A DNA stretch of 64,000 nt from Hymenobacter gelipurpurascens (GTDB lineage: Bacteria > Bacteroidota > Bacteroidia > Cytophagales > Hymenobacteraceae). Below, piece by piece: positions 1-64,000 of this stretch (its first letter is position 1; each line of letters opens with the position of its first letter). Both the position numbers and the translations under genes were made by a program. The notes under the pieces are model-generated. The model did not search any database. It was not told where the DNA came from and saw nothing but the letters and a program-made list of their open reading frames with translations. The stretch is from contig NZ_FYEW01000001.1 of the NCBI RefSeq assembly GCF_900187375.1, positions 1,736,001 to 1,800,000 on the forward strand. The letters are read 5' to 3'.

Positions 1-305
1 GTGCTGGTGTGCGTGCCGCCTCAGGACACGCAGTATGACGTGGTGCTTTTGGTGACACCTGCATCCGCTGTGTATCAGGTATCCGTCGGGAGTTTATTGC
101 CTACTGCGCGCCGGTGCGCTGTGCCACTGGCCTACGCGGCTCCTCCTTACCCCCTGACAGAAGTGCGCCAGCTTTCGGCTATCAAGCTGTCTTAAATAGG
201 TATCTGAAAATATTTCTATCCCTCGCGCAACGGTGGCGTGAGTTGGCTGGTCATGGGGGCAGAACGCTAGCGAATACTCCTATTCTTACCTTATCAGATC
301 TGCCT
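1..305. other. Left edge: no supportable gene; region upstream of the sigma factor
   Basis: A frame is open from the first base (GTG) to a stop at 195. It encodes about 64 residues with no recognisable domain, so it may be the 3' end of a truncated gene or chance. The sigma-factor frame also stays open upstream of its chosen start, back to about 114, but that sequence does not look like sigma factor. A copy of the ACTGGCCTA motif lies at 126-134. No clear promoter box was recognised. Confidence 0.3.
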
Positions 306-860
306 ATGGCTGATTCTCTCGATATTATACTGGACGGCTGTCGGCGAGGGAAACCAGCGGCGCAACGGGCTCTCTACGATAAGTTAGGCTACCAGCTGAT
401 GGGCGTATGTCTGCGGTATTGCCCCTCGCGGGTAGAAGCCGAAGACGCCCTGCAGCTGACTTTCGTGAAGATCTTTTCCCGCCTCGATCAGTTCCGGGGG
501 CAGGGGCCGTTCGAGGCCTGGGCCCGACGCATTGCCGTTACTACTTCCCTCAATTTGTGGCACCAGCAGCAGTTGCGCGGAACGCAGGTAGACAGCAACG
601 AGGCCGCCGAACTACAGCACCCCGATGGCACTCCGTTCGATGAGCTCTCAGCGGATGATCTGATCCGGCTCATTAATGCCCTGCCCCCGGGCTACCGGGC
701 AGTGCTCAATCTCTATGCCGTCGAAGGCTACACGCATGCCGAAATAGGTGAGCTGCTAGGCATTTCGGAAGGCACCAGCAAGTCGCAGCTTTTTAGGGCG
801 CGCCGGCTGTTGGAAGAACGACTGACCCTTCAGGCTTCAATCTCCCCTTACCATGACTGA
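306..860 (+). CDS. ECF-type RNA polymerase sigma factor
   Basis: The 184-residue protein has a sigma region 2 (about residues 20-95, with acidic EAEDALQLTF and aromatic promoter-melting residues) and a region 4 helix-turn-helix (about 130-178, including GYTHAEIGELLGISEGTSKS). There is no region 1 or 3, as in the extracytoplasmic-function class. The ATG at 306 was chosen because the upstream in-frame extension does not resemble the family. The stop overlaps the next gene by 8 bases, so the two are probably translationally coupled. By analogy the neighbour should hold this factor inactive at the membrane. The regulon is unknown. Confidence 0.9.
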   Translation: MADSLDIILDGCRRGKPAAQRALYDKLGYQLMGVCLRYCPSRVEAEDALQLTFVKIFSRLDQFRGQGPFEAWARRIAVTTSLNLWHQQQLRGTQVDSNEAAELQHPDGTPFDELSADDLIRLINALPPGYRAVLNLYAVEGYTHAEIGELLGISEGTSKSQLFRARRLLEERLTLQASISPYHD

Positions 861-2412
861 AAACGACTCGGAGAAATTTTACGCGGACCTGCGCGAGAAG
901 CTTGCTGACTACGGAAGTGCCCCACCAGAACTGGTCTGGGAAGGCATTAGGCAGCAAGTGCCCGCCCAGCCGAAGCGCCGCTGGGGGCGGGTGGCCATCT
1001 TGCTGCTCTTGCTTATCACGTCACTGGTCGTGTTTACCACTAGTACCCGGTACTGGCGCCAGGCTACTGGCCTAGGCCAGTCTGCCGCAGGCAAAGCTTC
1101 TGTCCCCTCCCCATCTTCCCGCATAGCCTCATCGGCTAGCCGAGCTGCACAGTCTGGAAATGCGGCAGCGGGTACCACACCAACTCCGGAAGGCTTGGCT
1201 GCGGAGCAGAGTGGCCTAGCAGGCTCACTGGCAGAGACGAACCCTACCGCCACTACTGCTGAGTTGCCGTTGGCAGAAGCCAAAAGAACTCCACGGACCA
1301 GCTTACTGACTAAAGGGATTGTGGCGAGAGACAAGGAAGAAAAAGGCCTGCTCAGGCAGCAATCGGTGGGTACTTCTGATGACAGATCCCGCTCGACTGC
1401 GAAACGTAAGCGGCGAGGCATCCTGTTGGCCGCGCTTCTGCCTTCGCGGCGCTCTACCAGCAGCTCCATGAGTGGCCTACGAGAGCGGCGTGGAACCCAG
1501 CGTACTGGCCTACGAAACGAAACCTCGAAACTGAACCGGAGCCGGTTGGACCGGCTGCGTAACAGGCCAGCCGCCCGGCACCTTTCATCGGAACAACCGG
1601 ATGCCACTAGTTCGGCTACCCGTTTTGCTTCTGTTACCGAGGCCTTTGCCAACCAACAGGCAGAGCAACGATTCAGCAATGAACTGCTAGCGCTGCTGCC
1701 CGTGCAGTTGCAGCTGGATGAGCCCGAAGAGCCGGAGGTACGGCGGGTAAAGCGGCAAAAGGCGCGTCGTTCGCGGGCGGCTCAGCTGCTGCGTGGCTGG
1801 AGCGTGCAGGTGCTGGCCGGTTCCAGCCTCACGTACCGTACCCTCGGTGACTCGGCCCGGCAGGTGGAGCACTTAGAACGGCCCGGCATTGGGTACAGCG
1901 GTCAGCTCATGGCTTCGTATGCGCTCAACAAGCGTCTCACGGTATCTACTGGCCTAGGCTACGCCGAATACGCGAATAATCTGAAATTTCAGGTCAAAAA
2001 AGCCAGTCAGGAAACTGCCCACACAGTGGATTTCCGCGACGTGTACCGCTTCGTGACCGTTCCGTTGCTGGCGCAGTACACGCTGGGCGGCAACCAACGC
2101 TGGCAGTTTGGCACGCAGGGTGGCGGCACGCTAGGCCTGTTGGCCGGCACCCGCACTACGCAGGGCAGCGCCTGCAACTGCAGCCAAGCCACTTCCCCAC
2201 CCGAAGGTACTTACCGCAACACCAGCCTGCTCCTCACGGCCGGCGGCTTCCTGAGCTACCAGTTTGCGCCGGGCCAGTGGCTTACGCTGCGCCCCCAAGG
2301 CAGCTACTTTCTGAACTCCCTCACCGACCCCACCACCGGCAAGGCCACGCGCCACCCCTGGAGCGTGGGCGTGCAGGGCGGCATCTCCTTCGACCTCGAA
2401 CCCAAGAAATAA
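853..2412 (+). CDS. Anti-sigma-like protein fused to an outer-membrane-type barrel domain
   Basis: The 519-residue protein starts with a short acidic and basic cytoplasmic segment (1-45), followed by one hydrophobic helix at about 46-63. A long Ser/Ala/Arg-rich, low-complexity linker spans about 70-300. The C-terminal 200 residues alternate polar and aromatic residues and include ALNKRLTVSTGLGYAEY and LTLRPQGSYFLNSL, typical of PorT/OmpA-like barrel domains of Bacteroidota. Position directly after and overlapping the ECF sigma gene suggests that it sequesters or senses for that factor. No classical anti-sigma zinc motif is visible. The motif copy at 1066-1081 is a perfect 16-base palindrome inside this gene. 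Confidence 0.75.
   Translation: MTENDSEKFYADLREKLADYGSAPPELVWEGIRQQVPAQPKRRWGRVAILLLLLITSLVVFTTSTRYWRQATGLGQSAAGKASVPSPSSRIASSASRAAQSGNAAAGTTPTPEGLAAEQSGLAGSLAETNPTATTAELPLAEAKRTPRTSLLTKGIVARDKEEKGLLRQQSVGTSDDRSRSTAKRKRRGILLAALLPSRRSTSSSMSGLRERRGTQRTGLRNETSKLNRSRLDRLRNRPAARHLSSEQPDATSSATRFASVTEAFANQQAEQRFSNELLALLPVQLQLDEPEEPEVRRVKRQKARRSRAAQLLRGWSVQVLAGSSLTYRTLGDSARQVEHLERPGIGYSGQLMASYALNKRLTVSTGLGYAEYANNLKFQVKKASQETAHTVDFRDVYRFVTVPLLAQYTLGGNQRWQFGTQGGGTLGLLAGTRTTQGSACNCSQATSPPEGTYRNTSLLLTAGGFLSYQFAPGQWLTLRPQGSYFLNSLTDPTTGKATRHPWSVGVQGGISFDLEPKK
1066..1081. repeat. Perfect 16-base palindrome ACTGGCCTAGGCCAGT (iterated motif, full form)
   Basis: This is the complete symmetric form of the motif that recurs through the window as half sites. 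It lies inside a coding region, where it is read as part of Thr-Gly-Leu-Gly-Gln. Other strong palindromic copies are at 4841-4852, 23415-23426, 28907-28934, 31857-31870 and 41792-41805. Confidence 0.9.
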
Positions 2413-2444
2413 TCCTCTATCCTATTCCTCTTCATTTCTGATCT

Positions 2445-3419
2445 ATGTATTCGCTTAAAAACGTACTGCGCGCCACCATTTTGCTGGCCCTGCCCCTACT
2501 GAACAGTTGTGAGCAAGCCCTCGATACGGTTATCTGCGAGGATGGTACCCCAACAGGGCCGGTCGTTCAGCCGCCGGCGCATGATTCCTTAACGGCCCTT
2601 AGCCGTCGGCTGGGCGCGCCACAGCAGTTTTTCACATATGTACCCAATCGGCAGAATACCATTACAGGCCTGAAGGGAACGATCATCACGATTCCTGCCA
2701 ATGCGTTCGTGAAAGCCAGCGGAACACCCGTAACAGAACCGGTTCTATTGGAAGTGCGGGAGGTATTCAGCCGGGCCGAGATGGTGCTGACGGGTACGCC
2801 CACCGTCTCAAATGGGCGGCTGCTGGAATCGGCGGGCGAAATCTTCCTGCAACCCGCCCAAGACAGCAGCCTTCGGCTTTCGCCGCAGGCCACCCTGCAG
2901 TTTCAGACCCAGAACCCGCCGAACCTATCAAGCCCCGACTCCATGCGCCTGTTTGTGGGCAACGGTGGCGGGGGCTGCTTTAATTGGGAGCCAGTGTTTG
3001 ATCCGGGTTCCAGCCTCCGCCCCAATGGCAGTGGGTTTCAGGTGAATGTGAGCAGCGCCCTCTACAATGCCGGAATCGGCTGGTTCAACTGCGACCGTTT
3101 CTACAATAATCCCGATCCGCTGACGGTGGTGGTAGATGTGCCAGGCACCAGCATCGACCCCAAGAACAACACCATGGTGTTTGTGGTATTCCGAAGCTTA
3201 AACGGCAGTTTGCGGGCCTGCACGTTCACGGCGCCCAACACCTTTTCCACCGGGGGCATACCTACTGGCGCCACCGTTGCGGTGGTCGTTATCCGGACGC
3301 TCAATGGGAAGCTGTTCTATGGCCGCCAGGATGGCGCCGTTGCCGCTGGCCTACGCTTCAGCCCCACCATGCGGGAGGTAACAGCTGCCGAACTCAAAGC
3401 AGACTTGAACAGCATTTAA
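2445..3419 (+). CDS. Predicted lipoprotein, function unknown
   Basis: The 324-residue product starts with a short basic N-terminus and a hydrophobic stretch ending in LPLLNSC, with Cys22 as the likely lipidated residue. The mature part begins with a conserved-looking segment in which LKGTIITIPANAF resembles ZU5-like or carboxypeptidase-regulatory folds seen in Bacteroidota surface lipoproteins. That family link is only a guess. It lies 32 bases after the sigma/barrel pair on the same strand and probably belongs to the same transcript, which ends at the hairpin 3437-3486. Confidence 0.7.
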   Translation: MYSLKNVLRATILLALPLLNSCEQALDTVICEDGTPTGPVVQPPAHDSLTALSRRLGAPQQFFTYVPNRQNTITGLKGTIITIPANAFVKASGTPVTEPVLLEVREVFSRAEMVLTGTPTVSNGRLLESAGEIFLQPAQDSSLRLSPQATLQFQTQNPPNLSSPDSMRLFVGNGGGGCFNWEPVFDPGSSLRPNGSGFQVNVSSALYNAGIGWFNCDRFYNNPDPLTVVVDVPGTSIDPKNNTMVFVVFRSLNGSLRACTFTAPNTFSTGGIPTGATVAVVVIRTLNGKLFYGRQDGAVAAGLRFSPTMREVTAAELKADLNSI

Positions 3420-3436
3420 TCGGTGGCGAAGTTCCT

Positions 3437-3486
3437 AAAGGCCTTCTCTGTCTTCCTTGAGCAAGAAGGAGATGGAGAAGGCCTTT
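3437..3486. terminator. Bidirectional terminator between convergent genes
   Basis: AAAGGCCTTCTC and its complement GAGAAGGCCTTT form the outer stem, and CTTCCTT pairs with AAGGAG inside. T runs flank the hairpin. It separates the lipoprotein gene (+) from hutI (-) and could serve both. Confidence 0.8.
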
Positions 3487-3499
3487 TGCGTTACAATAC

Positions 3500-4768
3500 T
3501 TACTCGGGCCGCTCTATGCGCACGCCACCAATAATTACTTCGCGCACCGGGTTTTCGCCGAGCCAGTACGGGATTTCCTGATACGTGGGCACCTCCAACA
3601 GGAGAATATCGGCGCGTTTGCCGGGTTCCAGGCTGCCACATAGCTGCTCCTGGCCAATGGCCCAGGCGGCATTGAGCGTAACGGCCGCAATGGCTTCCAG
3701 CGGCGTCAGGCCCATTTTCAGGCAGGCTACTGCTAGCGCCAGCCACAGGTTTTTGCTGGGGCAGGAACCGGGGTTGAAATCGGTGCTGACGGCTACGGGC
3801 AGGCCGGCGTCGATGAACTGCCGGCCGGGCGCGTATTTCTCCTGGCGCAGAAAAAGCGGCACCAAGGGCAAGAGCACGGCCACGGTGTGCCCATCCGACA
3901 CGTGCGCAATACGCGCGGCGGCTTCGGGCGTCAGGTAGTCGCAGTGGTCAATGCTGGTGGCGCCCAGCGCGGCCGCCATTTCGCAGCCGCCGAGGTCGTG
4001 GAGCTGCTCGGCGTGGATTTTCAGCCGGAAGCCCTGGGCTTTGGCTTTCTGCAGATAACTGCGCGACTGTTCTACTGAGAAAGCGCCTGCCTCGCAGAAA
4101 ATATCCACGAAATCGGCTACACCGTGCAGGGCCGGCAGCACATCGGAAGCCAAAAAATCGAGATACTCTGCAGCACGGCCCTGGAACTCTGGCGGTACTA
4201 CGTGGGCGCCCAGAAACGTGCGCACTACGCGCACCTCCTGGCGGTGGCCGGCAGTACCCGCCGCGCGTACCAGGGCCAACTCCGTTTCGCGGTCGAGGCC
4301 GTAGCCGCTCTTGGCTTCTACCGTCGTGACGCCGTAGTGCCGAAAACCGGCCAGATGGTGCAACGCATTGCGCAGCAGATCTTCTTCCGAAGCGGCCCGC
4401 GTAGCGCGCACGGTGCTCAGGATACCGCCGCCACTGGCCAGAATATCGAGGTAAGCCTCTCCTTTAAGCTTGCGCTGAAACTCATGGGCTCGGTTTCCGC
4501 CAAATACCAGGTGCGTATGGCACTCCACCAGGCCCGGCATCACCACTCGTCCGTGGGCTTCTACAATAGCGGTGCCGCCCGTTACCTGCGCCCGGTCCAG
4601 CTCCTGCATGGGGCCTACGGCCACAATCTGGTCGCCTTCGCAGGCCACGTAGCCATCCGGAATTATGCGCCAATTACGCTGGTCTTCACCGGCTAACGGA
4701 CGATCTGGAGGACCACCCGCCAAGGTTAAGAGCTGCCCACAATGTCGGATGAGGAGAGAGTAGGCCAT
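3500..4768 (-). CDS. hutI: Imidazolonepropionase (histidine degradation)
   Basis: The 422-residue amidohydrolase hydrolyses 4-imidazolone-5-propionate to N-formimino-L-glutamate, the third step of histidine catabolism. Diagnostic motifs are the metal-binding HTH at about 84-86 within VMPGLVECHTHLVFGGNRAHEF, KIHAEQL in the middle, and STDFNPGSCP near residue 320. The length matches the family (about 410). The ATG at 4768 was chosen over an upstream frame extension of 48 codons because it starts the usual beta strand. Urocanase (24955) and formimidoylglutamase (29880) are also on the minus strand but 20-26 kb away. No hutH is seen. Confidence 0.95.
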   Translation of the reverse strand: MAYSLLIRHCGQLLTLAGGPPDRPLAGEDQRNWRIIPDGYVACEGDQIVAVGPMQELDRAQVTGGTAIVEAHGRVVMPGLVECHTHLVFGGNRAHEFQRKLKGEAYLDILASGGGILSTVRATRAASEEDLLRNALHHLAGFRHYGVTTVEAKSGYGLDRETELALVRAAGTAGHRQEVRVVRTFLGAHVVPPEFQGRAAEYLDFLASDVLPALHGVADFVDIFCEAGAFSVEQSRSYLQKAKAQGFRLKIHAEQLHDLGGCEMAAALGATSIDHCDYLTPEAAARIAHVSDGHTVAVLLPLVPLFLRQEKYAPGRQFIDAGLPVAVSTDFNPGSCPSKNLWLALAVACLKMGLTPLEAIAAVTLNAAWAIGQEQLCGSLEPGKRADILLLEVPTYQEIPYWLGENPVREVIIGGVRIERPE

Positions 4769-4840
4769 AGTGTTGGGCGGGTGGTAGAAGTAGGATGGGA
4801 AGAACTTTGTGGGCAGCGCAGTCAGGTAGCGCCCGTGCAG

Positions 4841-4852
4841 TGGCCTAGGCCA
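4841..4852. repeat. Palindromic TGGCCTAGGCCA copy overlapping a stop codon
   Basis: The twelve-base palindrome contains the TAG stop of the methyltransferase gene (complement of 4845-4847) and lies between it and hutI. Confidence 0.85.
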
Positions 4853-5660
4853 GTCGGGGTTTCTCGGCCACCACCGAATATACCATGGGTAGCTTGCCAG
4901 CCAGCGGCGCAATCTGAAACTGACCAGGCGATACTTCTACGGTGTGGGCAAAGCAGTTATAGGGCGAGTAATTATATTCCTGAAAATCAGTCAGCTGCAA
5001 ACCCTGCCGGAGTAAGCTCCCCAGCACTTCGGCTAGCTCGTGGTTCCAGCTTACGGAGATGGTCGTGATGGGTGCCGACCGTTCGGCATAGGTGCCGGTC
5101 TCGGTTTCCCGGATGGTTTCGCGGTTGAAGTAGCTGTACTGAAACTGCGAAAACTCGTTGTCGAACATCCACATCACCGGATGAAATTCTACCAGTATCA
5201 AGCGTCCTCCCGGCTTCAGGTAGCGCGCCACCACGGCGGCCCAGCGGTCCAGGTCGGGCAGCCAGCCCAGCACCCCATACGTGGTGAACACCACATCGAA
5301 GCCGGGCTCGGTGGGCAGATGGTCGGGCAGGCTGTAGAGGTCGCAGCACACGAATTGCGCGGACAACTGCAGTTCCTCTGCCAATCGGCGCGCAGCCACA
5401 ATGGCCTCGTCGGATAAGTCCATGCCCGTCACCTCGGCGCCCATTCGGGCCAGCGAAAGGGTATCCTGCCCGAAATGGCACTGCAGATGCAGCACGCGCT
5501 GGCCGTGCACCTGGCCTAGCAACGCCAGCTCAATCTCTTTCAGCGAGGTCTGACCGGCGCGAAAACCGGCCACATCGTAGAACGTGGAGCGGAGATGATG
5601 CTCGGTCTTGGCGTTCCAGAGCGCACGGTTCAGGTCGAGGTATTCAGGGGATTCGGGCAT
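4845..5660 (-). CDS. Class I SAM-dependent methyltransferase
   Basis: The 271-residue protein has the Rossmann-type SAM-binding motif I as VLHLQCHFGQDTLSLA (about 56-71), the acidic residue after beta-2 in VTGMDLS (Asp81), and later motifs FDVVFTTYGVLGWLPD and LKPGGRLILVEFHP. This fits small-molecule methyltransferases of the Methyltransf_11/25 type. The substrate cannot be read from the sequence. The ATG at 5660 was chosen because the upstream in-frame extension crosses the intergenic spacer. The stop codon is inside the iterated GGCCTAGGCC motif. It is divergent from the 2H phosphoesterase gene. Confidence 0.85.
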   Translation of the reverse strand: MPESPEYLDLNRALWNAKTEHHLRSTFYDVAGFRAGQTSLKEIELALLGQVHGQRVLHLQCHFGQDTLSLARMGAEVTGMDLSDEAIVAARRLAEELQLSAQFVCCDLYSLPDHLPTEPGFDVVFTTYGVLGWLPDLDRWAAVVARYLKPGGRLILVEFHPVMWMFDNEFSQFQYSYFNRETIRETETGTYAERSAPITTISVSWNHELAEVLGSLLRQGLQLTDFQEYNYSPYNCFAHTVEVSPGQFQIAPLAGKLPMVYSVVAEKPRLA

Positions 5661-5740
5661 GGCGAAAGATAAAGGTCTGGGAGGTTTTTCGGTGCAGTTA
5701 GTTACAGTATCGTATTTCCGTAACTCGCCCCCTATCCCGC

Positions 5741-6274
5741 ATGCTTTCACCTCTCTCTGCTCCGCTTATTCTCACGCTGGCCCTCAACCCCGAAGCCCAG
5801 ACACTATTCAACGAGTTGCGGGAGCAGCATTTCCCGCCCGAGCGCAACTATTTACAGGCCCACGTTACATTGTTTCATCATTTACCGGGCCCGGAGCAAC
5901 CGACCATTGAAGCGGAGCTGCAACGCCTGACCAGCACCCACCCGCTGCTGCCGTTGCGGGTCACGGGCCTGCGCTTTCTGGGGCGCGGAGTGGCCTACAA
6001 CCTCGAAAACCCGGTATTGCAGCAGTTGCATAAGCAGCTGCAAACTACCTGGGCCGCCTGGCTTACGCCCCAGGATCAGCAGCGCCTCAAGCCCCACATT
6101 ACGGTCCAGAATAAGGTCGATCCGGGCGTGGCCCGCGCCCTTCATCAGAAGCTACTGGCGCAGTTCGAGCCATTTGAGGCCGTAGGTACTGGCCTACACC
6201 TCTGGGCCTACCGCAACGGGCCGTGGGAGAAGCTACGGGAGTTTCCGTTCAGCAGCGAAACGCTCAACAAGTAA
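5741..6274 (+). CDS. 2H phosphoesterase / 2'-5' RNA ligase family protein
   Basis: The 177-residue protein carries the two His-x-Thr motifs that define the 2H superfamily: HVTLF at 41-45 and HITVQ at 119-123. Members open or form 2',3'-cyclic or 2'-5' phosphodiester bonds in RNA or small nucleotides. The real substrate is unknown. The length fits the family. The gene is divergent from the methyltransferase and ends at a shared terminator. Confidence 0.88.
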   Translation: MLSPLSAPLILTLALNPEAQTLFNELREQHFPPERNYLQAHVTLFHHLPGPEQPTIEAELQRLTSTHPLLPLRVTGLRFLGRGVAYNLENPVLQQLHKQLQTTWAAWLTPQDQQRLKPHITVQNKVDPGVARALHQKLLAQFEPFEAVGTGLHLWAYRNGPWEKLREFPFSSETLNK

Positions 6275-6309
6275 AAGTGGTCATGCTTTGACTCAGCATG
6301 ACCACTTTT
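6273..6309. terminator. Bidirectional hairpin terminator
   Basis: AAAAGTGGTCATGCT (6273-6287) pairs perfectly with AGCATGACCACTTTT (6295-6309) around a 7-base loop. The A and T tracts at the two ends let it act on both convergent transcripts. Confidence 0.9.
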
Positions 6310-6333
6310 CCCAGTACTCTATTTGGGTTTACA

Positions 6334-7269
6334 TTACTTTTTGCGGGCCGAGATGGTGTGCGTCAGGGACTTGAACTGGCCTATGGCCGTTTCGAAATCC
6401 TGACGGGCTAAGCCCTGCATAGCCACGGCGGTGTTGCCAATGATAGTCACCTGCTGATACAGCAGTACGCGCTGGCCCTGCATCTGCCCAAACCCTTCCG
6501 TCTCGTAGGTCAGTAGGTCGTTGATTTTCGACGACGACATTTTGCGGGCCGTAAAACCCGTAAAGCCAAACCGCGTGAGGGTGCTCAGCAGCTCGTTGCT
6601 GATGTCGGCGGCCGTGAGGGAGGGGTTGTAGGGCAAGGGCGTTACGGTAAGCAGGGGCTCCATGCCGTAGTCGTCCTTTTTCTGGCCACCCAGGGCATAC
6701 ACGTAGAGGTTAGACGTGGTTTTGGCAAAAGCCAGCGGCGACTTCTTTTCATCGAAAGCAAAGACGGCCTTTGCGAAAGGGTCGGAGGCCAGATTCTTCT
6801 GATACGTGGCCGAGAGCAAGGCCTGACGGATGGCTGTTCCGGTCGTTGCATCAGCAGTTGGGTACACTCCCACCAGCTGCACCGCGAAGGTAGAATCGCC
6901 GAACATAAGCTGCATTGACTCCTGGGTGGGCGAGTTCTGCACCCGGGCTAGCCGGGCCGGGTAGCCCTGCACCGTCAGTTCCTCAAACGCCAGCACCTTC
7001 AGCCCGCGCGCCTCAAACCGAGCCTTCCCGAAGGAAGCCGCATTTCTGAAATAATTACTGCCCGTCAGGTCGTACACCTGAATAGCTGCGTCGCCTTTTC
7101 GAACGCCGGTAAAGCCTGGCGCGGGCCCGAACCCCTCGGGCGGCACCAGCACTACGTGCGTGCCCGGCACCAGCCGCGGCACCGCCGCCGACTGTGCAAG
7201 CGCAGCCCCCGCCGAAATGGCCAGAAATCCGAAAATCAAAAAAGGTGCAAAAAAACGCGTCATATTCAT
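6334..7269 (-). CDS. Secreted protein of unknown function
   Basis: The 311-residue product has a signal peptide ending near ALAQ (residue about 26) and no other hydrophobic segment. The rest is mixed alpha/beta without a motif that I recognise. ATG codons at 7269 and 7263 are both possible, and upstream codons run through the terminator of the BLUF gene. It is the last gene before the convergent terminator at 6273-6309. Confidence 0.7.
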   Translation of the reverse strand: MNMTRFFAPFLIFGFLAISAGAALAQSAAVPRLVPGTHVVLVPPEGFGPAPGFTGVRKGDAAIQVYDLTGSNYFRNAASFGKARFEARGLKVLAFEELTVQGYPARLARVQNSPTQESMQLMFGDSTFAVQLVGVYPTADATTGTAIRQALLSATYQKNLASDPFAKAVFAFDEKKSPLAFAKTTSNLYVYALGGQKKDDYGMEPLLTVTPLPYNPSLTAADISNELLSTLTRFGFTGFTARKMSSSKINDLLTYETEGFGQMQGQRVLLYQQVTIIGNTAVAMQGLARQDFETAIGQFKSLTHTISARKK

Positions 7270-7280
7270 GGCAAACAAAG

Positions 7281-7318
7281 AAAAAGCCCGCTGCACCTTT
7301 TCAGGTGCGCAGCGGGGC
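7281..7318 (-). terminator. Terminator downstream of the BLUF gene
   Basis: On the minus strand GCCCCGCTGCGCACC pairs with GGTGCAGCGGGC around a GAAAA-type loop, followed by TTTTTC. It ends only 12 bases before the ATG of the secreted-protein gene, so that gene either has its promoter inside the hairpin region or is reached by read-through. Confidence 0.75.
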
Positions 7319-7362
7319 GCAAGGTAGGCAGGAAATGACGGGGGCACTATTTCCGGCCGGGC

Positions 7363-7797
7363 CTAGGCCAGCACAGGATGGAGAGCCACAAAGTTGAGCA
7401 GGAGTTGCATGAGGGCCGGACTGGCATTGCGCGCGCGCGGCAACGGGAACAAGGGGTTCTCGGGGTCTACGTAGCCCGTGATGCGGCGCAACTCTTCGGG
7501 CATAGCCGCTACAAAGCCCATGCTCCAATCAGGGAACTGCCGGCCGGCCACGGGCATATCCACCAGCGTCAGGACTTGGTGGTGGCGGGAGTCCTGGCGA
7601 ATGAGGGCATACAGGTCGCGTACTACTTGCTCCTCGCCTTCCAGCACCTGCACCACGCGCCCATCGGCATACAGCAGAATTCCGGTAATTCGCAGACGGT
7701 GATTCTTGGCGCGGGCCTGCACCAGCAACTCCGTCAGCTGCTCCTGGGTGGGCAGCGTGATGAAGCGGCTGATGTACACAATCTGATGGATATTCAT
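7363..7797 (-). CDS. Short BLUF-domain blue-light photoreceptor
   Basis: Nearly the whole 144-residue protein is one BLUF domain that binds FAD and changes its hydrogen bonding in blue light. The flavin-switch residues are present: Tyr8 in QIVYIS, Asn32 in KNHRL, Gln50 in VVQVLEGE, and Trp91/Met93 in DWSMGF. There is no output domain, so it must act through a partner protein or complex, as the short BLUF proteins do. The stop codon lies in the iterated motif GCCTAGGCCA. A second short BLUF gene is at 18195-18623. Confidence 0.93.
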   Translation of the reverse strand: MNIHQIVYISRFITLPTQEQLTELLVQARAKNHRLRITGILLYADGRVVQVLEGEEQVVRDLYALIRQDSRHHQVLTLVDMPVAGRQFPDWSMGFVAAMPEELRRITGYVDPENPLFPLPRARNASPALMQLLLNFVALHPVLA

Positions 7798-7876
7798 GGG
7801 AAACAGGGTAATAACCGTCGGGTATAACTTCGGCTAGCGCATTACCGTTCCTTGCCGGAGCTAGCTGAGCCGCCCG

Positions 7877-7884
7877 TATGTTTG
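7877..7884 (+). promoter_or_regulatory. Bacteroidota-type -7 box TATGTTTG upstream of pncA
   Basis: TATGTTTG matches the TANNTTTG box of the primary sigma factor of Bacteroidota. A TTG at 7852-7854 could serve as the -33 element, with a spacing of 22 bases. It is followed by CAGCC, similar to the start regions of several other genes here. Confidence 0.55.
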
Positions 7885-7920
7885 CAGCCTGGTCCTACAT
7901 CTCACCCTAATATACTGACT

Positions 7921-8517
7921 ATGCGCGCGCTGCTACTAATTGATATTCAGAATGATTTTTTGCCCGGCGGCTCCCTCGCAGTGCCCGGCGGCGAGCAGAT
8001 TCTGCCTTTGGTAAATGAATTGCAGCCGCAGTTTGAGCTGGTAGTTGCTACCCAGGACTGGCACCCGGCCAACCACCAAAGCTTCGCCAGCCAGCATAGT
8101 GGCCGCCAGCCGTTCGAGCAAATTGACCTGCACGGCCTCCCGCAAACCCTCTGGCCCGACCACTGCGTGCAAACCACGCCCGGCGCCGAGTTCAGCGCGG
8201 CTCTGGATCAGCACCGCATTGAGGCCATCTTCCGCAAAGGCACCAATCCGGAAATCGACAGCTACAGCGGCTTCTTTGATAATGGCCACCGCAAAAGCAC
8301 TGGCCTAGCCGATTACCTGCGCGGCCGAGGGGTGCAGGAAGTGCATCTGTGTGGCCTAGCCGCCGATTTCTGCGTGAACTTCTCCGCCCTCGATGCCCTG
8401 CAGGAAGGCTTTTTAGTGGTATTCCGGGAGGAGGCTACCCGGGCTATTTCGGCGGAAGGCTACGCGCAGGCCCGCCAGGAGCTGCAGCGGCGCGGCGCCC
8501 ACATGCTGAGTCGCTAG
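7921..8517 (+). CDS. pncA: Nicotinamidase (isochorismatase superfamily)
   Basis: The 198-residue enzyme deaminates nicotinamide to nicotinate in NAD salvage. The catalytic triad is visible as Asp8 (LLIDIQNDF), Lys106 (FRKGTNP) and Cys151 (AADFCVNFSALDA). Metal ligands are Asp47 and His49 (DWHPANHQSF) and His81 (PDHCVQ). The ATG at 7921 was chosen because residues encoded upstream lie across the promoter box at 7877. The TAG stop is in the TAGGCCACT motif. Confidence 0.95.
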   Translation: MRALLLIDIQNDFLPGGSLAVPGGEQILPLVNELQPQFELVVATQDWHPANHQSFASQHSGRQPFEQIDLHGLPQTLWPDHCVQTTPGAEFSAALDQHRIEAIFRKGTNPEIDSYSGFFDNGHRKSTGLADYLRGRGVQEVHLCGLAADFCVNFSALDALQEGFLVVFREEATRAISAEGYAQARQELQRRGAHMLSR

Positions 8518-8603
8518 GCCACTCTACGCTAACCTTTCAGCCCTATTCAAGGTACAGAAGGGCATTTGCGCTACGCTGGCCTCCTGCAGTGCGGATTTTT
8601 CCT

Positions 8604-9701
8604 ATGCTCGAATATTTCTCTGACCTTCCTGAGCAGCTGCGCATGTGGCTGCAACCCATTGGCGTGGTGTTAGGAAGCCTGCTGATCGGCCGTCTGCTGA
8701 AATTCATCATCTTCGGTATCCTGAACGCATACAACCGGCGCAAACCCGTACTGCTGGCTCAGTCGGTGGCCCGGCACCTGAACGCGCCTAGCGGGTGGTT
8801 TTTTCCGGTACTGGTTCTATCGTTCCTGCTACTACTTACGGGTCTAGAAGCGCGCCCGCTGGAAGTGGCGCGCCGGCTGGTAGAAACCGCTCTGCTTATC
8901 ACGTTTGCCTGGGGCCTGGTCAAGACCGTGGACGTGATTCAGGACCTGGTGGAAGACCATTACCGTCTGGCCGAAGCCGATAACCTGCGGGTGCGCAAGC
9001 TTTTCACCCAGCTGCAGTTCGTGAAGAAGCTGGCCGTTACGCTCATCATTTTTGTAGCCGTAGGCCTGATTCTGATGAGCTTCGCCACGGTGCGCAAAAT
9101 CGGGACAGGCCTACTAACCTCCGCCGGTATTGCCAGCGTGATTGTGGGCTTTGCGGCCCAGCGCTCCATCAGCAACCTGCTGGCCGGCTTCCAGATTGCC
9201 TTCACGCAACCCATCCGGCTGGATGATGTGCTGGTGGTAGAAGGCGAATGGGGCCGCGTGGAGGAAATAACGTTTACGTATGTAGTGCTGCGCATTTGGG
9301 ACGAGCGGCGCCTGGTACTGCCGCTTAATTACTTCATCGAGAAGCCCTTCCAGAACTGGACGCGCAGCACTTCCCAACTGCTGGGCACCGTGTTTCTGTA
9401 CACCGATTATACGGTGCCCGTCGAAATCATCCGGCAGGAGCTGCAGCGCTTCGTAGAAGGCGAGCCGCTGTGGGACCGGCGCGTGTGCGTATTGCAGGTA
9501 ACGGACTCTAAGGAACGAACCCTGGAGCTGCGCTGCCTGGTAAGCGCCAGCAATTCCAGCCGAGCCTTCGATTTGCGGTGCGCAGTGCGCGAGCATTTAA
9601 TCACGTTCATTCAGCAACACCACCCCGAGGCGCTGCCCAAAACCCGGAGCGTAGTAGACGCCCAAGACCGGCCATTCACGCTGGGGACAGAAGCCGAATA
9701 A
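8604..9701 (+). CDS. MscS-family mechanosensitive channel
   Basis: The 365-residue integral membrane protein has about four hydrophobic helices in the first 190 residues. The pore-lining helix and beta domain of MscS follow (SAGIASVIVGFAAQRSISNL, then PIRLDDVLVVEGEWGRVEEIT and LPLNYFIEKPFQNWTR). It would release solutes on hypo-osmotic shock from the inner membrane. An in-frame extension upstream overlaps pncA in another frame and is not credible, so the ATG at 8604 was chosen. It is 86 bases after pncA, with no obvious terminator between. Confidence 0.92.
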   Translation: MLEYFSDLPEQLRMWLQPIGVVLGSLLIGRLLKFIIFGILNAYNRRKPVLLAQSVARHLNAPSGWFFPVLVLSFLLLLTGLEARPLEVARRLVETALLITFAWGLVKTVDVIQDLVEDHYRLAEADNLRVRKLFTQLQFVKKLAVTLIIFVAVGLILMSFATVRKIGTGLLTSAGIASVIVGFAAQRSISNLLAGFQIAFTQPIRLDDVLVVEGEWGRVEEITFTYVVLRIWDERRLVLPLNYFIEKPFQNWTRSTSQLLGTVFLYTDYTVPVEIIRQELQRFVEGEPLWDRRVCVLQVTDSKERTLELRCLVSASNSSRAFDLRCAVREHLITFIQQHHPEALPKTRSVVDAQDRPFTLGTEAE

Positions 9702-9753
9702 AACCGCACAAAATAGGTTAGAAGCGAGTACCAATAAATTGGACTTTGCGCCG

Positions 9754-9761
9754 TACCTTTG
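9754..9761 (+). promoter_or_regulatory. TACCTTTG promoter box upstream of the GNAT gene
   Basis: TACCTTTG followed by CAGCCCG fits the TANNTTTG consensus. No well-spaced -33 TTG was identified, so this is a sequence-only call. Confidence 0.5.
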
Positions 9762-9828
9762 CAGCCCGTAAGCGCCACCAAATCGGTAGTTTAGCCGATA
9801 TACTTCTGTGCTGCGGACTGCCGTTTTC

Positions 9829-10368
9829 ATGATCCAACTGGAATACTTCACGCCTACTGATTTCGATCAACTTATTGCCTGGATTGATACGCCCCATCTG
9901 CTCATGAACTGGTCGGGGCCGATGTTCAACTTCCCCCTCACTCACGACAAGCTCGACTGGTACGTGCAGGACACCAACCTGCTCGGCGAGTCGGATGTAT
10001 TTATTTTTAAGGCCATTGATGCAGCCACGGGAAAGGTGGTCGGCCACATATCGTTGGGCAGCATCAGCGAGAAAAACAGCTCCGCACGCATCAGCCGGGT
10101 GTTTATCACGCCGGAAGCGCGGGGGCAGGGCTTTGCCCGTCAGATGCTCACACAGGCTCTGGGCTTCGGCTTCGAGCAACTCAAGCTGCACCGCATCGAC
10201 CTGGGCGTGTATGATTTCAACAAAGCAGCTATTGCGGCCTACACCAAGGCCGGCATGCACCGGGAAGGCTGCTCCCGCGACATTCTCTTCTACCAAGGGG
10301 AATACTGGAGCCTGGTAGAAATGAGCATGCTAAAGCACGAATGGCAAGCTCAACAAGTAGTGGCCTAG
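9829..10368 (+). CDS. GNAT-family N-acetyltransferase (RimJ/RimL-like)
   Basis: The 179-residue protein has the acetyl-CoA-binding core, with SARISRVFITPEARGQGFARQM (the R/Q-x-x-G-x-G/A loop is RGQGFA) and the later KLHRIDLGVYDFNKAAIAAYTKAG segment typical of RimL-type enzymes. The substrate could be a protein N-terminus, an amine or an antibiotic. The ATG at 9829 is favoured over a GTG seven codons upstream because it begins the usual first strand (MIQLEYFT). The gene ends in a TAG inside TGGCCTAG. Confidence 0.88.
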   Translation: MIQLEYFTPTDFDQLIAWIDTPHLLMNWSGPMFNFPLTHDKLDWYVQDTNLLGESDVFIFKAIDAATGKVVGHISLGSISEKNSSARISRVFITPEARGQGFARQMLTQALGFGFEQLKLHRIDLGVYDFNKAAIAAYTKAGMHREGCSRDILFYQGEYWSLVEMSMLKHEWQAQQVVA

Positions 10369-10450
10369 TCGCAGAAGCACCAAAACTTGCACTTTACCGC
10401 GACAGATTCCACACGAATTTCCAAGCGCTACGTCTCAAGCAGGTAAGACG

Positions 10451-10518
10451 AGAGGCCTAGCACAATCCCGCCCGTTTATTCCAGCGAGAATAAACGGGCG
10501 GGATTGTGCTAGGCCTCT
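10451..10518. terminator. Very long perfect hairpin terminator (31-bp arms)
   Basis: Arms 10451-10481 and 10488-10518 are perfectly complementary around a 6-base loop. The outer part of each arm contains GGCCTAG/CTAGGCC, the iterated motif. It lies between the convergent GNAT (+) and lyase (-) genes and can act on both. Confidence 0.85.
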
Positions 10519-10533
10519 TCTGGCTTCAGGAAT

Positions 10534-11652
10534 TTAAGTCCAGTACTGCACGGGCGCGTTGGGGAATCTTTGGCGCCACTCTTCGTAGAAGAACTGCCGT
10601 AGCGTGCGCATATCCTCGGGCTGATACACGTATTTCACGCCCCCAAACTTATTGCGCTTAATGGCGCGAGTAGACTCATCAAAATCCAGCGGCGTATTTG
10701 GGTACCATTGCTGCAGCACATCACGAGAGCCGGGTGTGAAGCGGTGCGTGATAAACTCCACCGTCAGGTCACACTTGAAGTCCAGCGCCTTGGCAATGCG
10801 GTCGAGCAGAGCCGTGTAGTGCTGGCGCCAGTCGGGAATCTGCATGATGGGCGCCAGCACCACGCCAACGGGGTATCCGCCCCCACCCTGCTCCTGCGGC
10901 AACGCGAGCTTCCGCAGCGCTTGCAGGCGCGCCTCAATGGAGGCCGTACCGCCTTCCAGACGCCGGGCTACCGGCTCGGCATTCAGGCTGATGCGGGCGC
11001 GCGTGTGGCCGTTGTGCGGCAACGTCAGCAGAGGTTCTACGTGGTCGTACTTCGTTACAAACCGCAGCTGAGCCGCTTCCCGGTTCCCAAAATATCGTAT
11101 GCACTCGACCAAGCTCCCCGTAAGGTGCTCAATGTCCAATACATCGGTATAGCAACTCACTTCGAAGCTCGTCTGGCGGCTCGCCTGCTCATACGTAGCC
11201 GTGTTTTCGAGCAGCTGCGGCAGATTGGCAAATACCCGCACTACGGGTGGCCCCTGCAGGCTGCCGGCCAGATAGCAATACTGGCAATGCGCCGGACAGC
11301 CTTCCGCCAGGTTCATTTGCCAGTCGGCGGAGGGCGGAGTAGGCTGCAGGCGTAGCGCACCGGGCGGCGCTTTCACCACGGCCAGCGTGCTTTTGGCGTT
11401 GCGGTAGGTTTCGCGCGCATCTTCGCCCCGTAGGCCAGTCAGACGGTTGCTCTTGAGCACTTCAATAGGCAATCCGTGAGCGGCCACGCGCTCATATATC
11501 TGTTGGCCGAAAGGCTCCTTCAGCGCATCAGGCGTGAAGAGCACGCGCTTGGGCAGCCACAGCTTGGCGTTGTGCGTCAGCGGCTCCGGAGTAGGCCGGG
11601 GCGCCGGGTTCAAAACGGGTAAATCGAAGAGCTCCAGGGTCTGATTGATCAT
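10534..11652 (-). CDS. Radical SAM protein, spore photoproduct lyase family
   Basis: The 372-residue protein has the radical SAM cluster motif Cys119-x3-Cys123-x2-Cys126 in EGCPAHCQYCYLAGSLQG. Forty-one residues later comes FEVSCYTDVLDIEH (Cys167), which aligns with the hydrogen-donor cysteine region of Bacillus SplB (FEAAC-TSD, recalled from memory). SplB repairs the thymine dimer called spore photoproduct. This organism shows no sign of sporulation, so the protein may repair another UV lesion or form made in dry cells. It is monocistronic, bounded by hairpins on both sides. Confidence 0.85.
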   Translation of the reverse strand: MINQTLELFDLPVLNPAPRPTPEPLTHNAKLWLPKRVLFTPDALKEPFGQQIYERVAAHGLPIEVLKSNRLTGLRGEDARETYRNAKSTLAVVKAPPGALRLQPTPPSADWQMNLAEGCPAHCQYCYLAGSLQGPPVVRVFANLPQLLENTATYEQASRQTSFEVSCYTDVLDIEHLTGSLVECIRYFGNREAAQLRFVTKYDHVEPLLTLPHNGHTRARISLNAEPVARRLEGGTASIEARLQALRKLALPQEQGGGGYPVGVVLAPIMQIPDWRQHYTALLDRIAKALDFKCDLTVEFITHRFTPGSRDVLQQWYPNTPLDFDESTRAIKRNKFGGVKYVYQPEDMRTLRQFFYEEWRQRFPNAPVQYWT

Positions 11653-11735
11653 AGCTTTTTACAACGCTCAACCACCCCAAATAGCTCCCTCAGAATCTTT
11701 AATTCACCTGTTTTAGGCCACTTTTTTGCTGGCAA

Positions 11736-11770
11736 AGCACTCCAGGAAAGCAGTACTTCCCTGGAGTGCT
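11736..11770 (-). terminator. Terminator downstream of the SDR gene
   Basis: AGCACTCCAGG (11736-11746) pairs with CCTGGAGTGCT (11760-11770). The minus-strand transcript of the SDR gene would end here, before the lyase gene begins. Confidence 0.7.
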
Positions 11771-11785
11771 CTGAGCTGTCTTTTC

Positions 11786-12526
11786 CTACTTATTCATCAG
11801 CTTGAAACGGGCATCCAGCTCTTCGCGCGAGGCTTTGCGGGCCTCTTCAGAAGTGCCGTAGCCAACCTCCTCTTCGCCAGCCGCTAGGCGGGCCAGCACC
11901 GAGTCGGCGAAGGCATCAACGGGCACACCAAACGTGTGTAGGCCAGGTCCGCCGAGGTCGGTATTAACGGCGGGCGGCACTATTTCCAGCACTCGGATAG
12001 GCGTGGCGGTCAGCTGGTGGCGCAGAGAAAGCGTAAAGGAATGGAGCGCTGCCTTGGTAGCGCTGTAAATGGGCGCGAAAGCTGCCGGCGCAAACGATAA
12101 GCCCGAGGTTACGTTGATGATAGCCGGATTCTGCTGCTGGCGCAAATGCTGAATAAACAGCAACGCCAAGTGCATGGGCGCCTCTACATTAATGGCAATT
12201 TCGTTTTGGTAATACGCCCAATCGGTAGAAACATCGTGCTCGGCTAGCTGCAGGCGCTGCTGAATGCCGGCATTATTGATGAGCACGTTCAGCGTCGGAA
12301 ATTCCTTCTGCACCCAATGGAACAGGTCTTCGCGCTCCTCGGGCCGGGCTACATCGCACACGTAAGTATGCAGGCCGGGCAGTTGGCGCTGAGCAGCTTC
12401 CAGTGCCTCCGCGCGGCGTCCGCAGATTACCACTTGGCTGCCGGCCCGTAAAAAACGTTCGGCCAGGGCCAGGCCTATTCCGGTGGAACCACCGGTTATC
12501 AATACAGTGTTGTTGGCCAGATTCAT
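11786..12526 (-). CDS. Short-chain dehydrogenase/reductase (DltE-like)
   Basis: The 246-residue classical SDR has the nucleotide motif TGGSTGIG (11-18), NNAG (84-87) and the catalytic Ser141, Tyr154 and Lys158 (YSATK). The substrate is unknown. The sequence resembles the DltE/YciK-type group named only by homology. The gene stands alone: it starts divergent from mqo and ends at the hairpin 11736-11770. Confidence 0.9.
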   Translation of the reverse strand: MNLANNTVLITGGSTGIGLALAERFLRAGSQVVICGRRAEALEAAQRQLPGLHTYVCDVARPEEREDLFHWVQKEFPTLNVLINNAGIQQRLQLAEHDVSTDWAYYQNEIAINVEAPMHLALLFIQHLRQQQNPAIINVTSGLSFAPAAFAPIYSATKAALHSFTLSLRHQLTATPIRVLEIVPPAVNTDLGGPGLHTFGVPVDAFADSVLARLAAGEEEVGYGTSEEARKASREELDARFKLMNK

Positions 12527-12712
12527 ACAGAAGTGAGGATTGTCGGTGGAGAGAGAACCGTAGACTACTTACCGGCCCCAAGGGGCTTTTGTTGTGGCCT
12601 ACGGAAGCTTTTTAAGCGCCACAGTGCGAACTGCATCTGCTTTTCTTCGTGAAACAAAAGAGACCTTTTCTGACTTTCCCCGTACTTCGTAAGTCCTATT
12701 CCTGAACTACGC

Positions 12713-14236
12713 ATGAGTACTACCGATAGCTCCGCCGCCCTTTCTGCCGATGTGGTATTGATTGGGGCTGGCATTATGAGCGCCACTCTGGGCATGATGC
12801 TCAAAGAGCTGCAGCCCGACATTACCATCGCCATTTTCGAGCGCCTCGATGTGGCTGCCGCCGAAAGCTCCGATGCCTGGAACAACGCCGGCACCGGCCA
12901 TTCTGCTTTCTGCGAGCTGAACTATACCCCCGAAAAGCCCGATGGCCGCATAGATATTTCCAAAGCCATTGCTATTGCCGAGCAGTTCGAGCAGTCGAAG
13001 CAGTTTTGGTCGTATCTGGTGGAGAAGTACCAAGTGACGGGCGTTACGCGCTTCATCAACCATATTCCGCACCTGAGCTTTGTGTGGGGCGATAAGAACG
13101 TGGAGTTTTTGCGCAAGCGCCACGCGGCCCTCACCCAGTCGCCCCTATTCAAGGGCATGGAGTACACCGAGAACCACGCCCAAATGGAGCAGTGGATGCC
13201 CCTTGTGATGGACGGCCGCGACCCGCAGCAGCCCGTAGCGGCCACGCGCATGGATCTGGGCACCGACGTAAACTTCGGTTCCCTGACCCGTGGCATGTTT
13301 ACGCTGCTCCAGCAAAAGCCCGGCGTGTCGTTCTACTTCCACCACGATGTGGACAAGATCAAGCGCAAGGAAGATGGCCGCTGGGGTGTGAAGGCCAAAG
13401 ACCTGAGCACCGGCGAGACCGTCAAAGTCAGGGCACCGTTCGTGTTTATTGGGGCCGGTGGCGGCTCGTTGCCGCTGCTCATCAAATCGGGCATTCCGGA
13501 AGGACAAGGTTTCGGCGGTTTCCCCGTGAGCGGGCAGTGGCTGAAGTGTGTGAACCCCGAGGTAATTGCCAAGCACCACGCTAAAGTGTATGGTAAGGCT
13601 TCGGTCGGCTCACCGCCCATGTCGGTACCGCACCTGGATACGCGCGTCATCAATGGTAAGCAAGAGCTACTATTTGGGCCTTATGCCGGCTTCAGCACCA
13701 AGTTTCTGAAGAAAGGCTCCTATCTCGATTTGCCGCTCTCAGTAAAGCTGAGCAACATGCGCCCCATGATTATTGCGGGCCTCAAGAACATGCCGCTCAC
13801 CAAGTACCTGATTAACCAGGTGCGCCAGTCGCCCCAGGACCGCCTTGCGGCCCTGCGCGAGTATCTGCCCGAGGCGCGCTCCGAGGACTGGCAGTTGGAA
13901 ATAGCCGGCCAGCGCGTGCAGGTCATCAAGAAAGACGAAAAGCAGGGCGGCGTGCTGGAATTCGGCACTGAAGTAGTAGCCGCCGCCGATGGTTCTATTG
14001 CAGCCCTGCTGGGTGCTTCACCGGGCGCTTCTACCGCCGTGAGCATCATGATTGGGCTTGTGAAGCGTTGTTTCCCGCAGTTCGCCAACACGCCCGAGTG
14101 GGAAGCAAAAATGCGCGAGATGATTCCGTCCGTAGGCCAGTCGCTGAACGATAACCCGGCCCTGGTAGAGCAGCTCCGCGCTCACACTAGTGCAGTGCTC
14201 GGTCTCAATGAGCCAGCTGAGGCAGTAGCAAAGTAG
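12713..14236 (+). CDS. mqo: Malate:quinone oxidoreductase
   Basis: The 507-residue FAD enzyme oxidises malate to oxaloacetate and passes electrons to membrane quinone, linking the TCA cycle to respiration. It has the FAD-binding DVVLIGAGIMSATLG at the N-terminus and family-specific segments such as SSDAWNNAGTGHSAFCELNY and GAGGGSLPLL. The length fits the family (about 500). It has its own 3' terminator. It is divergent from the SDR gene, and the 186-base spacer should hold both promoters. Confidence 0.96.
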   Translation: MSTTDSSAALSADVVLIGAGIMSATLGMMLKELQPDITIAIFERLDVAAAESSDAWNNAGTGHSAFCELNYTPEKPDGRIDISKAIAIAEQFEQSKQFWSYLVEKYQVTGVTRFINHIPHLSFVWGDKNVEFLRKRHAALTQSPLFKGMEYTENHAQMEQWMPLVMDGRDPQQPVAATRMDLGTDVNFGSLTRGMFTLLQQKPGVSFYFHHDVDKIKRKEDGRWGVKAKDLSTGETVKVRAPFVFIGAGGGSLPLLIKSGIPEGQGFGGFPVSGQWLKCVNPEVIAKHHAKVYGKASVGSPPMSVPHLDTRVINGKQELLFGPYAGFSTKFLKKGSYLDLPLSVKLSNMRPMIIAGLKNMPLTKYLINQVRQSPQDRLAALREYLPEARSEDWQLEIAGQRVQVIKKDEKQGGVLEFGTEVVAAADGSIAALLGASPGASTAVSIMIGLVKRCFPQFANTPEWEAKMREMIPSVGQSLNDNPALVEQLRAHTSAVLGLNEPAEAVAK

Positions 14237-14254
14237 TTGCTGCCGATAGAAAAT

Positions 14255-14298
14255 AGCCAGAACGGCCGCCTGTAGATTTATAGGCGGCCGTTCTGGCT
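14255..14298. terminator. Bidirectional terminator after mqo
   Basis: AGCCAGAACGGCCGCCT (14255-14271) pairs perfectly with AGGCGGCCGTTCTGGCT (14282-14298) around a 10-base loop. It lies between convergent mqo and the CtlX-type gene. Confidence 0.88.
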
Positions 14299-14316
14299 TT
14301 ATGGCATCTGAGGAGC

Positions 14317-15243
14317 CTAGGCCACCTTTTCCGGCAGAAACACTTCGGCAAGCATGCACCGGACGCTGCCGCCCCCAATGGTTTCAATGGTCGGAATAGC
14401 CAGCGGCACCAGTTCGGCGTACTGGCCTAGCGTGTGCCGTTGCGCTGGCGTAAGGGCATCGAAGGCGCTTTGCGACATAGCCAGCAGTTCCTGCCCCTCA
14501 GCAGGCTGCAGCGTGAGCATATTGCCGGCAAAGCGCGTTACCTGCGCCAGTGAAATATCTACGATTTCGTGGCCAGTAGCCGCCAGAGAGTCCACCACCG
14601 CGGTGCGCTCTGCCGCGTCCCAGATACTTTCCAGACATACCACTGCAAACTGAGCGCCTATGCACATCATGACGTTGGTGTGATAAATGGCCTGGCCTTG
14701 TAGATCAGCGGCGTGGAATGCAACCGGCCGGTAGGCCAGTTGGGCGCACACCTCCTCGAACAACGCCGCATCCGTGCGCGGCGACAGGCAGGCGTAGGCC
14801 ACTCGGTTTGGATGATCGAAGAGGATGCTGCCCGTACCCTCCAGAAACCGTTCCTCCTGCTCTGCCCCCGATAAATCCAGTACTTCCCGAATGGCAAATG
14901 ACTGACCTAGCGCCGCCAGAATATCGGGGCGGCGCTCCAGTCGGCGGTTGGGCGCACACATAGGATAAAGTACTGCGCGGCCATCGGGATGCAGCGTGAG
15001 CCAGTTGTTGGGGAAGATCGAATCGGGCGTATGAGGCTCGGGCGTATCCTCAAATACCAGCACCTGCACGCCTTTCGCCCGCAACGTAGCCACAACCCCA
15101 TCGAACTCGGCGTAGGCCTGTTGCTGCACCGTTTGCTCCGTCAGGCCTGCGAGTGGCTGCTGAAAGTGGTTGGATGCGGCCGTTTCAGCATTAAAGGAAA
15201 ATCGCACCGGACGAATAAGAAAAACAGTGGCTGCTGCTTGCAT
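14317..15243 (-). CDS. Arginine-deiminase-related hydrolase, CtlX type
   Basis: The 308-residue member of the guanidino-group hydrolase/transferase superfamily has a VFLIRPVRFSFNAET start, DSIFPNNWLTLHPDG (substrate Asp/Asn loop), a catalytic-type His in IYHTNVMMCIG, and the nucleophile Cys296 in GGSVRCMLAEVFLP near the C-terminus. CtlX of Francisella hydrolyses citrulline, so a role in citrulline or arginine use is likely but the substrate is not proven. The ATG at 15243 was chosen because the family begins close to this residue. The stop codon is in the GCCTAGGCCA motif. Confidence 0.82.
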   Translation of the reverse strand: MQAAATVFLIRPVRFSFNAETAASNHFQQPLAGLTEQTVQQQAYAEFDGVVATLRAKGVQVLVFEDTPEPHTPDSIFPNNWLTLHPDGRAVLYPMCAPNRRLERRPDILAALGQSFAIREVLDLSGAEQEERFLEGTGSILFDHPNRVAYACLSPRTDAALFEEVCAQLAYRPVAFHAADLQGQAIYHTNVMMCIGAQFAVVCLESIWDAAERTAVVDSLAATGHEIVDISLAQVTRFAGNMLTLQPAEGQELLAMSQSAFDALTPAQRHTLGQYAELVPLAIPTIETIGGGSVRCMLAEVFLPEKVA

Positions 15244-15425
15244 GGGCTCAACATAAACGAGTATGCGTGCAAAGAAACACTCTTCCAGGATTCCGGAAGG
15301 CCTGTCCGGCATGCTGTAGTAAACATCTGGCGTGAGTAGCGTCCCGTAGCCCCATTTCGCAGTCTGTAGTAGAAATGAAAAAGCGGTAAATTAGGCCATT
15401 CCTCGCCTGTCATATTCTATCTTCT

Positions 15426-16154
15426 ATGCGTCTACTTCTTGTACTGGGCTTTATGTTGCCAGCCGCCATTTGCTATGGCCAGCAGCCTAATATTGAGCAA
15501 GTTGGAGCGGCTGGCCAGGCCAACCTAAATGCGCTGGCCGCCGGCTCGCCGGCTGTGCTGCCCAGCGGACCTACCAACGAAATTATTGGTTCTCCCTACG
15601 CCGATCCGCGTTGGTTGCCGGCTCAGCTTATCATGAAAAATAGCGTACCGCTGGCGCCTGTACCGTTGAAGTACGATGTATTCAACAAGCGCTTGCTCAT
15701 GCGCCTGGTAGACCGACCCAAGGATTCCCTACAGCTCGACGACCGGCTACTGCTGAAGTTTATTCTGCAGGAGCCCGCTACCGGCACCACTCCGGCCCGG
15801 CAGCGCCCCTTCCGGCGGTTTACGGAGGCGCCCATTGCGGGGCAGCGCACTCAATTTGTAGAAGTGCTGCACGAGGGCAAATACACGCTGCTAAAGCACT
15901 ACGCCAAACTGCTGCGCAAAGCCCCGACCGGCGCCTACAGCAACGGAAGCCGTTTCGATGAGCTGGAAGATAAGCCTACGTATTATATGCGCCGGCCCGA
16001 TGGCACACTTTTACCGGTCAAGCTGACGGTCAAGCAGTTGCAGGCCACCGCCCCGGAACTTGCCAGCGCTCTGAAAACGGTACCCGGTGCAAAAACGGCC
16101 AAAACCGACGCAGAATGGAGCGCCGTACTCAAAGCCATCGACCCGAAGCCTTAG
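15426..16154 (+). CDS. Secreted protein of unknown function
   Basis: The 242-residue product has a signal peptide ending near CYGQ (residue about 19). The remainder includes PYADPRWLPAQLIM and a Lys-rich segment LHEGKYTLLKHYAKLLRKAP. I do not recognise a family, although similar secreted proteins of 200-250 residues are common in this phylum. It stands alone between divergent and convergent neighbours. Its TAG stop runs into TAGGCCTAGG. Confidence 0.65.
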   Translation: MRLLLVLGFMLPAAICYGQQPNIEQVGAAGQANLNALAAGSPAVLPSGPTNEIIGSPYADPRWLPAQLIMKNSVPLAPVPLKYDVFNKRLLMRLVDRPKDSLQLDDRLLLKFILQEPATGTTPARQRPFRRFTEAPIAGQRTQFVEVLHEGKYTLLKHYAKLLRKAPTGAYSNGSRFDELEDKPTYYMRRPDGTLLPVKLTVKQLQATAPELASALKTVPGAKTAKTDAEWSAVLKAIDPKP

Positions 16155-16240
16155 GCCTAGGCTTACCTGATTCCAAATACCACGAGCTCAGATTGTAATG
16201 CACAGCCTGGGCTTATCATTACCTCTTGATGGCCATAGGT

Positions 16241-17440
16241 TTACAGGTACGATAGCCACCAGTAGGAATGTTGATGCCTGAAATTACGATACCACCGGCA
16301 CGGCCAGTATAACGCCGCAATTACCAGCAGCCACACTACATAAGCGCGCAGTAAACTGGGCTGATAGGCGGCGGGCCAATCTTTGGAAGAGGTAAACCCG
16401 AGATTTATGGGGGTGCCAAATGCCAGCCGGGTCCAGACCCAGGCGCCGCCGCTAATGAGCAGCAGGTGCAGCAGGTAGTAGAAAAACGGCACCTGACCAA
16501 AGGTGCTCAGCCACCGGCTTAGCCGCCCCGACGCAGTTTCCACCCAACTCAGCAGCAGCAGCGCCACGCCCAACGTGAGGCTAATAAACAGCAGCGACGG
16601 CGGATACTTTGTTACGTTCAGGAAGGAGGCTATGCTGTAGGCCAGTCCGCGCGGCTGTACGCTCCAGGGCGCCGGGTCGCCGTATAGGTTGGAGGCACGC
16701 AATACAACAAATAGCAGCAAGAGGCCCAAACCAGCAAGCCGCAGCCACCGCTGACGAACTGGCAGCGGCTGCCGAAACCACGGCCCTACCAGGTACCCCG
16801 CCAGCATCACGCCCAACCACGGCCCAATGGTGTAGGCCACTAAAAAGGACGTCAGGTGCGGGACCGGAAACACAAAGGGACTGTTGTGCAGCAGAGCCGG
16901 CACCAGTGTGCCAGCCGTAACGGGCTGAATGGCTGGCAACAAATTATGCAACAGTACTATGCATGCAGACAGTACGGCCAACACAGCGCGGGGCAGCCAG
17001 ATAAGCCCAGCTAATAGCATCATGCCCCACCCTATGGCCCAGATTACCTGTAGCAAAACCAGCTCGTAGCCCCAGGTAAGAAACAGGCTGATTACCAGCA
17101 TTTCCAGAGTTACCAACCACAGTCCTCGCGTGAACAGGAAGCGGCTGACGCGCCCCCGGTTCGGCTGCTTTTGTTGGTACAGGAATATGCTCAGGCCCGA
17201 CAGAAACACGAAGGTAGGCGCACAGAAGTGGGTAACCCATCGCGTGAAAAAGAGCAGCATAGAGGCCTGTGCGACATCCTCGGGGCGCACTGGCGTTGGG
17301 CTCCAGAATTCGCGGATGTGGTCCAGCGCCATCACTACCATCACTAGCCCCCGGACAATATCAACGGCCTGTACCCGGGTTCTAACCGTTGGAGAGGTTT
17401 CGGAGGTGATGGCTAAAGCAGGTGCGGAAAGGTGCTCCAT
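16241..17440 (-). CDS. DUF1624 / heparan-alpha-glucosaminide acetyltransferase-like membrane protein
   Basis: The 399-residue protein has about ten hydrophobic helices and the family signature near the N-terminus (RVQAVDIVRGLVMVVMALDH, with an invariant-type Asp and His), followed by FCAPTFVFLSGLSIFLY. The family is related to lysosomal glucosaminide N-acetyltransferase and to acyltransferase-3 membrane enzymes, so acyl transfer to a sugar at the inner membrane is possible. The ATG at 17440 was preferred to an upstream one because the intervening residues are not family-like. Confidence 0.85.
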   Translation of the reverse strand: MEHLSAPALAITSETSPTVRTRVQAVDIVRGLVMVVMALDHIREFWSPTPVRPEDVAQASMLLFFTRWVTHFCAPTFVFLSGLSIFLYQQKQPNRGRVSRFLFTRGLWLVTLEMLVISLFLTWGYELVLLQVIWAIGWGMMLLAGLIWLPRAVLAVLSACIVLLHNLLPAIQPVTAGTLVPALLHNSPFVFPVPHLTSFLVAYTIGPWLGVMLAGYLVGPWFRQPLPVRQRWLRLAGLGLLLLFVVLRASNLYGDPAPWSVQPRGLAYSIASFLNVTKYPPSLLFISLTLGVALLLLSWVETASGRLSRWLSTFGQVPFFYYLLHLLLISGGAWVWTRLAFGTPINLGFTSSKDWPAAYQPSLLRAYVVWLLVIAALYWPCRWYRNFRHQHSYWWLSYL

Positions 17441-17568
17441 AGGAAAGCAAGCTGATGCTGAGGGGTATATCGTACTCAAGGTAATCACCTTGTTCTACTC
17501 CAAAAGCTCAACCGGTAAATTCCTTTGCCTCTTGCTAGGCCAGGGCTATTCCAGTACAGACAGGGCAC

Positions 17569-17606
17569 AAAAAAAGGAAGCATGCCCGTGGGCATGCTTC
17601 CTTTAC
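17569..17606 (-). terminator. Terminator of the cold-shock gene
   Basis: On the minus strand AAAGGAAGCATGCCC pairs with GGGCATGCTTCCTTT and is followed by a run of seven T. The core pairs 17573-17587 with 17590-17604. Confidence 0.92.
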
Positions 17607-17627
17607 TTCTTCAGACAAGAAGGAGAA

Positions 17628-17819
17628 CTAAGCGCGACGTACTTTAACAGCGCTCAGGCCCTTACGGCCTTCTTCTACTTCGAACTCAACCTTGTCGTTG
17701 TCGCGAATTTCGTCGATGAGGCCCGTTACGTGAACGAATACATCTTGGCCGGTAGCGGCGTCATTGATGAAACCAAAACCTTTGGTTTCATTGAAGAATT
17801 TAACGGTTCCTGTTGACAT
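17628..17819 (-). CDS. Cold-shock protein (CspA family)
   Basis: The 63-residue single cold-shock domain has both RNA-binding motifs, RNP1 as KGFGFIN and RNP2 as VFVHV. It binds single-stranded RNA or DNA and melts secondary structure. The sequence upstream of the ATG (to about 17930) is free of genes, as expected for the long 5' leader of csp mRNAs. A TACCTTTA box on the minus strand at 17925-17932 could be its promoter. It has a strong terminator directly after the stop. Confidence 0.96.
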   Translation of the reverse strand: MSTGTVKFFNETKGFGFINDAATGQDVFVHVTGLIDEIRDNDKVEFEVEEGRKGLSAVKVRRA

Positions 17820-18194
17820 GATGCTTAGGAATGGAATGAAAAAATAGCAACTGGCAACGGAACCCTACGATTATTCAGCACGCGAATTGATGGTAGTGAC
17901 ACGAGGCAATTTGCCTTAACGATGTAAAGGTAAGGCTTTATTTTGATTAGGCCATGCAAGACATAGCATTCCGAACTGAGCATAGGCCACTCTTCTTACC
18001 TGCAGCCTGCCTTTTGCCGAATTACCAACGGCTGCCTGGTACAGGGTAGCTACGCTTCAGCTTCATGGAAATCAGAGAGTAAGCCAGGAGTAGGCTTCTT
18101 GGCCCAGGCACGTTGTAAGGCTTTGAAAGGAATTATCATACACCATTCCAGCAGCCAGGAATCTGTTCAGTCTTCCTGAATAGGCTTGGCGGAC
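17820..18194. other. Intergenic: likely csp 5' leader and promoter
   Basis: No credible ORF is present. The half nearer csp is A/T-richer than average and probably transcribed as an untranslated leader. Two motif copies (TAGGCCAT near 17948 and TAGGCCACT near 17983) are the only other features I see. Confidence 0.5.
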
Positions 18195-18623
18195 TTACAG
18201 CAATGGGGCAGCGCTGCCGACAAATGACTTGAGAAGCATGAGCATGCCCTCCCCTATCTCGGGTAAGTGGGCATCCAGAAAATTAGCGCGGTAAGGGTCG
18301 ATATAGCCCGTCAGGCGCACGAAGTCTTCGTCAGAAAGTTTCTGAAAACCCATAGACCAATCTGCAAATACGCGCGCTTGGATGGGGCCGTCTGAAAGCG
18401 TGATGATGTGGGTGTGGCGGTAATCGGTTTGGATGGTGGCATACATCTGCTGCACCACGGCTTCCTCGCCTTCTAATACCTGCAGGTACTCTCCATTGCC
18501 GTAGAGCAGCAGCCCCGTAATTCCTAGCCGGCTATTATGCATTCTCGACTGCTGGAGCAGAAATTTCAGCTCCGCGATGGTGGGCTGCCCTACGGCACTG
18601 CTCTGGTAGACGATATGATGCAT
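18195..18623 (-). CDS. Second short BLUF-domain blue-light photoreceptor
   Basis: The 142-residue protein is one BLUF domain with the flavin-switch residues Tyr6 (HHIVYQ), Asn30 (RMHNSRL), Gln48 (EYLQVLEGEE), and Trp89/Met91 (DWSMGF). It is clearly similar to the protein at 7363-7797 but not a recent copy, since many positions differ. The ATG at 18623 puts the Tyr at the usual distance from the start. No effector domain is fused. The gene is monocistronic, with an inverted repeat upstream (18697-18759). Confidence 0.93.
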   Translation of the reverse strand: MHHIVYQSSAVGQPTIAELKFLLQQSRMHNSRLGITGLLLYGNGEYLQVLEGEEAVVQQMYATIQTDYRHTHIITLSDGPIQARVFADWSMGFQKLSDEDFVRLTGYIDPYRANFLDAHLPEIGEGMLMLLKSFVGSAAPLL

Positions 18624-19000
18624 AACTTCAGCAGTATGCCCCGACGCGCGCGGTAATCGCGCTTCCAAAACTCATCTACCCCTAAAAGGCTGAATGTCAA
18701 GTATAAATTATTCAATCGAAGCAAAAGAAGCAAGCCAAATAGGTAATTTATACACTTGATTTTTTGGCTACGGGCTCCGGCTATGTTGGGCTGATGTCTC
18801 ACAAAGTATACCCGCGGTACCACTCAAAAGCCGCATGTATTTCGCCAAGGTGTTTCTTTCATCCTCCTTGCCACCGACTATCGGGCATAACTTTCCAGAT
18901 AGCGGAACGGTATTACACAACCCGGCACTGGCCTGGGGCAGGCAAGCTCATGCCTAGGCCACCAGAATAAGCCGTTGAAGCTTTCAGCAATCTGAATACT
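18624..19000. other. Divergent intergenic region with an inverted repeat
   Basis: TCAAGTATAAATTA at 18697-18710 is nearly complementary to TAATTTATACACTTGA at 18744-18759. It lies 75-135 bases upstream of the BLUF start and could be an operator or the base of an RNA hairpin. The local sequence is unusually AT-rich. A GCCTAGGCCACC motif copy lies at 18953-18963. No credible ORF is seen. Confidence 0.45.
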
Positions 19001-19951
19001 ATGCATCCGAATACTGCAGCAAATACCCCAGACCGTAGTTCTTTTACTCCTTCCACGCCAGGAACCATTGTGCTGGCGGGGGCAACCGGCGCGCTAGGCC
19101 TGCTCATTACCCACCACCTCCGGCGGCGCGGAGCCACGGTGCGGGCCTTGGTGCGGCCGGGGGCTAGCACCCGACCTGAGGCTGAGTCGTTGCAGTTGCA
19201 AGGAGTGGAGGTGGTGGAAGTAGATTATAACAATCTGGCAGACCTTACGCAAGCCTGTACTGGTGCGGCCTGTGTGATATCAGCGCTATCTGGCCTGCGA
19301 GACGTGATTGTGGATATGCAGACGCAGCTGCTGGAAGCGGCCGTAGCAGCCGGCGTGCCTCGCTTTATCCCTTCCGACTTCTCCGCCGACTTCACCCATC
19401 TGCCGGAAGGCTCCAACCGCAACTTCGACTTTCGCCGGGAATTTCAGCGGCGGCTCGATGTGGCCCCCATTCAGGCTACTTCCATCCTCAACGGCATGTT
19501 CATGGATTTGCTGACCGGCCAGGCGCCGGTGGTGTTGCAAGGGCCGCGCCGGGTGGTGTACTGGGGTGATGCCGACCAGCCCCTAGACTTCACTACCATG
19601 GTAAACACCGCCGAGTTTACCGCTGCCGCTGCCTTAGATGCTACCACGCCCCGCTACCTGCGCGTGGCCGGTGAGGTGGCCAGCATTCGGGGGCTACAGG
19701 CCGCGGCCAGTGCCGCTACCGGCAAACCGTTCAAGCTGTTCCGGGTAGGTGGCCTAGGCGTGTTGGCTACGATGATCAAGGTCACTAAAACCCTCATGCC
19801 CGCCGAAAAGGAGGTGTTTCCGCCGTGGCAAGGCATGCAGTACCTGCACAACATGTACAGTGGCCTAGCCAAACTGGCCGAGCCGCTCGACAACAGCCGC
19901 TACCCCGATATCCGCTGGACGAAAGTGCAGGAGTTGCTGGCGAATCGATAG
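19001..19951 (+). CDS. NmrA-like NAD(P)-binding protein
   Basis: The 316-residue atypical SDR has the dinucleotide motif GATGALG (about 27-33) after a 20-residue polar N-terminal tail. VEVDYNNLADLTQACTGAACVISALSGL and the FIPSDFSADF segment are typical of NmrA and isoflavone-reductase-like proteins. Such proteins act as NADP(H) sensors or reductases. The catalytic Tyr-x3-Lys is not evident, so a redox-sensing role is possible. The substrate is unknown. Confidence 0.85.
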   Translation: MHPNTAANTPDRSSFTPSTPGTIVLAGATGALGLLITHHLRRRGATVRALVRPGASTRPEAESLQLQGVEVVEVDYNNLADLTQACTGAACVISALSGLRDVIVDMQTQLLEAAVAAGVPRFIPSDFSADFTHLPEGSNRNFDFRREFQRRLDVAPIQATSILNGMFMDLLTGQAPVVLQGPRRVVYWGDADQPLDFTTMVNTAEFTAAAALDATTPRYLRVAGEVASIRGLQAAASAATGKPFKLFRVGGLGVLATMIKVTKTLMPAEKEVFPPWQGMQYLHNMYSGLAKLAEPLDNSRYPDIRWTKVQELLANR

Positions 19952-20022
19952 TAGCCAAGGCTTCACATCCTCAACCCTGCTGCGTAGTAGTGCTTCATAA
20001 ATTTTGCTTTATTGAAGCCGCT

Positions 20023-21033
20023 ATGAAGACTCTTGCACTCCTAGGCCTAGTACCCGGTTTGTTGCTGACGCACGCGGCCGCATCCCAACCATCTGCTGCT
20101 CGTCAGCCGAAGCCGGGTACGGCCGTAGTGCGAGCCGGCAACCCGGTAGTTTCGGGTTGGTATGCCGATCCGGAGGCCACTATTTTCGGTAAGCAATACT
20201 GGATATACCCTACCTACTCGGCGCCCTATAAGGAGCAGGTGTTGCTGGATGCGTTTTCGTCGCCTGATCTGGTGCACTGGACCAAGCACCCGCGCATACT
20301 CGATACGGCGGATGTAAAATGGGCGCGGCGGGCCATGTGGGCGCCGGCCGTAGTGAAGAAAGGCGGCAAATACTTCCTGTTTTTCGGGGCGAATGATGTA
20401 CACGAGGGCGAAGTGGGCGGCATTGGCGTGGCCGTGGCCGACCGTCCGGAGGGCCCGTTTAAAGATTATCTGGGTCAGCCGCTCATCGGCAACATCCACA
20501 ACGGTGCCCAGCCCATCGATCAGTTCGTATTTCAGGACAAGGATGGGCAGTATTATATGATTTATGGCGGCTGGTCGCACTGCAATATTACGCGCCTCAA
20601 GCCCGATTTCACCGGCTTCCTCCCCTTCCCCGACGGCTCCACTTACAAGGAAATTACGCCGCAAAACTATGTGGAAGGCCCCATCATGTTCCGGCGCCAG
20701 GGCAAGTACTATTTCATGTGGTCGGAAGGCGGCTGGACCGGGCCTGATTACGCCGTGGCCTACGCCGTAGCCGACTCGCCGCTAGGCCCTTTTCAGCGGG
20801 TAGGCAAGATTCTGCAGCAAGACCCCGCCGTGGCTACCGGCGCCGGCCACCACTCCGTTGTTCAGGTGCCAGGCACCGATGAGTGGTATATCATCTACCA
20901 CCGCCGCCCCTTGGGCGAAACCGACCAAAACCACCGCGTCACTTGCATCGAGCGGATGTATTTCGATCAGCAGGGCCGCATTCAGCCGGTGAAAATTACC
21001 CAGGAAGGTGTAGCGACGCGGCGTTTGCCATAA
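20023..21033 (+). CDS. Secreted glycoside hydrolase family 43 enzyme
   Basis: The 336-residue protein has a signal peptide (cleavage near HAAA-S) and a five-bladed beta-propeller of GH43 type. The likely catalytic base is the Asp of WYADPEAT, the pKa-modulating Asp is in PIDQFVFQD, and the acid Glu is in YVEGPIMFRR. The family releases arabinose or xylose from plant polysaccharides. SSPDLVHWTKH is a typical early propeller motif. The start ATG at 20023 was chosen for the signal peptide. It converges on the gene at 21041 with only 7 bases between the stops. Confidence 0.9.
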   Translation: MKTLALLGLVPGLLLTHAAASQPSAARQPKPGTAVVRAGNPVVSGWYADPEATIFGKQYWIYPTYSAPYKEQVLLDAFSSPDLVHWTKHPRILDTADVKWARRAMWAPAVVKKGGKYFLFFGANDVHEGEVGGIGVAVADRPEGPFKDYLGQPLIGNIHNGAQPIDQFVFQDKDGQYYMIYGGWSHCNITRLKPDFTGFLPFPDGSTYKEITPQNYVEGPIMFRRQGKYYFMWSEGGWTGPDYAVAYAVADSPLGPFQRVGKILQQDPAVATGAGHHSVVQVPGTDEWYIIYHRRPLGETDQNHRVTCIERMYFDQQGRIQPVKITQEGVATRRLP

Positions 21034-21040
21034 CCGTTTT

Positions 21041-21475
21041 CTACTCTTGCACCGATAAAGTGGCCGGCAATGATTGGCGTAGACGGTCGCTGCTGAAGGT
21101 AAAGCGCACAGAGTCGTTGCCGCAGTCTATATCGGTAATGTAGCTCGTTGCCCAGAGAAACTTCTGCGCCCGCACTGGTCCAAAAGCCGACCAGGGAATA
21201 AACAGCGGCGGGTGGCCTACGAAGAAGATTTTCCAAGTAGTTAGCCACACACCTTCGGGCGTGATACCAGCCCTCACGGAGTTTTTGTAATTCGCCACGC
21301 CAATGCGCAGGTAGGCCAGTAGAATCCGCTCTACGCTGGCCGGCACCTCAGCCACGGCATATTGCTTGGCTAGGCGGTGCCAGCCCATCCGCGACACCAG
21401 AAAGCTGATCAGGCAAAACAAACCCACAAAAGCGGGCAGTAGTAGCAGCGGAAGCCAAGGCACAATAGGATGCAT
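21041..21475 (-). CDS. Small membrane-anchored protein of unknown function
   Basis: The 144-residue protein has one N-terminal hydrophobic helix (about 5-27) and a soluble C-terminal domain containing GVWLTTWKIFFVGHPPLFIPWSAF. This arrangement resembles the PH-like membrane proteins that Bacteroidota genomes carry in several copies. I do not recognise a specific family. Confidence 0.6.
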   Translation of the reverse strand: MHPIVPWLPLLLLPAFVGLFCLISFLVSRMGWHRLAKQYAVAEVPASVERILLAYLRIGVANYKNSVRAGITPEGVWLTTWKIFFVGHPPLFIPWSAFGPVRAQKFLWATSYITDIDCGNDSVRFTFSSDRLRQSLPATLSVQE

Positions 21476-21662
21476 GCTCCCGGCATACGCGTTCAGCGGG
21501 CAGGAGTTGAAACGGGCAGTAGGTAGGCCTATGCCTTTCGGCGGTTTTCACAGCAGCTACGCACCCATGGCCAGGCCCCTAAACGCAAGCAGAATTCTGC
21601 AACGCCAGGAGTAAGATGAGGTTCTACTAGTTAACCAGCTACCAGCCAATACCAGTGTTTGC

Positions 21663-22286
21663 TTAGCAAGGAGAAAAGAACACCACTTCCTGTAAGCGGC
21701 CTTTTCTGAACAGCAGAATCAATGAGTCATCCATCATCTCGCCCTTGTATTCAAAGGGCAGACTCATTTCTTCGCCCCGCTGGCCCGACGCTGGTTTCTC
21801 GGCTTCCTTGGCAGATAGGGGGTAAAAGCGACGCACATCTTCCAGTGTGGTATTCTGATCGAGGATAAGTTTCCCCAGCTTGCCCTTGAATTTGCCCGTC
21901 GTGACATCGAAGCTATACAGGATGGCTCGCGTGCCGTTTACTTCGTACATGGTGTTCCCATAGTACCACCAGTCGCCTTCGGGACTTGTTTCGGTGGCGA
22001 AGTATCCTCCGCACTCTACGGCTCCCTTCTTTATGCTATCCGGCCGCCCCAGTTGGCGCTCCAACAATTGGGTGGTAAGCTCCCGGTGCCGTAGGCCATT
22101 GACGGTCAGCATCGTATCCTGTATCCGCTCGGGGTTAGTTGCCGCTAGGCCACTCTCCGGCGCCGGCCCTGAGTTAGGCGCCTTCAGCGCCGCCACCTCT
22201 TGTGCCACCGGCGGGGTTGAGTTACTCTGGCAGGCGGTCAGGGCCAATAGCCAAGTCGAGAAGAATATGGTTGAGTTCATAAACAT
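21663..22286 (-). CDS. Predicted lipoprotein of unknown function
   Basis: The 207-residue product has a lipobox LALTAC near residue 19, a Pro/Ala-rich spacer, and a soluble domain (about 60-207) with QLGRPDSIKKGAVECGGYF. It could start at either of two nearby ATGs (22286 or 22280). It is followed on the same strand by nothing obviously co-transcribed and preceded by another lipoprotein gene at 22371, 84 bases upstream, so the two may form one unit. Confidence 0.65.
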   Translation of the reverse strand: MFMNSTIFFSTWLLALTACQSNSTPPVAQEVAALKAPNSGPAPESGLAATNPERIQDTMLTVNGLRHRELTTQLLERQLGRPDSIKKGAVECGGYFATETSPEGDWWYYGNTMYEVNGTRAILYSFDVTTGKFKGKLGKLILDQNTTLEDVRRFYPLSAKEAEKPASGQRGEEMSLPFEYKGEMMDDSLILLFRKGRLQEVVFFSPC

Positions 22287-22370
22287 ATATGGGTGTAAAT
22301 GGGCTGTTTCAACTATCAGGAGGCCTTTATAGGGTATTTTCTGGTGGGAAAAGGCAGGGGCAACCCGGCA

Positions 22371-23063
22371 TCAGGGGGTTGGCTTGCTGTGGTGGGTTGT
22401 TGTGTCAATTTTAACCGACTGTAGGGTGGTGTAGGCCTGTTCGGCGAGGCGGCCGCAATCGGCCTGCTTGCATTCAAAGTGCAAGGCCACTTCCCAACTG
22501 CGCAGGCCGGCCTGCACTACGGTAGTGGCCGTCACCTGTTCATAGGGCTCTGCTATCAGATTGGAGCCGCCCACAAACGACACGACCGAAAACGTCCGGC
22601 CATTGATTACTTGCAGCTTTTTAGCTTTCAGAATCGGCGCGGCACCGCCCTTCAACTTGCTTACCTCACCCCAATACCGGATTCTTCTGTCAACCGCCGC
22701 AAGGCTTTCTTCTGCGCTGCTGCTTTGTTGGGTAGAGATGGTGAGCCGGTCCAGGGTGTCGCGGCAGTACGTGCCCTCCCGCTTGTAGAATCCCGATTCC
22801 TGCAATAGGCACCCGCGAGAACTGACAAAACGGTATTTCGCTTTGTGGCCCATTGGCGTATCCGACTCGTCGATCCAAGTGAGCAGGGTATCGTATTTCG
22901 CTGGCACATGCAGCGTGATGCTACCCGTGGGCATCTGCATCGCTGGCCAAGTTTTAAACGTGACGCTCCGCTTCACAAAGCCGGTAGGTACTACTGCTAC
23001 TTCCTGCTTCGGTGAGGAGCAGGTGACCAGAAAGAGCAAGGAGAGAAACGCTACTATTCGCAT
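22371..23063 (-). CDS. Predicted lipoprotein of unknown function
   Basis: The 230-residue product has a short signal sequence with lipobox FLVTC (Cys about 15) and no later hydrophobic segment. It contains several Cys (SSRGCLLQ, EGTYCRDT, FECKQADCGRL), which could form disulfides in the periplasm. No family was recognised. The ATG at 23063 was chosen over one 19 codons upstream because it begins the signal peptide. Confidence 0.65.
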   Translation of the reverse strand: MRIVAFLSLLFLVTCSSPKQEVAVVPTGFVKRSVTFKTWPAMQMPTGSITLHVPAKYDTLLTWIDESDTPMGHKAKYRFVSSRGCLLQESGFYKREGTYCRDTLDRLTISTQQSSSAEESLAAVDRRIRYWGEVSKLKGGAAPILKAKKLQVINGRTFSVVSFVGGSNLIAEPYEQVTATTVVQAGLRSWEVALHFECKQADCGRLAEQAYTTLQSVKIDTTTHHSKPTP

Positions 23064-23234
23064 GAGGAGCCAAGGAGTCAGGAGCCGTTGCAAACTAAGC
23101 GTATTTGCCCGTCTCCCCACAAACCTTCACACTGTGCCCTCCCTTATTTTCCAGTTGCGCTGGCTTACCTTGAGGTAAGCACACGAGCGCCACTCCTATC
23201 GAAACGCCACCGGTACTGCACCTAAAACGAACAA

Positions 23235-23260
23235 CGCCGCCCAAGTTTCCTCGGGCGGCG
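23235..23260 (-). terminator. Terminator-like hairpin
   Basis: CGCCGCCC (23235-23242) pairs with GGGCGGCG (23253-23260). On the minus strand it is followed by TTGTTCGTTTT. A related element (GGCGGCGTTG and GAACAACGCC) occurs at 24350-24384. It is in the 454-base gene-free stretch 23064-23517. Confidence 0.55.
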
Positions 23261-23360
23261 CTGTAACGGTTTACCGCTGATGCGGCAACAAAAAGGCAAC
23301 TTTCATTCAATACGAAGCCCGAACCATAAGCTCACTTCAGTTGAGCGGATAAAAAAGACC

Positions 23361-23483
23361 GTTATGCTTGATCTAGCGTCCGCTTGCCAAAGCATCTCTC
23401 CTGCTTCGTTGCGGTGGCCTAGGCCAGGTAGTTAGTCAGAGGTAGAGATGCTTCGACTGCGCGGACGCCAGATCAAGCATGAC
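23361..23483. repeat. Long imperfect inverted repeat (40-base arms), GTCAT family
   Basis: The right arm (23444-23483) read in complement starts GTCATGCTTGATCTGGCGTC and matches the left arm (23361-23400) with a few mismatches. The centre holds a TGGCCTAGGCCA palindrome (23415-23426). It lies downstream of the F420-reductase-like gene and contains no ORF. Similar architectures are at 50888-50983 and 52287-52452. Confidence 0.75.
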
Positions 23484-23517
23484 GTTTTGTAGTTTCCGGC
23501 AGTGAGCTACTCGGCGG

Positions 23518-24246
23518 TTACTTCAGCTGAATGCCTTGGTCGGCCATGGCTTGCTCCTGCTTGGCGTGGTTGGCCAGGAATTCTTTGTGCTGGGCATCGG
23601 TGCGCTCGGTGCCGAGGCTGGCCAGATGCTCACGCAGTTTATCAGCCGGCATATCGGCGCCGTATGAGGGGGTGCCGGGCTGCTGCCGCCACGACTCGTG
23701 CAGCGTGCCGTCGTCCACGGCGTCGAAGCCCAACTCCTCTACCAGCGCCATCACTTTCTGCTTGGCGGCGGCATCGTCGGAGGCTACGGGCAGGGCAATG
23801 CGGCCGGGCGTGCCGGCGGGCTGGCCTTTGCCTTCGAGGTGGTGGGCGTAGATATTGTTAAACACCTTCACTACCGGGCGGCCCAGGTGCTGCTGCACCC
23901 ACTCGCTCTCGGTCAGGTCGCCGGTTTCCAGCTCGGGCATCTTGCCGTCGCGCAGCATGGGGTAGTAGTTGCTCGTGTCGATGATGGGCACCTCGGCCGG
24001 TACGCTCGCGAACAGGTCTTTGGGCAGGTCGGGGATGTTTTTCAGCGGAATGGTTACCACGATGATGTCACTGCCGCGGCGGGCCACTTCTTCGGCCGTA
24101 ACGGGCGTAGCGCCGGTTTTCTGGGCCACGTCTTGCAGCGTCTCGGGGCCGCGGGAGTTGGCAATGTAAACGGAGTGGCCTAGGCTGGTAAGCCGCACAG
24201 CGAGGGCGCTGCCGATGTGGCCGGCGCCAATAATTCCGATGTTCAT
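23518..24246 (-). CDS. NADPH-dependent F420-reductase-like NAD(P)-binding protein
   Basis: The 242-residue protein begins with the Rossmann motif MNIGIIGAGHIGSALAVRL and contains IIDTSNYYPMLRDG and PVVKVFNNIYAHHL, as in the Npd/F420-reductase and 6-phosphogluconate-like family. In organisms without F420 such proteins are NADP-linked reductases of unknown substrate. The C-terminal Gln/Lys-rich tail (from about 215) is longer than the core. It is a single gene whose downstream region holds a long inverted repeat. Confidence 0.82.
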   Translation of the reverse strand: MNIGIIGAGHIGSALAVRLTSLGHSVYIANSRGPETLQDVAQKTGATPVTAEEVARRGSDIIVVTIPLKNIPDLPKDLFASVPAEVPIIDTSNYYPMLRDGKMPELETGDLTESEWVQQHLGRPVVKVFNNIYAHHLEGKGQPAGTPGRIALPVASDDAAAKQKVMALVEELGFDAVDDGTLHESWRQQPGTPSYGADMPADKLREHLASLGTERTDAQHKEFLANHAKQEQAMADQGIQLK

Positions 24247-24349
24247 AGTTGGGAGTGTTTAGTTCGAGCGCCGTTGATGTGCCAGTGCAGGGAGGTAAAC
24301 AGCGAAGGCGGGTGTTTTGCTTTTTTCTTCTTGGGTGAGGCTTAGAATG

Positions 24350-24384
24350 AACAACGCCACCGGAGCGGAGTTCGGGCGGCGTTG
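24350..24384 (-). terminator. Terminator-like hairpin after the hutU-linked gene
   Basis: AACGCC near 24354 pairs with GGCGTT near 24379, with further partial pairing inside. It resembles the hairpin at 23235-23260 in sequence. It would end a minus-strand transcript running from hutU through the small gene at 24425. Confidence 0.45.
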
Positions 24385-24424
24385 GTGGTAGAGGTAAAAT
24401 CCATGAAAAATCCGATGTAAGCTA

Positions 24425-24949
24425 TTAAAGCCAGTATTCACTGGTCCATATCCCACCTTGCTGTATAGTGAGGAGTGGTTCAGGGTTAAATCTATTGTTG
24501 TCTTCGATTCTTGTGCCTTCACTTAACACTACCACTTGCTTACCTAACAGCTTAGATATACTTGTCAAGTAATGTATTAACTGCAAATGATCATCCGGCT
24601 TCTTGAATTCCCTTGGGTCGATGTCTCCGTCAATAATATCCTCAGCCAGAAAGAAACACCTGATTTGGATATCACCGACAAAAATTCGCGCCAATGGCCA
24701 GTTCTCTGCATCCACATTATTCCAACATTCTAGAACAGCTGCAAAGTCTATTTTCTCGTGTTCTTGCTCGTTTGTATATCGAAATACGACTTTGTAGTTA
24801 GTATTGATAAAGTCGACCCACATGTACCAGTCATCACAATTGACATCCAGTACATAGGTATCCGGCAAGGAGCCATCTAGGGTGTAGATATGCTCCTTTA
24901 CCTCTTCCCAGCTTAACTCTGCTACGTTGACTTGCATATAATTCGCCAT
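24425..24949 (-). CDS. Orphan acidic protein of unknown function, AT-richer than its surroundings
   Basis: The 174-residue product (start MANYMQVN) is rich in Asp, Glu and Trp (LDVNCDDWYMWVDF, CWNNVDAENW) and has no signal peptide. Codon use is AT-richer than hutU, which ends 5 bases upstream, so the gene sits in the urocanase transcript but looks like an insertion. Small acidic cytosolic proteins of this type are often immunity proteins, but no toxin partner is visible. Function is not assigned. The frame is open much further upstream as an antisense shadow of hutU. Confidence 0.65.
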   Translation of the reverse strand: MANYMQVNVAELSWEEVKEHIYTLDGSLPDTYVLDVNCDDWYMWVDFINTNYKVVFRYTNEQEHEKIDFAAVLECWNNVDAENWPLARIFVGDIQIRCFFLAEDIIDGDIDPREFKKPDDHLQLIHYLTSISKLLGKQVVVLSEGTRIEDNNRFNPEPLLTIQQGGIWTSEYWL

Positions 24950-24954
24950 AAAAC

Positions 24955-26751
24955 TTACTCCCGTCCCGGAATCTTCACCCCGCGCTCCTCGGCTACCTGC
25001 TGGGCCAACTCGTAGCCGGCGTCGGCGTGGCGGAAGACGCCCATGCCGGGGTCGGTGGTGAGGACGCGGCGCAGGCGCTCGGCTTTTTCGGGGGTGCCGG
25101 TGGCTACTATCACCATGCCGGCGTGGGTGCTGTTGCCGATGCCCACGCCGCCGCCGTTGTGGATGGAAACCCAGTCGGCACCGCTGGCAGTGTTGGCCAG
25201 GGCGTTGAGCAGAGGCCAGTCGGCTACGGCGTCGGAGCCGTCGAGCATGCCTTCGGTTTCGCGGTTGGGCGAGGCCACAGAGCCGCAGTCGAGGTGGTCG
25301 CGGCCAATGACGATGGGCGCCGATACTTCGCCGCGGGCCACAAGGTCGTTGATGACCAGGCCGAATTTTTCCCGCTCGCCGTAGCCCAGCCAGCACACGC
25401 GGGCCGGTAGGCCTATGAAGGGCACTTTGGCCTGGGCTTTTTCAATCCAGCGGGCCAGCATCTTGTTGTCGGGAAAGGTTTCCAGAAGGGCGCGGTCGAT
25501 GCGCAGAATATCCTGCGGGTCGCCGGAAAGTGCCGCCCAGCGGAAAGGGCCTTTGCCCTCGCAGAAGAGCGGCCGGATGTAGGCCGGTACAAACCCAGGG
25601 TACAGGAACTGGGCGCGCTCATCGCGCACTTGTAGGCCACCTTTCTCGGCCTGTCCGCGCAGGTTATTGCCATAATCCAGCGCAATGGATCCGGCAGCCT
25701 GCATGTCGATAATGGCCTGACAATGCTTCATGATGGAAGCCAGGGCCTGGCGCTTGAACTCCTCGGGGTGTTGCTGGCGCAGTTGCAGAACCTCATCGAT
25801 GTTGCCTTCGGGAATGTAGTCCATCAGGTCGTGGGCGGAGGTTTGGTCCGTCACGATTTCGGGGCGGAAGCTGCGCTGCAGCAGCTCGGGCAGCACGGTG
25901 GCGGCGTTGCCGGTGAGGCCTACCGACCAGCCTTTGCGTTCGGCTTTGTATTGCGCGCACAGCTCCAGCGCGTGGTCTAGGTCGCGGGCCTGCTCATCTA
26001 CGTAGCCTTCGCGCACCTTTTGCTTCACCCGGGCATCAATGGGCTCGATAACCAGACACACCCCATCGTTCATGGTAACGGCCAATGGCTGGGCGCCGCT
26101 CATGCCGCCCAGGCCCGCCGTGACGGTGATGGTGCCCGCAAGCGTGCCCGAAAAGTGCTTATCGGCCACGGCCGCGAAGGTTTCGTAGGTACCCTGCAAG
26201 ATGCCCTGGGTAGCAATGTAAATCCAGGAGCCGGCCGTCATCTGCCCATACATCATCAGGCCCAGCTTATCCAGCTCGTCGAAATACTCCTGAGTGCTCC
26301 AGGCGGGTACCAGGTTGCTATTGGCAATCAGCACGCGCGGGGCGTGGGCCCAGGTGCGAATCACGCCCACCGCCTTGCCGCTCTGTACCAGCATGGTTTC
26401 GTCGGGTGCCAGGTTCTTGAGGGTGCGGACGATGGTCTGGTACTCTTTCCAGTTGCGGGCGGCGCGGCCGGCGCCACCGTACACAATCAGCTCATCATAC
26501 ACTAGGCTCACGGCGGGGTCGAGGTTGTTTTCGAGCATGCGCAGGGCGGCTTCGGCCTCCCAGGTTTTGCAGCGCAGCTGATTACCGTGCTGGGCTTTTA
26601 CCGTTTCCTCAGGCTTGAACTCGTAGTACATCGGGCGTTTCGCCGGGTTTGCGGCCGCCGGTGTGGAGGTGGCACTGCGCTCTGGCGTGTGGTCCGATTG
26701 GCTGTTGGCTTCGAGGTTAAGCTCGGGAGTAGCAGGAACGAGGTGAGACAT
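24955..26751 (-). CDS. hutU: Urocanate hydratase (urocanase)
   Basis: The 598-residue enzyme converts urocanate to imidazolonepropionate with tightly bound NAD. Family segments include [60 protein letters not shown] and a Cys-Gly region in [21 protein letters not shown]. It is about 40 residues longer than usual because of a Ser/Thr/Ala-rich N-terminal tail beginning at the ATG at 26751. A shorter start is not obvious, as the next Met lies at PMYYEFKPE, where the conserved part begins. It works with hutI at 3500 and hutG at 29880. Confidence 0.95.
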
Positions 26752-26960
26752 GGGCGGGAAAGGAAAGGGTGGATAACAGGTTGGGCTGGAAGATATAAGA
26801 TTTTGGCCTCCTGAGAGTAGCGGGTAGTGGCCTAGGGCCTGGTTCCGTGGCTGGCAGGCCGAATTTGAACTGGAGGGCATCCACCTATAAACGCCCAACA
26901 TTCAGCCTGACTACCAATTGATTACGTTTACAGAGTTTTCTCCTACTTATTCTGGCGCCT

Positions 26961-27182
26961 ATGCAATATGTAAGCACTTATTTGCGCTACCTGATTTTAC
27001 TAGGCCTATTGGTACTGGGGGCCCTGAACCGGCAGGCATTAACCGCTCAGCAGCACCGTACGGCCACGCTCCGCCTGCGTGACCTGCACCTTACACAACG
27101 GCAGATACTCTCCTTTCGGGGTCCTGCCGCCGGGCCTGCTCCGGCTCCTGCCAGCCTACATCAAGCTTATCTGTATAAATAA
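26961..27182 (+). CDS. Possible small membrane peptide
   Basis: This 73-codon ORF begins with a hydrophobic stretch (about residues 8-22) followed by a basic and Pro/Ala-rich tail. It is divergent from hutU and starts 209 bases from its ATG. There is no recognised homologue, and the evidence is only the ATG and the signal-like N-terminus. Confidence 0.35.
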   Translation: MQYVSTYLRYLILLGLLVLGALNRQALTAQQHRTATLRLRDLHLTQRQILSFRGPAAGPAPAPASLHQAYLYK

Positions 27183-27306
27183 ACCCATAATTATGTATCC
27201 TAAATGGAGGGTTACCAAATAAAACTGAGGCGTATTAAGCACCAGATCTTCCGGCTGGAAAGTCTGGCATCTATCTCCAAACACCTCATTTCTATCCAAC
27301 CTCACC

Positions 27307-27675
27307 ATGAAAAAAGTATTGTTTCTTGCCCTGGCAGCCGCTTCTTTCTCTTTTGCAGCCTGCAACGGCAACCAGCGCGAAGGCGCTGAAAGCACCACCA
27401 CCGAAACGTCGGAATCTACTTCATCTACCAGCGAAACCACTGTGCCCGCTGGCACTGGTTCCGACACGACTATGACCAACGATGGTGCTATGAACGGCTC
27501 TACCTCCGGTAGCACGGCGGGTTCTACCACTTCGGGTGGTAGCACGGCGGGCTCTACTGCCGGCGGCATGGGTACCACGGCAGGCACCACCACTACCGGC
27601 ACCACGGCGGGCTCTACTACTGCCAGCACCACTACCGGCTCAACAGCTGGCACTACCGGTACCACCGCTCAGTAA
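27307..27675 (+). CDS. Ser/Thr/Gly-repeat lipoprotein
   Basis: The 122-residue product has an N-terminal lysine pair, a hydrophobic stretch and the lipobox FSFAAC (Cys19). The rest is almost entirely Ser, Thr, Gly and Ala in imperfect repeats such as GSTAGSTTSGGSTAG. It would be an unstructured, possibly O-glycosylated surface chain. The DNA repeats (AGCACGGCGGGCTCTAC and variants) make it prone to slippage, so length may vary between strains. It has its own terminator at 27700-27732. Confidence 0.7.
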   Translation: MKKVLFLALAAASFSFAACNGNQREGAESTTTETSESTSSTSETTVPAGTGSDTTMTNDGAMNGSTSGSTAGSTTSGGSTAGSTAGGMGTTAGTTTTGTTAGSTTASTTTGSTAGTTGTTAQ

Positions 27676-27699
27676 GTACTACTGGCCTAGCGGCCTGAG

Positions 27700-27732
27700 A
27701 AAAGCCCTTTGCCACGCGGCGAAGGGCTTTTT
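27700..27732 (+). terminator. Terminator of the repeat lipoprotein gene
   Basis: AAAAGCCCTTTGCC pairs with GGCGAAGGGCTTTT (one G-T pair) around a 4-base loop, followed by a T run. Confidence 0.85.
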
Positions 27733-27809
27733 GCATTTCCGACTTGCAATTTTCTGCCACTCTGCGTCCGCTTTCCCGTAGTAGAGCTATATACAAACTA
27801 GCCAATCCT

Positions 27810-28856
27810 ATGAAACAGGTTGCTCCGGGTGTGCATCAGCTCACCATTCAACGCTTTGTAAATCTTTATTTTGTTGAAACTGGTACGCCCGGCGAGTGGG
27901 TGCTGGTGGATACTGGCCTACCCGGCTCCGAGAAAGCCATCATTGCCGCGGCCGATAAACTGTTTTACCCCGGCACGCACCCCGAAGCCATCATTCTGAC
28001 GCATGGCCACATGGACCACGCCGGCTCGGCGCAGGCGCTGGCCGAGCATTGGAAAGTGCCCGTGTTGGCGCACCCCCTGGAAATGCCCTTCCTGACGGCC
28101 CGCGCCGTGTATCCGCCCGCCGACCCTTTGGTAGACAAAGGCGGTTCCTTGGCGTTTGTGGCGCGCTTTTTCCCGCCCCAGTCCTTCCAGCTCTCCGATT
28201 TTGTGCAGCCCCTGCCGGCCAACGACACCGACCCACCCTTCCTGCGCGACTGGCGCTGGATTCATGTGCCCGGCCATGCGCCTGGCCAGGTAGCGCTGTT
28301 CCGGGAGAAAGACCATACGCTGCTGGGCGCCGACGCCTTTGCCACGGCCAACCACGAATCGGTGCCGGAGCTATTGCTGCAACTTCCCAAAATCAGTGTA
28401 GCGGGGGCGCCGTTCAACTATAACTGGCAGCAGGTGCGGGAGTCGGTGCAGACGCTGGCAGCGCTGCAGCCCCAGGCTATTGGCTGCGGCCACGGGCCCG
28501 TTATTACGGGGCCGGAAGCGGCAAGTGGCCTACAGCGCCTCGCCGATGAGTTTCCGATGCCCGTCAGCGGCCGGTACGTGCAAGACCCCGCCCGCCTTGA
28601 TGAGAACGGGGTGGCCTACCTCCCACCCGCTCCCGAAGACCCCATCCGGACGAAGTTTACTATTGCGGCCGTTGGTTTGGGCGCGCTGGTGGGCGTGGCC
28701 CTGCTCATCAAGCAGCAGCAAAAGAAAAAGCAGAACAAATACCCCAAGCCCTACTCCGATCCGGAGCGCATACCGCGCACCGGAAAAATGCCCGCTCCTA
28801 TCGAACAGGAATATTTAAGTGATGAAGAGCTAGCCATTCCACTTTACATCGAATAA
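27810..28856 (+). CDS. Metallo-beta-lactamase-fold hydrolase with a C-terminal membrane helix
   Basis: The 348-residue protein has the zinc motif HGHMDH (65-70), a later metal His in RWIHVPGHAPGQV, and the bridging Asp in LLGADAFAT, as in glyoxalase-II/lactonase-type proteins. A hydrophobic helix at about 290-308 (FTIAAVGLGALVGVALLI), then Lys/Gln-rich tail, should anchor it to the membrane. The substrate is unknown. The ATG at 27810 was chosen because it starts the MKQVAPGVHQLTI strand usual for the fold. Confidence 0.88.
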   Translation: MKQVAPGVHQLTIQRFVNLYFVETGTPGEWVLVDTGLPGSEKAIIAAADKLFYPGTHPEAIILTHGHMDHAGSAQALAEHWKVPVLAHPLEMPFLTARAVYPPADPLVDKGGSLAFVARFFPPQSFQLSDFVQPLPANDTDPPFLRDWRWIHVPGHAPGQVALFREKDHTLLGADAFATANHESVPELLLQLPKISVAGAPFNYNWQQVRESVQTLAALQPQAIGCGHGPVITGPEAASGLQRLADEFPMPVSGRYVQDPARLDENGVAYLPPAPEDPIRTKFTIAAVGLGALVGVALLIKQQQKKKQNKYPKPYSDPERIPRTGKMPAPIEQEYLSDEELAIPLYIE

Positions 28857-28891
28857 GCAAAACGGCCCGTGTAGTACACGGGCCGTTTTGC
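28857..28891. terminator. Perfect hairpin terminator
   Basis: GCAAAACGGCCCGTGTA (28857-28873) pairs with TACACGGGCCGTTTTGC (28875-28891). The A and T tracts allow use from both strands, after the metallo-hydrolase (+) or the DUF4097 gene (-). Confidence 0.88.
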
Positions 28892-28906
28892 TTGAATAGA
28901 ACATCT

Positions 28907-28934
28907 ACCAGAAGTGGCCTAGGCCACTTCTGGT
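28907..28934. repeat. 28-base perfect palindrome built on the iterated motif
   Basis: The sequence ACCAGAAGTGGCCT is followed directly by its reverse complement, giving a 28-base perfect palindrome centred on CCTAGG. It lies between two convergent genes, 6 bases before the stop of the DUF4097 gene. It is the most extended copy of the TGGCCTAGGCCA form in the window. Confidence 0.9.
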
Positions 28935-28939
28935 GGCTT

Positions 28940-29812
28940 CTAGCCTTCTTTTTTAGGTTCTGAAGATGATACTTTAGTCGGTTTCGCGCTTCCCTCTTGC
29001 TGCACTTCCACGCTGCCATTTACGGTACCCATACGGAGTTGCGGGCCGCCCTGGCCCAGCGTGGTCGTGAGGTTGTGGGGCTGCAGACTTTTGCGGTTGC
29101 CAGCGGCCAGTTGCGCCTGCACCCGCCCGTGTACCGTGCGGGCCGTAAGCGTGGCCGAGTAGGTGGCGGGCAGCTCGCATTTGATGCTTCCATTCACGGT
29201 ATTCACGTCGAGGGCGCCGCCACTCCAGGTGTCGCCGGTGAGGCGGATGGTCAGGCCGCCATTCGTGGTGCTGCCCTTCACCTCACCGCCAACACCGGCC
29301 AGCGTCACGCCTCCATTCATGGTTAGGAAAGAGATGATGCCCTGCACGTTTTCGATATGAATACCGCCATTCTGGGCCTGCAGGCTGAGGCCGGTTTGCG
29401 TGGGCACGAACACCTCGTAGCTCACCGACCAGCCCTCGGTGGCACCGTTGGGACGAGCTGCCAGGAGCTTGTTGCTTTCACTGCTGATCTGTACAGAGGC
29501 TGCCAGGGCTTTGGCGGCCTCGGCGGTGGCGGCACGGCCTTCCACCAGGGCCTGCACCCGCACATCAGTTCCGCTCCAGCCCCGCACCGTGATGCTCCCA
29601 CCGGGGCGGGCATCAAGGGTGAGCGGCGTGCCGGCAGCAGGCGCCGCCAGCGTGAGGGTGCGGATTTCGCAGAACTGCTTTTGCAGCGGATTCTTGGCAG
29701 TGAGGCCGGAGCAGCTCAGTGTGAAAGCAGGCACGGGTGCAGTCTGGGCCAGGGCAGCGCTGCTTGTCATCACTGACACAGCTATCAATAATAAGGGTAG
29801 TAGGGGTTTCAT
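28940..29812 (-). CDS. Secreted DUF4097-type beta-repeat protein
   Basis: The 290-residue protein has a signal peptide (cleavage near AALAQ) and a right-handed beta-helix-like series of repeats (GSITVRGWSGTDVRV, GGIHIENVQGIISFLTMNGGVTLAGVGGEV, GALDVNTVNGSIKCELP) characteristic of DUF4097/adhesin-like proteins. Members are often near membrane sensors, but no role is known here. A GTG six bases upstream is an alternative start. A 9-residue charged tail (SSEPKKEG) ends the protein. Confidence 0.8.
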   Translation of the reverse strand: MKPLLPLLLIAVSVMTSSAALAQTAPVPAFTLSCSGLTAKNPLQKQFCEIRTLTLAAPAAGTPLTLDARPGGSITVRGWSGTDVRVQALVEGRAATAEAAKALAASVQISSESNKLLAARPNGATEGWSVSYEVFVPTQTGLSLQAQNGGIHIENVQGIISFLTMNGGVTLAGVGGEVKGSTTNGGLTIRLTGDTWSGGALDVNTVNGSIKCELPATYSATLTARTVHGRVQAQLAAGNRKSLQPHNLTTTLGQGGPQLRMGTVNGSVEVQQEGSAKPTKVSSSEPKKEG

Positions 29813-29879
29813 GGGCACAAAGATGGAGGTAGTAAATTAGGGGCGGAAGTGCAACTAACTGCTGGCATAGGCCACTTGG

Positions 29880-30788
29880 CTAGGCTCCTTTGCCGGCGGC
29901 CAGGCCCGTCAGGTAGGCGGTTATGATGGTGGCCCCCAGCCGGGCCGTTTGGTTGTCGCGGTCGAAGACCGGATTAAGCTCCACTACTTCAAACAGGCGA
30001 ACATCGGCATGCTTGCCTGCCAGGAAGGCTGCTTGCGTAGCCTCGCGCGGCGTGAAGCCATCGGCGCTGGGCGCCGACACGGCCGGCGCGTAGGCTTCGG
30101 CGCACCCGTCTATATCGAAGCTCACAAATCCGACGCCATCAAACCGACGCAGGGCGCGGTCCATGTACTCGGGCATGCCATCCTTTTGCACGTGGCCTAG
30201 GGGCACGATATGAGCATTTTGCTGGTGCAGAAAATCAATATCTTCCCAGGTATTGAGGTTGGAATGCAGCCCGATTTCCGTGAACCGCTCTCCGAGCAGG
30301 AATCCTTCGCGCAGCAGCTTCCGGAAGGGCGTTCCGCTACTGAGTACCGCTAGCTTTTCCTTCACATCGGCGTGGGCATCGAGGTTGATACCGCTGACCG
30401 CCTGGCCGCCGTGGGCATCTACGAGGCCGCGCACGGTGCTGTAGGTGCCATCATGAGAGCCGCCCAGCACTACCACGCGGGGATACTGGCCTAGCAGCCG
30501 CGCCAGCTCCTGCCGAATGGCCTGGTGGTTGGTAGCGTGGTCGAAGTCATTGAGAGCCAAGTTGCCGGCGTCGGCTATGCGCAAGGCATCGAGGTGCACA
30601 TTGTGCTCCAGGTTATAGGTTTTGTGGTAGCGCCGCAGCTCCCGCCGGATGGCATCGGGGGCACCCGCCGCGCCAGCCCGGCCGCCTTCCAGCACCGTTC
30701 CGAAATCAATCGGCAGGCCTACGAGGCACACATCCGCTTCCGGCAGCTCCGCCGTCGGCCGAATTAACTCTTTCAGGAAAGTCGCCAT
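29880..30788 (-). CDS. hutG: Formimidoylglutamase (arginase/ureohydrolase family)
   Basis: The 302-residue Mn-dependent hydrolase has GGSHDGT, NLDAHADVK and SFDIDGCAEAYAPAVSAP, the metal-binding motifs of the arginase superfamily. Formimidoylglutamase releases formamide from formiminoglutamate, the last step of the histidine route begun by hutU and hutI. That context favours this over agmatinase or arginase, but the sequence alone does not exclude them. The stop codon overlaps GCCTAG. Confidence 0.85.
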   Translation of the reverse strand: MATFLKELIRPTAELPEADVCLVGLPIDFGTVLEGGRAGAAGAPDAIRRELRRYHKTYNLEHNVHLDALRIADAGNLALNDFDHATNHQAIRQELARLLGQYPRVVVLGGSHDGTYSTVRGLVDAHGGQAVSGINLDAHADVKEKLAVLSSGTPFRKLLREGFLLGERFTEIGLHSNLNTWEDIDFLHQQNAHIVPLGHVQKDGMPEYMDRALRRFDGVGFVSFDIDGCAEAYAPAVSAPSADGFTPREATQAAFLAGKHADVRLFEVVELNPVFDRDNQTARLGATIITAYLTGLAAGKGA

Positions 30789-30912
30789 AGCAGAAGCAAG
30801 TAAGTTGGGACCGAAATGTAGTTGATTCCGGCAGGATGATGTTCAGCCGGGCGTTTGCCAGGCCAGGCAGGCTTCCTAGGCCAGTGTTTGCCAGCATGTG
30901 CTACCTTTCGGA

Positions 30913-31356
30913 ATGCTCTTCCGTGTTCTTCTCCTGGCCTTGCTGTTGGGTAGCGCTCCAGCTGCCTGGGCCCAGCGCAACGCCGCGCCCATTCCTAAAG
31001 TGGCGCCCTCCTTCTTCTCTACCTACACGTACCTCTCCTACACCATTCAGGACAAGGCTACCAGCGCCGAGCCCATGGCGGCCCGCGGTGTAGGCGGCAC
31101 GCTCACGCTGCGCCCCGATGGCACCTACCAGAAACGCCTGACGCTGGCCGGCAACGGCACCACAATGGCCTTTGACCAGGACGGACGCTTCACCTTCGCC
31201 GGCGACCAAATCACATTCAGCTACACCGACAAAAAAGGCCAGCCCCGCACCGATCAGGGCACGTTTCGGCTGCAGCCTGCCGCCCGGCTTCTTACCCTCA
31301 CCCTCATTGCCTACCCGGCCGGCAACAAGGGAGTTTACACGCTGCGAGTGCAGTAA
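30913..31356 (+). CDS. Small secreted protein of unknown function
   Basis: The 147-residue product has a signal peptide ending near AWAQ and a beta-rich mature part, with TYLSYTIQDK and GTLTLRPDGTYQKRLTL, that looks like a lipocalin-like or DUF-type domain of secreted Bacteroidota proteins. No family was assigned. The ATG at 30913 was chosen over a GTG five codons upstream for its signal peptide. Confidence 0.65.
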   Translation: MLFRVLLLALLLGSAPAAWAQRNAAPIPKVAPSFFSTYTYLSYTIQDKATSAEPMAARGVGGTLTLRPDGTYQKRLTLAGNGTTMAFDQDGRFTFAGDQITFSYTDKKGQPRTDQGTFRLQPAARLLTLTLIAYPAGNKGVYTLRVQ

Positions 31357-31442
31357 GTATTGGCCCCGCCCTTGGCCCCTAGCTCTCCAACGAAAACACT
31401 ATGGCGTTGCCGATTTCACGGAGAAAACCTTTTGCATAATGC

Positions 31443-31781
31443 TTAGTCACGACTGGGTGCCTTGACGAAAATCAGAGTGTGCAGGTTCGAACTCTCCCCC
31501 TGTATCCCTTCCAAGCTTTCTTGCAGTATATACCCTTGGGCATAGAGCTTAGCAATAACTTCTTGGTAGCCAGTGGCAGCCGCAACCAGGTCTTTCTGCC
31601 TTGAACCGCTACCAAACTTGTAAAACTCAGGCTGGCCTGTGCCACGCACAACGGTGACCTCCACCGTTACCCTGCTCTCATAGATGCGCACTACAACTAC
31701 AGCCGGGTCCTCGGCCACGGCCAACACGGGAGAGCTGCTCAGCACTACTAGGCAGCCCACGATATAGAATAGTTTTTTCAT
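31443..31781 (-). CDS. Small secreted protein of unknown function
   Basis: The 112-residue product starts MKKLFYIVGCLVVL, with a signal peptide ending near VLAVAE. The mature part (about 90 residues) is mixed and has GYQEVIAKLYAQGYILQESLEG. It is divergent from yebC and convergent with the gene at 30913. No family was recognised. Confidence 0.65.
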   Translation of the reverse strand: MKKLFYIVGCLVVLSSSPVLAVAEDPAVVVVRIYESRVTVEVTVVRGTGQPEFYKFGSGSRQKDLVAAATGYQEVIAKLYAQGYILQESLEGIQGESSNLHTLIFVKAPSRD

Positions 31782-31856
31782 AGTGCGTGAAGGTAGCTGA
31801 ACAGCAGTATCCAGGACTATTTCCTCTGCTGCATACTGGCCTAGCGGGGTCCGGCG

Positions 31857-31870
31857 CTGGCCTAGGCCAG
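31857..31870. repeat. Palindromic CTGGCCTAGGCCAG copy in the yebC upstream region
   Basis: A 14-base palindrome 105 bases before the yebC ATG, together with a half-site ACTGGCCTAG at about 31834, lies just upstream of the promoter box. Confidence 0.85.
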
Positions 31871-31897
31871 TGGATTGCGCCCCGCCGGGCTTTCTGC

Positions 31898-31904
31898 TAA
31901 CTTG
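31898..31904 (+). promoter_or_regulatory. TAACTTG promoter box upstream of yebC
   Basis: TAACTTG, followed by CGGCCCC, resembles the TANNTTTG box with one base missing. A TTG at 31874-31876 would be a -33 element 21 bases away. Confidence 0.45.
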
Positions 31905-31974
31905 CGGCCCCTTTCGGCCCCACTGGCGTCGGCTGGGCATTCACCATTTCACAACTCCACAAATTCACAGATAG

Positions 31975-32709
31975 ATGGGACGCGCATTTGAATTCCGCAA
32001 AGGCCGCAAAATGAAGCGCTGGGACCGGATGTCCAAAGACTTTACCCGCATCGGCCGGGAAATCGTGATGGCCGTGAAGGAATCGGGCTCCAACCCCGAT
32101 ACCAACTCTCGCCTGCGCACGGCCATGCAGAACGCCAAAGGCGTGAACATGCCCAAAGACCGCGTAGAAGCCGCCATCAAGCGTGCCAGCTCCCGCGAAG
32201 AGAAAGACTACCAGGAAGTGGTATATGAGGGCTACGCGCCCCACGGTGTGGCCGTAGTTATTGAAACTGCTACTGATAACCCCACCCGCACCGTTGCCAA
32301 CGTGCGCATGTACTTCAACCGCGGCAACGGCGCCCTAGGCACCGCGGGCTCCTCTGACTATACCTTCACCCGTAAGGGCGTGTTCAAGCTAGCCGCCGAA
32401 GGCCTCGACCTAGATGAGCTGGAACTGGAGCTGATTGACGCCGGCGCCGAAGACGTGTACGCCGATGAGGAAGAGGACGAGCACGGCAGCGTGAAGCACT
32501 ACATTGTGGTAGAAACCGCCTTCACAGACTTCGGCCAGATGCAGAAAGCACTGGAAGAAAAAGCCCTGAACGTAGTATCGGCCCAACTCCAGCGCGTGCC
32601 CAACACCACCGTGCACCTAGAAGGCGACGAGCTGGAAGAAGTAATGAACCTCATCGAGAAGTTTGAGGACGACGACGACGTGCAGGCCGTGTACCACACG
32701 CTTGGCTAG
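31975..32709 (+). CDS. yebC: YebC/PmpR-family regulator or translation factor
   Basis: The 244-residue protein begins with the typical MGRAFEFRKGRKMKRWDRMSK segment and contains NPDTNSRLRTAMQNAKGVNMPKDRVEAAIKRA, the family core. YebC-type proteins have been described as DNA-binding regulators and as translation elongation factors for proline stretches. It is followed by a 52-base palindrome that looks like its terminator. The stop codon is in TAGGCCTA. Confidence 0.93.
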   Translation: MGRAFEFRKGRKMKRWDRMSKDFTRIGREIVMAVKESGSNPDTNSRLRTAMQNAKGVNMPKDRVEAAIKRASSREEKDYQEVVYEGYAPHGVAVVIETATDNPTRTVANVRMYFNRGNGALGTAGSSDYTFTRKGVFKLAAEGLDLDELELELIDAGAEDVYADEEEDEHGSVKHYIVVETAFTDFGQMQKALEEKALNVVSAQLQRVPNTTVHLEGDELEEVMNLIEKFEDDDDVQAVYHTLG

Positions 32710-32729
32710 GCCTATGCCATTTTGCATGA

Positions 32730-32781
32730 CTCCGATTAAAATAAGAATGCTCCATATGGAGCATTCTTATTTTAATCGGAG
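32730..32781. terminator. 52-base perfect palindrome after yebC
   Basis: Arms of 26 bases (CTCCGATTAAAATAAGAATG then CTCCAT) meet at CCATATGG without a loop and are perfectly complementary. As RNA it would form a long AT-rich hairpin with T-rich inner arm. It separates GC-rich yebC from an AT-rich gene 35 bases downstream, so it may be the edge of an inserted segment as well as a terminator. Confidence 0.75.
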
Positions 32782-32815
32782 GTTACATTTTATTAACACT
32801 TCTTTAAGAATAATC

Positions 32816-33262
32816 ATGAAGTCAGTTTTACTTACTCTAGCATTCATGCTTGTGTATACATGTTCACATGCGCAAGCAACTCCAGAAGAAATAACTACTA
32901 AGTTTTTTTCTTTATATAAATCAGGCGACTCCAATAAGTCCGTAGACTATTTATTTACTAATAGTGATTTTTCAAAAGATATAGCAGATGGAATTGATGA
33001 TTTGAAACGCCAACTGAAAAAGCAAATTGATGCTGATGGAAAGTTTTTAGGTGCAGATTTATTATCGAAGAGAGTAGCAGGCCCCAATTATGTTATATAT
33101 TCTTATTTGGTAAGGCATCAGAGAGAACCTCTAACATTCAATTTTATATTTTATAAAGCATCGGACAAATGGCAATTACAGAATTTTAAATATCATAACA
33201 AGACTGACGAAGAGTTAGAAGAAGCCGTTAAAGTATACCACTCTAAAGCGAACAACGATTAA
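32816..33262 (+). CDS. AT-rich secreted protein, probably acquired
   Basis: The 148-residue product has a signal peptide ending near SHAQ and a small soluble domain with ATPEEITTKFFSLYKSGD and YLVRHQREPLTFNFIFY. This resembles the fold of small DUF4864/DUF4019-like secreted proteins, but the family is uncertain. Codon use is strikingly AT-rich (many ATA, TTA, TTT codons) against the GC-rich neighbours, indicating transfer from a low-GC Bacteroidota. It lies directly after the 52-base palindrome. Confidence 0.75.
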   Translation: MKSVLLTLAFMLVYTCSHAQATPEEITTKFFSLYKSGDSNKSVDYLFTNSDFSKDIADGIDDLKRQLKKQIDADGKFLGADLLSKRVAGPNYVIYSYLVRHQREPLTFNFIFYKASDKWQLQNFKYHNKTDEELEEAVKVYHSKANND

Positions 33263-33271
33263 ACATTTCGC

Positions 33272-33610
33272 ATGCTATTCTCCTATAAAACCCTCTTCTT
33301 ACTCGAAGCCGACACGTTTTCACTAGTGGAAATTAAACGGCTGAATATACAGAGTGATAACCCAGGCGAAGTGTATTTCTGGTTCCGATTCGACAAAGTA
33401 ACCAGTGGCCTAGAACTATTGGAATTCGTTTCCATGAACAAGGACGGCGACGAGCAACAGCGGGAGTTCCTGCAGGGGAAGCTGCAGTTCAACCAAAGCA
33501 GTGGCACCTATTCTACTGCTGAAGACAGCTCCCTTCTACAGCTCAAAACAGCTGCCTCATTACCACTCGAGCTGGATGATGCCATTCAACGACATTTCAT
33601 TGGAGCATAG
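33272..33610 (+). CDS. Small protein of unknown function
   Basis: The 112-residue product has no signal peptide and no recognised motif. It starts 9 bases after the stop of the AT-rich gene and has intermediate base composition, so the two may be one unit. The middle segment EVYFWFRFDKVTSG is aromatic. An AGTGGCCTA copy of the motif is inside the gene (about 33413). Confidence 0.55.
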   Translation: MLFSYKTLFLLEADTFSLVEIKRLNIQSDNPGEVYFWFRFDKVTSGLELLEFVSMNKDGDEQQREFLQGKLQFNQSSGTYSTAEDSSLLQLKTAASLPLELDDAIQRHFIGA

Positions 33611-33670
33611 TTACACAGAGGTTTATAGCACTACTTACATACTACTACTGTTCCCCACCTACTTCCGGCG

Positions 33671-33678
33671 TATCTTTG
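33671..33678 (+). promoter_or_regulatory. TATCTTTG promoter box and start-site hairpin for rluF
   Basis: TATCTTTG followed by CGGCCCG matches TANNTTTG. CGGCCCG (33679-33685) pairs with CGGGCCG (33705-33711), so the transcript should begin with a hairpin. A similar hairpin follows the bioB box. Confidence 0.6.
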
Positions 33679-33741
33679 CGGCCCGTTGGCACCTTCAGTG
33701 TCGGCGGGCCGTTGTCTTACCTCGCTTAGCATTATCACCTC

Positions 33742-34896
33742 ATGGCCACTCGTCTCAATAAATACATCAGTGAAAGTGGCGTCTGCTCCCGCCGGGAAGC
33801 CGACCGCCACATCGAGCAGGGCAACGTGTTCGTGAATGGCAAGCGCGCCGGCATCGGCGACCAGGTTACGACCAAAGACCGCGTGGTAGTAAATGGCAAC
33901 CTCATCGAGCCCCGCGCCGAGGAAGATGCCGTATACATTGCCTACAATAAGCCGCCGGGCATCATCACCACCACCGATACGGGCATTAAGGACAACATCA
34001 TCCGGGCCATCAAGCACTCGGTGCGCATCTTCCCCATCGGCCGCCTCGACCGCGATTCACAGGGCCTGATTCTGCTGACCAGCAACGGCGACATTGTCAA
34101 TAAAATCCTGCGGGCCGGCAACAACCACGAGAAGGAATACATCGTGATGGTTGATAGGCCTATCAACGAGCAGTTCATAGAGGCCATGTCGAATGGCGTG
34201 CCGCTGGGTGGCGTGATGACGCAGCCCTGCAAGGTGACCAAGGAAACGCCCTATATCTTCCGCATTATTCTGGTGCAGGGCCTCAACCGCCAGATTCGCC
34301 GCATGTGCGAATACTTCGGCTACGACGTGGTGCAGCTGGAGCGCATCCGGGTGATGAATATCAACGTGAAAGGCCTGGGCGTAGGCGAATGGCGCGAGCT
34401 GAAGGAGAAGGAGCTGAAAGTGCTGTTCGAGATGATCAAGGACTCGGCTGGCACTGATGATGGCTCTGGGTCGCGCCGCCGCAAGCGCCCTTCCACCGCC
34501 GAGTTCTGGACCGAGCGCCCCACGCGCAAATCGTCGGCGCCGCTGGTAGGGGCTGCTCCCGGCCAAGCCAAGCCCGCCGGCTCCTGGGTTGAAAGGCCCG
34601 CCAGCAAGCGCGCTGTCGGTCGCCCGGCCGCCAAACGTACGGCTGCCCCCGCTCCCGACGCAACGGAGTGGCCTACGGGCCCCGGCCGTCCGCCCGGCCC
34701 GGCCACCGGCATCCGCCCCGATGGCACCGGATTCGGCAAATCGAGCCGCCCGGCTGGCGCCCGTGCTACGGGAGCTGGCACCCGCCCTCGCGGCGCTGCT
34801 GCCGGCAAAGGTCCGAAGGCTCCCGCTGGCCCACCAAAAGGCAAAACCAGCAGCCGTGGCACGCGTGGCGCCAGTCGGCCAGGCAAGCGCTCGTAG
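33742..34896 (+). CDS. rluF: 23S rRNA pseudouridine synthase (RluF type) with a basic low-complexity tail
   Basis: The protein has an S4 RNA-binding domain (1-60) and the RsuA/RluB/E/F catalytic domain, with the active Asp103 in [14 protein letters not shown] and [13 protein letters not shown]. It would modify uridine in 23S rRNA near position 2604. After residue about 235 comes a 150-residue tail rich in Arg, Pro, Ala, Ser and Gly ([23 protein letters not shown]) that standard members lack. Such tails are seen in other GC-rich Bacteroidota and may add RNA contacts. The symbol is a family-level guess. Confidence 0.85.
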
Positions 34897-34913
34897 GCCA
34901 CTCCCCTCTTAAG

Positions 34914-34947
34914 AAGCGGGCCGTTCCAGCTGGAGCGGCCCGCTTTT
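34914..34947 (+). terminator. Terminator after rluF
   Basis: AAGCGGGCCG pairs with CGGCCCGCTT across a TTCCAGCTGGA inner part, followed by TTTTTTG. Confidence 0.88.
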
Positions 34948-35288
34948 TTGTTGTTTCGGAAGCTATTGAAAAGTCTGATTTTCGCCAATTAGATCTTGCC
35001 GTTGCCTGTAATCACAAGTTGCCTACAAAATTCAGATTGATCTTCTGGCAACTAATCAGGCATATTTTATAAGATTCACTGATTGACAGCCAGGAGAAAA
35101 AGCTTGTTCTTTCATGGGCGTTAAAAAGTCTAACATTTCCAAATTAGGATTTTCACTTACCACGAAAACACGGCATCCTTGTATCAACCAAACCGGGACA
35201 CACTTTCCTAGGCCAGTAGCTTCTGGCTCTGGGGCAGCAGAGAGGTACTCTGAGAAGCGTAGTGCATCCCCCGCGTTTGTAGCGCATC
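34948..35288. other. Gene-free, AT-richer spacer
   Basis: I see no credible ORF or RNA gene. It is AT-richer than its surroundings up to about 35150. A CCTAGGCCAGTA motif copy is at about 35207-35218, and a purine-rich stretch precedes the YiaA-like gene. Confidence 0.4.
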
Positions 35289-35720
35289 ATGCAGAAAACG
35301 TCCAATGCCTTCATCGCTGCTTCTTGGTTTGCCTTACTTATTGGCATGGCAGCCTTCATTGTGGGCCTCTGGAACGCCACCATGCTCCTCAATGAGAAAG
35401 GCTACTATTTTGCCGTGCTGCTGTACGGGCTGTTCAGCGCGGTATCCTTGCAAAAGACTGTGCGCGACCAACTGGAAGGCGTGCCGGTAACGGGCATCTA
35501 TTACGGTCTGTGCTGGTTCGCGACGCTTTCGGCAGTGTTGCTGCTGGCCATAGGCCTCTGGAATGCCTCCCTGACTTTAAGTGAGAAGGGCTTTTACGCT
35601 ATGTCGTTTATGCTAGGCCTGTTCGGAGCTATTGCCGTGCAGAAAAACACCCGCGACAACCGTGGCGCCGAGCCTACTACTACGCCGGATGTAACCAACT
35701 CGAGTTCGAGCTTGAGTTAG
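35289..35720 (+). CDS. YiaA/YiaB two-helix-domain membrane protein
   Basis: The 143-residue protein has two repeated units, each with two hydrophobic helices separated by a loop: residues 7-52 ([21 protein letters not shown]) and 72-115 ([21 protein letters not shown]). Both contain the family signature GLWNA-x-LxEKGxY. Function in any organism is unknown. A polar Thr/Ser tail follows. Inner membrane location is predicted. Confidence 0.85.
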
Positions 35721-35752
35721 CGCAGGATGGGGCAACTCGTATCTTGCCGCTG

Positions 35753-36304
35753 ATGAACAGGACTGAGAAAGAAAAGATGCTGGCCGGCGAGCTGTACCAA
35801 GCCAATGAACCACAGCTGGTAGCCGAGCGCCTGAAGGCGAAAGAACTCTGCCATCGTTACAACCAGGAGCCTGTACACCTGAATAAGCAGGTATTGGCAG
35901 AGCTGCTTGGCTACGATACGGATGCCCACCTGGAGGCCCCCCTACGCTGCGACTATGGCTACAATATTCGGCTGGGTCGCAACGTGTACGCCAACTACAA
36001 CCTCACGATTCTGGACTGCGCACTTGTCACCATCGGCGACAATGTGTTCATGGCGCCCAACGTGCTGCTCACTACAGCCGGCCACCCCGTAGAGGTGGCG
36101 CCGCGCATTGCGGGTTGGGAGTTTGCCAGGCCTATTACCATCGGGGACAACGTGTGGCTGGGCGCGGGTGTGCTCGTGATGCCCGGCGTGACGATTGGCG
36201 AAAACACCACCATTGGAGCGGGCAGCGTGGTAACGCGCGACATACCAGCCAACTCCGTGGCAGTAGGCAATCCGTGCCGGGTAATTCGGCAGCTGGAGGC
36301 CTAG
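35753..36304 (+). CDS. Sugar O-acetyltransferase (maltose acetyltransferase family)
   Basis: The 183-residue protein has the N-terminal Mac domain ([19 protein letters not shown]) and then a left-handed beta-helix of hexapeptide repeats ([43 protein letters not shown], with the active-site His in AGHPV). It transfers acetyl from acetyl-CoA to a sugar hydroxyl. The real acceptor is unknown. The ATG at 35753 is used rather than a TTG three codons before it. Its TAG stop lies in GGCCTAG. Confidence 0.9.
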
Positions 36305-36323
36305 CGAAAACCTACTTCCCGTG

Positions 36324-36330
36324 TATCTTG
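36324..36330 (+). promoter_or_regulatory. TATCTTG box and start-site hairpin upstream of bioB
   Basis: TATCTTG followed by CGGCCCGC resembles the TANNTTTG box. GCGGCCCGC (36330-36338) pairs with GCGGGCTGC (36357-36365, one G-U pair). The transcript would start with this hairpin, as for rluF. No BirA-operator half sites were recognised. Confidence 0.5.
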
Positions 36331-36419
36331 CGGCCCGCTGCGTAGCTTTGGCTCCGGCGGGCTGCTTCATTTCAGCCTCCAACCATCCAGAAACCGAAAT
36401 ACGACTTCCTTCCCACCCC

Positions 36420-37424
36420 ATGATTCGCACTGACTGGACCCTCGACGAAGTAAAAGCTATTTATAACCTGCCCGTACTGGAGCTGGTAACCAAGGCCGCC
36501 GCCATACATGCCGAAACCCAGGCCACCGGCGAGGTACAGGTGTGCACCCTGCTGAGCGTGAAAACCGGCGGCTGCCCCGAGGACTGCGCCTATTGCCCCC
36601 AGGCCGCCCGCTACCATACCGGCGTGCAGGCCCACAAGCTTCTCCCCGATGCCGAAGTATTGGCCTCCGCGCAGCGCGCCAAAGACTCGGGCAGCACCCG
36701 CTTCTGCATGGGCGCCGCCTGGCGCGAAATCCGCGACAACCGCGACTTCGACCGCGTGTTGGGCATGGTAGAGCAGGTAAACGGCCTCGGGCTGGAAGTC
36801 TGCTGCACCTTGGGCATGCTGAACGAATATCAGGCCGAGCGCCTCAAGCAGGCCGGCCTCTACGCCTACAATCACAACCTCGACACCAGCGCCGAGCACT
36901 ACTCCGAAATCATCACGACACGCACCTACGACGACCGCCTCAACACCCTGGAGCACGTGCGCAAAGCGGGCATCTCGGTATGCTCCGGCGGCATCATCGG
37001 CCTGGGCGAAACGGATGAGGACCGCATTGCCATGCTGCACACGCTGGCCACGCTGCCCGCCCACCCCGAGTCGGTGCCGGTGAATGCGCTGGTGCCCGTG
37101 GCCGGCACACCCCTCGCTGATCAGCCCCGCGTGAGCGTGTGGGAAATGCTGCGCATGATTGGCACTGCCCGAATCCTGATGCCGCACACCATGGTGCGCC
37201 TCTCGGCCGGCCGTCAGGAAATGCCCGTAACGGAGCAGGCCCTGTGCTTCCTGGCCGGTGCAAACTCCATCTTCTCCGGTGAGAAGCTGCTGACTACGCC
37301 AAATCCCGATTTCGACGCCGACAAGCAGATGTTTGCCCTGCTGGGCCTCACGCCCCGCAAGTCGTTCAAAGATGTGCCCGAAGGCGCTATGGTGCTGGGC
37401 AAAGAGGCTCCGGTAGTGGCCTAG
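36420..37424 (+). CDS. bioB: Biotin synthase
   Basis: The 334-residue radical SAM enzyme inserts sulfur into dethiobiotin. It has Cys52-x3-Cys56-x2-Cys59 ([12 protein letters not shown]) for the 4Fe-4S cluster, YNHNLDTS and [13 protein letters not shown], and the conserved Arg/Asn ligands of the 2Fe-2S cluster in later segments. The ATG at 36420 lies after the promoter and hairpin. It is the first gene of the biotin block. A hairpin at 37447-37478 after it suggests partial termination before the next gene. Confidence 0.97.
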
Positions 37425-37446
37425 CATAGTTTCGTCAGATACCTGT

Positions 37447-37480
37447 ACTGTCATCCTGCGTCGCCGCAGGATGACAGTTT
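37447..37480 (+). terminator. Terminator after bioB (GTCAT-family hairpin)
   Basis: ACTGTCATCCTGCG (37447-37460) pairs perfectly with CGCAGGATGACAGT (37465-37478) around a 4-base loop, followed by TTCTTTCT. The outer TGTCATCCTGCG resembles the start of the longer inverted repeats at 50888 and 52287. Confidence 0.75.
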
Positions 37481-37505
37481 CTTTCTAGGCCGTAAGCAAG
37501 GCTGT

Positions 37506-38105
37506 ATGAACAAGGTGCTTTACCTCCCGCTGCTGCTCGTTTCTCCCGTTGTCTGTGCGCAGAGCACGTCGGGTCCCATGCCTGCCCTTCGCCCGCTCGA
37601 TTCGGTGTATGCGGTTCATGGGGTGGCATTCGGGACGCTGGAAGGTGCCGCGGCCAACTTACGGCCCCAGTTTTCCGGCACCGGCAAACGATGGAAAACA
37701 ACCCGGGTATATACCCTAACCCCCCAGGCAGATACCGTAACGCTGGCACAACAGCCAGTGCATCCTGAGTTTTGGTTTCGGGGCAGACAGTTGGTAGGTA
37801 CCACCTACCAATTAAAAGGGGAGCAAAAAACCCGTTCCGTCCTACAAGCCCTGACGCAACGCTATGGCACGCCCCGCACAGGTAACGTGCCGGGAGCCTT
37901 TTATTGGCTGGGTGAGCGCACGTACATTCTCTACGAAGATGCCTTGCCTGATGTAACCCTACACGTTGCCAGCTTGGGCATGCTCAATGAGCAGGTGATA
38001 GAAACCTCGGTCCGGCAGGAAGCCCGGAATTTCTTGGGTTGGCAGCCCGATTCGCTTGGTTTTCCCCGGCAATTCCCGCTGCCTTCCGTTAAGCCCAAAA
38101 AGTAG
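37506..38105 (+). CDS. Secreted protein of unknown function in the biotin block
   Basis: The 199-residue product has a signal peptide ending near VCAQ and a soluble domain. GVAFGTLEGAAANLRPQF and RTYILYEDALPDVTLHVASLGML give no family match by eye. Its stop codon overlaps the GTG of bioF by one base, so it is cotranscribed and translationally coupled with bioF although nothing links it to biotin. It may be a passenger. Confidence 0.65.
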   Translation: MNKVLYLPLLLVSPVVCAQSTSGPMPALRPLDSVYAVHGVAFGTLEGAAANLRPQFSGTGKRWKTTRVYTLTPQADTVTLAQQPVHPEFWFRGRQLVGTTYQLKGEQKTRSVLQALTQRYGTPRTGNVPGAFYWLGERTYILYEDALPDVTLHVASLGMLNEQVIETSVRQEARNFLGWQPDSLGFPRQFPLPSVKPKK

Positions 38106-39238
38106 TGCTTTCTCCCCTCCACCAGCGCCTCGTTCAGCACCTGGCTCAGCGTGAAACGGACGGCACCCGCCGCCGCCTCACGCTGCCCACGGGTGGCCTA
38201 ACCGATTTCAGCTCCAACGATTACCTGGGCCTGAGCCAGCACCCAATGGTGCAGGCTGCCCTGCAACAAGCAACTGCCGAAGCAGCTGGCAGCACTGGCT
38301 CCCGTTTGCTCACCGGCAACTCAGCGCCGGCCGAGGCGCTGGAAGCTCACCTAGCTGCTTTCCACCGAGCCGAAGCAGCCTTGCTGTTCAACTCGGGCTA
38401 CGCCGCCAATCTGGGCTTCTTCAGTGCCGTGCCGCGCCGTGGCGATACCATCCTCTACGACGAGGCCTCGCACGCTTCCGTGAAAGACGGCATCCGGAGT
38501 TCCTTTGCCACGGCCTGGAGCTTCCAACACAACGATTTGCAGGACCTGGAGCGAAAGCTGGCACGGGCGACGGGCGCCGTGTTTGTAGCTGTGGAAGCCC
38601 TCTACTCCATGGATGGCGACATGGCCCCGCTTCAGGAATTGGCAGCGTTTTGTCAGGCACGCGGGTTATATCTGGTGGTTGATGAGGCGCACACCAACGG
38701 CATTTATGGCCTTAAGGGCGAAGGTCTGGTATCGGAACTAGGCCTAGAAGATGCTGTTTTTGCGCGTATTTTGACTTTCGGCAAAGCCCTCGGTAGCCAG
38801 GGAGCCGCCATTGCCGGCGCGGCCGTTCTGCGCGACTACCTGCTGAACTTCAGCCGGCCGTTTATTTACACCACGGCCCTGCCGCCGCTCACTGTAACTG
38901 GCCTAGCGGCGGCCTATGAGCTGCTGCCAACCCTCACCCAGGAGCGAGAACAGCTCTTTGCTCTTTCTAATTATCTGAAGGCCCGGCTGAATGCGGTACC
39001 TGGCCTACGGGTGCCGCTGGAAAGCCACGTCATTCATCCGGTATTCTTCACCGACAACCCCGGCCCCGCCCAGGTGCGCCAGGTAGCTGCCGCTGCCCAG
39101 GCGGCCGGCTTCGATGTGCGCGCCATCGTGTCGCCGACGGTGCCAGTGGGCACGGAGCGCCTGCGGCTGATTGTGCACAGCTACAATACCCGGGAGCAGA
39201 TTGATGGGCTGGCCGAAGTACTGAGCCATCAAGTGTAG
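38105..39238 (+). CDS. bioF: 8-amino-7-oxononanoate synthase
   Basis: The 377-residue PLP enzyme condenses pimeloyl thioester with alanine. The motif SSNDYLGLSQHP, Asp193/His196 in VVDEAHTNG and the Schiff-base Lys227 in LTFGKALGSQG are present. It starts with GTG overlapping the preceding stop by one base. The length is close to the family norm (about 385). Confidence 0.95.
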   Translation: MLSPLHQRLVQHLAQRETDGTRRRLTLPTGGLTDFSSNDYLGLSQHPMVQAALQQATAEAAGSTGSRLLTGNSAPAEALEAHLAAFHRAEAALLFNSGYAANLGFFSAVPRRGDTILYDEASHASVKDGIRSSFATAWSFQHNDLQDLERKLARATGAVFVAVEALYSMDGDMAPLQELAAFCQARGLYLVVDEAHTNGIYGLKGEGLVSELGLEDAVFARILTFGKALGSQGAAIAGAAVLRDYLLNFSRPFIYTTALPPLTVTGLAAAYELLPTLTQEREQLFALSNYLKARLNAVPGLRVPLESHVIHPVFFTDNPGPAQVRQVAAAAQAAGFDVRAIVSPTVPVGTERLRLIVHSYNTREQIDGLAEVLSHQV

Positions 39239-39288
39239 AAGATGGGCTGAAATCCTGATTCAGCTATTCATTTAACAATTCCCTCAAC

Positions 39289-39918
39289 GTGGAACGACTT
39301 TTCATCACCGGTATCGGCACCGACGTAGGCAAAACGCTGGTTTCGGCCATTCTTACCGAAGCCTTGCAGGCCGATTACTGGAAGCCAGTGCAGGCTGGCC
39401 TAGAGCCCACTACCGACGCCGGCACCATACGCAGCCTGGTGCAGAATCCGGTGAGCCAGTTCTTCCCCGAGCGCTACCGCCTACTGATGCCGGCCTCACC
39501 CCACGCGGCGGCTACCGCGGAAGGCCTCACTATTCAGCTCCAAGATTTCAGGCTCCCTGACACGCAGAACCACTTGCTGGTAGAAGGCGCGGGTGGCCTA
39601 CTGGTGCCACTGGCACCGGGCCTGCTAATAGCCGACCTGATTAAGCACCTGGGGTTAGAAGTGGTGGTGGTTTCGCGCAATTACCTGGGCAGCATCAACC
39701 ACACCTTGCTCACGCTGGAAGCCTTACAGGCCCGGGGTATCCGCGTGCGTGGCCTCGTATTCAATGGGGAGCCAAACGCCGCAACCGAAGACTTCATCAG
39801 CCAGCATACGGGCGTGCCCCTCATGCCGCGCGTGCTGCCCGAAACTGAGGTAACGCCCGCCGTGGTGAGCCGCTATGCCGCCGAGTTCCGGTCATGGTTT
39901 CTATCTACTCAGGGATAG
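39289..39918 (+). CDS. bioD: Dethiobiotin synthetase
   Basis: The 209-residue ATPase closes the ureido ring from diaminopelargonate and CO2. The P-loop is GTDVGKT (10-16, Lys15), and the second conserved segment is LLVEGAGGLLVPL. It starts with a GTG, 50 bases after bioF. It is followed by a large secreted protein rather than by bioA. Confidence 0.94.
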   Translation: MERLFITGIGTDVGKTLVSAILTEALQADYWKPVQAGLEPTTDAGTIRSLVQNPVSQFFPERYRLLMPASPHAAATAEGLTIQLQDFRLPDTQNHLLVEGAGGLLVPLAPGLLIADLIKHLGLEVVVVSRNYLGSINHTLLTLEALQARGIRVRGLVFNGEPNAATEDFISQHTGVPLMPRVLPETEVTPAVVSRYAAEFRSWFLSTQG

Positions 39919-39996
39919 GCGGCCCCTTACTATATTACCCTAATATAGAGCAGCAACCAGGATTATAGGCGGTTTATCTGGCCACTTTATCTGCTA

Positions 39997-42702
39997 ATGA
40001 AATTAATTTTTACCCTCTTTTTCGTGCTGCTTTCTACGGCCAGTTTTGCCCAGCATCCGGCGGCGCATTGGTACCTGGGCGGCAACAGCGACCTGGACTT
40101 TACGACTACGCCCGCTACGTTGCGGCTCAAGAGTACGGGGACCACCAACCAGGCAACCACGTTCAGCGACTCCACTGGCCGGGTAGCCTTCTACGTTAAC
40201 GAAGCCGGGATTTTTAGCCGGAATGGGCAACAGATGCCGAACGGTACCCTGGCTCTCCGAGACTTCAGCAACCCCACGCTCTACCTGATTCTCAAGCCGG
40301 GCAGCACGACACTGTGCTACGTTTTCTATACTGGATTTATAAATTATGCCAACAACACCTTTGGCGGATTGTACTATGCCCTAGTGGATATGGCGGCTAA
40401 CGGTGGAGCAGGCGCAGTGCTGCAAAGAGACCAGTTGATAGAGCCCAATCTGCATGGGTCCTTTACTATTTCCGGCCAGTGTGCCAATGGAGATTACTGG
40501 CTCGTGGGTGGATACGGTACTTCAATCCCCGGCAGTGAGAAGATTGTTGCGCACCGTATTACGGCGTCAGGGGTTGCCCCTCAGGTAGCAGAATCGGTTC
40601 CTGTTCCGGCACAATGGTCCTATGGCTATAAACTTTCTCCTACTTCTAATTGGCTGGTTTATAACTATCAAAACCCGAACAATCCGGCACCGCTTGGATC
40701 TGTTCTCTGTCGCTTCGATGTCAATACCGGCCAGGTTACTCGCGTCGCCACCTTATCTACTAATTTCAAAAGTTACGCCGGCACTACCAGTAACTGGCGT
40801 CCTGAGTTTTCTGCCAGTGGCAATAAGCTCTATCTAATGAAAGCTGACACACTGATTCAGTTTGACGTCAGTACCCCGTCGGCCACTACCATTCTGGGTT
40901 CTCGGCGTCTGATTTACGGCAGCAACGGCCCCACATTCAATTTTCAGCAGCTAGGCCCCGATGGCAGGATTTACAGCAGCAATGACGCTAACACAGCGCT
41001 AAGCGTAATTCAGTCGCCGGAGCTGTCAGGCCAGGTTTGCGACCTACGGCTGAACATATACCCGGGGCCAGGCTGGTCGCCCTTCCTGCCAAGCATTGCT
41101 TCTCACCTGCTCTACCGCTCGCCACTGCAGCCTGATGCCGGCCCCGACCGTACGGTGTGCGTGGGGGAGGCAACCAGTCTTGGTGGAACACCTGTGTCAG
41201 CCGCTTACACCTGGTCGCCAAATACATATCTGCACAGCGCTACCACCGCCAAGCCTACATTTCGCTACACCGGCCCGCCGGTCACGGCCCCTACCGACCT
41301 GTGGTATACCGTGGCCGTGAACGACGGCAATTGCACCCTCCGCGACCGGGTGAAAGTGACTGTGCAGCCTACACCTGCCGCTCCCCTCATCAGCGGTAGC
41401 CGTTCTGTGTGCCCCGGAATTCAGGGCGTAGAGTACGAGGTAGCCGCTCAGGCGGGCCTTACGTACCGCTGGCAGATCATTGGCGGCACGCTGGTTAGTG
41501 GCCAGGGCACCGCCAAAGTTACCGTAAACTGGGGCCCACGCATTCCGCAGGCTACGGTGCAGGTTGTAGCTTATAACAGCAGTAGCTGCACCAACATCGC
41601 TACCCTGCCAGTGCGCATCAATCCGGCTCTTCAGACCGAAACGCCCACCGGAGAAACGCCCGTATGCCTGAATCAGCAGGATGGAGTGGCCTACACAGTT
41701 ACCAAAACCACAGGATCTGTTTACACCTGGGGCATCCGGGGAGGCAGGGTAATGACAGGGAAAGGCAGCAGCCGAATAACGGTGAACTGGACTGGCCTAG
41801 GCCAGCACCGCCTGTGGGTGCAAGAGCAAGCCGTGGCAGATACCATTTGCTACGGAGTATCCGATACGTTACGCGTCAATGTATTCCAGGACCCTACCAC
41901 GCTAAGCCTGAGCGCTGTCAGCATTGGCCTTGGTTCCGATAATGAGGCGACCATAAGCTGGGCACTGAGTCAGCCACTGACTAATAACCAGCGCATTACG
42001 GTACTACGGCGGGCGGCGGGTTCCAGCGCCTGGCAGGATGCCGCCCAAGTACCCACCGCATTGGGGTCGTACACCGACAAAGGCGTGGCGGCCGACGATT
42101 ACAGCTATGAGTACCTGCTGCGCACCCGCAACAACTGCGACGAGCCGCTGGAAACTATCTTGCACCGCACTATCCGGCTCACCGGCGTGGCGCGCCCCGG
42201 CGACGATAAGCTGGACCTGATCTGGAACGCCTACACGGGCTGGCCTCCTGCTGACACGCGCTATGAGCTGTGGCGTAAGGTGGATAAGGAAGATGCCTAC
42301 ACCCTGCTGCGCCCACTCAGCAACTCCAGCTTTTCTGTTTCAGATCTGGATGCATTAGCTGGCTTCGAGCACCACTATAAAATCAGAGCCAACAATACGA
42401 AGAATGCGCTGGTGGTGTGGTCGAATGAGGTAGAGCTGAGTTTTGAGCACGCATTAATCATTGCCAATATCTTCACTCCCAACGGTGATAAGCGCAACGA
42501 TACGTTCCGCATACCGAAGCTTGAGTTATACCCCGAAAACGAACTGACTGTCTTCAATCGGTACGGCAAACAGGTGTTTCAACAGAAAAACTATACCGGC
42601 AGCTGGTCGGGGGCTGATTTAGGGAACGGCGTCTACTATTACCAGCTGTTTCTGAAGCGGTTGAACACCTACCACAAGGGTTGGGTACAGATAGCCAAGT
42701 AA
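39997..42702 (+). CDS. Large secreted protein with gliding-type CHU_C secretion domain
   Basis: The 901-residue product has a signal peptide ending near SFAQ, a region (about 30-370) that resembles a beta-propeller-like lipoprotein core (GTSIPGSEKIVAHRI), repeated Ig/PKD-like domains (about 375-700, with CPGIQGVEYEVAAQAGLTYRWQIIGGT and a second similar copy), an Fn3-like part, and the C-terminal gliding-motility domain (LIIANIFTPNGDKRNDTF, YYYQLFLK). The last 90 residues direct export through the type IX secretion system. Its role is unknown. Confidence 0.85.
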   Translation: MKLIFTLFFVLLSTASFAQHPAAHWYLGGNSDLDFTTTPATLRLKSTGTTNQATTFSDSTGRVAFYVNEAGIFSRNGQQMPNGTLALRDFSNPTLYLILKPGSTTLCYVFYTGFINYANNTFGGLYYALVDMAANGGAGAVLQRDQLIEPNLHGSFTISGQCANGDYWLVGGYGTSIPGSEKIVAHRITASGVAPQVAESVPVPAQWSYGYKLSPTSNWLVYNYQNPNNPAPLGSVLCRFDVNTGQVTRVATLSTNFKSYAGTTSNWRPEFSASGNKLYLMKADTLIQFDVSTPSATTILGSRRLIYGSNGPTFNFQQLGPDGRIYSSNDANTALSVIQSPELSGQVCDLRLNIYPGPGWSPFLPSIASHLLYRSPLQPDAGPDRTVCVGEATSLGGTPVSAAYTWSPNTYLHSATTAKPTFRYTGPPVTAPTDLWYTVAVNDGNCTLRDRVKVTVQPTPAAPLISGSRSVCPGIQGVEYEVAAQAGLTYRWQIIGGTLVSGQGTAKVTVNWGPRIPQATVQVVAYNSSSCTNIATLPVRINPALQTETPTGETPVCLNQQDGVAYTVTKTTGSVYTWGIRGGRVMTGKGSSRITVNWTGLGQHRLWVQEQAVADTICYGVSDTLRVNVFQDPTTLSLSAVSIGLGSDNEATISWALSQPLTNNQRITVLRRAAGSSAWQDAAQVPTALGSYTDKGVAADDYSYEYLLRTRNNCDEPLETILHRTIRLTGVARPGDDKLDLIWNAYTGWPPADTRYELWRKVDKEDAYTLLRPLSNSSFSVSDLDALAGFEHHYKIRANNTKNALVVWSNEVELSFEHALIIANIFTPNGDKRNDTFRIPKLELYPENELTVFNRYGKQVFQQKNYTGSWSGADLGNGVYYYQLFLKRLNTYHKGWVQIAK
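41792..41805. repeat. Palindromic CTGGCCTAGGCCAG copy inside the CHU_C gene
   Basis: This 14-base palindromic form of the iterated motif is inside the coding sequence of an Ig-like repeat domain. Confidence 0.85.
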
Positions 42703-42767
42703 GCCCGGAGAGGCCTAGGGAAGTGCGAGTGAAGGGGTACTAGGCCACTTGCCGATGCTTCGTGCGT

Positions 42768-42775
42768 TACCTTTG
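42768..42775 (+). promoter_or_regulatory. TACCTTTG promoter box upstream of bioA
   Basis: TACCTTTG followed by CGGCCCT fits the TANNTTTG consensus and lies 24 bases before the bioA ATG. Thus bioA and the ketoacyl synthase gene can be expressed apart from the preceding block. Confidence 0.6.
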
Positions 42776-42798
42776 CGGCCCTAGCCTGTTTACCACCC

Positions 42799-44121
42799 AT
42801 GCCTACCCTCGCTCAGCGGGACCACGCCGTACTGTGGCATCCCTATACCCAAATGCAGACCGCCCCGCTGCCCGTGCCCATTGTGCGCGGCGAAGGTAGC
42901 TGGCTCATTGCCGAAGATGGCACCCGCTACCTCGACGGCATTTCCTCGTGGTGGGTGAACCTGCACGGCCACGCTAACGCCCACATTGCCAAGCGCGTGA
43001 GCGAGCAGCTGCACACGCTGGAACACGTACTGTTCGCCGGCTTTACCCACCCGGCGGCGGTGGAGCTGGCCGAGCAGCTGCTGGAAATCCTGCCCCAGAA
43101 TCAAGCCCGCGTTTTCTACTCCGATAACGGCTCAACGGCCGTGGAAGTGGCCCTGAAAATGGTGCTGCAGTACTTCCACAACCTCGACCAGCCGGAACGC
43201 CGCACGTTTATCTGCTTCCGCAACTCCTATCATGGCGACACCTTCGGGGCCATGGCCGTGAGCAGCCGCGGAGCCTTCACCCAGCCTTTCTGGCCGCTGC
43301 TGTTTCAGGTGGAGTTTATTGATGTGCCGGTGCCCGGCCGCGAAGCAGAGGTACTTGAGCAGCTGGATGCGCTGGTTAGTCGGCCTGATGTGGCTGGGTT
43401 CATTTTTGAGCCGCTGATGCTGGGCACGGCGGGCATGGTCACGTACTCTGCGGAGGTGCTAGATGAACTGATCCGGCGCTGCCACCAGCACGGGGTACTC
43501 TGCATTGCCGATGAGGTGATGACCGGCTTCGGCCGGCTAGGCCACCTCTTTGCCACTGACTACCTCACGGAGCAGCCCGACATCATGTGCTTCTCCAAGG
43601 GCCTGACGGGCGGCACCATGGCTATGGGCCTGACCACCTGCGCGGCGCCCATTTACGAGGCTTTCCTGAGCAGTGAGCTGATGAAGGCCCTGTTCCATGG
43701 CCACTCCTACACCGCAAACCCCGTAGCCTGCGCCGCCGCCCTGGCTAGCCTGGAGCTCACCCGCGCCCCCGAGTGCTCCGCCCAGCGCGCCCGTATTGCG
43801 GCGGCTCATACTGCTTTCCGCCAGGAAATAGCGGGCCAGCCGGGCATCCGGGAGGTGCGCCACTTGGGTACGGTGCTGGCCGTAGAGTACGACCCCGGCG
43901 AGGATACCAGCTACTTCAGCCGCCTCCGCGACGGATTCTACCAGCTTTCCCTGGAGCACCATGTGGTACTGCGCCCCCTCGGCAACGTGGTGTACCTGCT
44001 GCCGCCCTACTGCACTACCAACGAGGAGTTGGATCTGCTCTACACCGTGCTGCGCCGCATGCGTGAGCTGGTCCTGAACTTCGCGCCTGCCCCTTCCCTG
44101 CCTGAATACCTGCATGACTAA
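42799..44121 (+). CDS. bioA: Adenosylmethionine-8-amino-7-oxononanoate aminotransferase
   Basis: The 440-residue class III aminotransferase makes 7,8-diaminopelargonate from KAPA. Asp238 (CIADEVMTGFGR) contacts PLP and Lys267 (CFSKGLTGGT) forms the Schiff base. GISSWWVNLHGHANAHI at 47-63 is specific to BioA. The gene has its own promoter box and overlaps the next gene by 8 bases. Confidence 0.95.
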   Translation: MPTLAQRDHAVLWHPYTQMQTAPLPVPIVRGEGSWLIAEDGTRYLDGISSWWVNLHGHANAHIAKRVSEQLHTLEHVLFAGFTHPAAVELAEQLLEILPQNQARVFYSDNGSTAVEVALKMVLQYFHNLDQPERRTFICFRNSYHGDTFGAMAVSSRGAFTQPFWPLLFQVEFIDVPVPGREAEVLEQLDALVSRPDVAGFIFEPLMLGTAGMVTYSAEVLDELIRRCHQHGVLCIADEVMTGFGRLGHLFATDYLTEQPDIMCFSKGLTGGTMAMGLTTCAAPIYEAFLSSELMKALFHGHSYTANPVACAAALASLELTRAPECSAQRARIAAAHTAFRQEIAGQPGIREVRHLGTVLAVEYDPGEDTSYFSRLRDGFYQLSLEHHVVLRPLGNVVYLLPPYCTTNEELDLLYTVLRRMRELVLNFAPAPSLPEYLHD

Positions 44122-45337
44122 TTCATTTTCTCCCGATGAGCTCATCGTCATTCGGGGGCGCGGGCGGGTATCGGCCCTAGGCCAGTCGCTGGATACGTTT
44201 GGCACAAGTTCCCCGTTCACCACTCGCCAGACAGGCCTGCACAGCTTGCCCATAGCGGCCTTGCCCCCCGAAGCGGAAGCGGCCCTGCAGGAGCTCCGCC
44301 GCAGCCAAACCGCCTACCGCCAGCTCGACCGCACGGTGCTCCTAGGCCTGCTGGCATCTCGCCAAGCTACTTCCGCTGCCGGCTGGGACAACGCTCGGCC
44401 AGTTTCCCCGGACCCACGCGAGGCAGAAATCAGCGTCAGCATGGGAAGCAGCCGGGGTGCTACGGGCCGGTTGGAGGAGTTTCACGCGGAGTTTCTGCGC
44501 GAAGGCTCCGTACCAGTGGCCGCCTCCCCCCTCACCACGCTGGGCAATGTGGCCAGCTGGGTGGCCTACGATGCTGGTAGCACCGGCGGCGCCAACCTGA
44601 GCCACTCCAGCACCTGCAGCAGCGCGTTTCAGGCCCTCGGCAATGCTATGGCGTGGCTGCGCGCGGGCATGACCACACGGTTTTTAGCCGGTGGCACCGA
44701 GGCTCCCCTCACCGATTTCACGTTGGCCCAGATGCAGGCCATTGGCATCTACTCGCCGTTTGCCGCCCAGGATTTTCCCTGTCGGCCCGGAGCCGGCAAG
44801 CCCTCCACGTTTGTACTGGGGGAAGGTGCGGCGGTGTTTGCGCTGGAGAAAGTATTTGCCGCAAGCCTGGCTGAGCAGCCCCGCAACCAAGTGGCGGTGC
44901 TGGAAGGAGTGGGCTTCGGGTTTGAGGCCATCGGCAGTAAAACTGGCCTTTCCGTTGATGGCAAGCACTTTCAGCAGGCCATGCGCCAGGCCCTAGGCCA
45001 GTCGGGCTGTGCACTGCATGAGGTAGATGCCGTAGTACTGCACAGCCCCGGCACCCCAGCCGGCGACGCGGCGGAGCGGGCCGCCCTGCGCGCCGTATTC
45101 GGGGAAGCGCTGCCGCTGCTGCTGTCCAACAAGTGGCTGATAGGCCATACGCTGGGTGCTTCCGCGGCGTTGAGCCTCGACTTCGCGCTACACGTACTGG
45201 AAACGCAGCAGTGGCCTAGGCCGCCTTTTCCTACCGATTTATCGGTTCCATCTGGGGCTAGGCCACTCCGCCGCATCCTGGTGAACGCGGCCGGGTTTGG
45301 CGGTAATGCGGCCAGCGTAATTGTCTCGCTCCGGTAG
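44114..45337 (+). CDS. Beta-ketoacyl synthase coupled to bioA
   Basis: The 407-residue thiolase-fold condensing enzyme has the catalytic Cys168 in SSTCSSAFQAL, His310 in VVLHSPGTPAGD and His345 in KWLIGHTLGAS, the Cys-His-His triad of KAS I/II. It overlaps bioA by 8 bases and lacks the usual fab gene neighbours. No bioC, bioH or bioW lies in the window, so a role in building the pimeloyl chain is plausible but inferred. It could equally be a standalone fatty-acid enzyme. Confidence 0.88.
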   Translation: MTNSFSPDELIVIRGRGRVSALGQSLDTFGTSSPFTTRQTGLHSLPIAALPPEAEAALQELRRSQTAYRQLDRTVLLGLLASRQATSAAGWDNARPVSPDPREAEISVSMGSSRGATGRLEEFHAEFLREGSVPVAASPLTTLGNVASWVAYDAGSTGGANLSHSSTCSSAFQALGNAMAWLRAGMTTRFLAGGTEAPLTDFTLAQMQAIGIYSPFAAQDFPCRPGAGKPSTFVLGEGAAVFALEKVFAASLAEQPRNQVAVLEGVGFGFEAIGSKTGLSVDGKHFQQAMRQALGQSGCALHEVDAVVLHSPGTPAGDAAERAALRAVFGEALPLLLSNKWLIGHTLGASAALSLDFALHVLETQQWPRPPFPTDLSVPSGARPLRRILVNAAGFGGNAASVIVSLR

Positions 45338-45505
45338 TGCTTATTGCCAATATGTGCAGTTGCCGTGCATGTATTTGGCAAATTATTGAAAGAAATACCG
45401 TAAAACGGTGCGTATTTACAGCTTCATCGGCTTCTTCCCTGTAGTATCCGCAACGGTTAGTGCCTGTCTGCGTCTGTACACCGTTTCCACTTTTCTCGTT
45501 CCTGC

Positions 45506-46864
45506 ATGCGTCGTCTTACTCCGCTCCTATTTACGCTAGGCCTGTCGGCTTCAGCTTTTGCCCAAAACCAACCGAGCACCACCCCCGATCCTATCATCTC
45601 CAAGATGGTGCAGGAGGTTTCGGAAAAGAATTTGCGCACTGATATTGACAAGCTTGTGAGCTTCGGCACGCGCCACACGCTCTCCGACACCAAAAGCAAG
45701 AAGCGCGGCATTGGGGCCGCCCGTAATTGGGTGGAAGATGAGTTCAAAAAGTACAGCAAAGCCAACGGGGGGCGCCTGAAAGTAGAGCAGGACACTTTCA
45801 CGATTAAGCCCGATGGCCGCCGTATCAATAAGCCCGTGGTTATGGCCAACGTAATGGCCACGCTGCCCGGCACCGACCCCACCGATAAGCGCGTGTTCAT
45901 CGTGAGCGGCCACATCGACTCCCGCGTGTCGGATGTGATGAACGCCACCGCCGACGCGCCCGGCGCCAACGACGACGGTTCCGGTACAGTAGCCGTGATG
46001 GAGCTGGCCCGCGTGATGTCGCAGCAGCAGTACCCCGCTACCATCATTTTTGTGGCGGTGCAGGGCGAAGAGCAGGGCCTCTACGGCTCCACACACTTGG
46101 CCAAGCGAGCCAAAAAGGAAGGCTGGAACCTGGTGGCGATGCTCAACAACGACATCATGGGTAACTCGACTGGCCACGACCCGGAAATCAAGAATACCAC
46201 GCAGCTGCGCGTGTTCAGCGAGGGCGTGCCCGCCACCGAGACGCCTGATGAAGCTAAAGTGCGCCGCACGCTTTCCTCCGAAAACGACTCGCCGAGCCGG
46301 CAGCTGGCCCGCTACACCCGTATGGTTACCAAGCAGCACGTGCCCGGCCACGAGGTAGTGCTGGAGTATCGCCCCGACCGTTTCCTGCGCGGCGGCGACC
46401 ATACACCCTTCAATCAGCAGGGCTTCACGGCGGTGCGCTTTTCTGAGATGAATGAGGACTTCCGCCACCAGCACCAGGATTTGCGCACCGAAAATGGCAC
46501 TGAATACGGCGACTACGCCAAGTTCATGGACTTCGCCTACCTGCGCAAAAACACCGGCGTAAACTTGGCTACGCTGGCTAGCCTCGCCCTGGCTCCCGCC
46601 GCCCCCGAGAATGTGGGCGTGCTCACGGCCGAGCTCACCAACCGCACCCAGCTGAAGTGGGAAGCGCCCAAAGCCGGCGAAAAACCCGCCGGCTACTACG
46701 TGCTGATGCGCGAAACCAGCGCCCCGGAGTGGCAGCAGAAGTTCTACGTAACCGACACCAAAGCCGACCTACCCCACAGCAAGGATAACTTCATTTTCGG
46801 GGTGGTATCTGTAGACGCCGAGGGCCATGAGAGCCTGCCGGTGCTGCCGAAGCCGGTGCGCTAG
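45506..46864 (+). CDS. Secreted M28-family zinc aminopeptidase
   Basis: The 452-residue protein has a signal peptide (cleavage near AFAQ) and the M28 metal motif: His136 (SGHIDSR), Asp156 (GANDDGSG), Glu188/189 (GEEQG), Asp216 (NNDIMG) and a late His in GGDHTPFNQQG. The last 90 residues (from about 365) look like an Fn3-type domain (TAELTNRTQLKWEAPK). It would release N-terminal amino acids from peptides outside the cell. The TAG stop lies in TAGGCCACC. Confidence 0.9.
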   Translation: MRRLTPLLFTLGLSASAFAQNQPSTTPDPIISKMVQEVSEKNLRTDIDKLVSFGTRHTLSDTKSKKRGIGAARNWVEDEFKKYSKANGGRLKVEQDTFTIKPDGRRINKPVVMANVMATLPGTDPTDKRVFIVSGHIDSRVSDVMNATADAPGANDDGSGTVAVMELARVMSQQQYPATIIFVAVQGEEQGLYGSTHLAKRAKKEGWNLVAMLNNDIMGNSTGHDPEIKNTTQLRVFSEGVPATETPDEAKVRRTLSSENDSPSRQLARYTRMVTKQHVPGHEVVLEYRPDRFLRGGDHTPFNQQGFTAVRFSEMNEDFRHQHQDLRTENGTEYGDYAKFMDFAYLRKNTGVNLATLASLALAPAAPENVGVLTAELTNRTQLKWEAPKAGEKPAGYYVLMRETSAPEWQQKFYVTDTKADLPHSKDNFIFGVVSVDAEGHESLPVLPKPVR

Positions 46865-46885
46865 GCCACCTTTATTATCAGATTC

Positions 46886-46947
46886 TAACCATATTGAGCC
46901 GCCAGCACGCGTTATGTATAACGCGTGCTGGCGGCTCAATATGGTTA
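46886..46947. terminator. Very long perfect hairpin (30-bp arms)
   Basis: The 30-base arms 46886-46915 and 46918-46947 are perfectly complementary, with only two unpaired bases between. It starts 22 bases after the M28 gene stop. No T run follows closely, so termination is likely but could also be stability-related. Confidence 0.75.
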
Positions 46948-46997
46948 AGTAGGGCCGGTTATGAGCCTCTCCTCTTTCCTGTTACAAGCACTTTACT

Positions 46998-47798
46998 ATG
47001 TCCCGTTTAGGCCTTGCTGCTCTTTGTTTTTTGCTGGTGCTTCGTATTGCGCCGGCACTAGGGCAATGCGAGTCCTCGCCGTGGGTGGGTGGGTGGCCTA
47101 GTGCAAAAACAGAGACAATCCAACCCCGTCAGACATTGCTGATTGACGCTGGTTTTAGCCCTTTAGCTTTGGAGATACAGAAGATTGGTCATGCCACCGA
47201 AGTTTCTCTTTGGTCGGCTCACGATTCAGTACTTCTCGTAGTGAAAGACAGAATTGTACATCCGAATAATACCATAATGCTGTTGCTTCAACCAAGCCGC
47301 TCTCTCTTACTAGATAGCGTTTACGAGCTCAGAGCACGCAATGATGACGAAAACCTGTATTGGATTTTCCAAAATGGAAAGATGCCTAAAGCACCCAAAA
47401 CCACCAATTACCGATGGCGAGTAGCGGCTGTTCCAGATACCCAGGCGCCAATCTGGCATACTACTCCAGCAGTAGTAAAAAAGGTATTTTCGGATAATAG
47501 TGAAGGAACAGAAAACTACGTTCTTTTTTCCTGCCCTTTGAGCGACACTTCCCCATACTTCATTAAAGCTACGGTGCATCATTTACGCAGCGGGCTCAAA
47601 AGCACCACATACATGTCCCCCTGGGAAGGTCAGTTAGCGTTGGGTTGGTTTACCTGCTCCGGAGACTTCAGATTTTCCTACCAAGAAGATTGCACTGTAC
47701 TTTTTGAGGCAATTGACGCAGCAGGCAATCGATCTACGGCCAGCGGGCAGCCAATACCTTTCCAGGCACCAGTTATAGGTCCTACGCCTTGGCACTAG
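46998..47798 (+). CDS. Secreted protein of unknown function
   Basis: The 266-residue product has a signal peptide ending near ALGQ. The mature part is beta-rich with several Cys. RWRVAAVPDTQAPIWHTTP suggests a beta-sandwich followed by Ig-like extension (VLFEAIDAAGNRSTASG). Codon use is less GC-rich than the neighbours between about 47150 and 47700. No family was recognised. The TAG stop lies in TAGGCC. Confidence 0.65.
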   Translation: MSRLGLAALCFLLVLRIAPALGQCESSPWVGGWPSAKTETIQPRQTLLIDAGFSPLALEIQKIGHATEVSLWSAHDSVLLVVKDRIVHPNNTIMLLLQPSRSLLLDSVYELRARNDDENLYWIFQNGKMPKAPKTTNYRWRVAAVPDTQAPIWHTTPAVVKKVFSDNSEGTENYVLFSCPLSDTSPYFIKATVHHLRSGLKSTTYMSPWEGQLALGWFTCSGDFRFSYQEDCTVLFEAIDAAGNRSTASGQPIPFQAPVIGPTPWH

Positions 47799-47885
47799 GC
47801 CATTACTCTATGCAACTAGATCCGGAGGCCAAGCCTAGGTATCGTGCCAGATACAGTACCTTCGGATTCCCTTAACCTCAGATCA

Positions 47886-48485
47886 ATGCCCTCATTCCGC
47901 CAGAAACTGATGAAGTTCCTTTACCCGCTTATCATGCGGCTGTCCAAATCCAGCAGCAAGGGGAAGGTGCTGAAGAACGAGAATCAGGCCGCCGCGCCCG
48001 TACCGTTCTATGACCTTGCCAGCCAGCTAAATTCGGGTAAGCAACTGAAGTTTGAGGAATTGCGCGGCAAGAAAGTGCTGCTGGTGAATACGGCCTCCAA
48101 CTGCGGCTTCACCAACCAGTACGAGGAACTGCAACAGCTTTCGGAGCAGTTTGCCGATCAGTTGGTGGTGCTGGGCTTTCCGGCCAATGATTTCGCGGAG
48201 CAGGAAAAGGACGACGACAAAACCATCGAGCAGTTCTGCCAGGTCAACTTTGGCGTATCGTTTCCGCTGATGAAAAAGAGCGTAGTGGTGAAACAGGGCG
48301 AGCAAAACCCGGTGTATAAGTGGCTCAGCAATGCCCGCCAGAATGGCTGGAATGAGCAGGCGCCCGACTGGAATTTCTCGAAGTATCTCATCAGTGAGGA
48401 TGGCCGCCTGACGCACTACTTTGGCCCCGCCGTTTCTCCGCTCAGCGAGACGGTTACCAGCACCATCAAAGCTCCTCAGGCTTAG
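47886..48485 (+). CDS. Glutathione peroxidase-like thiol peroxidase
   Basis: The 199-residue protein has the peroxidatic Cys73 in LLVNTASNCGFTNQYEEL (cysteine, not selenocysteine), GFPANDFAEQE and the Trp/Asn segment DWNFSKYLI. Together these make up the tetrad of the family. Bacterial members usually reduce peroxides through thioredoxin. The N-terminal 35 residues are basic and hydrophobic. A later start is possible, but no good signal peptide is seen. An upstream frame extension of 14 codons is not credible. Confidence 0.9.
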   Translation: MPSFRQKLMKFLYPLIMRLSKSSSKGKVLKNENQAAAPVPFYDLASQLNSGKQLKFEELRGKKVLLVNTASNCGFTNQYEELQQLSEQFADQLVVLGFPANDFAEQEKDDDKTIEQFCQVNFGVSFPLMKKSVVVKQGEQNPVYKWLSNARQNGWNEQAPDWNFSKYLISEDGRLTHYFGPAVSPLSETVTSTIKAPQA

Positions 48486-48599
48486 CTCATAACGCGGTAA
48501 GCACGCCCCAAAAATATCTTTTGGCAAGCGAGTTGCAGAAGCCTGGCTTTTTGGTAGTATTGGTTGCGCATCTCCCCTACTTCCTATCCGCTGCTCTGC

Positions 48600-49112
48600 A
48601 TGAAGACGCTTACGCTACTCCTCCTCTTCACCTGTCTGGCCGGGGCACCCCTGGCTTTCGCCCAGACGGTGGCCTACAAGCCACCCTCCGGCTACACGCT
48701 GCAGTCGCCCGACGATTACGACGAGTACAAGGCCGATATCATTAAGACGGTAAACTGGCTGGAGGTTACGCCCATCAACCAGCAGATAGAGAAGCGCCGC
48801 GAAGCCACCCGCTTTTTATTTCAGTGGATCAGCGGCGCCCCCGATGTATCGGTGCAGATGCAGAAATATGTGGCCGACCTCACGGCGCAGGAACCAGAGT
48901 TGCTGCTGCTCTTTATGGGCGGTTGGGCCCGCTACCAACTGCAGCATACGGAGGTGAAAGACCCGGTGGTATTGAATACCGAAGCGCTGAAAACTGTTCT
49001 TAAGGGCTATCAGGCGGGAGGCATCAAGCGCAACAAACAGCTCGATATGCTAGCGGGCCTGAACGCCAAAGGCACGCTCACGGACTGGGTCAGGAAGCAG
49101 CTGGCCAGCTAG
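48600..49112 (+). CDS. Secreted protein of unknown function
   Basis: The 170-residue product has a signal peptide ending near AFAQ (residue about 22) and an alpha-rich mature part (KADIIKTVNWLEVTPINQQ, RREATRFLFQW) that resembles small secreted proteins common in this phylum. No family was assigned. The TAG stop lies in TAGGCCACT. Confidence 0.65.
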   Translation: MKTLTLLLLFTCLAGAPLAFAQTVAYKPPSGYTLQSPDDYDEYKADIIKTVNWLEVTPINQQIEKRREATRFLFQWISGAPDVSVQMQKYVADLTAQEPELLLLFMGGWARYQLQHTEVKDPVVLNTEALKTVLKGYQAGGIKRNKQLDMLAGLNAKGTLTDWVRKQLAS

Positions 49113-49233
49113 GCCACTAGTGGCTAAATAGAAATTTTCTGATACGGCCCGCTGGAGTTTCTAACATAAACGCTTTACTTGCGGCCGCAAAACCACAGAC
49201 TATGCCTGTGGCGCACTCACACCTCTCCTGGCA

Positions 49234-49392
49234 ATGTCGGCTGTTATTACTTCATCTTGCACTTTCTTACCGCGGGCTGCTGCCCGTGTGGCAAGCGTGT
49301 GCGTGATGACTGGCAAGAAGTGTAAGCGCGTGGCTGGCCTGAACGCCGGCCTGCTGATGGTCAAGAAATCGAAGAAACGTAACCCGACCTGA
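49234..49392 (+). CDS. Small ORF, possible lysine leader peptide for lysC
   Basis: The 52-codon ORF has its last 28 codons (from an internal ATG at 49306) unusually rich in Lys and Arg: GKKCKRVAG and VKKSKKRNPT hold seven Lys. It ends 37 bases before a strong terminator (49429-49462) and 138 bases before lysC. This order (Lys-rich short ORF, terminator, lysine-pathway gene) is that of transcription attenuation. A free-standing small protein is the main alternative, since the ORF is long for a leader. I found no clear antiterminator pairing by eye. Confidence 0.5.
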   Translation: MSAVITSSCTFLPRAAARVASVCVMTGKKCKRVAGLNAGLLMVKKSKKRNPT

Positions 49393-49428
49393 CCGTCGCA
49401 CCTGTTCGTCGTACCCGAATAAGAATGC

Positions 49429-49462
49429 AAGCGCCGGTCCTACCAAGGGTCGGCGCTTTTTT
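49429..49462 (+). terminator. Terminator in the lysC leader (candidate attenuator)
   Basis: AAGCGCCGGTCC (49429-49440) pairs with GGGTCGGCGCTT (49447-49458, two G-U pairs) around TACCAA, followed by six T (49457-49462). It precedes the lysC ATG by 68 bases on the same strand. Confidence 0.85.
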
Positions 49463-49529
49463 CGCCCGTAACCGGCCGCAATCAACGGCCTCCCTTTTTC
49501 GCCTCTTACTCTCCAGTTTTTCACCGTTT

Positions 49530-50855
49530 ATGAAGATTTTAAAGTTTGGCGGCACGTCCGTCGGGTCAGCGCAGCGGATGCGCGAAGTAGCCGAACTGAT
49601 ACACGCGCCCCATTTGCAGCGGCGTATCGTGGTGCTGTCGGCCATGTCGGGCACTACCAACGCGCTGGTGGAAATAGCGGGCCTGCTGCACGTGGGCAAC
49701 GTGACGGGCGCTACCGCCAACCTCGGAGCCCTGCGCCAGCGCTACCACGCCGTAGCCCAGGAGCTGCTGCCCGAGCCCGCCGTGGCCGCCGAAGCCATCG
49801 AGCACCTCGACCAGCGCTTTCAGGCCATCCTCGACCTGGCTTCGGAACCCTACTCAGCTGCGGCCGAGCGGGTAATTCTGGCCCAGGGTGAGCTGCTGAG
49901 CACGCTGCTGATGCACCGCTACGTGACGCGCATCCTCGGCCGCCCCGCCGTGCTGCTGTCCGCGCTGGACTTCATGCGCCTCGATGCCGACGACGAGCCG
50001 GACGCGGCCTACATCCGGGAGCATCTGGCCGCTACGCTGGCGCCGTACGCGGCGGAGCAGCTGTTCATCACGCAGGGCTATATCTGCCGGAACATCCAGG
50101 GTGAGATTGATAACCTCAAGCGCGGCGGCTCCGACTACTCTGCCTCGCTGATTGGTGCTGCTGCCGACGCTGAGGAAATCCAAATCTGGACCGACATCGA
50201 TGGCCTACACAACAACGACCCACGCATCGTGAAGGGCACCTACCCTATTCGGGAGCTGTCGTTTGATGAGGCGGCCGAGCTGGCCTACTTCGGCGCGAAG
50301 ATTCTGCACCCTAGCTCGGTACTGCCGGCCCGCCAGCACGGCATTCCGGTGCGCCTGCTCAACACCATGCAGCCTGAAGCACCCGGCACCCTGATTTCGG
50401 CCAAAACGGGCGCCGAAGCCATCAAGGCGGTGGCGGCGAAAGACGGCATTACGGCCATTAACGTGAAGTCGAGCCGCATGCTGCTGGCCCATGGTTTCCT
50501 GCGCACCATCTTCGAGGTGTTTGAGCGCTACCGCACCTCTATCGACATGATTACGACCTCGGAGGTAGCCGTGTCCCTGACTATCGACGACGCGACGCGC
50601 CTGCCCCTAATTCTGGAGGAGCTGCAGCGCTTCGCCAACGTGGAAGTAGATGAGAACCAGACCATCATTTGTTTGGTTGGCAACCTGGAGCAGGATGCTC
50701 ACGGCGCGGCAAACCGGGCCTTTGCGGCTCTCAAGGACATTGCGGTGCGCATGATCAGCTACGGCGGCTCGCCTAACAACATCAGTATTTTGGTGCACAC
50801 CAACGATAAAGTACGCGCCTTGCAGGCGCTGAACGCCGGTTTGTTCCAGCGGTAA
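49530..50855 (+). CDS. lysC: Aspartate kinase
   Basis: The 441-residue enzyme phosphorylates aspartate, the first step to lysine, threonine and methionine. KFGGTSVG (5-12) is the nucleotide-binding motif, FITQGYICRN and GSDYSASLIGAA are further kinase motifs, and two ACT-like regulatory regions occupy the last 140 residues. The ATG at 49530 gives the standard start. Partner lysA lies downstream beyond an inverted repeat. The two may be one operon or separate units. Confidence 0.95.
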   Translation: MKILKFGGTSVGSAQRMREVAELIHAPHLQRRIVVLSAMSGTTNALVEIAGLLHVGNVTGATANLGALRQRYHAVAQELLPEPAVAAEAIEHLDQRFQAILDLASEPYSAAAERVILAQGELLSTLLMHRYVTRILGRPAVLLSALDFMRLDADDEPDAAYIREHLAATLAPYAAEQLFITQGYICRNIQGEIDNLKRGGSDYSASLIGAAADAEEIQIWTDIDGLHNNDPRIVKGTYPIRELSFDEAAELAYFGAKILHPSSVLPARQHGIPVRLLNTMQPEAPGTLISAKTGAEAIKAVAAKDGITAINVKSSRMLLAHGFLRTIFEVFERYRTSIDMITTSEVAVSLTIDDATRLPLILEELQRFANVEVDENQTIICLVGNLEQDAHGAANRAFAALKDIAVRMISYGGSPNNISILVHTNDKVRALQALNAGLFQR

Positions 50856-50887
50856 CGTCTTTGCTGGCTAAAACAACCACACCAAGA

Positions 50888-50983
50888 CGTCATTCCGAGC
50901 TTGTCGAGGAATCTCGCGTGCTGACGTCAGGATTACGACCACAACCTCAGCACGCGAGATTCCTCGACAAGCTCGGAATGACG
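50888..50983. repeat. Long inverted repeat with 37-base perfect arms between lysC and lysA
   Basis: The left arm (50888-50924) begins with CGTCATTCCGAGCTTGTCGA, and the right arm (50947-50983) is its exact complement. The loop is 22 bases. It contains no ORF. Its text (GTCATTCCGAGCTTGTCGA) is a familiar dispersed repeat in GC-rich Bacteroidota genomes, recalled from general experience and not checked here. Confidence 0.85.
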
Positions 50984-51099
50984 GTCAAATGGAAGTCGTT
51001 CCAGCGTAGTCGTTCTAGGCCAGTCCCCCCCAACCTCTCCTCAGCTGAGGAGGGGAGCTAGTAGTTCTAGTATTTGTTTTCAGTTGCCCTCGTAGCACC

Positions 51100-52242
51100 A
51101 TGCCTTTTCAACTTCCGGCCGAACTCGTTTCGCAGCCGACCCCTTTTTACTACTACGACCTCACGCTGCTGGACCAGACGCTGGGGGCGCTTACCGCAGC
51201 GGCTCGGCCTGGCAACTTTCAGGTGCATTATGCGCTCAAGGCCAACTCCAACCTGCCCATACTGCAGCGTATTCAGCAGGCGGGCCTGGGCGCCGACTGC
51301 GTGAGTGGCGGCGAAGTGCAGCGCGCCCTGGAGGCGGGCTTTGCACCCGGCCATGTGGTATTTGCGGGCGTGGGTAAATCCGACGCGGAAATCAATCGGG
51401 CATTGGCCGCCGATATTTTCTGCTTCAATGCGGAATCGGTGCCGGAGCTGCAGGTGCTGAACGAGCTGGCCGCCGCCCAAGGCCGCGTGGCGCGGGTGGC
51501 GCTGCGCATCAACCCCAATGTGGATGCTCATACGCACGCCTACATCACGACTGGCCTAGAGGCTAACAAGTTCGGTATCAGTCTTTCCGACCTGGCTGGC
51601 GTGGTAGATGGCCTAGACAGCCTCCCCAACGTGGAGTTGATTGGCCTGCACGCGCACATCGGCTCTCAGATTACGGAGCTGCACGTTTTCGCCAACCTCA
51701 GCCGCAAGCTCAACGAGCTCCAGGCCTGGCTGGAAGGCCGCGGCCATCAGCTTCCGCACCTGAATGTGGGTGGTGGCCTAGGCATCGATTACGAACAGCC
51801 CGACCTCAACCCGATTCCGGATTTCAAGGCCTACTTCGGCATGTTTGAGCAGCATCTGGTGCGGCGCCCCGGCCAGCAGGTGCACGTGGAGCTGGGCCGC
51901 GCCGTGGTAGCGCAAGCGGGTACGCTCCTGAGCCGCGTGCTCTACGTGAAAGAAAGCCAGCAGACGCGCTTTGCCATCCTGGACGCGGGCATGACGGAGC
52001 TGATCCGGCCGGCGCTCTACGGCAGCCACCACCACATCGAGAACATCAGCAGCCAGCTCCCGGCACTGGCCTACGACGTGGTAGGCCCCATCTGCGAGTC
52101 GTCGGATACGTTTGCCAAAGCGGTGCAGCTCGCCGAAACTCGCCGCGGCGACCTGGTGGCTATCCGCTCCGCCGGGGCGTATGGGGAGGTCATGTCATCG
52201 AGCTACAACCTGCGCGAGAAAGCCGAAGCGCTGTACCGGTGA
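51100..52242 (+). CDS. lysA: Diaminopimelate decarboxylase
   Basis: The 380-residue PLP enzyme makes lysine from meso-diaminopimelate. The Schiff-base Lys47 is in HYALKANSN, with HIGSQI, GGGLGIDY (phosphate-binding Gly-rich loop), and CESSDTFA (active Cys of the partner subunit). It is slightly short for the family (about 400). An ATTTG-type promoter-like text lies at 51070-51080. Confidence 0.95.
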   Translation: MPFQLPAELVSQPTPFYYYDLTLLDQTLGALTAAARPGNFQVHYALKANSNLPILQRIQQAGLGADCVSGGEVQRALEAGFAPGHVVFAGVGKSDAEINRALAADIFCFNAESVPELQVLNELAAAQGRVARVALRINPNVDAHTHAYITTGLEANKFGISLSDLAGVVDGLDSLPNVELIGLHAHIGSQITELHVFANLSRKLNELQAWLEGRGHQLPHLNVGGGLGIDYEQPDLNPIPDFKAYFGMFEQHLVRRPGQQVHVELGRAVVAQAGTLLSRVLYVKESQQTRFAILDAGMTELIRPALYGSHHHIENISSQLPALAYDVVGPICESSDTFAKAVQLAETRRGDLVAIRSAGAYGEVMSSSYNLREKAEALYR

Positions 52243-52286
52243 GCTAGTGAGTTGGGGAGTTTGACGTTTGACTGGCCTAGGCGGCG

Positions 52287-52452
52287 CTGTCATTGCGAGG
52301 ACGCAGAACGACGCCATCCTTCCTATTCAGAATTATAAGCCTTAAGACTAAAAAAGCCCTTACTCCTGCGTGGAAGTAAGGGCTTTTGAGTAGGGCAAAG
52401 AGTGTAGCGTGCTAAGGAAAGATGGCGTCGTCGTGCGTCCTCGCAATGACAG
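52287..52452. repeat. Inverted repeat with 37-base arms enclosing the lysA terminator
   Basis: The left arm (52287-52323, starting CTGTCATTGCGAGGACGCAG) and the right arm (52416-52452) are complementary except for three positions. A normal terminator (52352-52386) is inside. It is the third dissimilar GTCAT-type inverted repeat in the window. Confidence 0.8.
52352..52386. terminator. Terminator after lysA
   Basis: AAAAGCCCTTACT (52352-52364) pairs with AGTAAGGGCTTTT (52374-52386). A and T tracts flank it, so it can end lysA (+) or the glycosyltransferase transcript (-). Confidence 0.88.
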
Positions 52453-52501
52453 AAGGGTGGCCTACAGAACGCCTAACTCCCCCATCTCACCAGTTCACCT
52501 C

Positions 52502-54154
52502 CTACCACAGCACCGTCCACTTGCCCAGCTTTTGCTGCTGCTTGAAATAGCGCAGCATCCATTGGCGCTCGGGCTTTATGTCGCCTTTTACCAGCATTAC
52601 CGGCTGTTGCAGCAGCAAACTCCCAAGTAGGGGTTCCTGTTTGGGGTCGTCGAGGTAGAGTAGGTATTTGTGCCAGGAATTGTTGGGCTCGAACTGGGTT
52701 TCGCGGTTGAGGCTTGAGTTGCCATCATTAAGAGATACCGGCAACTGGACTAGCTCGAAAGCCAGGGACGGCAGCAGCTCATTATACACCAGCACCTGCC
52801 GGCTCTGCAGATTTTTGTCCCGGATAAATTGCGCCAGGGGGCGGCTGCCGTTGAAAGCCAGCTCATTCTGCTGCATAATGGGTTTGGCCGTGAGCAGCAG
52901 CGTGACGGTAAACAGGACCGTAGCCACCAACAGGCGCGGCGCAATGCGTACCTGGGTCCAGAGCGTGAGTAGCAGCACCATGACCACCACGCCCGCCGCC
53001 GGGTACGCCGCCGTATAGGGCCGCACTTCCAGCCCCAGCGGAAACACCGCGCTAAAGACCGGCAACATGCAGAGCAGGCCTAGCAGCAAACCATAAAACG
53101 CCAGAATACTTACGTACCAACGGTGCAGGGCGGCCTCCGTGCAACGGCCCAGGTAGTACACCGTGAGCAGCACTACGCCTGGGAAAATGGGCAGCACGTA
53201 AAGCAGCAGCTTCGACTTGGAAAGCGAGAAGAATAGCAGCGGCACCAGTACCCAGAAAATGAGCACGTTGCGCCACTGTCGCGGCACCGAGGCCCAGGGC
53301 GTCTGGATAGCGCGCACAATGAGCGCCACGGCCCACGGCAGGCTGGTAGCGGGAGCCAGCACCAGATAGAACCACCACGGCTTAGCCCGGTTGAAAGTGG
53401 CGGCATTAGCGAAGCGCTCCACGGTATGTTCGTAGAGGAAGTAGCGCACGAAGGCCGGATCTTCGGCCATCAGGTATAGATACCAGCTCAGGCCCACCAG
53501 CACAAACAGCGCAAACCCCAGCCAATGGTGCACCGTGAGGGGGCGCTTGGCCTGGCCTTGCTTCACGTAGAAGCCCAGCATCACCATCAGGGGCAGAATA
53601 AAGCCCACGGGGCCTTTGGTCAGGAACGCCAGCCCTAGGCCTATCCAGAACAGGTACAGCCACCGCGGGCCGCCCTGGTGGTAGTAGCGCAGAATGCCAT
53701 AGGCCGCAGCCAGTTCCAGCGTAGCCAGGTAGGCGTCGGTCGTGACGTTGAGGGCGGAAATCAGGATGACGGGCAGGGTGCCGTAGATGACAGCCGCGGC
53801 CAGCGCCCGGGCACGGTCGTGCTGAAACAGCAAGAGGCCCAGGCCATACATGATTACCACTTGCAGCAGCACTGCCAGCACCGGCAGCAGGCGCACGCCC
53901 AGCGTGTTCTCCCCGAACAGGCCCAGGCCAGCAGCCGTGAGCCAGTACGTGAGCGGAGGCTTATGAAAGTGCTGAATCCCGAGCAGGCGCGGGTGCAGCC
54001 AGTCGCGGCCCTTGAGCATCTCCCGCCCGATTTCGGAGTAGCGTGCTTCGCTGCTCTCCAATGGCCCCCACGACCCCAGCTGCAACAAAAACGCGGCTCC
54101 CAGCACCAGCAGAAACAGCCAGAGCCAGCGGCGGGAAGTCATGGGAAATGGCAT
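52502..54154 (-). CDS. ArnT-like glycosyltransferase (PMT/GT83 family)
   Basis: The 550-residue integral membrane protein has about twelve hydrophobic helices. The N-terminal loop (GPLESSEARYSEIGREML, with acidic residues) and HFHKPPLTYWLTA are typical of the 4-amino-4-deoxy-L-arabinose transferase/mannosyltransferase family, which moves a sugar from undecaprenyl phosphate to lipid A or another acceptor at the periplasmic face. Acceptor and sugar are unknown. A second ATG four codons in (54142) is possible. It stands alone. Confidence 0.88.
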   Translation of the reverse strand: MPFPMTSRRWLWLFLLVLGAAFLLQLGSWGPLESSEARYSEIGREMLKGRDWLHPRLLGIQHFHKPPLTYWLTAAGLGLFGENTLGVRLLPVLAVLLQVVIMYGLGLLLFQHDRARALAAAVIYGTLPVILISALNVTTDAYLATLELAAAYGILRYYHQGGPRWLYLFWIGLGLAFLTKGPVGFILPLMVMLGFYVKQGQAKRPLTVHHWLGFALFVLVGLSWYLYLMAEDPAFVRYFLYEHTVERFANAATFNRAKPWWFYLVLAPATSLPWAVALIVRAIQTPWASVPRQWRNVLIFWVLVPLLFFSLSKSKLLLYVLPIFPGVVLLTVYYLGRCTEAALHRWYVSILAFYGLLLGLLCMLPVFSAVFPLGLEVRPYTAAYPAAGVVVMVLLLTLWTQVRIAPRLLVATVLFTVTLLLTAKPIMQQNELAFNGSRPLAQFIRDKNLQSRQVLVYNELLPSLAFELVQLPVSLNDGNSSLNRETQFEPNNSWHKYLLYLDDPKQEPLLGSLLLQQPVMLVKGDIKPERQWMLRYFKQQQKLGKWTVLW

Positions 54155-54375
54155 AGCGAAAGACGTTGGCGAGTAAAGCGGAAAACGGCCGCGAAGTTAG
54201 CCAGAAAGCGCTAGGCCACTAGACCAGCGCTAGGCCAGTCTTGTGTGAACGTCGAAAGAAAAGGGCCTTCTGCTGAAAAGAAGCCCATCATGTTGATCAG
54301 ACCTGTTTAGCAATCAGGTTGAGAACTAACGCTGCATCTGCTAGTTACACAACTACATCCACCTAGTCCGTTGTC

Positions 54376-55887
54376 ATGAAGATCTTACTTACGGGAGCGA
54401 ATGGCTACATCGGCCAGCGTCTGTTGCCTCTGCTGGTGGAGGCCGGCCATGAGGTGGTATGCCTGGTCCGTGACCCCCGCCGCTTCGAGCTGCCAGAGCG
54501 CCTGCGCAGCCAGATCACCATAGCGCAGGGCGACTTGCTGCAACCGGAGAGCCTGCAGGAGCTGCCCCTGGATATTGAGGTGGCCTACTACCTGGTGCAC
54601 TCCATGAGTGGGCACGACAAAAACTTCTTCGAGTCGGAGCAGCAGTCGGCGCGCCATTTCACGGAATACATTGACCGCACCACGGCCCGCCAGATTATCT
54701 ACCTCTCCGGCATTGCCAACGATGCCTCCCTGAGTACCCACCTCCGCTCCCGCCGCTCCGTGGAGCGCGTACTGGATGAGGCGGCGCACGCCGCCCTCAC
54801 GGTGTTGCGCGCCAGCATTATCATTGGGTCGGGCTCGGCGTCGTTTGAGATTATCCGGGACTTGGTGGAGAAGCTGCCCGTGATGGTGACGCCGCGCTGG
54901 CTGAACTCGCGTTGTCAGCCCATCGGCATCCGGGATATCATGTACTACCTCACCCACGTGCTCGACAACCCGGCGTGCCTAGGCCAGTCGTTTGACGTGG
55001 GCGGGCCCGATGTGCTCACGTACCGCGACATGCTGCTGCAGCTGGCCAAGGCGCGCGGCTACCGGCGCTACATCATCACGGTGCCTGTACTTACGCCGCG
55101 TCTATCGTCGTGGTGGCTGTATCTGGTCACGAGCACAACGTTTTCCCTGGCACAAAGTCTGGTGGAAAGTCTGCGCAATGACACCGTAGTGGACCCCAAA
55201 CGCAGTATCCGTGAGGTGCTGCCCCACGAGTGCATGGGCTACCAGGCTGCCGTGGAGCTGGCTTTCCAGCGCATCGAGCAAAACGAAGTGGTGAGCAGCT
55301 GGAGCGACGCCCTCAGCAGCGGTGTCATGCCCCGCAACTACATGGACCACATCCAGATTCCACAGCATGGCTTACTCCAGGACCGCCAGACGCTACGCTT
55401 CTCCCGCGACCCCAAAGAGGTACTGCAAAACGTCTGGAGCATCGGCGGCGACCGGGGCTGGTACAAGGTAGATTGGCTGTGGCGCATCAGGGGGTTGATG
55501 GATAAGCTGGTGGGCGGTGTAGGCCTGCGCCGGGGGCGCCGCTCCCCCAACAAGCTCCGCGCCGGCGACCCGCTCGATTTCTGGCGCGTCCTCGTAGCCG
55601 ATAAAGCCAGCCGTCGCCTACTGCTCTACGCCGAAATGAAGCTTCCCGGCGAGGCGTGGCTGCAGTTCCGCATTCTTGACAATGAAGATGGCTCGCACAC
55701 CCTGGAGCAGTTGGCCGCCTTCCGGCCGAAGGGCCTGGCGGGCCGCCTGTACTGGTATTCGCTGGTGCCCTTTCACTTCGTGATTTTTAAGGGCATGATT
55801 GAGAATATCGTGCAGTACGGCCAAAAATCTCCCGCTCAACTTCCGCAGCACGGCACTCAGCCCCAAGCGCAACCAGCCGCGTCCTAG
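54376..55887 (+). CDS. NAD(P)-binding epimerase-like protein with DUF2867 C-terminus
   Basis: The 503-residue protein has an SDR-type N-terminal domain (GANGYIGQRLLP, 7-18, nucleotide motif; YLSGIANDASLSTHL) and a C-terminal domain of about 200 residues (from about 310, with SIGGDRGWYKVDWLWRIRGLMDKLVGGVGLRRGRR) typical of the YbjT/DUF2867 fusion. Such fusions occur widely. The reaction is unknown. The TAG stop is in CCTAGGCCAGT. Confidence 0.85.
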   Translation: MKILLTGANGYIGQRLLPLLVEAGHEVVCLVRDPRRFELPERLRSQITIAQGDLLQPESLQELPLDIEVAYYLVHSMSGHDKNFFESEQQSARHFTEYIDRTTARQIIYLSGIANDASLSTHLRSRRSVERVLDEAAHAALTVLRASIIIGSGSASFEIIRDLVEKLPVMVTPRWLNSRCQPIGIRDIMYYLTHVLDNPACLGQSFDVGGPDVLTYRDMLLQLAKARGYRRYIITVPVLTPRLSSWWLYLVTSTTFSLAQSLVESLRNDTVVDPKRSIREVLPHECMGYQAAVELAFQRIEQNEVVSSWSDALSSGVMPRNYMDHIQIPQHGLLQDRQTLRFSRDPKEVLQNVWSIGGDRGWYKVDWLWRIRGLMDKLVGGVGLRRGRRSPNKLRAGDPLDFWRVLVADKASRRLLLYAEMKLPGEAWLQFRILDNEDGSHTLEQLAAFRPKGLAGRLYWYSLVPFHFVIFKGMIENIVQYGQKSPAQLPQHGTQPQAQPAAS

Positions 55888-56176
55888 GCCAGTATCCAGC
55901 GCAGCAAATTTCAAGACCCATAAAGTCCTTTATTGACCAGGTTAATATATTGATTTACAGTTTATTATTTTCCTTTTTCCTTATCCATTAAGTCTGATAA
56001 TCACCTATATTGGTTGGCGACCATCAGAGTCTTGGGCATATCTTCCAGTCATTATTCCTCCCCCTACTTATTCCTTTTATGGGGCCACACCCGGCCCTGG
56101 TAGCCAACCAATCGTTACGACCTTATCCGGCCGCCATTTGTCGCCTTGTTATGAGGATGCAAAGGCGGCCTTTTAG
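55888..56176 (+). ncRNA. Candidate structured leader RNA upstream of the Lgt-like fusion gene
   Basis: ATTGGTTGGC (56009-56018) pairs with GCCAACCAAT (56103-56112), closing a region of about 100 bases, with CCA/TGG continuing inside. GGCCGCC near 56129 pairs with GGCGGCC (56164-56170) followed by TTTT, 5 bases before the GTG at 56177. A TATATTGG box at 56007-56014 could start the transcript at the closing stem. It might be a riboswitch or attenuator, but I see no known aptamer, so this remains a guess from pairing alone. Confidence 0.4.
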
Positions 56177-58093
56177 GTGGTAGAACAGGCAGTTTGGAGC
56201 TGGAATAAGAGCTTATTTACTTGCCTACTGATGTATCCACTACTACTATTTGGCGCCGTATCCTGGGCCGTGCCGGCCGATGCTGGCTACGATTTCTATT
56301 CCTTGTTCTACGTGCTGGCGTTTGGCCTCAACCTACTGCTGTTGGTGGCGGAAGGCCGGCGACGGGGCTACCCCCTGCGGCCCTGGCTGGTAGTGCTGGC
56401 CTGCACTACGCTCGCATTTATTCTGGGCACCAAGCTTCTGGCGTTTTCCGGCCGGGAGTGGCGCGGCCTCCTGACTACCGGCTACTGGCCTAGCACGGAA
56501 GCGCGCACCGTATTGGGCGGAGCGCTGGCCGGCACGCTCACGCTGCTGGCCCTGCGGCGGCCCTTTGGGTTTAGCTGGCACGTCTTCGATGCCTTTACGC
56601 TCCCCATGTGCGCGGCCCTGGCGGTGCAGTGCATAGGCTGTGTACTCACAGGCTGCTGCTTCGGCGAGCCTACCGCAGGCAGCTGGGGCCTCACCTACCC
56701 ACCCGATACACTGCCCTACTTGGTACAGCAGGCTCAGGGGTTGCTGCCGTTGGGAGCGGCCCGGTCCTTGCCCGTGCACCCCACGCAACTTTACTCGCTC
56801 GGGCTGTGCGTGGCTGTGGGGCTTGTGCTCCTCCTGACGCGCCACCGCCGGTGGCCGGGCGGTAGCCGCCGCCTCTTGCATCTAGGCCTGTTGCTGACGG
56901 GGCGCTTTCTGATTGAGTTTTGGCGCGACCCTGCTGGCGAGCAGGTTGGGGCTGCCTTGCACACGCACGGTGGGCTGGTTCTTAAGCAAGTGCAATGGAC
57001 GTTGCTAGTGTTGGCTCCGGCCGCACTGGGCCTGTGGGGCTGGCTGTTGCATCGGCCCAAACACCACAACCTGCAGCCGGAGCAGCTTCCCACCCAATTC
57101 CCGGCGCGCAACCTGTTGGCCGTGGCGGCTTTGCTGGCCCTTACGGCCTGGCTGGGGCCCCTGTCCCTCACGCTCCCGGAAGTTGTCGTCGTCAAGACGT
57201 TGCTGCTGACGGTGCTCGTGCTGGAAGGTGGCGCGCTGCTGCTGGGTGCGGCGGGCTCGGCCCAACCGTTTCGCGTGGCTCTTCCTCTCGGTTTGGCCTG
57301 CACGGTACTGATACTCAGCAGCCAAGCCCCTGCCGATTCTACTACCGGCCATGGGCGCGAAAAATACACTACGCTCAGCGGCAGCCTGAGCTTGGGCAAC
57401 TTCCGGCGCGAACAAAACCTTGGGGGCGGCTGCAACGGCTCCTCGCCCTTGCTGGCCTACCGCCACCGCTACGCTACCGGCACCCTCGATCTTGCCGTTA
57501 CGGAGCTTCCGGGGGTTGATGAGGACGGCGACATGCACAAGGCCGAGACGACGATAGGCGTGCGGGTGCACACCGGCGCCGACCAGCAAACCCCCACCGG
57601 CGACCCACAGCCCTACACGTATGACGCCGACCGCCTCTCTTTCCTGATTGGCCTGAACCCGTATGTGCAGCTAGACCGCAAATGGCTGGGCATGGGCATC
57701 GGGTTCATGGTAGGCAACCTGGGCTACCACCGCCTGTACTACGGAGATAAGCAGAGCCTACTGGATCTGCAGACTTCCCTCCGTTTCGGCGACCGGCAGG
57801 TGGCCTACGCCATTGCCGATTACAACTACCTGGGTTACGGCACCGCCAATCCACAGCATCGGTTCGGAGTGGGTACTGGATTTGGGGGCACGCGGTGGCA
57901 GCTGGTCGGCGGGGCCGCTTCGGCCAAAACCTACGACGTTTCCAGCGGCCAGAACCGTTGGTCGGGCTTTTTGGAAGCTCAGGGGCGGTTTACACCGCAG
58001 TGGCAGGCCAGCACGTTTCTGGTGCTAGGCAACCCTCACCAACAGCAGGTGGGCTTGCGACTGGGCTATCGGTTCCCGCCGAAAACCCGCTAA
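56177..58093 (+). CDS. Lgt-like diacylglyceryl transferase domain fused to a beta-rich C-terminus
   Basis: The 638-residue protein begins with about seven hydrophobic helices matching prolipoprotein diacylglyceryl transferase (CIGCVLTGCCFGEPT where Lgt has its GRxGNF-type segment, VHPTQLYSL, RFLIEFWRDP). Further helices span about 300-395. The last 230 residues (from about 410) have alternating polar and aromatic strands ending in VGLRLGYRFPP, like a barrel or beta-domain. The start may be this GTG or the ATG at 56231. A true Lgt activity is doubtful, because the catalytic region is divergent. Confidence 0.75.
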   Translation: MVEQAVWSWNKSLFTCLLMYPLLLFGAVSWAVPADAGYDFYSLFYVLAFGLNLLLLVAEGRRRGYPLRPWLVVLACTTLAFILGTKLLAFSGREWRGLLTTGYWPSTEARTVLGGALAGTLTLLALRRPFGFSWHVFDAFTLPMCAALAVQCIGCVLTGCCFGEPTAGSWGLTYPPDTLPYLVQQAQGLLPLGAARSLPVHPTQLYSLGLCVAVGLVLLLTRHRRWPGGSRRLLHLGLLLTGRFLIEFWRDPAGEQVGAALHTHGGLVLKQVQWTLLVLAPAALGLWGWLLHRPKHHNLQPEQLPTQFPARNLLAVAALLALTAWLGPLSLTLPEVVVVKTLLLTVLVLEGGALLLGAAGSAQPFRVALPLGLACTVLILSSQAPADSTTGHGREKYTTLSGSLSLGNFRREQNLGGGCNGSSPLLAYRHRYATGTLDLAVTELPGVDEDGDMHKAETTIGVRVHTGADQQTPTGDPQPYTYDADRLSFLIGLNPYVQLDRKWLGMGIGFMVGNLGYHRLYYGDKQSLLDLQTSLRFGDRQVAYAIADYNYLGYGTANPQHRFGVGTGFGGTRWQLVGGAASAKTYDVSSGQNRWSGFLEAQGRFTPQWQASTFLVLGNPHQQQVGLRLGYRFPPKTR

Positions 58094-58200
58094 TAGGTAT
58101 TGGCAACGCACCTTCAGCTTCTTTTCACCTGTTGAGCATTGGCGACACTGGCCTATTCCTGCTCCAGGCGGGCCTGCACCAATGAGCAGGCCGGTAAAAC

Positions 58201-58233
58201 AACTCAGCGCGGCCTTTCGGGCCGCGCTGAGTT
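58201..58233. terminator. Bidirectional terminator
   Basis: AACTCAGCGCGGCC (58201-58214) pairs perfectly with GGCCGCGCTGAGTT (58220-58233) around TTTCG. It separates the convergent Lgt-like (+) and aldehyde dehydrogenase (-) genes. Confidence 0.9.
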
Positions 58234-58257
58234 GGTAAGCAGAATATATAGACTGGC

Positions 58258-59796
58258 CTAAATCTTCTCCGGCAGCCGGGTGGCATCCTCGAAGTTGCCC
58301 AGAATCGATTTTTCACCTTCCGTTACGGCCTCCACGAGCAGCGCACCGCCCACAAAAGCACCCTTCCACGACTCGCCCAGGCCACCAAATACCTCTTCCC
58401 GGTCGCCACGCGAGCGGAGTTTATTGATGCCCATCTTGAAGGCACGCACTTCCTTGGCGGTGCGCGCCGCCCACTTCTCGTCATCAGAGGCCAGCGCCCC
58501 TACCAAGGCTCCGTTCGAGATGTTCATTTCGCCTACCAGTTCCTCCACGCGGTCTACCAGCACAATGGAGTCAATGGGGCCGAAGGGCTCCTTGAAGTAT
58601 AGCTCGCTTTGGCGAGGCAGATTTACGAGGGCGCGGGGCGCGCGGTAAGCCGAGCGGTCCTGGCCGGGCAGGAACAGGCTATCATCGAGCTTACCCTCGA
58701 AAATAGGCGTAGCGCCAGTTTTCAGGGCGTTTTCGTAGAGGCGGTCCAGATCTTCGGCCTGCGCTTTATTGATTACGGGTCCAAAGGCCAGATCCGGCAG
58801 CTTGTCGTCGGCGCTGTCTACGAGCGTGGGGTTGCCGACTTTCAGGCCCTTGATGGTGTTCCAGTAGGTTTCCACGAACTGCGGAAACAGGCGGCGCTCC
58901 ACCACAAACCGCACGTAGGCCGTGCAGCGCTGCTTGCCGTAGTCGTAGCCCTTCTTGAGCTGATCGGCTAGGCCATCCCAGTCGCTGTAGTTCCAGATGC
59001 CGTAGGTGTTCACGCCTTCCATTTCCAGCATGTAGCGCTTGTGCACGGAGCCCAGGGCATCAGCAATGTTGCGGCCGTTGTAGCGGCCACCTACGAAGCT
59101 GAGGCAGTCTACTGCTTCATTCTTCACCAGCACGTCGCTCAGCTCACCGCCCGAGCCACTCACCAACGTAACGGGCAGGCCGCAGCGACGAGCAATGGCG
59201 AAGGTCAGGCTCAGGGAAATGAAGCCGCCATCGGTAGGTGTTTTGGCAATAACCGAGTTGCCACATAGGGCCTGCACCAGCACCGCGTGCAGCAGCACCG
59301 ACATAGGGTAGTTCCAGGAAGCAATGTTGCTGACCAAGCCTAGCGGCTCGCGCTGGCCCAGCATGCCTTCAATATTATCGACATACCACTGCACGCCCTC
59401 GATAGCGCGGTCGATGTCGGTGAAGCCCAACTTATAGGTTTTGCCAATCTCCCAGATCAGTAGTTTGCCCACGAGGTCTACCTGGTCGCGCAGTTGGTTG
59501 AGGCAGTCCTGCACGCGGCGCTTACGCTCATCCAGGTCTACGGCGGCCCAGGCAGCGGCTTCCTGCTTGGCAAACTGCACGGCGCGCACGGCGGTGTCAT
59601 GGTCGAGCATGGGCAGCGAGCCAATATCGGAGCCATCTACGGGCGAGGTAAACGGGCGGGGCTTACCGGGCTCCTGCCACCGGCCTTCCATGAGGTTCAG
59701 GAACTTGCCGTCCTGCGTGAATACTTCCGGAGTGATGGATTTCATCTGGCTCAGCAGACCGCCGAACTCAACCTGGGGCGAAACGATTTTGGTCAT
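58258..59796 (-). CDS. Divergent aldehyde dehydrogenase
   Basis: The 512-residue NAD(P)-dependent dehydrogenase has the catalytic Cys291 in GKQRCTAY, a Glu candidate at 258/260 (MLEMEG), and Asn162 in IASWNYPMS. Many usual ALDH segments (LELGGKSP and so on) are changed, so it belongs to a divergent branch and its aldehyde is unknown. The ATG at 59796 was chosen as the clean start. It is followed by its terminator, and the stop lies in the TAGGCC motif. Confidence 0.85.
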   Translation of the reverse strand: MTKIVSPQVEFGGLLSQMKSITPEVFTQDGKFLNLMEGRWQEPGKPRPFTSPVDGSDIGSLPMLDHDTAVRAVQFAKQEAAAWAAVDLDERKRRVQDCLNQLRDQVDLVGKLLIWEIGKTYKLGFTDIDRAIEGVQWYVDNIEGMLGQREPLGLVSNIASWNYPMSVLLHAVLVQALCGNSVIAKTPTDGGFISLSLTFAIARRCGLPVTLVSGSGGELSDVLVKNEAVDCLSFVGGRYNGRNIADALGSVHKRYMLEMEGVNTYGIWNYSDWDGLADQLKKGYDYGKQRCTAYVRFVVERRLFPQFVETYWNTIKGLKVGNPTLVDSADDKLPDLAFGPVINKAQAEDLDRLYENALKTGATPIFEGKLDDSLFLPGQDRSAYRAPRALVNLPRQSELYFKEPFGPIDSIVLVDRVEELVGEMNISNGALVGALASDDEKWAARTAKEVRAFKMGINKLRSRGDREEVFGGLGESWKGAFVGGALLVEAVTEGEKSILGNFEDATRLPEKI

Positions 59797-59889
59797 GGCA
59801 AAGAGAGAAGCAGCCGACAACAGCTGCGTGCTGTAGTTGTGCTCCCTAAAGAAGGTTCTTTTTTGAATTGTTTGCGAACAGGGAGTGGC

Positions 59890-60942
59890 CTAGCGGGCAG
59901 CTTCCGAGGTTTGAGCAGCAAGTACCGGAACCTCTGGAACCGCTTTAGCGCAGGCCAGCAACCGATTAACCAGCTCCGGCGAGCCAATATAGAGCGGAGC
60001 CCGCTGATGAAAATCAGTAGGCTCAATATCCAGCACTTCCTCCGTGCCAGCCATGGCCAGGCCACCGGCCTGCTCAATGAGGAAAGCCAGCGGGTAGCCT
60101 TCATACAGCAGGCGCAGCTTGCCCTGGGGCGTTTTGCGCGTGGGCGGATACAAGTAAATGCCGCCCGTAAACAGATTGCGGTGATAGTCGGCTACGAGGG
60201 AGCCCACGTACCGGCCGCTCATGGTTTGCTCCTTGCACTGCATGAGAAAGTCGCGCACGTACTGCGGATAGTCGAACCAGTAGCCTTCGTTGCAGGAAAA
60301 CACGTTGCCGGTGGCCGGAATGGTGATGCTGGGATGAGACAGGAAGAACTCCCCCAGCGAGTTTTCATACGTGAAGCCGACCACGCCGTGCCCGGTAGTA
60401 TACACCAGCATGGTGCTGGAGCCATACAGTATGTAGCCGGCCGCAATTTGTCGGCGGCCACCCTGTAGAAAGTCTTCCCGCGTAGCCTCCTGCCCTACCT
60501 CCGACACGCGCCGGTAGATGCTGAAGATAGTCCCGATGCTGATGTTGACATCGATGTTCGAGGAGCCATCCAGTGGGTCAATGGCCACCACGTATTTGCC
60601 CTGGCAGTTGCCGGTGTGGATGATGTCGTCCTCCTCCTCTGAGAGAACAGCACAGGCCTCGCCCCCATTGGTGAGAGCCCGGATAAAGCGGATATTGGCT
60701 TCTACATCGAGCTTTTGCTGCGCCTCGCCCTGCACGTTCTGCTGGCCCATAGCGCCGATGATGCTGGTCAGGCCAGCCCGGTTTACCTCCCGGTTTACGA
60801 TTTTTCCGGCCAGCGCAATGTCGCGCAGCAGCTGCGACAACTCGCCCGTGGCGTACGCAAACTCAGACTGCTTGCGCATGATGTAGCGCTCCAGCGTAGT
60901 GCCAACTGGCTGGGCCAGTGCGTTTTCGCGACTAATACTCAT
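59890..60942 (-). CDS. fbp: Class 1 fructose-1,6-bisphosphatase
   Basis: The 350-residue Mg-dependent phosphatase runs gluconeogenesis from fructose-1,6-bisphosphate to fructose-6-phosphate. Family motifs include AVLSEEEDD (metal ligands), VAIDPLDGSSNIDVN and GGIYLYPPTRK. GKLRLLYEGYPLAFLIEQAGG is the conserved C-terminal segment. It lies beside, but not necessarily with, the ALDH gene. The stop is in TGGCCTAG. Confidence 0.96.
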   Translation of the reverse strand: MSISRENALAQPVGTTLERYIMRKQSEFAYATGELSQLLRDIALAGKIVNREVNRAGLTSIIGAMGQQNVQGEAQQKLDVEANIRFIRALTNGGEACAVLSEEEDDIIHTGNCQGKYVVAIDPLDGSSNIDVNISIGTIFSIYRRVSEVGQEATREDFLQGGRRQIAAGYILYGSSTMLVYTTGHGVVGFTYENSLGEFFLSHPSITIPATGNVFSCNEGYWFDYPQYVRDFLMQCKEQTMSGRYVGSLVADYHRNLFTGGIYLYPPTRKTPQGKLRLLYEGYPLAFLIEQAGGLAMAGTEEVLDIEPTDFHQRAPLYIGSPELVNRLLACAKAVPEVPVLAAQTSEAAR

Positions 60943-61131
60943 ATACCAGAAAGGAAATAAAAGGGTGTATGCGGAAGCGCGGCGGCTTCCCGATGCTTGT
61001 GGCCCCTAACCTCCACGCCCACCAGTAGGCCGCCGCTTTTCTGCGTCGTATTTTGAATATCACATAGAAAAACACTGGCCTAGGGCTCCCTAACCAGCAT
61101 CTATTCCTTAAACTAACTTGCGCGAAGTGGC

Positions 61132-61605
61132 CTAGCTTTTGGCTTCAGGCTGTTTCTGCGACTGCCACAGCACTACCTGCCAGCCCTTCTTGGGGTCTTT
61201 CACCTGCACCACCACATATTTCAGGTGCGCAATGTTGGGCGTGCCGTCGGGTTTGTTGGGCTGGTAAATAGTAATAGTCCCATTCACTACGGCTGCTTTG
61301 CCGTCGTTGTAGGCCCGCACGTTCAGGGCTTCCACGTCGATCTTATCGTACACACTTTTGCCATCCCGAATGGACTGGATGTACTCCTGCTTGTTGTTCT
61401 GGTGGCCGTTGGAGTGTGTGTATACCAGGTCATCGGCAAATACCTTCTCCAGCACAGTGTAATCCTTTTTCACCTGAGCTTCGAAACGTTGGCGTTCCAG
61501 CGCTTCTACTTCTTTGGCCGCTGCCACGTCTTTCTTGGATTGAGCGAACATACTAACAGGCACAGCCAACAAGGCCAGCAGCAAAAGCAAAGCTGATTTT
61601 TTCAT
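61132..61605 (-). CDS. Secreted NTF2-like / DUF4440 protein
   Basis: The 157-residue product has a signal peptide (cleavage near MFAQ) and a cone-fold of the NTF2/SnoaL superfamily (EALERQRFEAQVKKDYTVLEKVFADDLVYTHSNGH). Function is unknown. Its stop is in TGGCCTAG. It lies 20 bases after the MFS gene and may be cotranscribed with it. Confidence 0.8.
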   Translation of the reverse strand: MKKSALLLLLALLAVPVSMFAQSKKDVAAAKEVEALERQRFEAQVKKDYTVLEKVFADDLVYTHSNGHQNNKQEYIQSIRDGKSVYDKIDVEALNVRAYNDGKAAVVNGTITIYQPNKPDGTPNIAHLKYVVVQVKDPKKGWQVVLWQSQKQPEAKS

Positions 61606-61625
61606 AGCGCGAGGAGAGAAAGGAA

Positions 61626-62987
61626 TTAGTGAGCCGCCGATGTTGAGGCAGTTTCGTCGAGGTTGATTTGCTTCATGGTAGGCGCCAAGAAGTGCATCAG
61701 CACCCAGGCCAGCAGGTAGGCTCCACCGCAAATCCAGAACATTATAAAATAGGCCTTGTCGAGCTGGCCGATGCTCTCATAGTACACGAACATGCGCTTC
61801 TGCACCAGCGCCGACAGCACAATACCTCCCATACCACCGGCCATACCCCCGATGCCCGTAACGGACGCCACGGCACGCTTCGGGAACATATCCGATACGG
61901 TGGTAAAGATGTTCGCGCTCCAGGCTTGGTGTGCCGCGGCCGCAATGCCAATCACGAGCACCGCCAGCCACATGTTTACCTGGCCTAGACGCTGGGCAAA
62001 CACAATCGGGAACACGCAGAGGGCAATCAGCAGCATGGAGGTTTTGCGAGCTTTGAAAGCCGGCATACCATGCTTAATGAAGTTCAGCGGAATCCAGCCG
62101 CCGCCCACGCTACCAATGCTGGAGAGCATGTACACCATGGCCACGGGCAAGGCAATATCAGTGCCTTTGAGGCCGTACTGCTTGCTCAGGAAATCGGGCA
62201 ACCAGAACAAGTAGAACCACCAGATAGGATCGGTCAGGAACTTGCCGAGCACGAAGCCCCAGGTCTGCCGAAACGTGAGCAGCTTAAACCACGAAACCTT
62301 AGGCTGGGTGGTGATGGAAGCCGCCGCCATATCATCCACATCACTGTGGATATACTCGAACTCAGCCTTCGTGAGCTTAGCGTGCTTGGCTGGCACTTCG
62401 TACAGCACAAACCAGAGCACCAGCCACACAAACCCCAGCGCGCCGGTAATGACAAAAGCCCATTTCCAGCCCCAGGTTTCAGCAATCCACGGCACGGTGA
62501 GCGGCGCAATGATAGCGCCCACGTTGGAGCCCGAGTTGAAAATGCCCGTAGCCAGTGCCCGCTCCTTCTGCGGAAACCACTCGGCGGTGGTTTTGATGGC
62601 AGCGGGGAAGTTGCCGGCCTCTGTTACGCCCAAAAAGGCCCGCGCCACACTGAAACCCAGCGTACTGCTGACCAAGGCATGCCCGATGGCGGCCAGACTC
62701 CACAGGAAAGTAGACAGGGCATAACCCATCTTAGTCCCCAGCTTATCGATAATGCGCCCCACCCCCAGCATACCCAACGAGTAGGCCAGTTTGAAAGCAA
62801 TTTCGATGTTGGCATAGTCGCCGGCGTTCCAGTGGAACTCGGTTTCGAGGTACGGCTTCAGCAGGGAAATAACCGCTCGGTCGAGGTAATTGACCGTGGT
62901 AGCGAAGAACACCAGCGAGCAGATGGTCCAGCGGTACTTCCCGATACCGGTGGCGGTTGCCGGTGCAGCAGAAGTGGTTTGTATCAT
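61626..62987 (-). CDS. MFS transporter, hexuronate (ExuT-like) type
   Basis: The 453-residue protein has twelve hydrophobic helices and the ACS-family signatures NYLDRAVISLLKPYLETEF, GRIIDKLGTKMGY and FLGVTEAGNFPAAIKTTAEWFPQKERA. Given that kdgA and a sugar kinase are just upstream on the same strand, galacturonate or glucuronate is the likely substrate. It is the third gene of the catabolic block, 80 bases after kdgA. Confidence 0.88.
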   Translation of the reverse strand: MIQTTSAAPATATGIGKYRWTICSLVFFATTVNYLDRAVISLLKPYLETEFHWNAGDYANIEIAFKLAYSLGMLGVGRIIDKLGTKMGYALSTFLWSLAAIGHALVSSTLGFSVARAFLGVTEAGNFPAAIKTTAEWFPQKERALATGIFNSGSNVGAIIAPLTVPWIAETWGWKWAFVITGALGFVWLVLWFVLYEVPAKHAKLTKAEFEYIHSDVDDMAAASITTQPKVSWFKLLTFRQTWGFVLGKFLTDPIWWFYLFWLPDFLSKQYGLKGTDIALPVAMVYMLSSIGSVGGGWIPLNFIKHGMPAFKARKTSMLLIALCVFPIVFAQRLGQVNMWLAVLVIGIAAAAHQAWSANIFTTVSDMFPKRAVASVTGIGGMAGGMGGIVLSALVQKRMFVYYESIGQLDKAYFIMFWICGGAYLLAWVLMHFLAPTMKQINLDETASTSAAH

Positions 62988-63067
62988 AGAGGTCGGGCTG
63001 AATGCGGTGGGAGAAATTCAGGAACCGAAAGAGGCAGGCGCTAGGCCACTCTGTTTCGGCTTGGCGT

Positions 63068-63724
63068 TTACTTCTGAAGCGTTTTCACAAACTGCAGCAG
63101 GTGGGAAATCTGCTGGCTGAAGGCCTGGGTGTCATCAACGTTTTTGAAGAGCTGGGAACCCATCCCGACCACGTTTACGCCCGCTGCAAACCATTCGCGC
63201 AGGCTTTCTTCGGTCGGCTCCACGCCGCCCGTTACCATCAGAGGCACCGTAGGCATGGGGCCGCGCAGGCTCTTGACGAAGCCCGGACCTACCACGTTGC
63301 CGGGGAAGATTTTGACGATGGCGGCGCCCATTTTCGTGGCCTGGTACACCTCGCTCACGGTCATGGTGCCGGGCAGCCAGGGCGTGCCGTGCTTTCGGCA
63401 TACTTCCGCTACTTCAGCCGTCAGGCAGGGCTGTACCACAAAATCGGCGCCGACCTGAATGAAGCGCTCCGCATCCTCAGCGGTGTAAATAGTGCCGATA
63501 CCGAGTAGCATATCGGGGCAGTTCTCCTTCACAAAAGGAACCAGCGCCGAGAAAACATCGAAAGCATTAGAGCCTCGGTTCGTGAATTCAAACACGCGTA
63601 GACCACCTGCGTAGCACGCCTGCAGAATACGCTGGGCGTACGCCACATCGGCGTGATAGAATACTGGCACAATGGGCGTACCCAGTACGATGGTTTGAAT
63701 ATCAGCGGCGGAGAAGCGAGGCAT
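63068..63724 (-). CDS. kdgA: 2-dehydro-3-deoxy-phosphogluconate aldolase
   Basis: The 218-residue class I aldolase splits KDPG to pyruvate and glyceraldehyde-3-phosphate. Glu46 (VFEFTNRG) and the Schiff-base Lys138 (IVKIFPGN) are in place. It follows the sugar kinase gene by 58 bases, so the two form the KDG kinase-aldolase end of uronate degradation. The symbol eda would apply equally. Confidence 0.92.
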   Translation of the reverse strand: MPRFSAADIQTIVLGTPIVPVFYHADVAYAQRILQACYAGGLRVFEFTNRGSNAFDVFSALVPFVKENCPDMLLGIGTIYTAEDAERFIQVGADFVVQPCLTAEVAEVCRKHGTPWLPGTMTVSEVYQATKMGAAIVKIFPGNVVGPGFVKSLRGPMPTVPLMVTGGVEPTEESLREWFAAGVNVVGMGSQLFKNVDDTQAFSQQISHLLQFVKTLQK

Positions 63725-63782
63725 TGAAAAGCAGATTATCGTTTGTTAGGCTACTACTGGCCTAGAAGAAGGTCAGATGTAT

Positions 63783-64000
63783 TTACCGAAGCAGGCGGCC
63801 CGAAGTGTTCCCAGCCACAATGTGTTCCACTTCGGCGGCTGTCACTAGGTTTATGTCGCCGTGAATGGTGTGCTTGAGGGCCGAAGCAGCAGTAGCAAAC
63901 GTGAGGGCTTCCGCTACAGTGGCGTATTTCTGGCTACCATAGATGAAGCCGGATATAAATGAGTCGCCGCCGCCAATGCGGTCTACCACGGGGTTAATGT
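63783..64000 (-). CDS. PfkB-family sugar kinase, 3' part only (probable KDG kinase)
   Basis: The open frame runs off the window edge. The visible 72 residues hold the PfkB signature around the catalytic Asp (DRIGGGDSFISGFIYG) and a C-terminal helix. Given the aldolase and uronate transporter after it, 2-dehydro-3-deoxygluconate is the expected substrate. The N-terminal part is missing, so the substrate cannot be checked by motif. Confidence 0.8.
   Translation of the reverse strand, partial: INPVVDRIGGGDSFISGFIYGSQKYATVAEALTFATAASALKHTIHGDINLVTAAEVEHIVAGNTSGRLLR

Follow-up and report, generated by a model that had tools for sequence, protein, structure and literature searches.

Repeated word in the window and in the genome

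The window, a stretch of 64 kb from the genome of Hymenobacter gelipurpurascens, holds 173 copies of GGCCTA on its two strands, whereas 100 dinucleotide-preserving shufflings of the same DNA averaged 45.6 and never exceeded 62. An earlier note made from the letters alone had put these figures at about 150 found and 35–40 expected; both were slightly low, and the enrichment itself was upheld. The two extended forms, estimated there at about 38 and 30 copies, were counted as 39 for ACTGGCCTA and 31 for AGTGGCCTA, together 70 compared with 1.1 in the shuffles. With GGTGGCCTA (18 copies) and GCTGGCCTA (7 copies), the pattern (A/G)(C/G)TGGCCTA accounts for 95 of the GGCCTA copies. Although the single motif is non-palindromic, two copies can overlap in inverted orientation as TGGCCTAGGCCA. 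The features referred to below are the following:

126 to 63764, both strands: 70 copies of ASTGGCCTA (S = C or G), the first at 126-134 (+) and the last at 63756-63764 (+), within the wider set of 173 GGCCTA
1066 to 1081: overlapping inverted pair around GGCCTAGGCC, with ACTGGCCTA at 1066-1074 (+) and ACTGGCCTA at 1073-1081 (-)
4839 to 4854: second example of the composite palindrome, with AGTGGCCTA at 4839-4847 (+) and ACTGGCCTA at 4846-4854 (-)
28913 to 28928: third example of the composite palindrome, with AGTGGCCTA at 28913-28921 (+) and at 28920-28928 (-)

Across the 5.06-Mb genome, ASTGGCCTA occurs 4,185 times (2,100 and 2,085 by strand) and the reversed pattern only 49 times (24 and 25), far from the near-expectation count that had been named as speaking against the motif. 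The repeated word is thus real and genome-wide, with a density of approximately one copy per 0.6–1.2 kb. The consensus is approximately A-S-T-GGCC-TA-S, nine to ten letters long, and the sequence logo, for which loci L009 and L016 and the small contigs were included, revealed only weak preferences in the flanking bases. Near-misses within GGCC stayed close to background, leaving this core nearly invariant. Over-representation fell steadily with mismatch load (99.6, 3.5, 0.21 and 0 for zero to three mismatches), while of three shuffled control words one was depleted, one was near zero and one showed a weak excess (1.95, 0.69, 0.35, 0.16).

Inverted pairs were in excess only as the overlapping palindrome (26 with gaps of 0–6 bp vs 5), and at spacings of 21–60 bp inverted pairs were not clearly more frequent than direct ones in the sampled loci (25 vs 24). 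Such spaced pairs at terminators are usual for known uptake words, being common and not obligatory. The spaced-pair, consensus-sharpness, replichore and codon-shuffle tests were performed on loci other than L009, L016 and the small contigs.

Placement in genes, spacers and strands

Copies in either orientation lie inside genes, over gene ends and in spacers, much as the earlier note had described, and are approximately twice as dense between genes (2.69 per kb) as within them (1.44 per kb). Coding copies favour two same-strand frames (114 and 109 of 233), corresponding to Thr/Ser-Gly-Leu and Val/Leu-Ala-Tyr type codons, which by itself would fit a word arising as a by-product of codon use. However, the predicted genes of 15 loci contain 386 copies of SWGGCCTAS, of which within-gene synonymous codon shuffling leaves 62 ± 8; codon usage as the cause, which had been named as a possible refutation, was ruled out by this result, and the denser spacers likewise speak against it. 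The alternative that the word merely travels with copies of a longer repeat is countered by the weak base preferences beyond the motif, and we regard an artefact of either kind as close to negligible. The proposed check for strand and replichore bias likewise revealed none: orientation with respect to the replichore, with the strand taken from local GC skew in 15 loci, was balanced at 345 vs 385 (p 0.15).

Spacing along the chromosome

Sampled copies are more evenly spaced than expected by chance, with variance-to-mean ratios of 0.37 and 0.33 over 33 windows of 20 kb, compared with 0.90–1.67 for five control words. In 15 fresh windows the evenness was weaker than in the first sample (0.50, p 0.065, and 0.36, p 0.014). 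Loci L009, L016 and L235–L238 were left out of this test and contigs C5–C9 were never part of it; the exclusion of islands was decided post hoc, following inspection of L009 and L016, and the word-rich L238 was omitted only since it had been fetched for locating the island edge.

The motif is scarce in an island of at least 40 kb and on the 285-kb contig C4, which is probably a plasmid. The island is read as recently acquired DNA, and motif scarcity offers a practical marker of such DNA in these genomes.

Carriers and relatives

Three of 120 other Hymenobacter genomes have the word in common with H. gelipurpurascens (G000), and these four carriers (G000, G018, G137 and G141) form one clade whose sister species show no excess of it. 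Between two species of the carrier clade 40 of 65 sites were kept, compared with 4 of 91 in motif-poor relatives, and conservation of motif sites exceeds that of other six-mers; one between-genome comparison took in 11 of 19 other genomes. G137, considered as a possible case of a genome losing the word, has half the word density and a near-miss excess per perfect copy of 1.09, compared with 0.70 in G000, while G141, intermediate in density, reaches 0.97.

Guidance of the word by a DNA methyltransferase, in the way suggested for the highly iterated palindrome HIP1 of cyanobacteria, would be in keeping with the nearly invariant core, as GGCC is a common methylation site, and HIP1 has been linked to orphan methyltransferases in the sections of PMC4390886 consulted. 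Yet the word of the window does not read as a palindrome, and none of the three methyltransferase families (C5, D12 and N6_N4) is common to all four carriers: PF00145 was found in two of them and is missing in G000, PF01555 in one, PF02086 in none. A highly iterated palindrome does not match such a motif, and guidance by a methyltransferase appears quite unlikely.

Different frequent words were found in other Hymenobacter species as well as in Solirubrum, Pontibacter and Spirosoma. Moderate scores were obtained for TACCGGC of Filimonas and further words. AAGGTGA of Segetibacter scored strongly but was dropped, as it lies within a longer repeat whose bases are conserved far outside the word. 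We infer that the words in relatives serve the same purpose as ASTGGCCTA.

GGGTAGG, the frequent word of other Hymenobacter species, is strand-skewed in two genomes (172:79 and 139:89) and resembles the KOPS consensus. Chi and KOPS are short, frequent, non-palindromic and chromosome-specific words, polar along the replichore, and Chi enrichment is far smaller than that of the word studied here. The shared traits, together with the skew of GGGTAGG, would agree with a polar recombination or segregation signal. Against this, the window's own word is unbiased by local GC skew, and the skew of GGGTAGG may stem from genes or coding constraint, as most of its copies run counter to the gene (132:42 and 131:35). 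A polar role of the window's word is hence disfavoured, and we consider it very unlikely. Even spread found no support in the two GGGTAGG genomes examined, with a ratio of 3.63 over 10 windows in G026 and, over 9 windows in G098, of 0.62 compared with 0.37 for a control word. GGGTAGG may thus be of another kind than the window's word, being strand-skewed and, in G026, uneven.

A binding site for a chromosome-organising (nucleoid-associated) or repair protein, kept at regular intervals by selection, would account for the even spread, the sharp consensus, the lack of orientation bias and the conservation above other six-mers. It fits less well with a word that climbed from almost background level into the thousands within a single clade and is not in excess in the sister species, or with the other words in relatives, and protein binding by itself would exert no pressure to create sites in such numbers. 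Under such a reading, scarcity in the island would merely indicate that sites take time to arise. Overall, we judge this explanation unlikely, albeit worth keeping in mind.

Candidate uptake machinery

A search for a competence system, as the earlier note had advised, returned ComEC in 21 of the 22 genomes examined, whether or not they carry the word, the single miss being an 82% complete genome; ComEC was accordingly rejected as a discriminator of carriers. Its gene order, compared by homology, is common to 20 genomes, and no gene in this neighbourhood was seen to track the word. The PilB/PilT-type ATPase family PF00437 had no match in G000. Of 120 other genomes 12 matched, without G018, G137 and G141 among them, and only G009, G011 and G081 were above the cut-off.

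DUF5689, a domain of a Riemerella competence protein, matched in 44 of the 120 other genomes of the genus, including G018 and none of the other carriers. At the two loci opened, the preceding gene resembles SusD on visual inspection, and owing to this position DUF5689 was not used as a receptor marker. Among ComEC, DUF5689 and PF00437, no receptor or uptake gene tracking the word was found. Known uptake words operate with type IV pili and a word-specific receptor such as ComP. Bacteroidota nevertheless offer precedents: the competence of Riemerella requires proteins that have no homologues among the machineries known (PMC8459023), and R. columbina favours its own DNA (PMC7965970). A search by titles and abstracts returned no report of natural transformation of Hymenobacter.

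A candidate self-recognition word

Our preferred reading, which we hold to be evenly poised between right and wrong, is that (A)STGGCCTAS serves one Hymenobacter clade as a self-recognition word of the DNA-uptake type, built up by biased uptake and recombination in which type IV pili take no part. We infer the uptake, the receptor and the drive alike. In a competence system working without pili, a putative component at the cell surface or in the periplasm would bind and import word-bearing DNA, which would pass ComEC and recombine at homologous places. As word-bearing fragments would be imported more often, word-bearing alleles would replace word-free ones, and the word would accumulate everywhere except in newly acquired DNA. 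Since one word per fragment would suffice, the drive would be strongest where words are scarce, and density would be evened out. A shift in receptor specificity would lead to a genome slowly rewritten with a new word, and hence to clade-specific words.

We counted in support the high copy number, the sharpness of the consensus, the fall of over-representation with mismatch load, the balance between orientations, the even spread, the higher density between genes, the independence from codon use, the paucity of copies in the island and on the probable plasmid, the sites partly kept and partly turned over among carriers, the other frequent words in relatives, the presence of ComEC and the Riemerella precedents. 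Counted against it were the lack of a tracking receptor, of a pilus ATPase and of a clear excess of inverted pairs with spacers, the weaker evenness in the fresh windows, the deviating behaviour of GGGTAGG and the lack of reports on natural transformation of Hymenobacter. The candidates of the earlier note were thus partly borne out: for a DNA-uptake sequence the anatomy fits (non-palindromic, in both orientations, even, scarce in acquired DNA, steep in its mismatch-load profile and clade-specific), but no receptor was found, the carriers have no ATPase of the PilB/PilT type, and ComEC does not set them apart.

More tentatively, and with the balance somewhat against it, several Cytophagales (Hymenobacter, Solirubrum, Pontibacter and Spirosoma) may run pilus-independent, word-specific uptake in which the word changes by clade and rewrites genomes by molecular drive. 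The documented uptake words belong to two proteobacterial families, and the reason for their existence is still debated. If the reading is true, a third lineage of self-recognition by uptake words would join Neisseriaceae and Pasteurellaceae; a word-bearing clade beside word-free sister species in another phylum would allow origin, spread and loss to be tested directly, and the DNA importer of Bacteroidota might be reached by this route. Should it be wrong, the rewriting of entire chromosomes by one word would still need to be explained. Judged by titles and abstracts, the open-licence literature searched yielded no account of a word of this kind from Bacteroidota, and the consulted parts of PMC5217627 and PMC8565304 describe none.

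Comparison with known systems

The Hymenobacter word resembles HIP1 (GCGATCGC) of cyanobacteria as a short word, highly repeated chromosome-wide, in and between genes. HIP1 differs, according to the consulted part of PMC4390886, in being a palindrome, the same among the described carriers and linked to methyltransferases, whereas the Hymenobacter word is non-palindromic. Chi and KOPS differ from it in their polarity along the replichore. In form it also resembles the DNA uptake sequences (DUS) of Neisseriaceae and the uptake signal sequences (USS) of Pasteurellaceae, non-palindromic words of approximately 9–12 bases with thousands of copies in both orientations, at about one per kb (USS spacing of approximately 1,000 bp; PMC7811141). 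The steep mismatch-load profile is likewise shared, although the first fall is steeper for the uptake sequences of Haemophilus and Neisseria (92- and 82-fold, in the part of PMC1939737 consulted). DUS and USS comprise clade-specific words called dialects (PMC3630211), and the Hymenobacter word turns over while being conserved above background. In contrast to DUS and USS, it belongs to another phylum, its carriers have no pilus ATPase, and inverted pairs with spacers are not clearly over-represented.

Abundance, consensus and placement of the word

In the window, GGCCTA occurs 173 times on both strands, whereas 100 dinucleotide shuffles averaged 45.6 copies and never exceeded 62; the extended form ASTGGCCTA (S = C or G) occurs 70 times versus 1.1. 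Exact pattern matching over the entire H. gelipurpurascens genome (5,060,948 bp, 9 contigs), with the reversed word as control, returned 2,100 + 2,085 copies of ASTGGCCTA (reversed 24 + 25) and 2,012 + 2,016 of ASTGGCCTAS (reversed 10 + 13). Approximately 805 kb of this genome including the window, or about 16%, was read directly, and other genomes were read in samples of up to 320 kb.

Alignment of 977 GGCCTA copies revealed a 5' flank of A (47%), S (77%) and T (60%) or A (27%) and a 3' flank of S (88%), with only weak preferences outside these positions, e.g. G (42%) one position further on. The form ACTGGCCTAG was found 101 times, compared with 13.6 expected if the flanks of GGCC were independent. 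Across 600 kb, near-misses within GGCC remained close to background (observed/expected 75/64, 52/64, 95/64 and 91/64), and the T and TA positions showed partial tolerance.

Within 15 loci (344 kb), for which genes were predicted with a simple codon-usage script, 386 copies of SWGGCCTAS (W = A or T) fell in genes (1.44/kb), 206 in intergenic DNA (2.69/kb) and 30 across gene ends; synonymous-codon shuffling within genes left 62 ± 8 of the 386. The overlapping palindrome TGGCCTAGGCCA shows up as an excess of copies 0–6 bp apart (26 vs 5), and pairs 21–60 bp apart were inverted in 25 cases and direct in 24. A repeat-rich stretch was also observed in the window:

27156-27665 (-), open frame with low-complexity Val/Pro repeats near its start

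With strand assigned from local GC skew, the chromosomal orientation of the word was balanced (345 vs 385, p 0.15), and this missing polarity disfavours its being a Chi or KOPS signal.

Even spread and word-poor DNA

With island loci excluded, variance/mean ratios for TGGCCTA and WGGCCTAS were 0.23 and 0.16 in an initial set of 17 windows of 20 kb, 0.50 (one-sided p 0.065) and 0.36 (p 0.014) in 15 further windows, and 0.37 (p 0.0004) and 0.33 (p 0.00015) in all 33 windows pooled, with five distinct control words at 0.90–1.67. The even spread is real, yet weaker than the first sample implied. As gaps between copies are approximately exponential (CV 0.96–0.99), the evenness operates over kilobases and with no fixed spacing. 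A nucleoid-protein site would account for this evenness, but offers nothing that would drive thousands of sites into the genome.

Two stretches stand out as poor in the word. Adjoining samples of the chromosomal contig C1 contained 7 and 2 copies of TGGCCTA per 20 kb, compared with 37 in the neighbouring sample, and the 285-kb contig C4, a probable plasmid or integrated element, contained 9, 4 and 15 in three samples. Their contents were assigned by eye:

C1:1400001-1440000 (L009 and L237), at least 40 kb almost without the word, probably an acquired island; oxidoreductases and AraC-type regulators in L237
C4:100001-120000 (L235), 7672-9781 and 15123-16277, two neighbouring tyrosine-recombinase-like genes and a retron-like reverse-transcriptase-like gene; a helicase-like gene also lies in this sample

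Carriers and site conservation

A window protein resembling, by eye, malate:quinone oxidoreductase had its first matches in Hymenobacter genomes, with H. fodinae at 92%. Only 3 of 120 other genus genomes carry the word (ASTGGCCTAS: H. fodinae 3,506, G137 2,302, G141 3,339); the remaining 117 contain 17 to 119 copies. A FastTree phylogeny of 20 genomes, built on eight proteins from the syntenic ComEC region (3,273 columns), placed the four carriers in a single clade (support 1.0), which the word-free G002 and G007 adjoin (support 0.99). In G137, a 4.88-Mb single contig, the density is about half that of H. gelipurpurascens (0.79 vs 1.48 perfect copies/kb), which raises the question of whether this genome is gaining or losing the word.

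In the 39.7 kb that align between the window and H. fodinae, at 79.6% identity, 40 of 65 SWGGCCTAS sites were kept, and among 361 six-mers CTAGGC ranked first and GGCCTA fourth in conservation (median 0.33). In five word-poor relatives, only 4 of 91 window sites were kept, the total recounting the same sites for each relative, against a higher general six-mer identity of 0.20–0.22. Across 14 genes of the ComEC region, H. fodinae, G141 and G137 kept 9, 11 and 8 of 18 sites (six-mer identity 0.32), and eight non-carriers kept 0 to 5 (0.20–0.25). These counts place the origin of most copies on the carrier branch; the copies are kept above expectation, yet are turning over. The possibility that a methyltransferase leads the word is weakened, for three such families, by their patchy occurrence in the four carriers (PF00145 in 2, PF02086 in 0, PF01555 in 1).

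Other frequent words in relatives

GGGTAGGS reaches 1,650 to 5,674 copies in 14 of the 120 genus genomes (G026, G070, G014, G034, G096, G098, G114 and seven more; next highest genome 1,030), and the six present in the tree occupy two separate parts. GGGTAGG may be of another kind, since it is strand-skewed in both genomes sampled and uneven in G026 (variance/mean 3.63). Its letters are KOPS-like, and the copy number of KOPS is far below these counts. The Hymenobacter genome G033 has CCTAGG[GT]. Other words occurred in sampled loci of Pontibacter (L082, L086, L110, L119), Spirosoma (L112, L125) and Solirubrum (L069, CCTAGGT 32 vs 1.9 in one locus). Genome-wide, AAGTATA counted 6,185 to 10,614 in four Pontibacter genomes (reversed 328–499), and ACGTAGC 6,259 and 10,552 in two Spirosoma genomes (reversed 955 and 1,191). 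All ten word sets examined occurred at 0.6–1.6/kb in genes and were denser between genes. A TA step is common to these words, from which we draw no conclusion. In Segetibacter koreensis (L093), AAGGTGA occurs 58 times in one locus, within a longer regular repeat whose conserved bases extend well beyond the 7-mer.

A putative uptake word and its known counterparts

Thousands of copies in one clade, sister genomes near background, an even spread and scarcity in new DNA together call for a copying force, and the known force of that sort is biased uptake followed by recombination. Word-bearing DNA would be preferentially imported and then recombined, so that the word accumulates. ComEC was found in 21 of 22 Hymenobacter genomes, and a search of the four carriers for a PilB/PilT-type ATPase gave no match. 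Competence in Riemerella, also of the Bacteroidota, is reported to require ComEC, DprA, ComF and RecA, together with four proteins for which the known machineries have no homologues (PMC8459023). A preference for its own DNA is reported for R. columbina, the authors' candidate words there being AT-rich only (PMC7965970). Based on the copying force, these precedents and the presence of ComEC without a pilus ATPase in the carriers, we propose a putative pilus-independent uptake word, a reading to which we give an even chance.

Neisseriaceae words are described as "dialects" that share a common core and track the core-genome tree (PMC3630211). For Haemophilus, long fragments with at least one word are reported to be taken up almost equally (PMC7811141), which in our reading would fit evenness over kilobases. 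Over-representation of ASTGGCCTAS across 664 kb was 99.6-, 3.5-, 0.21- and 0-fold at 0, 1, 2 and 3 mismatches; of three shuffled control words, one was depleted, one near zero and one in weak excess (1.95, 0.69, 0.35, 0.16). A steady fall with mismatch load is likewise reported for Haemophilus and Neisseria uptake sequences, whose drop at the first mismatch is 92- and 82-fold (PMC1939737), compared with 28-fold for the Hymenobacter word.
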